From positions 1 to 36,970 of the forward strand of contig JAFUUE010000069.1 of NCBI GenBank assembly GCA_017483945.1: a stretch of DNA of 36,970 bases, given 5' to 3'. Made by a program: the position numbers and the translations under genes. The DNA is from Paludibacteraceae bacterium (GTDB lineage: Bacteria > Bacteroidota > Bacteroidia > Bacteroidales > Paludibacteraceae). Of the stretch, positions 1 to 36,970 are shown one piece after another; position 1 is the stretch's first letter; the number at the start of each line of letters is the position of its first letter. The notes below the pieces were generated by a model that saw nothing but the letters and a program-made list of their open reading frames with translations, was not told where the DNA came from and did not search any database.

Positions 1-629
1 TCGGGGTTCTTACAAACGAGGTCGAACATGTGGAACTTCTCCCATGTCGGCAGATAGAGGTCGCCAATGAGGGACTTATCGTAGTCGGCATAGCGGATAG
101 CGTCGAACTTAGGAATACGAATCTGGGCATATGAACCCGGTTCGAAATCCATGTGCGCGCCTTCGGGCAGTTGTACCTTGAACTCCTTCATGAAGGTAGC
201 TACGTTGCGGTTGGAGATGACCGTACACTCGTATTCCTTGACGCCGAGTATGGACTCGTCCACCTTCATGGTGATGTCCTCTTTGACCTTGACCTGACAG
301 CCGAGACGCCAGCCCTCTTTCTGCTGCTTGCGCGAGAAATGGACGGTCTCGGTAGGCAGGATCTCACCGCCGCCGCTGAGCACCTGGCACTTGCACTGGC
401 CGCACGAGCCCTTACCGCCGCAGGCAGAGGGCAGGTGAACGCCCGCTTCGCCGAGTTGGTTCAGCAGCGAGCCGCCGGCTGCCACGTCATAGACTTTGTC
501 GCCGTTGATGGTGACTTTGACGTTACCGGAGGAAACGAGGTAGCGCTTGGCAATCAAGAGGACTGCGACAAGCAGGAGAATAATCACAAGGAAGACTGCG
601 ATTGCTAAAAGGATTGCTTTTGTTTCCAT
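1..629 (-). CDS. nqrF: NqrF, Na+-NQR subunit F (C-terminal part beyond window)
   Basis: NADH-oxidising subunit of the sodium-pumping NADH:quinone reductase: NADH gives electrons to FAD, then to a [2Fe-2S] centre. Only the first 209 residues are present; the gene continues past the left edge. Visible: one N-terminal membrane anchor (about residues 4-27), then a plant-type ferredoxin domain with Cys70, Cys76, Cys79 and Cys111 in the CGGKGSCGQC...GC arrangement, then the beginning of the FAD-binding domain (GSYAQIRIP near 165-173). The FAD and NADH binding motifs expected further on are outside the window. It is the last gene of the nqrABCDEF series and starts 11 bp after the nqrE stop. The start is METKAILLAI, preceded by a purine-rich AAGGAGGTATAG. 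Confidence 0.97.
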   Translation of the reverse strand, partial: METKAILLAIAVFLVIILLLVAVLLIAKRYLVSSGNVKVTINGDKVYDVAAGGSLLNQLGEAGVHLPSACGGKGSCGQCKCQVLSGGGEILPTETVHFSRKQQKEGWRLGCQVKVKEDITMKVDESILGVKEYECTVISNRNVATFMKEFKVQLPEGAHMDFEPGSYAQIRIPKFDAIRYADYDKSLIGDLYLPTWEKFHMFDLVCKNP

Positions 630-640
630 ACTATACCTCC

Positions 641-1273
641 TTATCCGATTTTAAGTCCACTGAAGCACATAAACGCCATAGCCATCAGTCCCACGGTGAT
701 GAAGGTGATGCCCAGGCCTTGCAGGGGCTTCGGAACGTCGTTATACTCCATTTTCTCACGAATACCGGCGAGTGCGCAGATAGCGAGCAGCCATCCGAGT
801 CCACTGCCGAGTGCATAGGCGAAGGCGTCGCCGATATTAGCGATAGCCTTAGGGTCAGCGGCATCGAGTGTGACGCGCTGCTGCATGAACAAGGAGGCAC
901 CCATGATGGCGCAGTTCACGGCAATCAGCGGCAGGAAGATACCGAGGGAGGCGTACAGCGAGGGGCTGTATTTCTCCACGACCATCTCCACGATTTGCAC
1001 GATGGCGGCGATGACGGCGATGAAGAGGATGAAGCTCAGGTAGCTGAGGTCCACTCCTTCCACCAGGGCGTCTGGTCCCAAGACATACTGCTGCAGCAGG
1101 TAGTTGACCGGCAGGGTGACAAGCAGCACAAACGTCACCGCCACACCCAGGCCGGCACTGGTCTTCACATCCTTAGACACAGCCAGATAGGAGCACATGC
1201 CCAGGAAGTAAGCGAAAATCATATTGTCCGCGAATATCGAACGGACGAACAAGTTAATAGCGTGTTCCATCAT
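641..1273 (-). CDS. nqrE: NqrE, Na+-NQR subunit E
   Basis: Integral membrane subunit of Na+-NQR. The protein has 210 residues with about six hydrophobic segments. It starts [17 protein letters not shown] and contains the family's [13 protein letters not shown]-type segment (here [18 protein letters not shown]). NqrE and NqrD are homologous, inverted in topology, and together hold an iron centre between half-helices; a Cys lies in the expected segment (GMCSYLAV). The start overlaps the nqrD stop by 4 bp, implying translational coupling. The second Met is an equally possible start. Length and order match the family exactly. Confidence 0.97.
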
Positions 1274-1902
1274 TTCTTCTCCTCCTTGTTAAGTCCACGG
1301 TGTGCCCAGATGACGCAAGCCACGAGGATAAGCGCCATCGCCGGCATCATCATCATGCCGCAGTTCTCATAGAAGCCTCCGTTAGCCACATACCAGCTCC
1401 GGGGTATGATGCGTTGGCCCATCAGTGTGCCGGAGCCGAGCAGCTCACGCACGAAAGCCACGACGACCAGCACCCACATATATCCGAATCCGTTGCCCAG
1501 TCCGTCGAGGAACGAGTCCCATGGTCCGTTCGTCATGGCATAGGCCTCGAGACGGCCCATGAGGATACAGTTGGTGATAATCAGTCCGATATAGACGGAT
1601 AGGGCTACGCTGACGTCATAGGCGAACGCCTTGAGGAAAGCGCTCACCAGGGTCACCAACGCCGCCACAACGACCAGTTGGACGATGATACGGATACGGC
1701 TGGGGATAGTAGTACGCAGCGCGGAGATGACCACGTTGCTCAGGGCGACGATAATCGTCACGGCGATACCCATCACCAGTGCCGGTTTGAGCTGCACCGT
1801 AACGGCCAGCGCGGAGCAGATACCGAGTATCTGCACAACCACAGGGTTGTTAGCATTCAACGGGCCAAGAAAAGCCTGTTTTGTCTTTTCACTAAGTGCC
1901 AT
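1270..1902 (-). CDS. nqrD: NqrD, Na+-NQR subunit D
   Basis: Integral membrane subunit of Na+-NQR, 210 residues, about six membrane segments. N-terminus [20 protein letters not shown] followed by [20 protein letters not shown], the usual NqrD segment carrying the conserved Cys paired with that of NqrE. It begins 3 bp after nqrC ends and overlaps nqrE by 4 bp, so it sits inside one polycistronic unit. The related Rnf subunits (RnfA/RnfE) are the alternative, but the flanking nqrA, nqrB, nqrC and nqrF decide for Nqr. Confidence 0.97.
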
Positions 1903-1905
1903 AGT

Positions 1906-2589
1906 TTAGTCCTCCTCTGTTACGGGTTCAACTTCTTCTTGCGCAGGAGCCTTGTCCTCGGGCTGCGCGCCGAACCACCCTGCCTCTGCATAGGGGAGGA
2001 TAGCGGTGCGGAGCATGGTCTCCACGCCCTTGGATGTGATGGTGGCACCGGAGATGCAGTCCACTTGGTCCTGTCCATCGGCCGTCTGGCCGCTCTTCAT
2101 GAGGGCGATACCGACATACTGTCCGTCGGCGTCCAGCACGTGCTTCCCGTTGAAGCTCTTCTGGAAAGCCTCGGTAACAATCTCGCCGCCGAGTCCCGGC
2201 GTCTCGCTCTCGTGTCCGAAATAGGTGCCGAAGACCTCATTCTTGTCCTCGTTGAGCGCCATATAGCCCCAGATGGGTCCCCAGAGGCCTGCACCGCGCA
2301 TGGGCAGCACATACTTGTGTGCGCCATCCACAGTGGCCTCATACCAGACGAGTTCGCCTTCGCGAACCTCGCGTACCTGCTCGGAATAGAGCTGCTCGGC
2401 CCGGGCGTCCTTGAGGTTACGCTCGTTGAGCGAAGCGAGTATCTGCTTCTTTTGGTCAAGCAGGACATTGGCGTCCTGACGGGGCTTGAGGGCACCCGAG
2501 ACGACAGCCAGCAGCAGGGCGACGATAACCACCAGCACAGTGGCATACAGAACGGTATAAACGTTGCTGTTTGTATCAAACTTTTTCAT
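1906..2589 (-). CDS. nqrC: NqrC, Na+-NQR subunit C (covalent FMN)
   Basis: Membrane-anchored flavoprotein subunit with FMN attached through a phosphoester bond to threonine. The protein has 227 residues: one N-terminal membrane helix (about 10-32), then a periplasmic FMN-binding domain with the flavinylation motif SGATITSKG, whose Thr183 is the expected attachment site. GYMALNEDKNEVFGTYFGHESETPG is split around the usual FMN-domain core. The C-terminus ends in a 20-residue acidic, Pro/Glu-rich tail after the flavin domain. It is somewhat shorter than the Vibrio protein. No apbE (flavin transferase) gene is in the window; it must be elsewhere. Confidence 0.97.
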   Translation of the reverse strand: MKKFDTNSNVYTVLYATVLVVIVALLLAVVSGALKPRQDANVLLDQKKQILASLNERNLKDARAEQLYSEQVREVREGELVWYEATVDGAHKYVLPMRGAGLWGPIWGYMALNEDKNEVFGTYFGHESETPGLGGEIVTEAFQKSFNGKHVLDADGQYVGIALMKSGQTADGQDQVDCISGATITSKGVETMLRTAILPYAEAGWFGAQPEDKAPAQEEVEPVTEED

Positions 2590-2602
2590 AATCAGTCCTC
2601 CC

Positions 2603-3805
2603 TTATTTAGCGATACCGCGGTTCATACGACGTTTGACATTGACGCGTACCACGCACCAGTCGATGAGCGGGGCCAACGCGTTCATGAGCAGGATAGCGA
2701 GCATCATGCCCTCGGGGTAGCCGGGGTTGAGCACGCGGATGATGATAGCCACCATACCGATGAGGAAGCCATATATCCACTTGCCGCACTCGGTACGAGC
2801 GGAGGTGACAGGGTCAGTAGCCATGAAGACAGCGCCGAAGGCGAAGCCACCGAGCACGAGGTGCATGTACCACGGCATGTTAGCCGCCGCATTGTCCATA
2901 CCGGCATGGTTGAAGAGCCATGCGGTCAGAGCACCGCCGACGAACACGCTGAGCATGGTTTTCCAGCTGGCTACGCCGGTGCAGAGCAACAGGCAGGCGC
3001 CGAGCAGGATAGCCCAGAGGCATGTCTCGCCGATACTGCCGGGGATAAGGCCGTTAGCGGCTGTCAGGAAGTCCACGGGCATCAGGTGGGCATCGGTCGT
3101 TGTGGCCAGTTCGGTCAGCGGCGTTGCGCCGGAGAAGCCGTCCACAGCCGTGCCGCCGTCCCAGCCCCATGTGCTGCCGATACGTACGAAAGGCTTGTCG
3201 CCCGTCATATGTGTCGGGTATGCAAAGAAGAGGAACGCGCGCGTGATGAGGGCCACGTTGAAGATGTTATAACCCGTGCCGCCGAACACCTCCTTGGCGA
3301 AGATGACCGCAAAAGCGGTAGCGACAGCCACCATCCACAGCGGCGTATTGACCGGCACGATGAGCGGGATGAGGAAACCGGTGACCAGGAAGCCCTCCTG
3401 TATCTCCTCGTGCTTCCACTGCGCCACGGTGAACTCAATACCCAGGCCGACTACGTAGCTGACGATGATATAGGGCAGCACAGCCAGCAGGCCGAAGCCG
3501 AACGCTTTCCACCACAAGGCGGCGGTCAGGCCGGCAGCCAGTTGACCCGTAGCGAGCAGGTGCTGGTAACCCACGTTGAACATACCGAAGAGCAGGGCCG
3601 GAACGAGCGCCAGCACGACCAGAATCATCGTGCGCTTGCTGTCCGTCGTGTCATGCACCTGTGCGCCCACGCGTTTAGCGGTGCTGTTCGGCGTAAAGAG
3701 GAACGTGTCAAAGCCGTCATACAACGACCAGAACGCATGAAGCTTACCGCCCTCCTCGAAGTGGGGACGCAGCTTCTCTGTAATATTATAAAGCCATTTC
3801 ATCAC
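2603..3805 (-). CDS. nqrB: NqrB, Na+-NQR subunit B (covalent FMN, quinone site)
   Basis: Main membrane subunit of Na+-NQR, carrying a covalent FMN and, in known structures, riboflavin, the Na+ path and part of the quinone site. The protein has 400 residues with about ten hydrophobic segments. The flavinylation motif DGFSGATPL is present with Thr228 as the expected acceptor. The KEVFGGTGYNIFNVALITRAF stretch, given here only as 171-191, matches the family. The start overlaps the nqrA stop by 4 bp; the stop lies 13 bp before nqrC. It differs from RnfD by its length and by the long hydrophilic N-terminus (1-55). Confidence 0.97.
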   Translation of the reverse strand: MMKWLYNITEKLRPHFEEGGKLHAFWSLYDGFDTFLFTPNSTAKRVGAQVHDTTDSKRTMILVVLALVPALLFGMFNVGYQHLLATGQLAAGLTAALWWKAFGFGLLAVLPYIIVSYVVGLGIEFTVAQWKHEEIQEGFLVTGFLIPLIVPVNTPLWMVAVATAFAVIFAKEVFGGTGYNIFNVALITRAFLFFAYPTHMTGDKPFVRIGSTWGWDGGTAVDGFSGATPLTELATTTDAHLMPVDFLTAANGLIPGSIGETCLWAILLGACLLLCTGVASWKTMLSVFVGGALTAWLFNHAGMDNAAANMPWYMHLVLGGFAFGAVFMATDPVTSARTECGKWIYGFLIGMVAIIIRVLNPGYPEGMMLAILLMNALAPLIDWCVVRVNVKRRMNRGIAK

Positions 3806-5145
3806 TCAATCTCCTTTCTGAGGTTATCCAGAGCCGCACGCACGATTGCCTGCAGCGGCATCTTGCTGGTGCAGACATACTCGCACAAAGCGAAGTCCTC
3901 GGGAGCCACCTCGTTGGCACCGAGTTCAATCATCTTATCCAGGTTACCGGCTATCATGGCCTTGAGCAGGTATTCGGGATAGATATCCATGGGGAACACC
4001 TTGTCGTACTCGCCGGACATGATGATAGCGCGCCGTCCGCCGAGCAGGCGGGAGTCCCAGTTGTACTCCTTGCGGTGTGTCAGGCAGTTGAGCACTTGAG
4101 CCGGGTCGGTCTTGCCGGCCGAGAAGCGGCTGAAGCGCGGCAGGAGCCATCCCATGAACTCATGGGTGTCACTACCCTCCTCGATGACGGTGTACTGGTT
4201 GTCGTAGGGCGACACTATCTCTTCGGGGGTCACCTGATGTCCGCTCAGCACATTGCCGGCCACATAGCGCAGGGGCTGTCCGCCATAGACATTACTGCGG
4301 AAGATGCGCTCCAGCGGCATGCCGGGCAGCACGGAATAGTACTTCGGCTCCACGACCATCGGGCCGGTGAGCGCCACCTTCTTGCGCATGTCCACGATAC
4401 CTTTCAGGAACAGGCGGCCGATGAGGGCGAGGTCCTGGATGTTGACGGTGAAGACTGTGTCGTTCTTGCCCATCGGGGCGATGTGGTTAATCTGCACGCC
4501 GACATTGCCTGCGGGGTGCGGGCCGTCCACCTCATAGAGGGTGCAGTTCTTGAGCGAGCGGAAAGCAGCCGCTGCCGCTCCTGTGCGCACGCCGACATAG
4601 ACGGGAGCCAGTTGAGCGAGCGCGTCCACGGCTGCCTGCAGCGGCTCACCGGCCAATACCCACTCGTAGTCCGGCGCCAGGGGGGCGCTGTCGAACGAGG
4701 AGATAAAGACGGCCTTCGGAGTCTTGCCCGGCAGCGCGATGCAGTCGTACGGACGCTGTTTGATAAGCGTCCACAGACCACTCTTCAGCAGCAACGACTT
4801 GACATCCTCTGCGCACTTGTACTCTGTGCTGAACACCTCGTACTTCAACTCGGCGTCGGCCTCAATGTCTATCGACAGCACCTTACGGCGATCGCCACGG
4901 ACAATGTCTAGGATTGTACCGCTCACGGGCGCTGTGAACAACATCTCGGGAAACGCCTTGTCGCAGAACAGCGGGTCCCCCGCCTTCACGACATCTCCGG
5001 CATGGACCAGCATCTTGGGCTTCACACCGGCAAAATGGTCCGGAACGACCTGAAAAACAGCGGGACGCATGATGCTACCCAGCACCCGTTGCGCCGCGCC
5101 GTCTATCGGCAGGTCCAAACCACGTTTCAGTTTGATTTGTTGCAT
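3802..5145 (-). CDS. nqrA: NqrA, Na+-NQR subunit A
   Basis: Cytoplasmic peripheral subunit of Na+-NQR, involved in quinone interaction. The protein has 447 residues, the usual length, without membrane segments. It starts MQQIKLKRGLDLPIDGAAQ, the standard NqrA opening, and includes a biotinyl/lipoyl-like segment (about 40-110: KPKMLVHAGDVVKAGDPLF). There is no Bacteroidetes-type promoter in the 43 bp between this gene and the small upstream gene ending at 5189, so the whole nqr operon is probably read from the promoter at 5549-5580, with the small gene as the first cistron. Confidence 0.96.
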   Translation of the reverse strand: MQQIKLKRGLDLPIDGAAQRVLGSIMRPAVFQVVPDHFAGVKPKMLVHAGDVVKAGDPLFCDKAFPEMLFTAPVSGTILDIVRGDRRKVLSIDIEADAELKYEVFSTEYKCAEDVKSLLLKSGLWTLIKQRPYDCIALPGKTPKAVFISSFDSAPLAPDYEWVLAGEPLQAAVDALAQLAPVYVGVRTGAAAAAFRSLKNCTLYEVDGPHPAGNVGVQINHIAPMGKNDTVFTVNIQDLALIGRLFLKGIVDMRKKVALTGPMVVEPKYYSVLPGMPLERIFRSNVYGGQPLRYVAGNVLSGHQVTPEEIVSPYDNQYTVIEEGSDTHEFMGWLLPRFSRFSAGKTDPAQVLNCLTHRKEYNWDSRLLGGRRAIIMSGEYDKVFPMDIYPEYLLKAMIAGNLDKMIELGANEVAPEDFALCEYVCTSKMPLQAIVRAALDNLRKEIE

Positions 5146-5188
5146 AATTGTTGTTGATGATTATTAGTGTATTTATTGCTATCGGATT

Positions 5189-5527
5189 TTAGAAATACGT
5201 CCTGAAGGTAAACATGATGGCGGACTCGCTCCGGGGCGTGGTTGATAACTCGCCGTACGGGCATGCCGTGGGGCTGAACATGGCGAACCAGCGGGGTGCC
5301 ATGCCGAGCACGCCGTCCCAATGGGACATATTCATCCCCACATCCACCAGCAGGTTCGGCGTCAGCGCCGGCAGAGAGATGTCGAAATAGAGACGGCTCT
5401 TCCCCACCGTGCGGCCGTATAACCCCTTGTCCGTATTAGAGAAAGCGGGTACGGAAACGAAGTCCGCAGCGCTCATGCGGGCACCGGCAACCAAGGCTAT
5501 TATCAGGATAATTCGTTTCAGACGCAT
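5189..5527 (-). CDS. Small exported protein, first gene of the nqr transcript
   Basis: The protein has 112 residues and I do not recognise a named family. It begins MRLKRIILIIALVAGARMSA, a clear signal peptide with likely cleavage near AADF. The mature part (about 90 residues) is rich in aromatic residues and ends TFRTYF; a terminal aromatic residue is typical of outer-membrane beta-barrel proteins, so it may be a short or remnant barrel-type protein. The reading frame extends upstream to another Met, but the promoter (-7 box 5549-5556) lies just upstream of the chosen start at 5527 and excludes the longer form. It is 43 bp from nqrA and probably cotranscribed. GC-rich codon use fits the neighbours. 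Confidence 0.6.
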   Translation of the reverse strand: MRLKRIILIIALVAGARMSAADFVSVPAFSNTDKGLYGRTVGKSRLYFDISLPALTPNLLVDVGMNMSHWDGVLGMAPRWFAMFSPTACPYGELSTTPRSESAIMFTFRTYF

Positions 5528-5548
5528 ACTCCATGCCAAAAAAGCATG

Positions 5549-5580
5549 CAAAGATACAACTTTTTTCGCACATAGACAAA
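5549..5580 (-). promoter_or_regulatory. Bacteroidetes promoter, small gene plus nqr operon
   Basis: On the minus strand the -7 box TATCTTTG (5549-5556) and -33 TTTG (5577-5580) are 20 bp apart. Transcription should start near 5542, giving a leader of about 15 nt to the ATG at 5527. It is divergent from the DPP IV promoter. Confidence 0.75.
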
Positions 5581-5639
5581 GAAAAATGCAATCAAAATAC
5601 ATTTTGCAAACAGGATGTGCTAAAAAAGCGCGTCCGCAC

Positions 5640-5670
5640 TTGCGGGTGTGCGATATTTGTTGTAACTTTG
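5640..5670 (+). promoter_or_regulatory. Bacteroidetes promoter of DPP IV gene
   Basis: -33 TTGC (5640-5643) and -7 TAACTTTG (5663-5670), 19 bp apart. The ATG lies only 10 bp after the -7 box, so the mRNA is nearly leaderless. Confidence 0.75.
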
Positions 5671-5679
5671 TAGCACGTT

Positions 5680-7806
5680 ATGAAAAGACTCATTCTCTAC
5701 CTCCTGCTGCTATCGGCGGTACTGCCGGTGCATGCAGATTTTCTCACCGACCTGTTAGGGGGACGGTACAATGCCCGCACCCTGTCGGCCGCCGAGCAAG
5801 ACAGTCTGCTCGACGCCCGCTGCGCCAAGGGCGAGGGGCCCGTCATGAGATACCGCCTCGAATGCGAGAACACGGAACGGCTCTTCCGCCATTCGTCGGT
5901 GGCCGATTGGTATATCGTGGACACCGTGCGCCACACACGCAAGCTGCTGGGCGCCGGGCTGAACTTGGGCAAAGTGCGTGACGCCGTCATCAGCCCCAAC
6001 GGGCGCTACGTAGCCTTCGCCAAGGGGAACAACCTGTACCTGCACAAACTCGACTTCGGCACCGAGGTAGCCGTGACCAAAGACGAGGACCCGGACATCA
6101 TCAACGGCACAGCCGACTGGCTGTACGAGGAGGAGTTCGGCACGACTGCCCTGTTCGCCTTCTCGCCTGACAGCAAGCAGATTGCGTTCGTGCGGTTGGA
6201 CGAGCATGACGTGCCTGAGTTCACATGGCAGACCTACCTCGGGCGGGACCGTGACGCCGATGCGCCGGACGCGGACGAAGCGCCGCAGTACCCCGAGACC
6301 GAGCGGCTGCGCTACCCCAAGGCCGGATGCCGCAACGCAAAGGCAAGCGTATGCGTCTATGACATCTACTACAAGTCCATACAGACGATGCAGACCGGCG
6401 AGTGGGACGACGGCTATTTCCCCCGCATCCGTTGGAACGGGACAGACCTGCTTATCCAGCACCTCAACCGCGACCAGAACAAGATGGACATCCTACGCGC
6501 CAATCCCAAGACGACGCTCTGCAACACGTTCTACACCGAGCAGGAGCCGCATTACTACGTCGATTACAGCCAGTTCGACCAGTGGCTGTGGCTCAGCGAC
6601 GGGCGTTTTCTGGTACTGAGCGAACGCGAGGCCTACCGCGGTGTGTTCCTGCACGCCGCCGACGGCCAACCGTTGCGCCGGCTCACGCCGGACGACATGG
6701 ACGTCACCGCCCTGTACGCCGTGGATGAGGCGACAGGGACATTCTACTACCAGGCCGCTCCCACACCCGCCACGCGCCAACTCTACGCCACCTCGCTCAA
6801 GCAGCCGGCCGGCAAGGCGGCCCCCACCCTGCTCTCCGAGGGCGAGGGCACGCACAGCGCACGCTTTGCCCGCGACGTCAGGAGCTTCATCGAGTGCTAC
6901 CAGTCGTTCCACACGCCCAACCGCTACACCCTGTGCGAACTCAAGGGCGCGAAGATAACCAAACGCACCCTGCTGGAGGACAACGCCGACCTGCGGGAGA
7001 CATGGGCCGCGAACGAACTGCCGGAACCGCAACTGCTGCAGATACCCAACCGGAACGGTCAGTCGTTAGAGGCGATGCTCATGCTGCCGAGCGCCGTGGA
7101 TGCCGAGGGCAAACTGACGGCCCGTGAAGACGGCGGCCCCTACCCCATGGTGGTCATGCACTACAGCGGCCCCGCCAGCCAGCGCGTACTCAACCGGTGG
7201 CGCAAGCGCTTCGAGTACGCACTCGTCGCCGAGGGATACGCCGTACTCATCGTGGACCCGCGGGGCGGAGACGCACGGGGCAAACAGTGGCGCAACGAGA
7301 CCTATATGCAACTGGGACAAAAAGAGGCGGAGGACCTCATCGCCGCAGCGGACTATATCGGCCGCAAACCGTATATCGACGCCGGCCGCATGGCGATACT
7401 CGGCTGGAGCTATGGCGGTTACGAGACGCTATACACCATGAGCATGCCGGGACACCCCTTCCGCGCAGGCATCGCTATCGCCCCCGTCACCGACTGGCGG
7501 CTCTATGACAGCGCCTACACCGAGCGCTACATGCGGCGCCCGCAGGTCAACGAGGGCGGATACGACGCCGCCGAACTGACACACATGGCCAAGGACCTCT
7601 CCGGCGCACTGCTCATCGTACACGGACTGGCGGACGACAACGTCCATGCGCAGCACACCCTGCGCTATATCGACGCACTCGTCCAAGCGGACAAGCAGTT
7701 CGACATGCAGCTCTACCCCGACGATGACCACTTCCTGCGCCGCCGCGCCAACTACCTCCACCTACACCGGCGCTTACTCCGATTCTTACATAATCAACTA
7801 CAATAA
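5680..7806 (+). CDS. Dipeptidyl peptidase IV (S9B prolyl peptidase), exported
   Basis: Serine exopeptidase that removes X-Pro (or X-Ala) dipeptides from peptide N-termini. The protein has 708 residues, close to the 720 or so usual in Bacteroidales. It has an N-terminal signal peptide MKRLILYLLLLSAVLPVHA, so it acts in the periplasm or at the surface. The beta-propeller (about 40-450) contains WLYEEEFG; this Glu pair (150-152) is the hallmark that binds the substrate amino group. The C-terminal alpha/beta hydrolase has the oxyanion Tyr in HYSGPASQ, nucleophile Ser577 in GWSYGGYE, the Asp in GLADDNVH (652-653), and His684 in DDDHF. All catalytic residues are intact. An MFS transporter follows after 19 bp. 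The family commonly serves peptide nutrition. Confidence 0.95.
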   Translation: MKRLILYLLLLSAVLPVHADFLTDLLGGRYNARTLSAAEQDSLLDARCAKGEGPVMRYRLECENTERLFRHSSVADWYIVDTVRHTRKLLGAGLNLGKVRDAVISPNGRYVAFAKGNNLYLHKLDFGTEVAVTKDEDPDIINGTADWLYEEEFGTTALFAFSPDSKQIAFVRLDEHDVPEFTWQTYLGRDRDADAPDADEAPQYPETERLRYPKAGCRNAKASVCVYDIYYKSIQTMQTGEWDDGYFPRIRWNGTDLLIQHLNRDQNKMDILRANPKTTLCNTFYTEQEPHYYVDYSQFDQWLWLSDGRFLVLSEREAYRGVFLHAADGQPLRRLTPDDMDVTALYAVDEATGTFYYQAAPTPATRQLYATSLKQPAGKAAPTLLSEGEGTHSARFARDVRSFIECYQSFHTPNRYTLCELKGAKITKRTLLEDNADLRETWAANELPEPQLLQIPNRNGQSLEAMLMLPSAVDAEGKLTAREDGGPYPMVVMHYSGPASQRVLNRWRKRFEYALVAEGYAVLIVDPRGGDARGKQWRNETYMQLGQKEAEDLIAAADYIGRKPYIDAGRMAILGWSYGGYETLYTMSMPGHPFRAGIAIAPVTDWRLYDSAYTERYMRRPQVNEGGYDAAELTHMAKDLSGALLIVHGLADDNVHAQHTLRYIDALVQADKQFDMQLYPDDDHFLRRRANYLHLHRRLLRFLHNQLQ

Positions 7807-7825
7807 TCCACAAACATTCAGCAAC

Positions 7826-9088
7826 ATGAAAGACAATCAGTCCAACGCCACGCTGCGTCTTATCACCATCATCGCCATGATGTTCCTCTATGCGATGATT
7901 TCCTTCGTCACTAACCTCGCCGCACCCGTCGGGAAGATTTGGGGAGCCTCGTTCGACGACCCCGCACAGGCGGAGCGAATGGGCATGCTCGGCAACCTGT
8001 TCAACTTCCTCGCCTACCTCGTCATGGGTATCCCCGCAGGCAATATCCTGTCCAAGTACGGCTATAAAAAGACCGCCCTCGCGGCCGTTCTGCTGGGCTT
8101 CTGCGGCATTGCCGTGCAATGGCTCAGCGGCTCGATGAACAGCTTCGCCGTCTATCTGACCGGCGCACTCATCTGCGGATTCTGCGTCTGCATGCTCAAC
8201 ACCGTCACCAACCCCATGCTCAACCTGCTCGGAGGAGGCGGCAACAAAGGCAACCAGCTCAACATGATCGGCGGCACGCTCAACTCCCTCTCCGGCACAC
8301 TCACCCCGATGCTCGTCGGCGCCATCATCGGCCAGTCGCTGGACGGTAAGACCATCGCCGATGTCAACATCGTCCTCTACATCGCTATGGCCGTCTTCGC
8401 GCTGATATTCGTCATCCTCCTGCTCACACCCATCGCCGAACCCGAAGGCGCCGGACAGCAGGTCACCTATGAGCACAGCCCCTGGGCGTTCCGCCACCTC
8501 ACACTCGGCGTCATCGCTATCTTCTTCTACGTAGGCGTCGAGGTCGGCGTACCCGCCACACTCATCTCCTACCTCACCCCCGTCGCCGGCTTTGCCGCTG
8601 CCGGATTCGTAGCCGGACTCTACTGGCTCCTCATGCTCGTCGGACGTACCATCGGGTCGTTCGTCGGAGGTAAGGTCAGCAGCAAGACCATGGTCATCTG
8701 CGTTGCCTCACTGGCTATCATCCTATTGGTATCCGCCATGCTCCTCGGCGATTCCGCCCACGTAGCACTGCCCGTCAACTGGGCTTTCGAGACGGCACAG
8801 ATGCCTGTCGCCGCACTGCTTATCATGCTCGTCGGACTGTGCACCTCCGTCATGTGGGGCTCTATCTTCAACATGGCAACCGAGGGACTCGGCAAATACA
8901 CGGCCAAAGCCAGCGGTATATTTATGATGATGGTCGTCGGTGGCGGCGTCGTCCCCTATATCCAGAGCCTCATCGCCGCACAGAACTGCCTGCTCAGCTA
9001 TATCGTCCCCGTCCTCGGCGTAGCCTATATCCTCTTCTACGCCCTCTTCGGCAGCAAGAACGTCAACCGCGACATCCCCGTCGCCTAA
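7826..9088 (+). CDS. MFS transporter, FucP/GluP-like (FHS) sugar permease
   Basis: A 420-residue membrane protein with about 12 hydrophobic segments. I chose the ATG at 7826 (MKDNQSNATLRLITIIAMMF) because an upstream in-frame start would lie inside DPP IV. The segment NKGNQLNMIGGTLNSLSGTL (about 145-165) resembles the conserved loop of the fucose/glucose-galactose H+ symporter family, so a sugar or related small substrate is likely; substrate specificity cannot be read from the sequence. It follows the DPP IV gene by 19 bp and is probably cotranscribed with it. A role in uptake of DPP IV products is possible but would be unusual for this family. Confidence 0.8.
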   Translation: MKDNQSNATLRLITIIAMMFLYAMISFVTNLAAPVGKIWGASFDDPAQAERMGMLGNLFNFLAYLVMGIPAGNILSKYGYKKTALAAVLLGFCGIAVQWLSGSMNSFAVYLTGALICGFCVCMLNTVTNPMLNLLGGGGNKGNQLNMIGGTLNSLSGTLTPMLVGAIIGQSLDGKTIADVNIVLYIAMAVFALIFVILLLTPIAEPEGAGQQVTYEHSPWAFRHLTLGVIAIFFYVGVEVGVPATLISYLTPVAGFAAAGFVAGLYWLLMLVGRTIGSFVGGKVSSKTMVICVASLAIILLVSAMLLGDSAHVALPVNWAFETAQMPVAALLIMLVGLCTSVMWGSIFNMATEGLGKYTAKASGIFMMMVVGGGVVPYIQSLIAAQNCLLSYIVPVLGVAYILFYALFGSKNVNRDIPVA

Positions 9089-9095
9089 CCTGCTC

Positions 9096-9205
9096 CGTTA
9101 CCTGACCGTTACCTGACCGTTACCTGACCCACCTGGGACGCGGGCGATTGCGGCAAAGCCGCGCCTCCCCCTAACGAAGCTGGAACGAAGCTGGAACGAA
9201 GCTGA
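9096..9205. repeat. 11-bp tandem arrays flanking a GC-rich hairpin
   Basis: Left array: CGTTACCTGAC three times (9096-9128). Centre: CCTGGGACGCGGGCG, then a hairpin GCGGC-AAA-GCCGC near 9150-9162. Right array: AACGAAGCTGG, two exact copies plus one differing at its last base (9173-9205). The left 11-mer and the CCTGGGACGCGGGCG core recur at 32759-32823. It lies between the stop of the MFS gene and the terminator of the converging gene. Confidence 0.9.
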
Positions 9206-9230
9206 CAGGTCTAACCGACTGATACATACC

Positions 9231-9279
9231 AAAAAAGAACCGGCTCCTTTGCATGAGACTTCGCAAAGGAGCCGGTTCT
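9231..9279 (-). terminator. Intrinsic terminator of the Na/Pi symporter gene
   Basis: A perfect 17-bp stem (9236-9252 with 9263-9279) with a 10-nt loop. On the minus strand it is followed by a U6 run (A-tract 9231-9236 overlapping the stem foot). It lies 26 bp beyond the stop codon at 9306. Confidence 0.88.
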
Positions 9280-9305
9280 GCGTATGTGCCTGATAACAAG
9301 CGTTC

Positions 9306-11018
9306 TCACTTGTTGTGCTTGTGCTCGTAGATGGCCTCGTCCACGTTGATGATGTAGTCCGCCATCTTCTCCAGTTCGACGATGATGTCCATGTAGTTGA
9401 CACCGGTGGTGTAGTCGTACTCCTTGTCGGTGATATGCTGCATGTTCTGCGTCTTGAGCTCGCTGCGGAAGTTGTTAATCTCGTTCTCCATATTGGTCAT
9501 GTCGAGGAACTCGTCCTCGGTGATAGCCCCGCGCTCCAACGCCTCCACCATCTTCGTCTCCGCCCCGCTGACCAAGTACAGCATCAGCTCCACGTTCTTG
9601 TTCTGGTAGTCCGTGAAGGTAATCTGCGCCTCGTGCTTATGGCGGATGTGCCGCGAGAGTTTGTAGTTGGCGTCGCCCACGGACTCCAACTCGCCCACGA
9701 TACGCAGCATCTTGTGCACCTCCCGCTTGGACTGCTCCGACAGACGGCCGTTAGCTACCTCGTTGAGGTACTGCGCTATCTCGTACTCCATGCGGTCGCA
9801 GATGCCCTCGTATTTCTCCACACGCTCCGCAATACGTGTGAACTCCGCCTCGTCCTGCTCGCTTATCAGGTCGTGAATCATGCCCACCATGCGCTGCGTG
9901 CGCACGGCGAAGACGTGTATCTCCTTCCACGCCTGCAAGATGGACAACTCGGAGGTGGACATCAGACCGCCGGAGATGAACACCAACTGGTCGCTGCGCT
10001 TCTTCTCTTCCGCCTTGGCGGGGATGATGGTGGAGACGAGCTTCTCCAGCAGCGGCACAAAACCGATGAGGATGCAAGTGTTGATGACGTTGAACGAGGT
10101 GTGGAAGGTCGCCAGCACCGCGTTCAGCTTGTCCGGCGAGACGTCAGAGGGCACGCCCGGCGTGAACTCCACGCCCCAGACCGCACACACGCTGCCCACA
10201 AACCAACGGAACACACACAGCACCCATACCACACCAAAGAGGTTGAATACCAAGTGCGCCATAGCGGCACGGCGCGCCTGCACCGAGGCGGAGAGGGCAA
10301 CGACATTCGAGGTGATGGTCGTGCCGATATTCTCGCCCAGCACCAGCGCAATACCCATGTCAATAGGCAGCACGTGCGTCGAGCACAGCGTCATCGTGAT
10401 GGCCATAATCGCCGCCGAACTCTGCACGGCAAAGGTCAATATGCCGCCCACCAAGAGGTACAAGAAATAGCTGCCGTAGCCCCAACCGGAGGTCGTAATG
10501 AAGAAATTACGCACGGCGCTAATCCGGTCGAGGTGCATCTCCGTCGCGTTAATCTTGAGGGTCGTCAGACCGAGCAGCATCAGCGACAGACCCAGCAGGA
10601 ACTCGCCGAGGTTGGTGTTGCGGCGGTAGTGAATCAGCCCGACCGCCAGGATGATGGTGGCATAAACCACGAACCGCAGGTCGAACGAACCGCCGCCCAG
10701 CACCATAATCCACGCCGTGAACGTCGTACCGATATTCGCACCCATAATAACCGAGATAGCCTGCGCCAGACTCAATATACCCGCCGACACGAAGCTCACC
10801 GTCATCACCGTTGTTGCCGTAGAAGACTGCACGGCGGCGGTGATGAATGCGCCGGTGAGCACGCCCGTGAAGCGGTTCGTCGTCATCGTGCCCAGCACAT
10901 TACTCAGTTTGCTGCCCGCCATCTTCTGCAGGCCCTCGCTCATCACTTTCATTCCGTACATCAGCATCGCCACGGAACCGATGAGCGTCATCACATTTAC
11001 CATTGGGACATTTACCAT
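9306..11018 (-). CDS. Na+/phosphate symporter with C-terminal PhoU-like domain
   Basis: NptA/YjbB-type Na/Pi cotransporter of 570 residues. The N-terminal half is two inverted membrane repeats, each with the family's QSS motif: AAVQSSTATTVM (about 60-72) and FAVQSSAAIMA (about 205-215). After residue 345 the protein becomes soluble and helical and resembles PhoU (about 365-565), a regulatory domain often fused to this family. The first Met gives MVNVPMVNVMTLIG; the third Met (VMTLIGSVAMLMYG) is also possible. No TAnnTTTG promoter is visible upstream: the gap is filled by the large 10-bp repeat array at 11031-11325, and the upstream gene ends in a terminator, so initiation must occur in or near the array or by readthrough. 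Confidence 0.93.
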   Translation of the reverse strand: MVNVPMVNVMTLIGSVAMLMYGMKVMSEGLQKMAGSKLSNVLGTMTTNRFTGVLTGAFITAAVQSSTATTVMTVSFVSAGILSLAQAISVIMGANIGTTFTAWIMVLGGGSFDLRFVVYATIILAVGLIHYRRNTNLGEFLLGLSLMLLGLTTLKINATEMHLDRISAVRNFFITTSGWGYGSYFLYLLVGGILTFAVQSSAAIMAITMTLCSTHVLPIDMGIALVLGENIGTTITSNVVALSASVQARRAAMAHLVFNLFGVVWVLCVFRWFVGSVCAVWGVEFTPGVPSDVSPDKLNAVLATFHTSFNVINTCILIGFVPLLEKLVSTIIPAKAEEKKRSDQLVFISGGLMSTSELSILQAWKEIHVFAVRTQRMVGMIHDLISEQDEAEFTRIAERVEKYEGICDRMEYEIAQYLNEVANGRLSEQSKREVHKMLRIVGELESVGDANYKLSRHIRHKHEAQITFTDYQNKNVELMLYLVSGAETKMVEALERGAITEDEFLDMTNMENEINNFRSELKTQNMQHITDKEYDYTTGVNYMDIIVELEKMADYIINVDEAIYEHKHNK

Positions 11019-11030
11019 ATGTTCATTTAT

Positions 11031-11325
11031 TAATTGTTTAAAATTGTTTAGAATTGTTTAGAATTGTTTAGAATTGTTTAGAATTGTTTAGAATTGTTTA
11101 GAATCGTTTAGAATCGTTTAGAATCGTTTAGAATCGTTTAGAATCGTTTAGAATCGTTTAGAATCGTTTAGAATCGTTTAGAATCGTTTAGAATCGTTTA
11201 GAATTGTTTAGAATTGTTTAGAATTGTTTAGAATTGTTTAGAATCGTTGACTATCTTGAACCATTTTAAACCATCTTGAACTATCTTAAACTATCTTGAA
11301 CTATCTTGAACCATCTTGAATCCAT
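11031..11325. repeat. Large 10-bp tandem array with a second, partly complementary array
   Basis: About 21 contiguous 10-bp units GAATYGTTTA (11031-11240): T-form units at both ends, ten C-form units (GAATCGTTTA) in the middle (11101-11200). From 11231 onward a second 10-bp series follows (CTATCTTGAA, CCATTTTAAA and similar, about nine units to 11325). The second unit, in register, matches the reverse complement of the first at 7 of 10 positions, plus one G-U pair in RNA. This accounts for the 348-bp gap between the Na/Pi gene and the next gene, apart from the terminator at 11325-11361. Confidence 0.95.
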
Positions 11326-11361
11326 AAAAAAATGGTATAAACCCGCATCGGGTCTATACCA
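11325..11361 (-). terminator. Intrinsic terminator of the small membrane protein gene
   Basis: A 13-bp stem TGGTATAAACCCG (11333-11345) with 11349-11361, loop CAT, with one position that is a G-U pair in minus-strand RNA. A run of seven A just left of it gives the U-tract. The stem foot is 5 bp beyond the stop codon at 11367. Confidence 0.85.
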
Positions 11362-11366
11362 CTTGT

Positions 11367-11723
11367 TCATATATAGTACGCGCCAGCAAAGCCTTTTCGC
11401 GGGGCATAACGGCGCACCAAACCGCGCTTCTGCTCGTTGGAACTCAGCGAGACAGCATTCAGCCCCGTAGTAGAATCCTCCAGACAAAGCACCTTTGTAC
11501 ATCGTACATCGCTGCTTTGTACATTATCCCTGCCGTCCCAATTGTCCGTCCCGTCCTCGTCCCATTCGTAGTCATCCGCCTCTATCTCCGCACAGGTCTC
11601 GATGAGCACATCCTGCGCCGCACGGCGGCAGTCGCCGTACTCGTCCAGCACCAGCGCCACGGCAAAAACGCTCATCAAAACGAGCACCAACAGCGAGGCA
11701 TATTTGCGGATAAACGGAATCAT
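11367..11723 (-). CDS. Small single-pass membrane protein, unknown function
   Basis: The protein has 118 residues and no recognisable family. It starts MIPFIRKYASLLVLVLMSVF, one membrane helix or uncleaved signal (about 8-26), followed by a soluble part. Residues 27-75 are acidic (EIEADDYEWDEDGTDNWDG) and 85-118 are basic; four Cys lie at about 32, 43, 75 and 80. A longer reading from an upstream Met is excluded by the promoter at 11728-11759, whose -7 box is 5 bp before this ATG. It has its own promoter and terminator, so it is a monocistronic unit. That supports a real gene although nothing reveals its role. Confidence 0.6.
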   Translation of the reverse strand: MIPFIRKYASLLVLVLMSVFAVALVLDEYGDCRRAAQDVLIETCAEIEADDYEWDEDGTDNWDGRDNVQSSDVRCTKVLCLEDSTTGLNAVSLSSNEQKRGLVRRYAPRKGFAGAYYI

Positions 11724-11727
11724 ACTG

Positions 11728-11759
11728 CAAAGGTACAAAAAAAATCTCGACCGTGCAAA
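11728..11759 (-). promoter_or_regulatory. Bacteroidetes promoter of small membrane protein
   Basis: Minus strand -7 TACCTTTG (11728-11735) and -33 TTTG (11756-11759), 20 bp apart. The ATG is 4 bp past the -7 box, so the transcript is nearly or fully leaderless. Confidence 0.75.
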
Positions 11760-11830
11760 TTTTGCACCACCTTTGTACATTCTCTTTTGAATCTTGAATC
11801 TTAAATCTTAAATCTTTATACCTCTGACTC

Positions 11831-11861
11831 TTGCATATCTGAATATTTTGTAGTACCTTTG
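11831..11861 (+). promoter_or_regulatory. Bacteroidetes promoter of the EFR1 gene
   Basis: -33 TTGC (11831-11834) and -7 TACCTTTG (11854-11861), 19 bp apart. The predicted start is near 11867, leaving a leader of about 88 nt that is almost entirely the 10-bp repeat at 11879-11950. Confidence 0.75.
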
Positions 11862-11878
11862 CACATTAATATAAAAGT

Positions 11879-11950
11879 TGTTTAACATTGTTCGGAATTG
11901 TTTAGAATTGTTTGACCATTTTGAACTATTCTAAACTATCTTAAATCCAC
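11879..11950. repeat. 10-bp A-then-B repeat inside the EFR1 leader
   Basis: Same two unit types as at 11031-11325, in the same order. Left: TTTAACATTG, TTCGGAATTG, TTTAGAATTG (11881-11910). Right: TTTGACCATT, TTGAACTATT, CTAAACTATC, TTAAATCC (11911-11948). It lies between the promoter and the start codon, ending a few bases before the ATG. Confidence 0.88.
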
Positions 11951-11954
11951 AGGT

Positions 11955-12746
11955 ATGATTATCTACTTCTCAGGTACAGGCAACTGCCTGGCTATCGCGC
12001 GACACATCGCGCAGGCACTGGACGAACCCGTCATGCCGCTCGTCAATGCCGTCAGCAACGACCTCACGGCCGAGAAACGCATCGGACTGGTCTATCCGTC
12101 GTATGACTTCAACATGCCGCCGGCTGTCAGGAACCTCATCCCCCGCCTGCGGCTTAACCCGCAGGCCTATATCTTCGCCGTCATACCCTGCGGCGCACAG
12201 GCCGGCAACTCCATATGGACACTCAGACGCATGCTCCGCGAACAGGGACTCACACTCGCCTATAGCCACAAGATACGCGTGCCCGACAACAGCGCCATCG
12301 TCTTCTCGCGCAACCCCAATGACCAGCAATGGAAATTCCAACGCTTCGACGGACGACTCCGGCAAATCATCGCCGACGTCAAGGACGCCCGCCACGCACA
12401 CCACTTCAGCACCTGGAGCCTCATCGCATGGCTCATGGCACGACCACGGATGGAAGCATGGATGCTACGCACGTTCCGACCGGTCGTCAACGAAGATAAA
12501 TGCATCGGATGCGGCATCTGCGCACGCGTGTGCCCGATGCGCAATATAGTAGTCTCTGACCGCGAGGTGCCGACTCCCGACGGACGAAAACACCTCGCCG
12601 CCATCGGACCGCACTGCACCGCATGCCTCGGCTGTGTACATAGCTGCCCGCAGCAGGCCGTCGAGGTAAACGGCCTCCCCACCCTCAAAGACCGCCAGTA
12701 CCGCCACCCCCAAGTCCTGCTCAAAGACCTGCTCCTGCGCAGATAA
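11955..12746 (+). CDS. EFR1-family flavodoxin/ferredoxin protein
   Basis: A predicted redox protein of 263 residues. The N-terminal domain (1-150) is flavodoxin-like and opens MIIYFSGTGNCLAIARHIA, with the SGTGN phosphate loop for FMN. The C-terminal domain carries two [4Fe-4S] motifs: Cys183, 186, 189, 193 (CIGCGICARVCP) and Cys221, 224, 227, 231 (CTACLGCVHSCP). Such fusions probably pass electrons between ferredoxins and flavins in anaerobes; partners are not known from this locus. It has its own promoter and a long repeat-containing leader. It stands alone between a diverging and a converging gene. Confidence 0.92.
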   Translation: MIIYFSGTGNCLAIARHIAQALDEPVMPLVNAVSNDLTAEKRIGLVYPSYDFNMPPAVRNLIPRLRLNPQAYIFAVIPCGAQAGNSIWTLRRMLREQGLTLAYSHKIRVPDNSAIVFSRNPNDQQWKFQRFDGRLRQIIADVKDARHAHHFSTWSLIAWLMARPRMEAWMLRTFRPVVNEDKCIGCGICARVCPMRNIVVSDREVPTPDGRKHLAAIGPHCTACLGCVHSCPQQAVEVNGLPTLKDRQYRHPQVLLKDLLLRR

Positions 12747-12799
12747 ACCATCTCAAACCATCTTGAACTATTCTAAACTATCTTGAACTATCTCAAACA
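12747..12799. repeat. 10-bp repeat, B-type units only
   Basis: About five contiguous 10-bp units of the CCATCTTGAA / CTATTCTAAA / CTATCTTGAA type immediately after the EFR1 stop codon. These are the same units as the right arms at 11241-11325 and 11911-11948, without a left arm. Confidence 0.85.
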
Positions 12800-12835
12800 C
12801 CACACGCGCGGGGCATTGCTGCTCCGCGCGTGTGG
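12800..12835. terminator. GC-rich hairpin between converging genes
   Basis: A 15-bp stem (12800-12814 with 12821-12835, one G-T pair) with loop ATTGCT. It lies between the EFR1 gene (plus) and the large exported protein gene (minus). There is no clear U-tract on either side, so its use as a bidirectional terminator is an inference. Confidence 0.5.
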
Positions 12836-12866
12836 GCTGTTCGGTGAGCTCCTTTCGGGAGCCACC

Positions 12867-13010
12867 CGTCCATGAGCTCCTTCCGAGAGCCGCCAAGTTT
12901 GGCGGCTATCTCACCTCGGCCCCGACAGCGTTGTATCTCCGCCCGTCCGGGAGAATGATGTAGAGCCGACCGTCCAGGAGTTCCTTCCGGGAGCCGCCAA
13001 GTTTGGCGGC
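12867..13010. repeat. Two 40-bp direct repeats flanking a C-terminal coding segment
   Basis: The copy at 12867-12906 and the copy at 12971-13010 differ at 3 of 40 positions. Each ends in the palindrome GCCGCCAAGTTTGGCGGC (12889-12906 and 12993-13010). The first copy ends at the first base of the stop triplet of the large exported protein (12906-12908); the second is inside its coding sequence and encodes the stretch AAKLGGSRKEL. A shorter relative lies at 12845-12865. A palindrome of the same GCCAA-TTGGC type occurs at 23243-23257. Confidence 0.9.
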
Positions 13011-16000
13011 CCCCATAGTCTCTATGCCTTCCGGCAAGAAGGTCGCTTCACAAGTCAGGTCACTCTCGGCTTTGTCCTCACGCCAGTTGACATTATCAAC
13101 GGCGATGGTAGCAAAGCAATAGGTGGTGTCGGCGGAGTAGGCCATTTTGTACGAGTTGCCGCGCAGAAGCGGTTCTACCAGTTCGAAAGCGGAGTCGTTC
13201 TTCGAGACATAGAGGTTAACATACGCAGCTCCCGAGGTGGCGTCGGTTGCCGTCCATTCGATGAGCAGGCTGTCGCCTACCAAGGTAACGGAAGTAGCGT
13301 GGCTCTCGGGCAGGTCGATGTCCAGCGTATTAACATAGGTGTTCGTTCGTATAGCCGCATTGGCATCAAAGATGATGGTTGCCTCATTGGCGATGGTCGT
13401 ACCGTTAGCGAGGTCGGCGAGGTGGTTGACACCGAAGGAAACGAAGCCTTCGCCTACATGGTTGTCGTCGTTAGGCAGCAGGAAGCCGTCGTCCACCTCT
13501 TCGGCGTAGTCCATCGTCTCGGGATCGAGGCTGACGAACGACCACTTGGCGATACCCGTGCTGTCGTTGAACGTACCGCTGACGCGGACGATGAGGTTAC
13601 GCGCCGGACGGAGATCCACTTCTTCCACAAACTCCTTCATCTGCTGACCGTCCACGAAGACGGTCGTGTCCGCCCAACCAAAGGAGGTGAAACCAAAGGT
13701 CGAGAAGTCGAAGCGGTCGGCAGGCAGGGTGTCGTTGATGAACACCTCATGTGCCGGCGCCGTAGCGGAGGACTTGTTCTCGAAGGTGACGGTATAGCTC
13801 ATCTCAGGCGCGGGCTTCATATAGTGCACATCGCTGAAGCCTTTGGGGCCGATCATCTCATTGGGGTCGTAACTGCTGACGCCATACAGATTACAGTCGT
13901 CGCCGTCGCCACCGCCGCAACCTTGTGCGGAATAGATATTCATCGCCGTGTTGAAAGCGAATGACGCCAATGTGCAGGCACGCCATCCCCAGCCGAGCGG
14001 GTTGAAGTCCATCGCACAACTGAAGGCGGTGCTCAGCGTGTTGGTGAAGAGGTTGCCCCAGCGGTCTTTGGGTTTGTCGGCAACGCCCATGATGGCTGTC
14101 TTGCCGATACCGTAGGCGCAGCCCACGAACGGAATAGAGCCTGCCACTGCGTCTATCGTGCCCCAGCCGAGGAAGTTCATCATACACTCTATCTGGTCGT
14201 TGCTAAAACCTTTGCGTCCGTACGCCATCGGCATGCGGCGGATAGAGGAAGAAACAGGTTCTGTCTCGTCTGTGTCAAAGACAGGCTCGCCGTTCTCGTC
14301 GTAGTCCAACGGTCCCCATGGATGGTCTATTGCCCAGAACATGTGTATATCTTGCCCTGACTTGATGAGGAAGCGTTTCGCTCCGCGGCTATGCGCTTCG
14401 ATATACGGAATGAGGAAGGAGTAACAACGCATCTGTCCGTACTCGCCGGCGTCGAAGACCACGTAGTCGCCTATCGAGTCAAGCGCAGCAGCCAATTCGG
14501 GGTCGGTGCCTTCAGGATAGCGGTCGGTCGCAAAGCCCAACTCAACATCCACGTAGTCGGGGATATAGAGATAGAACGGTACGTTGTAAGCATTGGCGTT
14601 GGAGCGGTTGCCGTACTCGATGTAATAATCTTTGCTGCGACCGACGAGGAAGCGCGGCGAGCCGGAAACGGTTGCCCATACATCGGGATATTCCAATGGT
14701 TCTATGGTAAGACCATTACGAAGAGTATCGTATGTAGTACCCAAATCTCCTCCTCCGACAATAACATCCCATTGACCTACCTCTGCTTCCGAAAGATCAA
14801 ATCTTGCGCGCAATCCTCGTAGTGCAATGGATAGATTAGTTGTACCATCTTCAAGCACTCCATGAATATCATGTTGCCCCTCTTTATGTAAGCGCATAGA
14901 ATAATTGTGTGCAGGGCCCCAAGGAAGACCTCCAATGATGCGTAGGTTGACACCACCGCTTTGTCCTACTACCGAGGGTTCCACTTTCGCAATACCGCTG
15001 ATTACAAGTTCTTGCGTATAAGGTGCACAGGCATTGGCTCCCCGTGCAACCATCATCGGATGTACTGTACATGCCGCGCTGTAGGTATGTTGCGGGTGAC
15101 GCAAGGTACTACCTGACTCACTGTAACTAACAGGCAACTCCGGGTCATCGAAATACCAATAGACAGCCTCGCCGCCCTCCGTTTGGTCAGAGAAGGAAAT
15201 TGTTTTACTTCCATAAGGTCTTGTTATTTGCATCTTTGGTGTCGGCAGTTGCAGTCCTTCGTACTCCACGAGATCGCAGTCGAGTTGTGCCACGGCATCA
15301 TTGCCGTGACCGCTGAGGTCTTTGAGTGTGCCGTCGAAACCGAGGTTTACCACACAGCCTTCCTGCGACACGGGTTGGTGTTGCGAGAGGGCAATCACTT
15401 CATCGTGTGTCAGGGCGCGACGCCATAGCTGCAACTCATCCATATACCAGTCGCGGTCGTCAGCTTGCCAGACCATCCAGTCTCCGATAGCGATCGGATT
15501 AGAACCGCGCTCGAAGGTGCCGAGCACGGTAGCCGAACGGAGCAGCATTCCGTCCATATAAAGATGGGTGTTGTTGTCATACTCGCGACCGTTCCATGTG
15601 AAGGCGATATAGTGCCATATACCCGCGTCGCCCGCCATATAGACCTGCGAGTCGTCGTAGGCATAGTTCATCAGTTTGGTACCGCCGTCCACGGCTTTGT
15701 CGGTGCAGATAAACGCCTTCGGATAGACGCGCAGACCGTTATGGTCCTTGCTCTCGAAACCGATGCTCCAGCCGGGAAAGTGCCAGTATTCCTGCACTTG
15801 TTGGTCATCGCTTGTCTCGGGCGTGTTGGTGCGCAGACTGATGACATTGGTGTTCATCGCGAGTGAGTCGATACGAATCCAGAAACCGACCGTCATGGCG
15901 GAGTCGAAAGCAAGGTCATCGGTCATAGGCAGCACAATACGTTGATGCGGGTATTCGTCTTTCGGCTTGCGGTTATGGAACGCCATGTTGGTGTTGGCGG

Positions 16001-17420
16001 GAGCGGGTTCGGGCGTCTCCTTACGGTAGAAGGTGGAGAACGCACCCGGGTTGGAATGACTCACGGTGCGCATCGCCAAGTGGCGGATGCCGTTGCTGTC
16101 GATAGTTACCAGCGGGGAGAAGTTATTTCTGCGACCGTCGCCCATGAAATAGCGGAGATAACCGTCGTAGTGGTTGGCGCGGCTGAGGGTTTGGAAACCG
16201 TCGCGGGTCTCTATATCCAAGCCCATCGAGCCGATATACCAAGCATGGTTGCCGGTCGGGTCGTTGGGATCGAGCACGATATCATACGAATAAGGCGAGT
16301 CGTATTCATACGTGCCGTAACTCATGGTCTTATTCGCGCCCCAAGTGTCACCGCCGTCGTGCGAGTAAGCAATCCAGCGGCGTCCTGTAGCACCGCCTAC
16401 TACGGCATAGATATTCTGCCCTTTGGCAACGATGGCGCTATGTGTTGCCGTGGCATCGGCTATCGGTTGCATCGCGGACCATGTAGCACCGCCGTCCGTG
16501 GAACGCATATAGTACAGATGGCTATTGGACTCAACGTTCTCTGCAATCAACACATGCAGCGTGTTCTCGTCCGGCATAGCTAACAGCGAGTGGTAGTTGA
16601 CATCCCCCATGCCGCCTATATAGTCCTGCGAGAGTTTTTTCAGACTGAAACTATGGTATATGTTAGCAATCAATTGTGTGGTAGCAATCTCATCGCTCTG
16701 CATGGTACCTGTACTTACATAGATACCTCCGTTGCCGCCGCTGCTGAGTAATGCCCAATGACCGTTGACCATCTCCAAGCCGCCGAGATGAGCAACTTGC
16801 TCAGAGCCAATGCCTCCGCTGATGAGAAGAGCGTAACTTCTGCTGAATGTCTCACCTCCGTCTATGGAACGATAGATAGAGATAGTGTCACCCTTCCCTT
16901 CTTTCCTGGCAGCGATTACGATGTTCTCGCCCTCCACGCGGATGATAGACTCCAACACTTTCTGTTGGTGTTTGGCAGCCGTGTCCAGCACAATAGTGCT
17001 GAAGGTGGCACCGCCGTCGGTCGAGCGGTAATAATGTAGTTCACCTCCGGCAGGTCTGTCCGGAACACAGTGACTGTCATAGTTATAGGGAACGAGGACA
17101 TGCACAGTGTTTCCAGACACCTGCATCATGTTGGAATAGCCGTCCCACTCGTATGTGCCGTATGTCTTAACTAAGCATCGCCTTCCGAGTGTTCGGGCGT
17201 CTTCCCACGTAACACCGCCGTCGGTCGAGCGGCGATAGAGCACACGGTAACTGTTTGGCCCTGCATCTTCGCCTTCGTTCTCCGCCCATACGAAATGAAC
17301 GGTGTTACCACTAACCGCCAACTCCGACTTGGTCGGAACGGGGTAATACGAACTGTCGGCGGTCACGCCTGCGGTCAGGTTCACCCAACCGCCGTAGTTG
17401 CTGAACAGGCCTTGCTGCAT
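12906..17420 (-). CDS. Large exported multidomain protein (BNR, LamG, PKD-like), start out of frame with its signal peptide
   Basis: The protein has 1504 residues from the first in-frame Met. Five Asp boxes (S-x-D-G-G-x-T-W/F) lie at 65-72, 133-140, 185-192, 307-314 and 353-360, indicating a sialidase-like beta-propeller; the RIP motif of true sialidases is not evident, so enzymatic activity is unproven. A LamG/concanavalin-like domain follows (about 475-680, WHYIAFTWNG and YMDELQLWRRALTHDEV), then a PKD-like segment (about 735-805) and Ig/DUF11-type domains (about 1190-1440). The end DGRLYIILPDGRRYNAVGAE resembles type IX C-terminal sorting tails. A signal peptide is encoded just upstream at 17425-17499 but in another frame, offset by one base in a G6 run. 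Expression as an exported protein needs a frame correction. A promoter -7 box is at 17535-17542. Confidence 0.85.
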   Translation of the reverse strand: MQQGLFSNYGGWVNLTAGVTADSSYYPVPTKSELAVSGNTVHFVWAENEGEDAGPNSYRVLYRRSTDGGVTWEDARTLGRRCLVKTYGTYEWDGYSNMMQVSGNTVHVLVPYNYDSHCVPDRPAGGELHYYRSTDGGATFSTIVLDTAAKHQQKVLESIIRVEGENIVIAARKEGKGDTISIYRSIDGGETFSRSYALLISGGIGSEQVAHLGGLEMVNGHWALLSSGGNGGIYVSTGTMQSDEIATTQLIANIYHSFSLKKLSQDYIGGMGDVNYHSLLAMPDENTLHVLIAENVESNSHLYYMRSTDGGATWSAMQPIADATATHSAIVAKGQNIYAVVGGATGRRWIAYSHDGGDTWGANKTMSYGTYEYDSPYSYDIVLDPNDPTGNHAWYIGSMGLDIETRDGFQTLSRANHYDGYLRYFMGDGRRNNFSPLVTIDSNGIRHLAMRTVSHSNPGAFSTFYRKETPEPAPANTNMAFHNRKPKDEYPHQRIVLPMTDDLAFDSAMTVGFWIRIDSLAMNTNVISLRTNTPETSDDQQVQEYWHFPGWSIGFESKDHNGLRVYPKAFICTDKAVDGGTKLMNYAYDDSQVYMAGDAGIWHYIAFTWNGREYDNNTHLYMDGMLLRSATVLGTFERGSNPIAIGDWMVWQADDRDWYMDELQLWRRALTHDEVIALSQHQPVSQEGCVVNLGFDGTLKDLSGHGNDAVAQLDCDLVEYEGLQLPTPKMQITRPYGSKTISFSDQTEGGEAVYWYFDDPELPVSYSESGSTLRHPQHTYSAACTVHPMMVARGANACAPYTQELVISGIAKVEPSVVGQSGGVNLRIIGGLPWGPAHNYSMRLHKEGQHDIHGVLEDGTTNLSIALRGLRARFDLSEAEVGQWDVIVGGGDLGTTYDTLRNGLTIEPLEYPDVWATVSGSPRFLVGRSKDYYIEYGNRSNANAYNVPFYLYIPDYVDVELGFATDRYPEGTDPELAAALDSIGDYVVFDAGEYGQMRCYSFLIPYIEAHSRGAKRFLIKSGQDIHMFWAIDHPWGPLDYDENGEPVFDTDETEPVSSSIRRMPMAYGRKGFSNDQIECMMNFLGWGTIDAVAGSIPFVGCAYGIGKTAIMGVADKPKDRWGNLFTNTLSTAFSCAMDFNPLGWGWRACTLASFAFNTAMNIYSAQGCGGGDGDDCNLYGVSSYDPNEMIGPKGFSDVHYMKPAPEMSYTVTFENKSSATAPAHEVFINDTLPADRFDFSTFGFTSFGWADTTVFVDGQQMKEFVEEVDLRPARNLIVRVSGTFNDSTGIAKWSFVSLDPETMDYAEEVDDGFLLPNDDNHVGEGFVSFGVNHLADLANGTTIANEATIIFDANAAIRTNTYVNTLDIDLPESHATSVTLVGDSLLIEWTATDATSGAAYVNLYVSKNDSAFELVEPLLRGNSYKMAYSADTTYCFATIAVDNVNWREDKAESDLTCEATFLPEGIETMGAAKLGGSRKELLDGRLYIILPDGRRYNAVGAEVR

Positions 17421-17424
17421 CGGG

Positions 17425-17499
17425 TCACCCGCCCCCCTGTGCCTGCATGCCCGTCATGCCGACTACCAGCATAAGGGCAACAAAGATAATCTTCTTCAT
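17425..17499 (-). other. Signal-peptide start of the large protein, cut by a frameshift
   Basis: ATG at 17499 opens MKKIIFVALMLVVGMTGMQA, an evident signal peptide, then QGGG and a TGA stop (17425-17427). The ATG at 17499 and the downstream Met at 17420 are 79 bp apart, one more than a multiple of three. Removing one base from the G6 run (C6 at 17432-17437 on the plus strand) fuses the two frames, giving a 26-residue leader ending QGAGDP before MQQGLF. This is either a slippage-prone phase switch, a real inactivation, or a sequence error. Confidence 0.85.
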
Positions 17500-17534
17500 A
17501 TGCACGATTTGTTTTATGTTTCGATTTTGCGCTG

Positions 17535-17542
17535 CAAAGATA
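17535..17542 (-). promoter_or_regulatory. -7 box of the large exported protein gene
   Basis: TATCTTTG on the minus strand, preceded by TTG as in the other promoters here. It lies about 36 bp before the signal-peptide ATG. No -33 TTTG/TTGC is found at the usual 19-20 bp spacing; a repeat pair (17563-17604) begins there instead, suggesting dependence on an activator. Confidence 0.55.
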
Positions 17543-17562
17543 CAACTTTTCTTCGAAGAAGC

Positions 17563-17649
17563 ACTCTCAAATCGTACAAATCTACTCTCATATCATACAA
17601 AAATGCATACGTTCGTCCCTATATACGGATTTTCGTCCCTAATCGGGAC
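17563..17649. promoter_or_regulatory. Helically phased direct repeats upstream of the large gene
   Basis: Two adjoining 21-bp direct repeats (17563-17583 and 17584-17604, 17 of 21 identical, each with ACTCTCA and a TCRTACAAA core). Next come two identical 10-mers TTCGTCCCTA at 17612-17621 and 17632-17641, exactly 20 bp apart, the second inside a small GTCCC/GGGAC inverted repeat (17635-17649). The spacings of 20 and 21 bp put each pair on one helix face. They sit where an activator would bind, upstream of the -7 box. Confidence 0.6.
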
Positions 17650-17660
17650 TGTTTCCTGTA

Positions 17661-19007
17661 TCAACGTTCCTTAAGAAAACGCCTCAGCAGAAATGCAAGA
17701 AAATACGGGAAAGTGTAGAACTGACCATTCCAACCGATGTTCTTATACCCGAACTTAACGCCGTATTTGACTTCCGAATAAGACTCCCATTTAATAAGAT
17801 TATTGAGGGAAGCCGTTGCCCCATCTTTGGCTTTTACTTCTACGGGAATCAGTGAGTCAACATCGCGAACAAAGAAATCCATCTCCAATGCCGGAGTGTC
17901 ATGTTTATAGAAATAGAGTTGCTCATACCCCGACTTGCGCAACATCTCACCTACTACATTCTCGTATATAGCCCCTTTGTGAGTGCCGAAGTTCTTATTG
18001 GCACGCAGGTCTTCCTGTGCCTCATCATCCAATGAGGCAATTAGCAATCCCGTGTCGTGATAATACAACTTGTAGTTTTCCGGATTGTAATTACCTTTTA
18101 GAGGCAGTTCGACATTATTCAGGCAGTAACAGACATTCACTACTCCTGCTTCCCGGAGCCAATCCACCGCCCCGATATACTCCCGATTACGCGCACCTTT
18201 GGCCACCTTCGAAATCTGGTATTTCTTATTCTCCTTTGCCAGAAAAGTCGAGATATGACTATATACCGCCAGAATCTTCGCTTTGTCACTTTCTTTCGCA
18301 TACTTGGTGATGTCCTCTTCATAATCCTTAAGCAATTGACGCTGCAATTTGAGCGTGCCCTCAAAATGACCATTGTCAATATACCTCTTCACCACCTCCG
18401 GCATCCCGCCTATTGTCATATAGTCGCGGAAAATACGCATCATCGTGTCCATTTCCAGAGCCGAGAAAGGCTGCAATGTAAGCATATGACGATAGAGGTC
18501 TTCTATCTGTTCGCGACTATAGCCTTTTGCCCATAGGAACTCCTCAAAATCCATTGAATGCATCTCAAAGTCCTCTTTGAATCCTACAGCATTGGACTCA
18601 ATTTCTTCATAGTAAATGCCCATCAGCGAACCGGAACAGATGACGTCGTAACGTCCATCCTGACAAAACGATTTGAGCGAGGTCGCGCAGTCCGGACACT
18701 TCTGCAATTCATCAAAGAAAATAAGCGTTTTATTGGGAACAAACTTCCATGAAGGCTCCAACAAGGAGATATTCTTAATAATAGTATCCACCTCATAGCC
18801 GTCATCAAAAATAGCTCTAAACTTCTTCTGAGGCACAAAGTTAATCTCAATTACCGACTCGTAGTTCGCCTTTCCAAACGCCCGGACAGACGCTGTTTTG
18901 CCAATCTGCCGAGCGCCTTTGACTATAAGCGGTTTCCGTTCCGAATTGCTCTTCCACTCCTTAAGATACGCATCTATCTTCCTTTCAAGCAGTTCCATTT
19001 TTAACAT
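17661..19007 (-). CDS. AAA ATPase with DUF4143 C-terminal domain
   Basis: A protein of the archaeal-type ATPase/DUF4143 family, 448 residues, common in Bacteroidales and of unknown cellular role. Walker A is KGARQIGKTAS with Gly31-Thr38; Walker B is TLIFFDE with Asp99 and Glu100. The C-terminal DUF4143 domain (about 205-445) includes EMDFFVRDVDSLIPVEVKAK, matching a PD-(D/E)xK nuclease-fold core of D-x(n)-E-x-K type. All parts are intact. The start may be the first Met (MLKMELLERK) or the fourth residue. Codon use is AT-richer than the neighbouring housekeeping genes, suggesting acquisition by transfer. It has its own promoter (19087-19118) and three phased direct repeats in the leader. Confidence 0.9.
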   Translation of the reverse strand: MLKMELLERKIDAYLKEWKSNSERKPLIVKGARQIGKTASVRAFGKANYESVIEINFVPQKKFRAIFDDGYEVDTIIKNISLLEPSWKFVPNKTLIFFDELQKCPDCATSLKSFCQDGRYDVICSGSLMGIYYEEIESNAVGFKEDFEMHSMDFEEFLWAKGYSREQIEDLYRHMLTLQPFSALEMDTMMRIFRDYMTIGGMPEVVKRYIDNGHFEGTLKLQRQLLKDYEEDITKYAKESDKAKILAVYSHISTFLAKENKKYQISKVAKGARNREYIGAVDWLREAGVVNVCYCLNNVELPLKGNYNPENYKLYYHDTGLLIASLDDEAQEDLRANKNFGTHKGAIYENVVGEMLRKSGYEQLYFYKHDTPALEMDFFVRDVDSLIPVEVKAKDGATASLNNLIKWESYSEVKYGVKFGYKNIGWNGQFYTFPYFLAFLLRRFLKER

Positions 19008-19079
19008 TCACATTTTTACAGTGTTATTTTACCACAAAATCACATTTTCGGCATAATTATTTAGCCAAAAATCACATTT
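19008..19079. promoter_or_regulatory. Three TCACATTT direct repeats at 32-bp intervals
   Basis: TCACATTT occurs at 19008-19015, 19040-19047 and 19072-19079, exactly 32 bp apart each time (three helical turns). The latter two are extended to AAAATCACATTT. They fill the region between the -7 box and the start codon of the AAA ATPase gene, where a repressor or RNA-level regulator could act. An autoregulatory role is an inference. Confidence 0.55.
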
Positions 19080-19086
19080 CCCGCTG

Positions 19087-19118
19087 CAAATATACAACTT
19101 TTTCCCGATATACACAAA
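19087..19118 (-). promoter_or_regulatory. Bacteroidetes promoter of AAA ATPase gene
   Basis: Minus strand -7 TATATTTG (19087-19094) and -33 TTTG (19115-19118), 20 bp apart. The leader to the ATG at 19007 is about 75 nt. Confidence 0.7.
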
Positions 19119-19191
19119 CGAAAGTTGTAAAATATAGTATTACTTCCCACCGATTTTACACCCAAAGTGCCGGTTTTCACTCAAAGTAATA

Positions 19192-19217
19192 AAACCGACA
19201 TCAGTTGATGCCGGTTT
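19192..19217 (-). terminator. Hairpin overlapping the AraC-type gene stop codon
   Basis: An 11-bp stem (19192-19202 with 19207-19217; one G-U pair in minus RNA), loop of 4 nt. It includes the stop codon at 19201-19203. The U-tract is short (AATAAAA on the plus strand), so it may be a weak terminator. Confidence 0.55.
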
Positions 19218-20271
19218 GGGCTTTGCGGAAAGCAAGAGGAGTAAGGGAGGTGTGCTGCTTGAAGACGCGGTAGAAGGTCTGCTCGGAGGCAAAACCACTC
19301 AGGGCTATCGCGTCGGCAACGGCGGCCTTGTCGGTCGTGTAGCGGGTGTCACCGAGAATCATCTTCGCATACTCGACCCGCTGCCGGGCGACATAGTGCG
19401 AGAAAGAGACGCCGTAGGTGCGGTTGATAGCCGACGAGATATACGTGCGGTTGCTGTTCAACAGCTTAGCCAAGTCGTAGATAGTCAGACCGGGACGCTT
19501 GTAGAGCATCTGCTCACGCATCGTCGCGTCAATACGACGAATCAGTTCGTCGGGGCTCTCCTCCTCGTTCGCGGCAGTCGGGGAAGAGTCGTCCGCCGCC
19601 TCGGCCGGGAGGGTCGTATGCGCGGCGATAAAACCCAGCCCGAACAGGAGAACAGACATGACCACCGCCGGGACCAACAGAATAGTATCATGCGTGAAGT
19701 ACTCCCGCCCGAAGAAGTTCAGCACCATGGACACGGCCGCCGTCACGGCAAAGAGGATGAGCCACAGATGCACAGGACGCAGGAGATAGCTGCGGTCGTC
19801 CGAATAGGTGTTGTCCATGTGACGAATGGTCGTGTGCACGAGTTGATACCCGCGCACAAGCACCCACACTACCTGCACCGCAAAACACATGCGGCAGATG
19901 AGGGAGAGAGAGTCATGGTCCATCACCCCGCCCCAACGACAGAGCGGATAGAGAATAGCCACCGCCACAGGCGGAACGAGCAGCACCGGCACCTCCCCCC
20001 CCACCGGGGCGCGCACAAGTGCGCGCAGGTAGGCGTAATACAAGGGATAGACGCAGAGGTTAACGACCGCGTAGCTCCATTCGCCGGCCACCGATTCCAC
20101 ATCCGAGAAGAACAACCAGTGGTCAAGATAGAGGACCGTGGCGGCCAGATAGAAGAGCAGGACCGCGGCCCTGACGCGCGGCTCGTCTATCGGGTAGAAA
20201 CAGCGAACAAGGAAGAATATGCTCCAAAAGAAGCATATAAAGAATGGAAACGATATTACAAAATGGAGTAT
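19201..20271 (-). CDS. Membrane-anchored AraC-family regulator, no conventional start codon
   Basis: Transcription regulator with an N-terminal multi-helix membrane part (about six hydrophobic segments) and a C-terminal AraC-type double helix-turn-helix (last 100 residues: LTIYDLAKLLNSNRTYISSA and GFASEQTFYRVFKQHTSLTP). The signal sensed is unknown. The first ATG/GTG/TTG start in frame is a TTG at 20115, but 52 residues of sensible sequence precede it, including a strongly hydrophobic stretch with FVISFPFFICFFWSIFFLV. The frame stays open back to the stop codon of the Bax-inhibitor gene (20278-20280), which is in the same frame. I placed the start provisionally at the ATA at 20271. Reinitiation, readthrough or a rare start are all possible. 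Confidence 0.75.
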   Translation of the reverse strand: MLHFVISFPFFICFFWSIFFLVRCFYPIDEPRVRAAVLLFYLAATVLYLDHWLFFSDVESVAGEWSYAVVNLCVYPLYYAYLRALVRAPVGGEVPVLLVPPVAVAILYPLCRWGGVMDHDSLSLICRMCFAVQVVWVLVRGYQLVHTTIRHMDNTYSDDRSYLLRPVHLWLILFAVTAAVSMVLNFFGREYFTHDTILLVPAVVMSVLLFGLGFIAAHTTLPAEAADDSSPTAANEEESPDELIRRIDATMREQMLYKRPGLTIYDLAKLLNSNRTYISSAINRTYGVSFSHYVARQRVEYAKMILGDTRYTTDKAAVADAIALSGFASEQTFYRVFKQHTSLTPLAFRKAQTGIN

Positions 20272-20277
20272 CGAGCG

Positions 20278-20982
20278 TTACTTGCGTTTACCGAACAGAC
20301 TGAGCAGGCGGATAAAGAGGTTGATGAAGTCGAGATACAGCGAGAGTGCCCCGAGGAGCGCAAGCTTCATATTGCCCTCATTGACAGTCTCCTCATTGAG
20401 CATAAGCAGACGGATATTCTGCGCGTCATACACCGTCAGTCCGGCGAAGATGACCACTCCCGCAATGTTAATCAATAGGCTGTTAGGGTCGCCGAAGAAG
20501 TAGGCGACGACCATCGCGATGAGGAGGCCCCAGAGCGCCATGATGAGGAAGGTCCCCAGTCGGCTGAGGTCTTTCTTGGTGACCGTTCCGATGACCGCCA
20601 GTCCGGCGAACATGCCCGCGGTGATGAAGAACACCTGGCCGATGCTGCCGAGTTCAAACGCAAGGAAGATACTGCTGAACACAACGCCGTTGAGCGTGCA
20701 ATAGAGCACAAAGAGCAGCGAGGCCACTGAGAAACTGAGTTTCTGAATCAGCGCGCTGAGCAGGCCTACCAGTATCAGCTCGGCGATAAACAGGCCCCAG
20801 AGAACGGCAGAGCTGCCGAACACAATGCTCAGTATAGCGGGCGAGGAGGCCACGTACCATGCCACAAGGCCGGTGAGGGCGAGTCCTCCGGTCATCCAGA
20901 GATAGACGTTACGCATGAGTTGGCCCACGACTTCCTGACGACGCTCATCGATGACGGTGTTTTCCATTGTCAAATCTTCCAT
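20278..20982 (-). CDS. Bax inhibitor-1/YccA family membrane protein
   Basis: The protein has 234 residues with seven hydrophobic segments from about residue 27 onward and a basic C-terminus (LFGKRK). It matches the bacterial BI-1/YccA/YbhL group, whose members are proposed pH-sensitive calcium-leak channels or modulators of membrane proteolysis; its role here is unknown. The motif FAGLTVYDAQNIRLL (about 180-194) is characteristic, with the conserved Asp in the last helices. Start is MEDLTMENTV or the second Met. It is the first gene of a two-gene unit with the AraC-type gene, and its TAA is the only separation from that open frame. Confidence 0.93.
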   Translation of the reverse strand: MEDLTMENTVIDERRQEVVGQLMRNVYLWMTGGLALTGLVAWYVASSPAILSIVFGSSAVLWGLFIAELILVGLLSALIQKLSFSVASLLFVLYCTLNGVVFSSIFLAFELGSIGQVFFITAGMFAGLAVIGTVTKKDLSRLGTFLIMALWGLLIAMVVAYFFGDPNSLLINIAGVVIFAGLTVYDAQNIRLLMLNEETVNEGNMKLALLGALSLYLDFINLFIRLLSLFGKRK

Positions 20983-21014
20983 AGTGATATAGTTTTATTG
21001 GTGAATATCGGCTA

Positions 21015-21045
21015 CAAAGGTACACATTATTTCTGACATACGCAA
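21015..21045 (-). promoter_or_regulatory. Bacteroidetes promoter of BI-1/AraC unit
   Basis: Minus strand -7 TACCTTTG (21015-21022) and -33 TTGC (21042-21045), 19 bp apart, 32 bp before the ATG at 20982. The -33 lies just beyond the dnaK terminator. Confidence 0.75.
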
Positions 21046-21057
21046 TAGGGGAGAGTG

Positions 21058-21092
21058 AAAAAACGCACCCCGCAAGTGTTTTGCGGGGTGCG
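21058..21092 (-). terminator. Intrinsic terminator of dnaK
   Basis: A perfect 12-bp stem CGCACCCCGCAA (21064-21075) with 21081-21092, 5-nt loop, and A6 at 21058-21063 providing the minus-strand U-tract. It sits about 118 bp past the dnaK stop; the sequence between holds nothing recognisable. Confidence 0.85.
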
Positions 21093-21209
21093 CGGTCTGT
21101 CATTCTATGTTGCGGGAGAGCCGTGTCTGATGACCCGATCGCGGGCGCGGTCTGTGACCGAGACGAGAAGCCCGCGTCTCAGGTGGGGCTGTCCCGGGTG
21201 GTTTCAGGA

Positions 21210-23126
21210 TTACTTAACTTCCTCGAAGTCCACGTCCTCGGCGGCGTTGTTATCGCCGGACTTGCCGTTGCCTGCGTTCTGTCCGCCGAAGTCCTGCGGT
21301 CCGGCCTGTGCGCCCTGTGCGCCTTGTGCGGCGTACATCTCGCTGGCTACGGCCTGGAAGGCGGTCATCACGTCGTTGGTGTAGCGTTCGCAAGCGTCTG
21401 CGTCCTTCTTCTCGTAGGCCTCTTTGAGGTTCTTGAGAGCGGCTTCAATCGGCGCTTTCTTGTCCGCGGCAATCTTGTCTCCGAGTTCAGCCAGTTGCTT
21501 CTCGGTCTGGAAGATGGTGGAGTCAGCCTTGTTGAGTTTGTCGGCATGCTCTTTGGCCTTCTTGTCCGCCTCGGCGTTGGCCTCGGCTTCGGCCTTCATG
21601 CGCTTAATCTCCTCGTCGCTGAGTCCGCTGCTGGCCTCGATACGGATTTTCTGCTCCTTGCCGGTCGCCTTGTCGCGTGCGCTGACATTGAGGATACCGT
21701 TGGCATCGATGTCGAAGGTCACTTCAATCTGCGGTTCGCCGCGGCGTGCGGGCATGATGCCGTCGAGGTGGAAGATGCCGATTTGCTTGTTCTGTGCGGC
21801 CATGGGGCGCTCACCCTGGAGGACCTTGATTTCGACAGAGGGTTGGTTGTCCACGGCTGTGGAGAAGATCTCCGTCTTCTTGGTCGGGATAGTGGTGTTG
21901 GCCTCAATCATGCGTGTCATGACTCCGCCCATGGTCTCAATACCGAGGCTCAGCGGCGTGACGTCGAGCAGGAGCACATCCTTGACTTCTCCGGTGAGGA
22001 CGCCGCCCTGGATGGCAGCACCTACGGCCACTACTTCGTCGGGGTTGACGCCCTTGGAGGGCACTTTGCCGAAGAATTTCTCGACAGCCTGCTGGATAGC
22101 AGGGATACGTGTCGAACCGCCCACGAGGATAATCTCGTCGATGTCGCTTGTGCTCAGGCCGGCGTTCTGGAGCGCGGTACGGCAGGGAGCGATGGTGCGC
22201 TGGATGAGGTCGTCGATGAGTTGCTCAAACTTAGCGCGTGTCAGTGTCTTAACGAGGTGTGCGGGTATGCCGTTGACGGGCATGATGTAGGGCAGGTTAA
22301 TCTCGGTAGAGGTGGTGTTGGAGAGCTCAATCTTGGCTTTCTCTGCGGCCTCTTTGAGTCGCTGCATGGCCATCGGGTCCTTGCTCAGGTCGGCTCCGCC
22401 GTTCTCGTTCTTGAACTCCTGAACGAGCCAGTCGATGATGCGGTGGTCGAAGTCGTCACCTCCGAGGTGGGTGTCGCCGTCGGTAGCCTTCACTTCAAAG
22501 ACGCCGTCGCCGAGTTCGAGTACCGAGACATCGTGCGTACCGCCGCCGCAGTCGAAGACGACAATCTTCATATCCTTGTTGGACTTGTCGAGTCCGTAGG
22601 CCAGGGCCGCAGCCGTAGGCTCGTTGACGATACGGCGGACGTGGAGTCCGGCTATCTCGCCGGCCTCCTTGGTGGCCTGACGCTGGCTGTCGTTGAAGTA
22701 AGCGGGCACGGTGATGACGGCCTCGGTCACTTCCTGTCCGAGGTAGTCCTCGGCGGTTTTCTTCATCTTCTGGAGGATGATAGCGCTAATTTCCTGGGGC
22801 GTATAGAGGCGTCCGTCGATGTCCACGCGGGGGGTGTTGTTGTCGCCGCGCACTACCTTGTAGGGAACGCGTGCGATTTCTCCGCTGAGGCGGTCGTATG
22901 TCTCGCCCATGAGGCGCTTGATGCTATAGACTGTTTTGGTCGGGTTGGTGATGGCCTGACGCTTAGCGGGGTCACCCACCTTGCGCTCGCCGCCTTCCAC
23001 GAAACCTACAACAGAAGGAGTGGTGCGCTTGCCTTCGCTGTTGGCTATTACAATAGGCTCATTGCCTTCCATGACTGCAACACAGGAGTTAGTTGTGCCC
23101 AAGTCGATTCCGATAATCTTTGACAT
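21210..23126 (-). CDS. dnaK: Chaperone DnaK (Hsp70)
   Basis: ATP-dependent cytoplasmic chaperone of 638 residues, the normal length. The ATPase domain opens [20 protein letters not shown]; the [20 protein letters not shown] segment (about 331-350) and linker [12 protein letters not shown] (about 384-395) are standard. The substrate-binding domain and a lid with a Gly/Ala/Gln-rich tail follow, ending DVDFEEVK. One oddity: the phosphate-2 loop reads [11 protein letters not shown] (Cys193, His198) where Hsp70s normally have Leu and Phe. The catalytic Gly-Gly-Gly-Thr and Asp are kept. It is monocistronic here: dnaJ and grpE are not adjacent. Confidence 0.98.
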
Positions 23127-23204
23127 AGTTGTATAGTTTTTTAGTTTGACATTCTGTTTGGTTCCGTCGGCGCTGATGTTGCGCTTCGGATTCGCTATAG
23201 AATA

Positions 23205-23222
23205 GACAAACCTTGTGCCAAA
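23205..23222 (-). promoter_or_regulatory. Possible sigma-54-like promoter upstream of dnaK
   Basis: On the minus strand TTGGCACA-AGGT-TTGTC matches the -24/-12 consensus TGGCAC-N5-TTGC at most positions, including the GG spacing. It is 80-95 bp upstream of the dnaK ATG. No TAnnTTTG box was found in this gap. Two mismatches and lack of any activator site make this tentative. Confidence 0.25.
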
Positions 23223-23242
23223 GTGTTATTTGTCAGTCGGGA

Positions 23243-23380
23243 CTGCCAAATTGGCAGGAACGGTCTCCCGAACCTGACCCGAACCTGACCCGAACCTGAG
23301 GGGCGGATTCGGCTGATTCATAGTGCGATAACAGGGTCAGCATCGTTCCAGGTTCGTTCCAGGTTCGTTAGGCGCTCGCG
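23243..23380. repeat. Palindrome plus 11-bp arrays in inverted arrangement
   Basis: Palindrome CTGCCAA-A-TTGGCAG (23243-23257), then CGAACCTGACC units at 23269-23279, 23280-23290 and an imperfect third from 23291. After a 40-bp centre, CGTTCCAGGTT is repeated at 23344-23354 and 23355-23365, running into CGTTAGG. The right unit is close to the reverse complement of the left (8 of 11). It lies between the lplA stop (23416) and the dnaK promoter region. Confidence 0.88.
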
Positions 23381-23415
23381 AACGGACTGGTAATCAAGCG
23401 GATGCCGAGGGGGAA

Positions 23416-24036
23416 TCAGAAGCGGGAGAAGGCGTGCTCGATGTGGGCGCGCAGGGCGAAGATGTCAGGGAAGACGTCTGTCAGTTCGGTCAGGTTGGCC
23501 ACGCGCTGGCGTACGGAGGCCACGCCGTGCTTGGAGAGCTTCGTCTGCGAGGGTGTGAGCGCCTGCATCATGGCGTCGAGATTGACGTCGAAGAGGAGCG
23601 TGCTGTGGACGATGGTGCCGGTGGGTGTGGTGTAGGAGGCACAGCCGGAGACCTTCCTGTCACGGACGAGCACGTCGTTGTGCGTCGTGGTGACGGCGGG
23701 CAGTCCGCCGTCTTGCAGGGCCTGACAGAGCATGCGGAGGAAGTCGGCAAAGACAACCTCGCTGTGGGGCGAGGGGGAGATGAGGGAGAGCATGAGGTTG
23801 CCCGAGTCGGCATAGACGCAGCCTCCCCCGCTCTTGCGCTGCACGACGGCTATGCCGTGCTCGCGGCAGTAGGCCTGATTGAGCTCAGCCTCAGCCTGCT
23901 GATGGCGTCCGTAGATGACGGTGGGCGCAACAATCCACGTGAAGAAGAGGGGTTCTTGCACATCGCGCACCAGTTGTTGCTCGAGGTCGAGATAGTCGGT
24001 GAGCGGGAGTTTTTCGGGGAAACGGAGTATTTTCAT
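23416..24036 (-). CDS. lplA: Lipoate--protein ligase A family protein, short form
   Basis: Attaches lipoate (or an octanoyl group) to lipoyl domains. The protein has 206 residues: the catalytic LplA/BPL fold only. The binding loop is VQRKSGGGCVYADSGNLM (about 65-82) and the conserved lysine is Lys128 in DRKVSGCA. The accessory C-terminal domain of E. coli LplA (338 residues) is absent, so the reaction may need a separate partner, or the enzyme may act as an octanoyl- or lipoyl-transferase. Its ATG overlaps the guaD stop by 4 bp; it ends the nitroreductase-pdxA-alaS-gtrA-guaD-lplA series. Confidence 0.85.
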   Translation of the reverse strand: MKILRFPEKLPLTDYLDLEQQLVRDVQEPLFFTWIVAPTVIYGRHQQAEAELNQAYCREHGIAVVQRKSGGGCVYADSGNLMLSLISPSPHSEVVFADFLRMLCQALQDGGLPAVTTTHNDVLVRDRKVSGCASYTTPTGTIVHSTLLFDVNLDAMMQALTPSQTKLSKHGVASVRQRVANLTELTDVFPDIFALRAHIEHAFSRF

Positions 24037-25304
24037 TCCAGTGGGGGTTCGGGCAGTTCGCGACCGGCGCAGAAACGGACGCGTATGTCGCGGTCGTCTC
24101 CGAGGTAGATATAGCGCTCCAGCCGCTGCTCGACTGTATAGTTATCGAAATTGAGATAGGAGTCATCCACGACGAGGGCGTCGAAGTCATAGCCGGGCTC
24201 GAAGGAGCCGACATGTCCGAAGAAGGAGCCTCCGCCCTTGGTGGCAAGATAGAAGACCTCGCTCAAGCTGAGGAAGCGGCACCGGCCCTTGCTCTCGGCA
24301 TAGCGGAGTTTGCTGACTTGAATAGCATACTGCATCACGCGCAGCATGGACATGTTATGCCCGGCCGAGACATCCGTGCCCAAGGCCACGCGCATCCCCT
24401 GCTCCATGAAGGTACGCACGGGCGCGATGCCGCTGGAGAGGTTGCTGTTGGACATGGGACAGTGGACCACATAGACGCCGTTGCGCTTCATGAGTTCGAG
24501 CTCTTCGCCCTCCGTATAGCAGCAGTGGGCCATGAGTGTGGGCGTCTGGCCGAAGAGTCCGTGGCGGTAGTAGGCGTCTCCGTACGAAGAGGCGTCGGGG
24601 CAGAGGCTGTGCACCCATTCGACTTCGGACATATTCTCACTAAGATGCGACTGGACTGGCAGTTGCAGCTCCTCGGCGAGTTGCCCGAGCCGGTGCAGCA
24701 TCGTGTCGGAGCAGGAGGGCACAAAACGCGGTGTGATGATGGGGTGCACAAGCGGGTTAGCGCGCAGATGCTCCACGAGTCGGCGCGTTCCCTCGACGAC
24801 CTCCTCGGTCGTATTAGACAGGTAGTCGGGGCTGTTGCGGTCCATGCCCACCAGGCCGACATAAGCCCCGAGGCCGGCCTCGGTGAACAGGTCGGCCAGC
24901 AGGAGCGTAGCCTCGGGGTGGATAGTGGCAAAGACAGCACTGCGCATGGTGCCCTGCATCCACAGTTCGTGCACGAAGCGGCGGTAGATATGCCCGGCAT
25001 AAGTGATGTCGGCAAAGCGCCGCTCCTCGGGGAACGTGTAGGTATTGAGCCACGGCAGGAGCTCCAAGTCCATCGCGAGGCTCATGTTACGATACTGCGG
25101 CGCATGGACGTGCAGGTCGTTCATGGCGGGGATGAGCAGTCGGTCGCCGAAGTCGGTGACGGGGACGTCGCGGAGGTCGTCCGGCAGCGTCGGGCAGAGC
25201 CGCTCGACCCTACCCTCGTCCGAGACGATGACATAGCCCCGCTCGAGCACTTGGAAAGCGTCGGGCGTGGGCGTATGCAGTATATTAGCGCGATAAATCT
25301 TCAT
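24033..25304 (-). CDS. guaD: Guanine deaminase
   Basis: Zinc amidohydrolase converting guanine to xanthine and ammonia. The protein has 423 residues from [17 protein letters not shown]; a longer reading would run deep into gtrA. Metal and active-site residues are visible: His65 and His67 in NDLHVHAPQYR (the guanine-deaminase form of the motif), His220 and Glu223 in SHLSENMSE, His260 in AHCCYTEGE, and Asp311 in LGTDVSAGHN. TPRFVPSCS (about 191-199) is also typical. The start overlaps gtrA by 20 bp and the stop overlaps lplA by 4 bp. No xanthine dehydrogenase or purine permease is nearby. Confidence 0.94.
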   Translation of the reverse strand: MKIYRANILHTPTPDAFQVLERGYVIVSDEGRVERLCPTLPDDLRDVPVTDFGDRLLIPAMNDLHVHAPQYRNMSLAMDLELLPWLNTYTFPEERRFADITYAGHIYRRFVHELWMQGTMRSAVFATIHPEATLLLADLFTEAGLGAYVGLVGMDRNSPDYLSNTTEEVVEGTRRLVEHLRANPLVHPIITPRFVPSCSDTMLHRLGQLAEELQLPVQSHLSENMSEVEWVHSLCPDASSYGDAYYRHGLFGQTPTLMAHCCYTEGEELELMKRNGVYVVHCPMSNSNLSSGIAPVRTFMEQGMRVALGTDVSAGHNMSMLRVMQYAIQVSKLRYAESKGRCRFLSLSEVFYLATKGGGSFFGHVGSFEPGYDFDALVVDDSYLNFDNYTVEQRLERYIYLGDDRDIRVRFCAGRELPEPPLE

Positions 25305-25770
25305 CGTCCTTATGGCAGAAGCGGGCAAACCACGCCTTAATCTTGCGTATCTTCTCCTCGCGGAAGACGACACGCATGATAAAGAAGTTGACCACACCCG
25401 CAACGAGTATCGCGAACGCCCCACCCCACGCATCGCTCATGTTGAGCACCTGGATGCCGAGGGCGAGGAGTCCCATCTGCAAGAAATAATTGAACACGCG
25501 CGCGAGGGCGAACCCGCCGGCGTTCTTGAGGTTGGGCTTGCTCTGGAAGGTGTAGTAACTCGTGCCGAGGTAGTTATAGATAATCTCCAGCAGATAGGCC
25601 AGCGTAAAGGAGAAGCTGACCATCAGGTCGCCCTCCCAGCCCATGTGGGGGAAGAGCTTGATAAAGCCGTAGTAGAGCCCGTACTGTATGCACGTGCCGA
25701 GGTTACCTATAATCAGGAAGCGCACGACCGAGCGTGTCTCGGGCGGAAGATAGGAGGTAGGCAGTTTCAT
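25285..25770 (-). CDS. GtrA-family membrane protein
   Basis: A small membrane protein of 161 residues with four hydrophobic helices. It opens [20 protein letters not shown] and includes the GtrA pattern [19 protein letters not shown] followed by [11 protein letters not shown]. GtrA proteins are thought to assist transfer of lipid-linked sugars across the cytoplasmic membrane in glycosylation of surface polymers. There is no glycosyltransferase beside it; it lies between alaS and guaD with 4 and 20 bp overlaps, so its position may reflect only tight packing. The C-terminus is basic ([14 protein letters not shown]), then DDEDLSR. Confidence 0.88.
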
Positions 25771-28373
25771 TGCAGGATTTCATTAAGCATTTGTTGCATA
25801 GCATCTTGTAGTCCCTCCGCGTTGCGTCCGCCGGCGGTGGCCATCTGGGGCTGTCCTCCTCCGCCGCCTTGGATACAGCGTGCCGCCGACTTGATGATGG
25901 CGCCGGCGTTGAGTCCGGCCTCGACCATCGGTTGGCTCAGGAAGAGGGCTATCTGGGGTTTGCCGTCCTGGACGGTAGCCGCCACGAGGGCGAAGCGCAT
26001 GTCGGTGAAGCGTCCCTTGAGCAAGGGCAGGACGCTGCGTATCATTGCGTTATCGGCATCGCCCGTCATTTGCACGAGATGTACGCCGTTCACCACTTCG
26101 GCGCGTTCGATGATTCGGTCGCGGAACTGCTCGAGTTTCTGCGCCATGAACTCCTCGACCTGTTTCTTGAGTCCGGCGTTCTCGTCGATGGACTTGCGTA
26201 TAGCGCCGGCGAGGTCGGGCGCGTTGTTGAAGAGGGCGCGCAGGCCGGTGAGCATGTCCTGACCGGCATAGTAGAGCTCGTCGGCTTTGGCGGCTGTGAC
26301 GGCCTCTATACGGCGCACGCCGGCTGCGACGGAGGTCTCCATGACGATACGCACGGAGCCGATTTTGCCGGTAGAAGGCACATGGCATCCGCCGCACAGC
26401 TCGATGGACGGACCGTACTTGATGACGCGCACGTCGTCGCCGTATTTCTCGCCGAAGAGTGCCATAGCGCCCATCGCTTTGGCCTCGGCTATCGGCGTGT
26501 GGCGGCTCTCCTCGAGCGGCATATCCTCACGGATGAGGCGGTTGGCCAGACGCTCCACCTCGCGGAGCTCTTCGGGCGTCACTTTCTGGAAGTGGGAGAA
26601 GTCGAAGCGCAGGCTGTCGGCCGTGACGAGCGAGCCCTTCTGCTCCACGTGCCGGCCGAGCACTTGGCGCAGGGCGTAGTGGAGGATGTGGGTCGCCGTG
26701 TGGTTGCACATGATAGCCGCGCGGCGCTCGGCGTCCACCGTGGCGGTCAGTTCGCCGCCGAGGTCGTCGGGCAGTTCGCTGAGGATATGCACGGGGAGGT
26801 TGTTCTCGCGCTTGGTGTCGAGCACGCGCACATTGCCCAGCGTACCCGTGTCGCCGACCTCACCACCCATCTCCGCGTAGAAAGGCGTGTGGCTGAGCAC
26901 GACCTGATAGAAGGTCTTTCCCTTCTGCGACACCTGGCGGTAACGGAGGATATGCGTCGGGCAGGTCAGTCGGTCATAACCGACGAACTCCGTGTCCGCT
27001 TCGGCGAGCACGACCCAGTCGCCGAGGTCCTGTTTGTTGGCCTCGCGACCCATGGATTTCTGGTGCTCCAGGGCGCGGTTGTATTCGGCCTCGTTGGTGG
27101 TGAAGCCGTTCTCGCGGAGGATAAGCTCCGTGAGGTCGAGGGGGAAACCATACGTATCCTTGAGCGTGAAGACGTCCACGCCGGATATCTCGGTCTTGCC
27201 GGCCTTGCGGGCGTCGTCCATCAGGCGGTCGAGCAGTCCGATACCCTTGTCCAACGTGCGGAGGAAAGCCTCTTCCTCGGATTTGATGACGGGCACTATC
27301 TGCGCCTGCTGCTTGACGAGTTCGGGGTAGGCCTCGCCCATGTCGGCGATGAGTTGCGGCACCAGCCGGTAGAGGAACGCCTCGCGCATCTCCAGGAACG
27401 TATAGCCGTAGCGCACGGCGCGGCGGAGGATACGGCGGATGACATAGCCGGCCTTCTCGTTGGACGGCAGCTGGCCGTCGGTGATGGCGAAGGCGATGGT
27501 GCGGATATGGTCGGCGATGACGCGCATAGCGATGTCGGTCTTCTCATCTGCGCCATAGGTGCAGTGACATATCTCGCCTATCTTCTTGAGCATCGGCTGG
27601 AAGACGTCGGTGTCGTAGTTGGACGTCTTGCCCTGGATGGTACGGACGAGACGCTCGAAGCCCATGCCCGTGTCGATGACCTTCTTGGCAAGGGGCTCGA
27701 GGGAGCCGTCGGCCTTGCGGTTGAACTGCATGAACACGATGTTCCATATCTCGATGACCTGCGGGTGGTCCTTGTTGACCAGTTCGCGTCCCGGCACCTG
27801 GGCGCGCTCCTCGGCGGAGCGGCTGTCCACGTGTATCTCCGAGCAGGGGCCGCAGGGGCCTGTCTCCCCCATCTCCCAGAAGTTGTCGTGCTTGTTGCCG
27901 TTGAGGATATGGTCCGCAGGCAGGTGCTTGGCCCAGATGGCCGCCGCCTCGTCGTCACGGGCGAGCCCTTCCTCGGGCGAGCCCTCGAAGACGGTGGCAT
28001 AGAGGTTGGAGGGGTCTATCTTGAGCACATCGACGATATACTCCCACGCGAAATCAATCGCCTCTTGCTTGAAGTAATCGCCGAAGGACCAGTTGCCCAG
28101 CATCTCGAACATCGTATGGTGGTACGTGTCGTGGCCTACCTCCTCCAGGTCGTTATGCTTGCCCGAGACGCGCAGACATTTCTGGCTGTCTGCCACACGG
28201 GGATATTTGATGGGGTCGTTGCCGAGGATGATACCCTTCCAGGGGTTCATGCCGGCGTTGGTGAACATCAGGGTCGGGTCGTCTTTGATGACCATCGGTG
28301 CGGACGGCACCACTTGGTGACCCTTGGATGCCATAAAGTCCAAGAAGGACTGACGAATCTCTTTACTTGTCAC
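25767..28373 (-). CDS. alaS: Alanyl-tRNA synthetase
   Basis: Class II synthetase charging tRNA-Ala, 868 residues, full length. The aminoacylation domain carries [20 protein letters not shown] (about 75-94) and the editing domain has the zinc ligands His558, His562 (NHTATH) and Cys660, His664 (CGGCH). A coiled linker (about 695-760) and the C-terminal glycine-rich domain ([10 protein letters not shown]) complete it. The stop overlaps gtrA by 4 bp; pdxA ends 12 bp upstream. No T-box or other leader is seen. The antisense strand is open over much of the gene because of high GC at third positions and is not taken as coding. Confidence 0.98.
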
Positions 28374-28385
28374 GTTGCTTATGTT

Positions 28386-29531
28386 TTATTCAGTTATTTC
28401 TTTCTCACTGCCCGTCTCGGCGGCCTGTTTGTCTGCCGTAGCGGGGTCAAAGCGTTTCTCGAAGCGCTCGGGGCGTTCACGCGGCTCCTCGGGTTTGACG
28501 ACGAGCGGGTTGGCGTTTATCTCGGCGTTCCGTGCCCGCGTATGCAGCAGGTCGATAGCCATGCAGAGCGCATGACTGAAGCTCTGCGGGTCGGCGGTGT
28601 TCTTGCCGGCCAGGTCGTAGGCCGTGCCATGGTCGGGCGAGGTACGGATGATGCTCAAGCCGGCGGTGAAGTTGACGCCGTTCATGTCCAGCGACTTGAA
28701 GGGGATGAGCCCCTGGTCGTGATACATGGCCAGCACCGCATCGAAATGCACGTATTTGCCTGCGCCGAAGAAACCGTCTGCGGAATAGGGACCGACCGCG
28801 AGGATGCCCTCCTCGTTCGCCTTGGCGATAGCCGGCCGTATGATGGTCTGCTCCTCGGTGCCGATGAGGCCGTTGTCTCCGGCATGGGGGTTGAGCGCCA
28901 ACACGGCTATACGCGGGCGACGGATGGTGAAGTCGGTCTGCAGGGCCTTATTGAGCACGCGCAACTTGTGCAGGATACGCTCCTCGGTCACCATCCCCGC
29001 CACCTTGGCGATAGGCACATGGTTGCACACCAGCGCCACGCGCATCGGCTCGCTCACCATCATCATCAGGCTGCCGTCCGCCGCATCCTTGCCGAACAGG
29101 GAGGTCAGGTACTCGGTGTGGCCGGAGAAACGGAAGCGGTCCGACTGGATATTCTCCTTGTTGATAGGGGCGGTGACGAGTGCGTCCACCTTGCCGGCCT
29201 TCAGGTCCGCACTGGCGCGCTCCAGCGAGGCCAGAGCCGCCTGTCCGGCTTCGGGCGTTGAGACGCCTATCTGCACAGGGGTCTCATCGGGATAGCAGGT
29301 GATGAGGTTGAGCCGGCCGTCCTTCGCCTGACGGGGGTCGTCGATGAGGTTGAACTGGATATTGTGGTACTCCTCGCTGAGCGTGTGCGCATGGATACGC
29401 GCTATCTTCGCGTTACCATAGACCACGGGACGGCATATCTCGCAGATATGCGGGTCGGCGATACCCTTGAGGACAATCTCGTAGCCTACGCCGTTGATGT
29501 CGCCGGCGGTGATTGCTATTGTCGGTTTCAT
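28386..29531 (-). CDS. pdxA: 4-hydroxythreonine-4-phosphate dehydrogenase
   Basis: NAD-dependent step of the DXP-dependent pyridoxal phosphate route. Starts MKPTIAITAGDINGVGYEIV. Metal-binding histidines are in CNHVPIAKV, LNPHAGDNG and MYHDQGLIPFK, the three standard sites; TSPDHGTAYDLAGK is also typical. The protein has 381 residues, longer than the usual 330-360, because of a charged tail (from about 348, rich in Glu, Arg and Pro) after the conserved domain. Start overlaps the nitroreductase stop by 4 bp. pdxJ, its usual partner, is not in the window. Confidence 0.95.
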   Translation of the reverse strand: MKPTIAITAGDINGVGYEIVLKGIADPHICEICRPVVYGNAKIARIHAHTLSEEYHNIQFNLIDDPRQAKDGRLNLITCYPDETPVQIGVSTPEAGQAALASLERASADLKAGKVDALVTAPINKENIQSDRFRFSGHTEYLTSLFGKDAADGSLMMMVSEPMRVALVCNHVPIAKVAGMVTEERILHKLRVLNKALQTDFTIRRPRIAVLALNPHAGDNGLIGTEEQTIIRPAIAKANEEGILAVGPYSADGFFGAGKYVHFDAVLAMYHDQGLIPFKSLDMNGVNFTAGLSIIRTSPDHGTAYDLAGKNTADPQSFSHALCMAIDLLHTRARNAEINANPLVVKPEEPRERPERFEKRFDPATADKQAAETGSEKEITE

Positions 29532-30046
29532 ATATTCGATTGAATTACTTTGTCGTATTGTAGTTTGTCGAAGTCATAGGATCGGCGCTGCTCGTCGGGA
29601 TGTCCGAGCGAGACGACGCACAGGATAGTGAGCCCCTCGGGCACGGCCGCCGCCTCACGTATCAACTGCTCCGCCCCTTCGCGCCCATAGACCTGGCACC
29701 AGCATGCGCCCAGTCCCAGGTCGGCAGCCGCCAGCAGCATGTTCTGCGCAGCGATAGCGCCGTCGCACTGCCATGTGTCCGTGAGCGAGGCATCCAGCGC
29801 TACGACAATGCCGGCCGCTGCCGTGTCGAACATTTGACTGCCATACGTGCGGCAGCCCGCCATCCGCCGAAGCACGGCCCGGTCCGTGACCACAACAAAG
29901 CGCCATGGGTTGATGCGCTTACCGGACGGCGACATCAACGCACAGCGCAGGATATAATCCAACTGCTCTTGCGTCAGCGGCTCCTCTGTATATTTGCGAA
30001 TAGACCGCCGGAGGCGGCATAGCTCCTGAAAATTCTGCATAACCAA
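29528..30046 (-). CDS. Nitroreductase-family FMN oxidoreductase
   Basis: A flavin-dependent NAD(P)H oxidoreductase of the nitroreductase superfamily, 172 residues. The FMN phosphate-binding N-terminus is present as RRSIRKYTEEPLTQEQLDYI, followed by SPSGKRINPWRFVVV, and a C-terminal flavin contact region AAADLGLGACWCQVYG. Physiological substrate is unknown. Start is either MVMQNF or the third residue. First gene of the operon with pdxA, alaS, gtrA, guaD and lplA; promoter at 30114-30144, leader about 60 nt. Confidence 0.88.
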   Translation of the reverse strand: MVMQNFQELCRLRRSIRKYTEEPLTQEQLDYILRCALMSPSGKRINPWRFVVVTDRAVLRRMAGCRTYGSQMFDTAAAGIVVALDASLTDTWQCDGAIAAQNMLLAAADLGLGACWCQVYGREGAEQLIREAAAVPEGLTILCVVSLGHPDEQRRSYDFDKLQYDKVIQSNI

Positions 30047-30113
30047 CCGGATTTGAGCACAAGACGATGCCGCGCCGCGGGAGCACGGGCGAGGGTCTTG
30101 TCAAACGTGGGTG

Positions 30114-30144
30114 CAAAGTTACGCATTTTTTTTCATATACGCAA
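30114..30144 (-). promoter_or_regulatory. Bacteroidetes promoter of the nitroreductase-lplA operon
   Basis: Minus strand -7 TAACTTTG (30114-30121) and -33 TTGC (30141-30144), 19 bp apart. It is the only canonical promoter seen for the six overlapping genes down to 23416. Confidence 0.75.
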
Positions 30145-30220
30145 CCCATAACCGCTTTTTATTCCCTTTTCCGGAAGAATAGCCGGCGGCGCATCTGCCT
30201 CCGCCCAAAACATAGAGGCT

Positions 30221-30248
30221 AAAAAAAATCGCCCCGAAGAGCGATTTT
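30221..30248 (-). terminator. Intrinsic terminator of serS with UUCG loop
   Basis: In minus-strand RNA a 10-bp stem (30239-30248 with 30225-30234, one U-G pair) closes a UUCG tetraloop with a C-G pair, followed by U8 (A-tract 30221-30228). It is 35 bp past the serS stop. Confidence 0.9.
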
Positions 30249-30282
30249 CTTTGCCTCTGCATCAGCACCCGGCCGCTGCACC

Positions 30283-31662
30283 TCAGCGAATCATGTCGCC
30301 TCCGAAGTACGGCTGCAGGGCGGCGGGGATACGGATGCCCTCTGCGCACTGGTTGTTCTCCAGCAGGGCCGCCACGATACGCGGCAGCGCCAAGGCCGAA
30401 CCGTTCAGCGTGTGGCAGAGCGTCACCTTCTTGTCCTCCGCACGGCGGTAGCGGCAGTGCAGACGGTTAGCCTGATAGGTGTCGAAATTGCTGGTGCTGG
30501 ACACCTCCAGCCAGCGGTGCTGCGCCTCGCTATAGACCTCAAAATCATAGCACAACGCGGCCGTGAACGACATATCACCGCCGGACAGACGCAGGATGCG
30601 GTAGGGCAGCTCCAGTTTCTGCAGCAGGCCCTCGACATGCGCTAACATCTCCTTGTGCGAGGCGTCGGAGTGCTCCGGCGTATCGATGCGGACAATCTCT
30701 ATCTTGCTGAATTCGTGCAGACGGTTCAGTCCGCGCACATCCTTGCCGTACGAGCCTGCCTCGCGGCGGAAGCACTCGGTATAGGCGCAGTTCTTGATGG
30801 GCAGGTCTTTCTCGTCGATGATGACGTCGCGGTAGAGGTTCGTCACCGGCACCTCCGCCGTCGGAATCAGGTACAGGTCGTCCACCTCACAGTGGTACAT
30901 CTGTCCCTCCTTGTCAGGCAGCTGGCCCGTGCCGTAACCGGAGGCCTGGTTGACCACCGTCGGCGGCATAATCTCCGTGTAGCCGGCCTTGTTCGCCTCG
31001 GCCAGGAAGAAGTTGATGAGTGCGCGCTGCAGGCGTGCACCCTGGCCGATATAGACGGGGAAACCGGCGCCCGATATCTTCACGCCCAGGTCGAAGTCGA
31101 TGAGGTTATACTTCTTCGCCAGGTCCCAGTGAGGGGCGAGAGGCTCACCACCCGTATTCTTCGACAGGCGGTCGTCTGCAATCGCCTCGTCGGTAGCGGT
31201 ATCCCAGTCGCGGAGTGCGACGGCACCGTCCTTGGCGATGGCGTCAATCATGGTCTGGTTGGGCCAGTTGCCGATTGTGACGGCCAGGTTATCCTCCGCC
31301 GAAGAGCCTTCGGGCACGATGTCGTACGGGATATTCGGGATAGTGAGCAGCAGCGCCGTCTGGGCCTTCTCCGCCTCGGCCATCTCGGCCTCGTAGCGGG
31401 CGATGTCCGCCTTCAGCTGACCGGTCTGCGCCTTGGCTGCCTCGGCCTCCTCGCGCTTGCCCTGCGCCATGAGCCGGCCTATCGACTTGGAGATACGGTT
31501 CATCTCCGCCTGCGCATTATCCTTCTGTACCTGAGCGCCTTTGCGCTCCGCATCCAGGGTCAGCACACGCGCTATCGCGTCCGCCGCATCCGCAAAATGC
31601 TTCTTCTCGAGGCCGGCTATCACATGCGCCTTGTCCTCGTATATCTGTTTGAGTGTAAGCAT
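30283..31662 (-). CDS. serS: Seryl-tRNA synthetase
   Basis: Class II synthetase charging tRNA-Ser, 459 residues, full length but slightly longer than the usual 425. It starts MLTLKQIYEDKAHVIAGLEK; residues about 35-110 form the two-helix coiled coil that grips tRNA. Motif 2 is CFRREAGSYGKDVRGLNRLH with the catalytic Arg; motif 3 is LNGSALALPRIVAALLENNQ. The C-terminus RIPAALQPYFGGDMIR is standard. It follows rpmA by 112 bp and ends at the UUCG terminator, so rplU-rpmA-serS is probably one unit with partial attenuation at the hairpin 31715-31754. Confidence 0.97.
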   Translation of the reverse strand: MLTLKQIYEDKAHVIAGLEKKHFADAADAIARVLTLDAERKGAQVQKDNAQAEMNRISKSIGRLMAQGKREEAEAAKAQTGQLKADIARYEAEMAEAEKAQTALLLTIPNIPYDIVPEGSSAEDNLAVTIGNWPNQTMIDAIAKDGAVALRDWDTATDEAIADDRLSKNTGGEPLAPHWDLAKKYNLIDFDLGVKISGAGFPVYIGQGARLQRALINFFLAEANKAGYTEIMPPTVVNQASGYGTGQLPDKEGQMYHCEVDDLYLIPTAEVPVTNLYRDVIIDEKDLPIKNCAYTECFRREAGSYGKDVRGLNRLHEFSKIEIVRIDTPEHSDASHKEMLAHVEGLLQKLELPYRILRLSGGDMSFTAALCYDFEVYSEAQHRWLEVSSTSNFDTYQANRLHCRYRRAEDKKVTLCHTLNGSALALPRIVAALLENNQCAEGIRIPAALQPYFGGDMIR

Positions 31663-31714
31663 GGTGTATTGTTCATTCCGGGCACAAGGCCCTGTTCGTA
31701 TCGTTATAAAAGAA

Positions 31715-31754
31715 TAATCTCCCGCCGAATGCCGAAGCCCTCGGAAGGAGATTA
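31715..31754 (-). terminator. Possible attenuating hairpin between rpmA and serS
   Basis: Outer stem TAATCTCC (31715-31722) with GGAGATTA (31747-31754), inner stem CCGA/TCGG (31732-31735 with 31741-31744). On the minus strand it is followed by ATTCTTTT, a weak U-tract. It lies 20 bp after the rpmA stop. Confidence 0.45.
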
Positions 31755-31774
31755 AGTGGTTGTCCCCAAGCCGA

Positions 31775-32038
31775 TTAAGCTTCTGTTACCGGCTCGATAG
31801 AGACATAGGAGCGATTGTTCTTCTTGCGACGGAAGGTCACAATGCCGTCTTTCAGCGCATAGAGCGTGTGGTCACTGCCCATACCCATGTGCTCACCGGG
31901 ATAGTGCACCGTACCACGCTGACGTACAATGATGTTACCTGCCTTTGCAAACTGTCCGCCCCAGATCTTCACGCCAAGGCGTTTGCTTTCTGATTCACGA
32001 CCGTTCTTAGAACTGCCGACACCTTTCTTATGTGCCAT
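31775..32038 (-). CDS. rpmA: 50S ribosomal protein L27
   Basis: The protein has 87 residues and starts [20 protein letters not shown], the invariant L27 N-terminus that reaches the peptidyl-transferase centre; there is no Firmicutes-type N-terminal extension. [20 protein letters not shown] and [17 protein letters not shown] match the family. It lies 45 bp downstream of rplU, the usual L21-L27 pair. Confidence 0.98.
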
Positions 32039-32083
32039 AATCTACTGTCTTTTAAGCATTAAACATTTAACATTCAACAGAGA

Positions 32084-32401
32084 TTACGCGATAATCTCTT
32101 TTAGCAACAGGTCCGTCAGGTTCTGACGATGACCGTTCAGTTTGCGATAGCCCTTGCGGCGTTTCTTGTGGAAGACCAGAATCTTCTCGCCACGGCACTC
32201 GTTGTCAAGCACTTCGCAGACAACCTTTGCGCCCTCAACGACGGGAGTTCCCACTTTCACCTTGCCGTCGTTCTCGACGAGCAGCACGTTCTCAAACGTC
32301 ACTTCCTGACCCTTCTCCAGGCCCTCCATGCGATTGATGAACAGTTTCTTGCCAGCCTCTACGCGGAACTGCTGGCCTTTCATTTCTACAATTGCGTACA
32401 T
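32084..32401 (-). CDS. rplU: 50S ribosomal protein L21
   Basis: The protein has 105 residues: [20 protein letters not shown] and the RNA-binding end [18 protein letters not shown] are standard for L21. It is the first gene of rplU-rpmA-serS. The nearest promoter (32644-32674) gives a leader of about 235 nt that contains a 33-bp tandem repeat, long for a ribosomal protein gene and a candidate for regulation. Confidence 0.98.
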
Positions 32402-32455
32402 TGATTTATAATGTATTAAGTTACATCGTGCAGGCGGCTTGACAGGTCTTTGGCG

Positions 32456-32560
32456 CTGCTGACGCCCTCTTCCCTCTGCGACTTCGGTGTGCTAACACCC
32501 TCTGTCCAATGTGACTTCGGTGTGCTAACATCCTCTGTCCTGTGTGACTTCGAGAGGCAA
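32456..32560. repeat. 33-bp tandem repeat in the rplU leader
   Basis: Units 32478-32510 and 32511-32543 differ only slightly; a partial copy begins at 32544 (GTGACTTCG) and a diverged partial copy precedes from about 32456. The period is exactly 33 bp, three times the 11-bp unit seen elsewhere in the window. On the minus strand the repeat would encode an 11-residue motif ending LAHRS, but no start codon fits the promoter, so I do not call a gene. Confidence 0.8.
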
Positions 32561-32643
32561 GCCCCCTTTGTCTCTTCGGAAATACGGCGGTCTCATACGC
32601 TGCCTGTGGCGTCTTTCGGTAGAGCCTGGCGCGAAAAAGCATG

Positions 32644-32674
32644 CAAAGGTACAACAATTATTTCACATACGCAA
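32644..32674 (-). promoter_or_regulatory. Bacteroidetes promoter of rplU-rpmA-serS
   Basis: Minus strand -7 TACCTTTG (32644-32651) and -33 TTGC (32671-32674), 19 bp apart. The predicted start is near 32638. Confidence 0.75.
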
Positions 32675-32758
32675 GAGTTCCCCGCTTTTTTCTGCAAAAA
32701 AATCTCCACCCCACCCCCTCCCTCCCCTTTTCCGCCCTCTCCCTACCCCCTTCCGCTC

Positions 32759-32917
32759 CGTTACCTGACCGTTATCTGACCGTTACCTGACCGTTACCTG
32801 ACCCTACCTGGGACGCGGGCGGCTCGCCCGCGGATGACCGGAACGGGCAGGGCATCAGGTTTTACTACACCTCTTGCGTCTGATGACGCATCCGCGGGCG
32901 AGCCGCCCGCGTCCCAG
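32759..32917. repeat. 11-bp array followed by a 29-bp perfect inverted repeat
   Basis: Four 11-bp units CGTTACCTGAC (one with a T) at 32759-32802. Then a perfect 29-bp inverted repeat: 32808-32836 with 32889-32917, separated by 52 bp. Each arm contains its own GCGGGC/GCCCGC hairpin. The array and the first bases of the arm (CCTGGGACGCGGGCG) are shared with 9096-9146. Confidence 0.92.
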
Positions 32918-33011
32918 AAGAGTCCAATGAAACGGAGTGCTCGGATGATGTTTTCGACTTTGGACTTTGGACCTTCGGCTTTCGTCTATCCGCCTCATTA
33001 TCAGAACGCGC

Positions 33012-33165
33012 AACAGACCTGGAACAGACCTGGAACAGAGCTGACCCATTCATTTCCCTATCAATCAGGCAAATCCGACCCCCAGCATCGTTCCAGCTTC
33101 GTTCCGGCATCGCTCCAGGTACGGGTCAGGTTCGGGTCAGGTTCGGGTCAGGTTCGGGTCAGGTT
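33012..33165. repeat. Two 11-bp arrays in inverted arrangement
   Basis: Left: AACAGACCTGG at 33012-33022 and 33023-33033, then a variant to 33044. Right: seven contiguous 11-mers from 33089 to 33165, grading from CGTTCCAGCTT through CGCTCCAGGTA to four exact copies of CGGGTCAGGTT (33122-33165). The last is the reverse complement of the CGAACCTGACC type at 23269, in shifted register. Confidence 0.9.
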
Positions 33166-33255
33166 CGGGTTTCCCCACGCATCGCGCCCCTCCCCTAACA
33201 AAAAAAACACACCACGGGGGCAGGGTGTAGGGTTGGAGGTTTATAAAACTCTCTT

Positions 33256-33308
33256 CACCCGCGCACGCGGGGATATTATAGTAACGCGTATTATCGCGCG
33301 CGCGGGTG
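33256..33308. repeat. Inverted repeat with alternating CG tract
   Basis: CACCCGCGC (33256-33264) and GCGCGGGTG (33300-33308) with an AT-rich middle. The right arm continues a (CG)5 run at 33295-33304, a sequence prone to the Z form. No gene is associated; it is part of the 1.2-kb gap 32402-33602, in which I see no convincing coding sequence. Confidence 0.6.
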
Positions 33309-33381
33309 TATATAAATCCCGATAAAGGCGCCACCCTGCGGACTTTCGGAGCGAGTTCCTCGGCGAAGAAAGGGCTCTTTT

Positions 33382-33475
33382 TGGGTGTAACCTTTCGCAA
33401 CGTTACACCCACCCTACACCCAACCCTACACCCAACCCTACACCCAACCCTACACCCAACCCTACACCCGGTCCT
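33382..33475. repeat. 12-bp tandem array upstream of the glnN promoter
   Basis: A 10-bp inverted repeat (33382-33391 with 33402-33411, containing GGGTGTAAC/GTTACACCC) leads into ACACCCAACCCT repeated four times exactly (33416-33463) with imperfect units at both ends (33405-33415 and 33464-33475). It ends 35 bp before the -33 box of the glnN promoter, so it is not transcribed with glnN; an upstream regulatory role is possible. Confidence 0.88.
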
Positions 33476-33509
33476 ACAAGGCCGCCCGCAAAAAAAGTGC
33501 ACCTGCCTC

Positions 33510-33540
33510 TTGCATATATGCATTTTTTGTTGTACCTTTG
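33510..33540 (+). promoter_or_regulatory. Bacteroidetes promoter of glnN
   Basis: -33 TTGC (33510-33513) and -7 TACCTTTG (33533-33540), 19 bp apart. The leader to the ATG at 33603 is about 57 nt. The promoter position excludes a longer protein start upstream. Confidence 0.78.
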
Positions 33541-33602
33541 CGTCGAAATTACGACAATTTCTCAATTTAATCCGATTAAAAACCAAAAACAACCTCTTTT
33601 TT

Positions 33603-35822
33603 ATGGCAAATATCCGTTTTGAAGCGTTACAGAGAGCGTGCGAACACGAACCGATAGCGGTAGAGTGCCCCTCCGTGCATGCCTCATCCTACTTCGCAAG
33701 CGATGTCTTCACACGCGCGAAAATGAAGGAATATATAGCAAGCGGCGTGCTGGAGCAGCTGTTTGACGATGTGGACAACGGCCGTACCATCCAGCGCGAG
33801 ATAGCGGATAGTGTGGCCATCGGCATGCGCAAGTGGGCCACGGAGCACGGCGCGACGCACTACACCCACTGGTTCCAGCCCCTCACCGGCGGCACGGCCG
33901 AGAAGCACGACGCCTTCTTCACCATGACCCCCTCCCCAAAAGCCCAAGGCGAGAGCCACGGCGGCATGACCGTCATGGAGGAGTTCACCGGCGACGCCCT
34001 CTACCAGCAGGAGCCCGACGCCTCCTCCTTCCCCAACGGCGGCATACGTAACACCTTCGAGGCACGCGGATACTCGGCCTGGGACCCCTCCAGCCCCGTC
34101 TTCCTGCGCGGAGACACCCTCTGTATCCCCACCGTCTTCGTCGCCTACACCGGCGAGGCACTCGACTATAAGACGCCCCTCATACGCTCCACCGCAGCCC
34201 TCTGCAAGGCCGCCCGTGAAGTGTGCCAGTACTTCGACAAAGGCGTCCGCCACGTGCACGCCAACCTCGGCTGGGAGCAGGAGTACTTCCTTGTGGACGA
34301 GGCGCTCTACAACGCCCGCCCCGACCTGATGCTCACGGGACGCACCCTCCTCGGCCACGACAGCGCCAAGAGCCAGCAGCTGGAAGACCACTACTTCGGC
34401 GCCATTCCGGCACGAGTGCTGGCCTTCATGCAGGACCTCGAGCACGAAGCACTCAAAGCCGGCATACCCGTGCGCACACGCCATAATGAGGTGGCACCCA
34501 ACCAGTTCGAGATGGCCCCCGTCTTCGAGGAGGTGAACCTCTCGAACGACCACAACCTGCTGGTCATGTCTATCATGGAGCGCGTGGCGCAACGCCACCA
34601 CTTCCGCGTGCTGCTCCACGAGAAGCCCTTCGCGGGCGTCAACGGCAGCGGCAAGCACTGCAACTGGTCCATCCAGACCAACACCGGCGTCAACCTGCTT
34701 GCGCCGGGCAAGAACCCCTACCAGAACCTGCAGTTCGTCACCTTCCTCGTCAACGTGCTCATGGCCGTCCAGCGCCATAACGGCCTGCTCAAGGCCTCCA
34801 TCGTCAGCGCCACCAACGAGCACCGCCTTGGCGCCAACGAGGCTCCGCCCGCCATCATCAGCGTCTTCCTCGGCAAGCAGATAACCGAAGTCCTCGATAA
34901 ACTGGAGCACGCTGCTGCCGACAAGGGCATCATCATCAATGCCAAGAAGGAGATGAAACTGGGCGTGGCCAACATCCCCGAGATACTGCTGGACAATACC
35001 GACCGCAACCGCACCTCGCCCTTCGCCTTCACCGGCAACCGCTTCGAGTTCCGCGCCGTCGGCTCCTCCGCCAACTGCGGCGCGGCGATGCTGGCCCTCA
35101 ACGCCGCCGTGGCAGAGCAACTCACGCTCTTCAAAGCCGAAGTGGACAGCCGCATCGAGAAAGGCGAACCCAAAGAACGCGCGCTGTTTGACGTCATCAA
35201 GAAATATATCGTTGCCTGCAAGCCCATCCGCTTCGACGGCAACGGCTATAGCGAGGAGTGGAAAGCCGAAGCGGCTAAGCGCGGACTGGACTGCGAGACG
35301 AGCGTCCCCGTCGTCATCGACCGCTACCTCGCCCCCGAGAGCATTGAGATGTTCCGCACGACGAGCGTGTTGAGCGAGGCGGAGTTGCACAGCCGCTGCG
35401 AAGTCAAGTGGGAGACCTATGCCAAGAAACTGCAGATCGAGAGCCGCGTCATGGGCGACCTCGTCGTCAACCATGTGCTGCCCGCCGCCAAACGCTACCA
35501 GACCATGCTCCTGCAGAACGTCCTCGCCGTCAAGCAGGTCTTCCCTGCCGACGAGACCGCCTCGCTCAACGAGATGGACTACTCCATCATCCGCCGCATT
35601 GAGAACCACTCCGGCGCCATACTGGCCGGCGTGGAAGCGATGACCGAGGCGCGCCACAAAGCCAACCGGATGCCCGACGAGCGCAGCAAGGCAGTCGCCT
35701 ACCACGACACCGTCCTCCCCCTCATGGCCGACATCCGCACCCACGCCGACGCCCTGGAGCTCATCGTCGATGACGAAGTCTGGACCCTCCCCAAGTACCG
35801 CGAGCTGCTGTTTATCCACTAA
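33603..35822 (+). CDS. glnN: Glutamine synthetase type III (GSIII-N)
   Basis: Forms glutamine from glutamate, ammonia and ATP. The protein has 739 residues, the size of the large dodecameric type III enzyme common in Bacteroidetes. It starts MANIRFEALQRACEHEPIAV. N-terminal type III-specific signature HWFQPLTGGTAEKHDAF (about 88-104); catalytic core NGSGKHCNWS (347-356) and NRFEFRAVGSSANC (479-492). Type III-specific C-terminal helical extension from about 600. All motifs are intact. It is monocistronic, with its own promoter and an upstream 12-bp repeat array; nitrogen control is expected for this gene but no known operator is recognisable. Confidence 0.97.
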   Translation: MANIRFEALQRACEHEPIAVECPSVHASSYFASDVFTRAKMKEYIASGVLEQLFDDVDNGRTIQREIADSVAIGMRKWATEHGATHYTHWFQPLTGGTAEKHDAFFTMTPSPKAQGESHGGMTVMEEFTGDALYQQEPDASSFPNGGIRNTFEARGYSAWDPSSPVFLRGDTLCIPTVFVAYTGEALDYKTPLIRSTAALCKAAREVCQYFDKGVRHVHANLGWEQEYFLVDEALYNARPDLMLTGRTLLGHDSAKSQQLEDHYFGAIPARVLAFMQDLEHEALKAGIPVRTRHNEVAPNQFEMAPVFEEVNLSNDHNLLVMSIMERVAQRHHFRVLLHEKPFAGVNGSGKHCNWSIQTNTGVNLLAPGKNPYQNLQFVTFLVNVLMAVQRHNGLLKASIVSATNEHRLGANEAPPAIISVFLGKQITEVLDKLEHAAADKGIIINAKKEMKLGVANIPEILLDNTDRNRTSPFAFTGNRFEFRAVGSSANCGAAMLALNAAVAEQLTLFKAEVDSRIEKGEPKERALFDVIKKYIVACKPIRFDGNGYSEEWKAEAAKRGLDCETSVPVVIDRYLAPESIEMFRTTSVLSEAELHSRCEVKWETYAKKLQIESRVMGDLVVNHVLPAAKRYQTMLLQNVLAVKQVFPADETASLNEMDYSIIRRIENHSGAILAGVEAMTEARHKANRMPDERSKAVAYHDTVLPLMADIRTHADALELIVDDEVWTLPKYRELLFIH

Positions 35823-35849
35823 CTGTTTAGCTCTATCGTTCCGTATCTG

Positions 35850-35980
35850 TCTCGTATGTCTCTCGTATGTCTCTCGTATGTCTCTCGTAAGTGGCAAGTA
35901 AGTGCAAAATGAAGATACTAATAATTGCGACTCTCCAACACAGGATTAACACAGGATTAACACAAGATTAACACAGCATA
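35850..35980. repeat. Two 11-bp arrays between glnN and the DUF6624 gene
   Basis: First array: TCTCGTATGTC at 35850-35860, 35861-35871, 35872-35882 and a partial fourth. Second: AACACAGGATT at 35937-35947, 35948-35958, then AACACAAGATT 35959-35969 and AACACAGCATA. The unit length is 11 bp in both but sequences are unrelated to each other. No terminator or canonical promoter was found in this 237-bp gap. Confidence 0.88.
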
Positions 35981-36059
35981 CTCGGTCGACTAACGCAGAA
36001 CAACCGCAAAAGTATAAAATGTTTACAGCAATAGAACCACATGAACAAACAAAACAAGT

Positions 36060-36965
36060 ATGAAGAGACTAACCTATATATTTATCGCATCGCTGGCATT
36101 TTATGCGTGCAAGCCTTCTATTCCTTTCCAAACGGCAGTGCGAAAGGCGGATTCGTGCTATATGGCACAGGACTACCGTCAAGCCAACGAGTATTACAAG
36201 CAGGCGTTCAAGGCTTCCGATGCTGCGCCGCAGAGTTATCATTATTCCAATGCCGCAGGAGTGGCTGCCATGGCTGGAGATGAACAAACGGCATTCAAAC
36301 GGCTGAACCAATTGATTGAAAACGATAAGGAATGGTACGCCTCGAACTTTGCGGAGAATCCGGATTACGTATATTTACATACTTTCCCGCAGTGGAAGGT
36401 ATTGAAAGACACGGTGGAGGCACGACAAGAACGTATCGAGAAAGATTACGACCATGAGCTGATAGCCCGTTTGCAAGCGATACATGAGCGTGACCAAAAG
36501 CCACGACACGATTTCCTGTTTGCATACCAAACGAAAGCTGTTGATTTGATTGATTCACTTGTGCGTGAGATGCAGAGAGCAGATTCTATCAATTTGATAG
36601 AAATCCAAGATATTTTGCAGACACACGGATTTCCGTCGAAAGCAATAGTCGGGACCAACAACAGCGTCATATGGTTGGTTATTCAACATAGTGATGTCGA
36701 ATGTCAAAAGGCTTATTATCCAATGCTGCGCGATGCCGCTGAGAAAGGTGAATTGAGGTGGGACGACATAGCACTTCTGGAAGACCGCATAGCCATGCAT
36801 GAGGGCAGACCGCAAAAGTATGGTTCGCAAGCCGTAGAGAACGCTGAAGGAGAACTTGTAATATATTCGCTCCTTAATAAAGATAGTGTGGATTATTGGC
36901 GCGCGGAAGTTGGAATGCCGCCTTTAGCCGAATACGCCAAACAAATGAATGCTCTAATACCGTAA
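36060..36965 (+). CDS. DUF6624-containing lipoprotein
   Basis: A protein of unknown function, 301 residues. The N-terminus MKRLTYIFIASLAFYACKPS is a lipoprotein signal with the lipobox Cys at residue 17. Residues 25-70 look like one tetratricopeptide-type helical repeat (ADSCYMAQDYRQANEYYKQA). The C-terminal half (about 180-270: NNSVIWLVIQHSDVECQKAY and ALLEDRIAMHEGRPQKYGSQ) matches DUF6624, found in many Bacteroidetes secreted proteins. The coding sequence is visibly AT-richer than glnN and most of the window, suggesting later acquisition. It stops 5 bp before the window ends. Confidence 0.85.
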   Translation: MKRLTYIFIASLAFYACKPSIPFQTAVRKADSCYMAQDYRQANEYYKQAFKASDAAPQSYHYSNAAGVAAMAGDEQTAFKRLNQLIENDKEWYASNFAENPDYVYLHTFPQWKVLKDTVEARQERIEKDYDHELIARLQAIHERDQKPRHDFLFAYQTKAVDLIDSLVREMQRADSINLIEIQDILQTHGFPSKAIVGTNNSVIWLVIQHSDVECQKAYYPMLRDAAEKGELRWDDIALLEDRIAMHEGRPQKYGSQAVENAEGELVIYSLLNKDSVDYWRAEVGMPPLAEYAKQMNALIP

Positions 36966-36970
36966 ACAAA

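Follow-up and report, generated by a model that had tools for sequence, protein, structure and literature searches.

Dispersed tandem arrays on an 11-bp pitch in a Paludibacteraceae genome and its congeners

The window analysed here, a stretch of 36,970 nucleotides from a Paludibacteraceae bacterium (GCA_017483945.1, contig JAFUUE010000069.1), raises the question of what kind of element is represented by the short tandem repeats in its intergenic gaps. A first-pass annotation had reported such repeats in nine gaps, and Tandem Repeats Finder detects arrays at all nine (Table 1), where the sequence was also read directly.

Table 1. Repeat features of the window, with the starts of the arrays found by Tandem Repeats Finder.
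Position	Strand	Feature	Array start (unit length)
9095..9129	+	Family A array, CCGTTACCTGA x3.2, then fragment of GC-rich palindrome	9095 (11 bp)
9173..9204	+	Family B array, AACGAAGCTGG x2.9	9173 (11 bp)
11032..11248	+	10-bp array, AATCGTTTAG x21.7, AT-rich 10-bp set	11032 (10 bp)
11253..11325	+	10-bp array, ATCTTGAACC x7.2; inverted likeness to left unit not significant	11253 (10 bp)
11878..11945	+	10-bp left (11878-11913) and right (11924-11945) arrays, inverted 8/10	11878, 11924 (10 bp)
12745..12798	+	10/20-bp array of AT-rich set	12745 (10 bp)
23267..23299	+	Composite element, left arm, CCCGAACCTGA x3 (family A')	23267 (11 bp)
23300..23336	+	Composite element, 37-bp centre, CTGATTCATAG around dyad	
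23337..23369	-	Composite element, right arm, three inverted family B units	23343 (11 bp)
32480..32552	+	33-bp repeat x2.2; no link to 11-bp family found	32480 (33 bp)
32758..32803	+	Family A array x4.2, then GC-rich palindrome at 32804-32836	32758 (11 bp)
33012..33044	+	Composite element (reverse orientation), family B arm x3	33012 (11 bp)
33045..33081	-	Composite element, 37-bp centre	
33082..33169	-	Composite element, eight inverted 11-mers, B-type grading into A'-type	33082, 33116 (11 bp)
33404..33469	+	12-bp array, TACACCCAACCC x5.6	33404 (12 bp)
35842..35889	+	11-bp array, CGTATGTCTCT x4.4	35842 (11 bp)
35937..35976	+	11-bp array, AACACAGGATT x3.6, family F; second copy in L068 at 249	35937 (11 bp)

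We compared the window with 20 further stretches of the source genome (G000, a draft of 89% completeness) picked by contig number rather than content, 321 kb in all. Tandem matches were scored per period with a purpose-written scanner at cut-offs of 18 and 16. Genes were called with a purpose-written codon-usage caller, which still misses or misplaces some, and gaps of at least 60 bases were taken as noncoding; a cruder gene finder, later replaced, had scored 13 of 35 11-bp arrays of the stretches as coding. At score 18, periods 9, 10, 11, 12 and 13 yielded 0, 8, 31, 1 and 0 arrays, respectively, with seven of the 31 period-11 arrays in the window and 24 in the other stretches, versus three arrays of period 7. 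The preference for 10-12 bp units proposed earlier therefore narrows to a sharp peak at 11 bp: the expected excess is present at that length, whereas 12-bp units are as rare as other periods and the 10-bp arrays, of which the noncoding 52.9 kb contain eight, are AT-rich and constitute a set of their own. At score 16, 37 of the 38 11-bp arrays fall within the 52.9 kb of noncoding DNA and one within 266.9 kb of coding DNA, the window contributing nine of the 38, as well as two of the eight 10-bp arrays. Arrays are present in other intergenic regions of the genome, whereas their absence there is what the first-pass annotation had named as adverse to its reading; the confinement to gaps that it anticipated holds in this set with a single exception. 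In 60 order-3 simulations of the noncoding DNA not one array of period 7-20 appeared; the arrays are real, and chance falls far short of producing them. The 38 arrays measure 27-64 bp; most (31) span 32-46 bp, which corresponds to roughly 3-4 units, and of the 61 arrays in a larger set, some of them picked for hits, 33 round to 3.0 units. Head-to-tail units of ~5-11 nt thus stand at many, mostly intergenic loci of this genome.

The view that unit sequences differ among sites proved half right, since a few families recur at many loci. Positions 9000-9600 of the window have 53 matches in their own genome, 50 of them inside the array stretch of the query, and 11-mers with ACCTGA or CGACGG in common recur at many loci, so that near-identical arrays are found in differing flanks. 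Triples of ACCTGA-N5 gave 67 hits in the source genome (overlaps counted), three in G036 and none in the remaining 59 genomes searched. A family C array with its leader retrieved 30 matches in the source genome, some to one part only. In the CGACGG-N5 family, the leader ends in CCCGTACCGTTC or a variant, and sub-families distinguished by the bases after the hexamer (ATCYC, CACAC, TCGGC and others) are stacked one behind another; a similar leader also lies 5' of another 11-mer, TCGCGTGATTG. A congener, G010, carries an ATCACCC element with 26 matches within that genome. In this family (ATCACCCAGTW), a leader of 31 bp in 12 of 12 measured copies, varied in sequence, is followed by 4-6 units. About one third of the listed family A arrays adjoin a GC-rich palindrome, and no flank is common to all family A copies, which leaves the moving unit of this family undefined. 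Four places in contigs of other genomes, from two other organism groups, contain the exact family A 22-mer; three of them are one identical two-unit stretch inside a long ORF, and we dismissed these matches as chance. Of six array patterns scanned against 2.9 million viral contigs, four had no match. The family C match, in contig L265, lacks the leader and has other CCGTCGG motifs nearby, and the family B match, in L266, belongs to a longer array; because an equal 11-mer among so many contigs may be a coincidence, we make no viral claim for either.

The left/centre/right form noted at first is real, and the stretches 23267-23369 and 33012-33169 are copies of one dispersed composite element, in which three 11-mers, a centre and three inverted 11-mers follow each other; inverted AACAGACCTGG-type arrays often lie 3' of CCCGAACCTGA-type arrays. 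A genome-wide pattern search allowing 22-52 bases before the inverted arm found 21 such loci and two were found otherwise, giving 23. The centre is 37 bp long at 21 of the 23 (19 by script and two by reading); the two read centres are that at 33045-33081 and one of 37 bp plus one degenerate unit, which the script had measured as 48. The two exceptions have centres of 27 and 15 bp. Mean pairwise identity among 19 centres is ~52% (range 21-86%), with A8 in all 19 and C14, T15, G16, A17 and G24 each in 18. Among the 37 axes tested over 21 centres, the best dyad axis is position 19, the exact middle (complementarity 0.59, next 0.52). A gap-free alignment of 11 composites covers 103 columns; the arms are complementary at only 0.57 of positions. 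A 37-bp dyad centre, the length of which is kept while its sequence drifts, fits a geometric constraint on DNA, and we infer that constant length, drifting sequence and a dyad in the middle are together what a protein-DNA complex would impose.

The claim that the right unit inverts the left at four sites was only partly upheld. Tested against shuffled units, the inverted match reaches 8/11 positions at 23267 (P 0.02), 8/10 at 11878 (P 0.04) and 7/11 at 33012 (P 0.13), and 6/10 positions at 11032 (P 0.34); as seven array pairs were tested, no single P value is strong alone. At 23269 and 33012 the inversion is confirmed by the composite element, of which both sites are copies; at 11032 it is unsupported.

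Arrays also occur inside genes. Among the 23 loci of family C alpha, four overlap with gene calls: three are in sense, and the one in antisense lies on a weak call. IleS carries PTDPRRISDG in frame, and the alpha subunit of a 2-oxoacid:acceptor oxidoreductase carries three array modules in frame; a methyltransferase gene holds two modules and a palindrome, and valS of G004 holds three 11-mers. To compare the first two genes among congeners, 18 genomes were searched per gene, 16 of which yielded the linker, and linkers and flanks were read by eye. The oxidoreductase linker spans 75 aa in the source genome, the extra length being the array modules, whereas 15 other genomes have 24-40 aa there. 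That of IleS spans 34-55 aa across 16 genomes, and its repeats differ by species. As read by eye, its units are 11 bp long in G000, G021 and G083, 7 bp in G025 and G014 and 9 bp in G078 and G082; G017 and G004 share an 11-bp-like element, G029 has a weak TCAG repeat, G064 and G033 each have a palindrome, and G065, G019, G035 and G022 show no clear repeat. Between G014 and G029, adjacent blocks of 93.4% and 94.1% identity are separated by an 88-bp stretch present in one genome only; one gap within the 93% block holds different repeats in the two, and within an 85% block both carry 7-bp units of different sequence. These two genomes are less alike elsewhere (78.9% identity in the IleS regions and 89.2% in the oxidoreductase regions). 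These patterns are consistent with arrays having been gained repeatedly where insertions are tolerated, although one array may also have replaced another at the same place. The linkers and gaps compared are too diverged for a target-site duplication or an exact empty site to be resolved among them.

How far do the arrays extend beyond this genome? In a 1.04-Mb sample of congeneric species (loci L073 and L074 of G004, which read as N, were excluded from period counts), the scanner found 15 arrays of period 11, 23 of period 7, three of period 9, two of period 12 and none of period 10 or 13. Samples from other families of the order (0.27 Mb) contained no period-11 array, and those from two other genera within the family (108 kb) had none of any period between 7 and 30. 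CGACGG-phased triples are present in 64 of 151 genomes of the genus, the source genome included, and absent from 87; the pattern read backwards, as a control, matched one genome, and none of 294 other genomes in the order search, which included one congener and two other genera of the family, had the triples. Taken together, the genus and order scans indicate that 11-bp arrays are spread through the genus, that one family is widely shared and that the other units seen differ between species. This suggests that the arrays are genus-restricted in the samples taken, those from outside the genus being smaller. The idea that phasing is selected over sequence is supported in one respect, other species having the same unit length with mostly different units, and fails in another, as sequence families spread within the genome and CGACGG-N5 is common to many congeners.

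The position of arrays relative to genes bears on whether they could be immobile host binding sites, maintained by selection for a response regulator, a ParR-like protein or a nucleoid protein. Tandem 11-nt units bound by protein are known from PHO boxes, in which one part of the unit is described as conserved and another as less so (PMC4415409), and from parC iterons (PMC4949242); the pitch fits a PhoB/OmpR-type operator, and a dyad with a fixed centre would suit such a complex. However, the excerpted accounts of those systems concern regulated promoters or a plasmid centromere, whereas here each family occupies many loci and the units vary between species of one genus. Placement, moreover, spans all gap types: of the 38 11-bp arrays in the 321 kb, 21 lie in co-directional gaps, five in convergent and four in divergent ones, seven at contig edges and one in a gene, while the 20 placed copies of the G010 element divide into 10 divergent, four convergent and six co-directional. 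No single regulatory position accounts for the placement of the arrays, which also enter coding genes, and we consider selected, immobile host sites an unlikely explanation, although occupancy of the arrays by a putative nucleoid or other binding protein is possible.

Simple sequence repeats born in place by polymerase slippage would likewise be immobile. Unit number indeed differs between copies inside one genome, and the 7-bp arrays of the genus match a heptamer excess reported in other bacteria in the portions available of two papers (PMC4679880, PMC4692102). Slippage predicts, however, neither the 37-bp centre nor the inverted partner arrays, and it is weakened by dispersal: an identical internal variant, GAGATCCGTCG twice followed by GGGATCCGTCG, occurs at six sample loci, most of them with a common leader. 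We therefore regard birth in place as distinctly unlikely.

The dispersed arrays might alternatively be moved by a resident transposase, including one of the Y1/RAYT type, as classical MITEs or REPINs. They are short and mostly intergenic, with inverted arms in the composite, and as in REPINs with their RAYTs (PMC3116915, in part), inverted arms around a spacer occur in many copies through within-genome spread. The REPIN arms described there are REP palindromes with compensatory changes, whereas the arms here are tandem units rather than one palindrome; the inverted doublet is present and the compensated hairpin is not (none of 12 consensus pairs changed on both sides). Matches to the Y1 transposase family were found in 16 of 37 genus genomes, and in 12 of these they exceed the cut-off. 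The single match in the source genome lies in a gene whose N-terminus encodes the GC-rich palindrome seen beside family A arrays; G010 has no Y1 match, though it has a dispersed array element. This search of 37 genomes singled out no driver, and neither a transposase nor a binding protein could be linked to the arrays. By eye, no terminal inverted repeats were recognized in the flanks of family A, C and G010 copies, the ends of which are undefined, nor were target duplications. Movement as classical MITEs or REPINs thus appears quite improbable.

The notion of RNA hairpins received no support as a conserved structure. The consensus fold of the 11 gap-free composites reaches -2.26 kcal/mol, 0 of its 12 pairs have changes on both sides and all rest on invariant CTG/CAG letters; a fold of eight sequences, two of them wrongly bounded, gave -3.78 with an unfavourable covariation term and three pairs changed on both sides. 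We regard terminators or hairpins made from inverted arrays as very improbable: the arms are inverted, the centre can hold a short hairpin and family C alpha (9:3) and family B (8:2) favour the sense strand in co-directional gaps, but the fold is weak, the ratio is 9:6 for family A and 4:4 for family A' (loci partly picked for hits in all four) and half of the placed G010 copies lie between divergent genes.

We consider it probable that the arrays are small non-autonomous dispersed repeats, restricted to the genus and kept at an 11-bp pitch by a putative DNA-binding protein. Such elements would spread by copying into insertion-tolerant sites. The constant pitch and centre length may reflect the putative protein, with one contact site per helical turn, which would hold the arms in fixed register either to mobilize the element or to organize DNA. 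Unit number would be altered by slippage or recombination, and unit sequences would be replaced over time through the loss and birth of families, or through shifts in the specificity of the protein.

Several observations sit less easily with a mobile repeat: arrays are sparse in other species, with only 15 of period 11 in the 1.04 Mb; 87 of the 151 genus genomes lack a CGACGG triple; two composite centres depart from 37 bp; G014 and G029 are not uniformly close; family A copies have no flank in common; and the comparisons above resolved no target duplication or exact empty site and linked no protein to the arrays.

Among known repeats, the closest in distribution are the heptamer arrays (STRR/LSSR) of cyanobacteria, Beggiatoaceae and Xanthomonas, described in the available parts of two papers as dispersed, mostly intergenic and of few units (PMC4679880, PMC4692102). 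The arrays here share these properties, and passage between lineages is unexplained in both; unlike STRR, they have an 11-bp instead of a heptamer pitch, units that vary between species, and a fixed leader or a 37-bp dyad centre with inverted partners. The BrickBuilt MITE of Porphyromonas gingivalis, built of leader, units and tail (PMC4596501, in part), is similar in its dispersal, limited host range and leader with variable unit number, the last of these being present in G010. In that account, BrickBuilt has 23-nt units, terminal inverted repeats and 19 copies that are always intergenic, whereas we find 11-nt units, no recognized terminal inverted repeat, more loci and arrays within genes. 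Rickettsia palindromic elements lie both in gaps and in frame in conserved protein genes, as do the modules in IleS and the oxidoreductase subunit, but are palindromes of 105-146 bp (PMC2229807, as excerpted), and here the tandem 11-mers form no single long palindrome. The arrays thus resemble each known kind, yet lack or leave unsettled a feature of each, and we class them as dispersed short tandem repeats whose geometry is absent from the literature matches listed. No dispersed 11-bp repeat class is among those matches, which come from open-licence papers and in one case are 12 of 845.

A more far-reaching version of this reading is conceivable, though we hold it only tentatively: a genus-wide system in which a fast-evolving putative protein with an 11-bp footprint, aligned along the arrays and the rigid 37-bp centre, would copy or use the elements chromosome-wide, so that units change while the geometry is kept. 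If true, this would be a bacterial parallel to satellites that coevolve with their binding proteins. The means by which short tandem repeat families spread in bacteria are an open question, and for one heptamer family the authors state, in the text available, that no transfer mechanism is evident (PMC4679880). With many species of one genus carrying different families, at some of the same tolerant sites, together with an element of fixed geometry, both this spread and the origin of the 11-bp pitch become testable.

Sampling of other species of the genus (1.04 Mb) gave 23 arrays with a 7-bp period and 15 with an 11-bp period, so that the shorter period is no less common there; the 7-bp units vary from species to species. 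Elsewhere, a viral contig carries an array resembling family B, one of the families of dispersed 11-bp tandem arrays, a likeness that may be coincidental.

Two genomes of the genus, G017 and G064, have in common an ungapped stretch of 8,271 bp with 96.9% identity, whereas identity between their IleS regions is just 80.7%; the shared stretch could reflect either a recent transfer or a mixing of bins. In the compared pair G014 and G029, G014 lacks, at the matching place, a stretch of 88 bp that contains several small hairpins with CCATTTTAAC/TTTAACG between them. Palindromic elements of the CCCTCTCC..GGAGAGGG type lie in frame within the linkers of IleS and of the 2-oxoacid:acceptor oxidoreductase alpha subunit, the very linkers that also carry arrays. 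In the window, a long hairpin that resembles a bidirectional terminator is flanked by convergent genes.

A dispersed GC-rich palindrome (GGGACGCGGGCGGCTCGCCCGCG) adjoins approximately one-third of the listed family A arrays (11-bp units); one in-frame reading of it gives the peptide TWDAGGSPA. The own genome yields a single match to a Y1 (RAYT-like) transposase, and the N-terminus of the matching gene encodes two copies of the palindrome peptide. The GC-rich palindrome may be the REP of this transposase.

Coordinates of the arrays, palindromes and related features
Feature	Locus	Position
GC-rich palindrome	window	32804-32836; 32886-32920
GC-rich palindrome, further copies	L015, L061, L200	
Y1 transposase match	L297	465-1280
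Long hairpin	window	9236-9280
Family B-like array (~10 11-bp units, AACA[GC]ACCTGG)	L266	571-690
88-bp hairpin stretch	L121	8806-8894
Shared 8,271 bp	L125; L129	9810-18080; 654-8924
Palindromes, IleS linker	L250, L255	
Palindromes, oxidoreductase linker	L240, L241	
7-bp arrays (examples)	L123; L125; L132	1785; 3228; 19398
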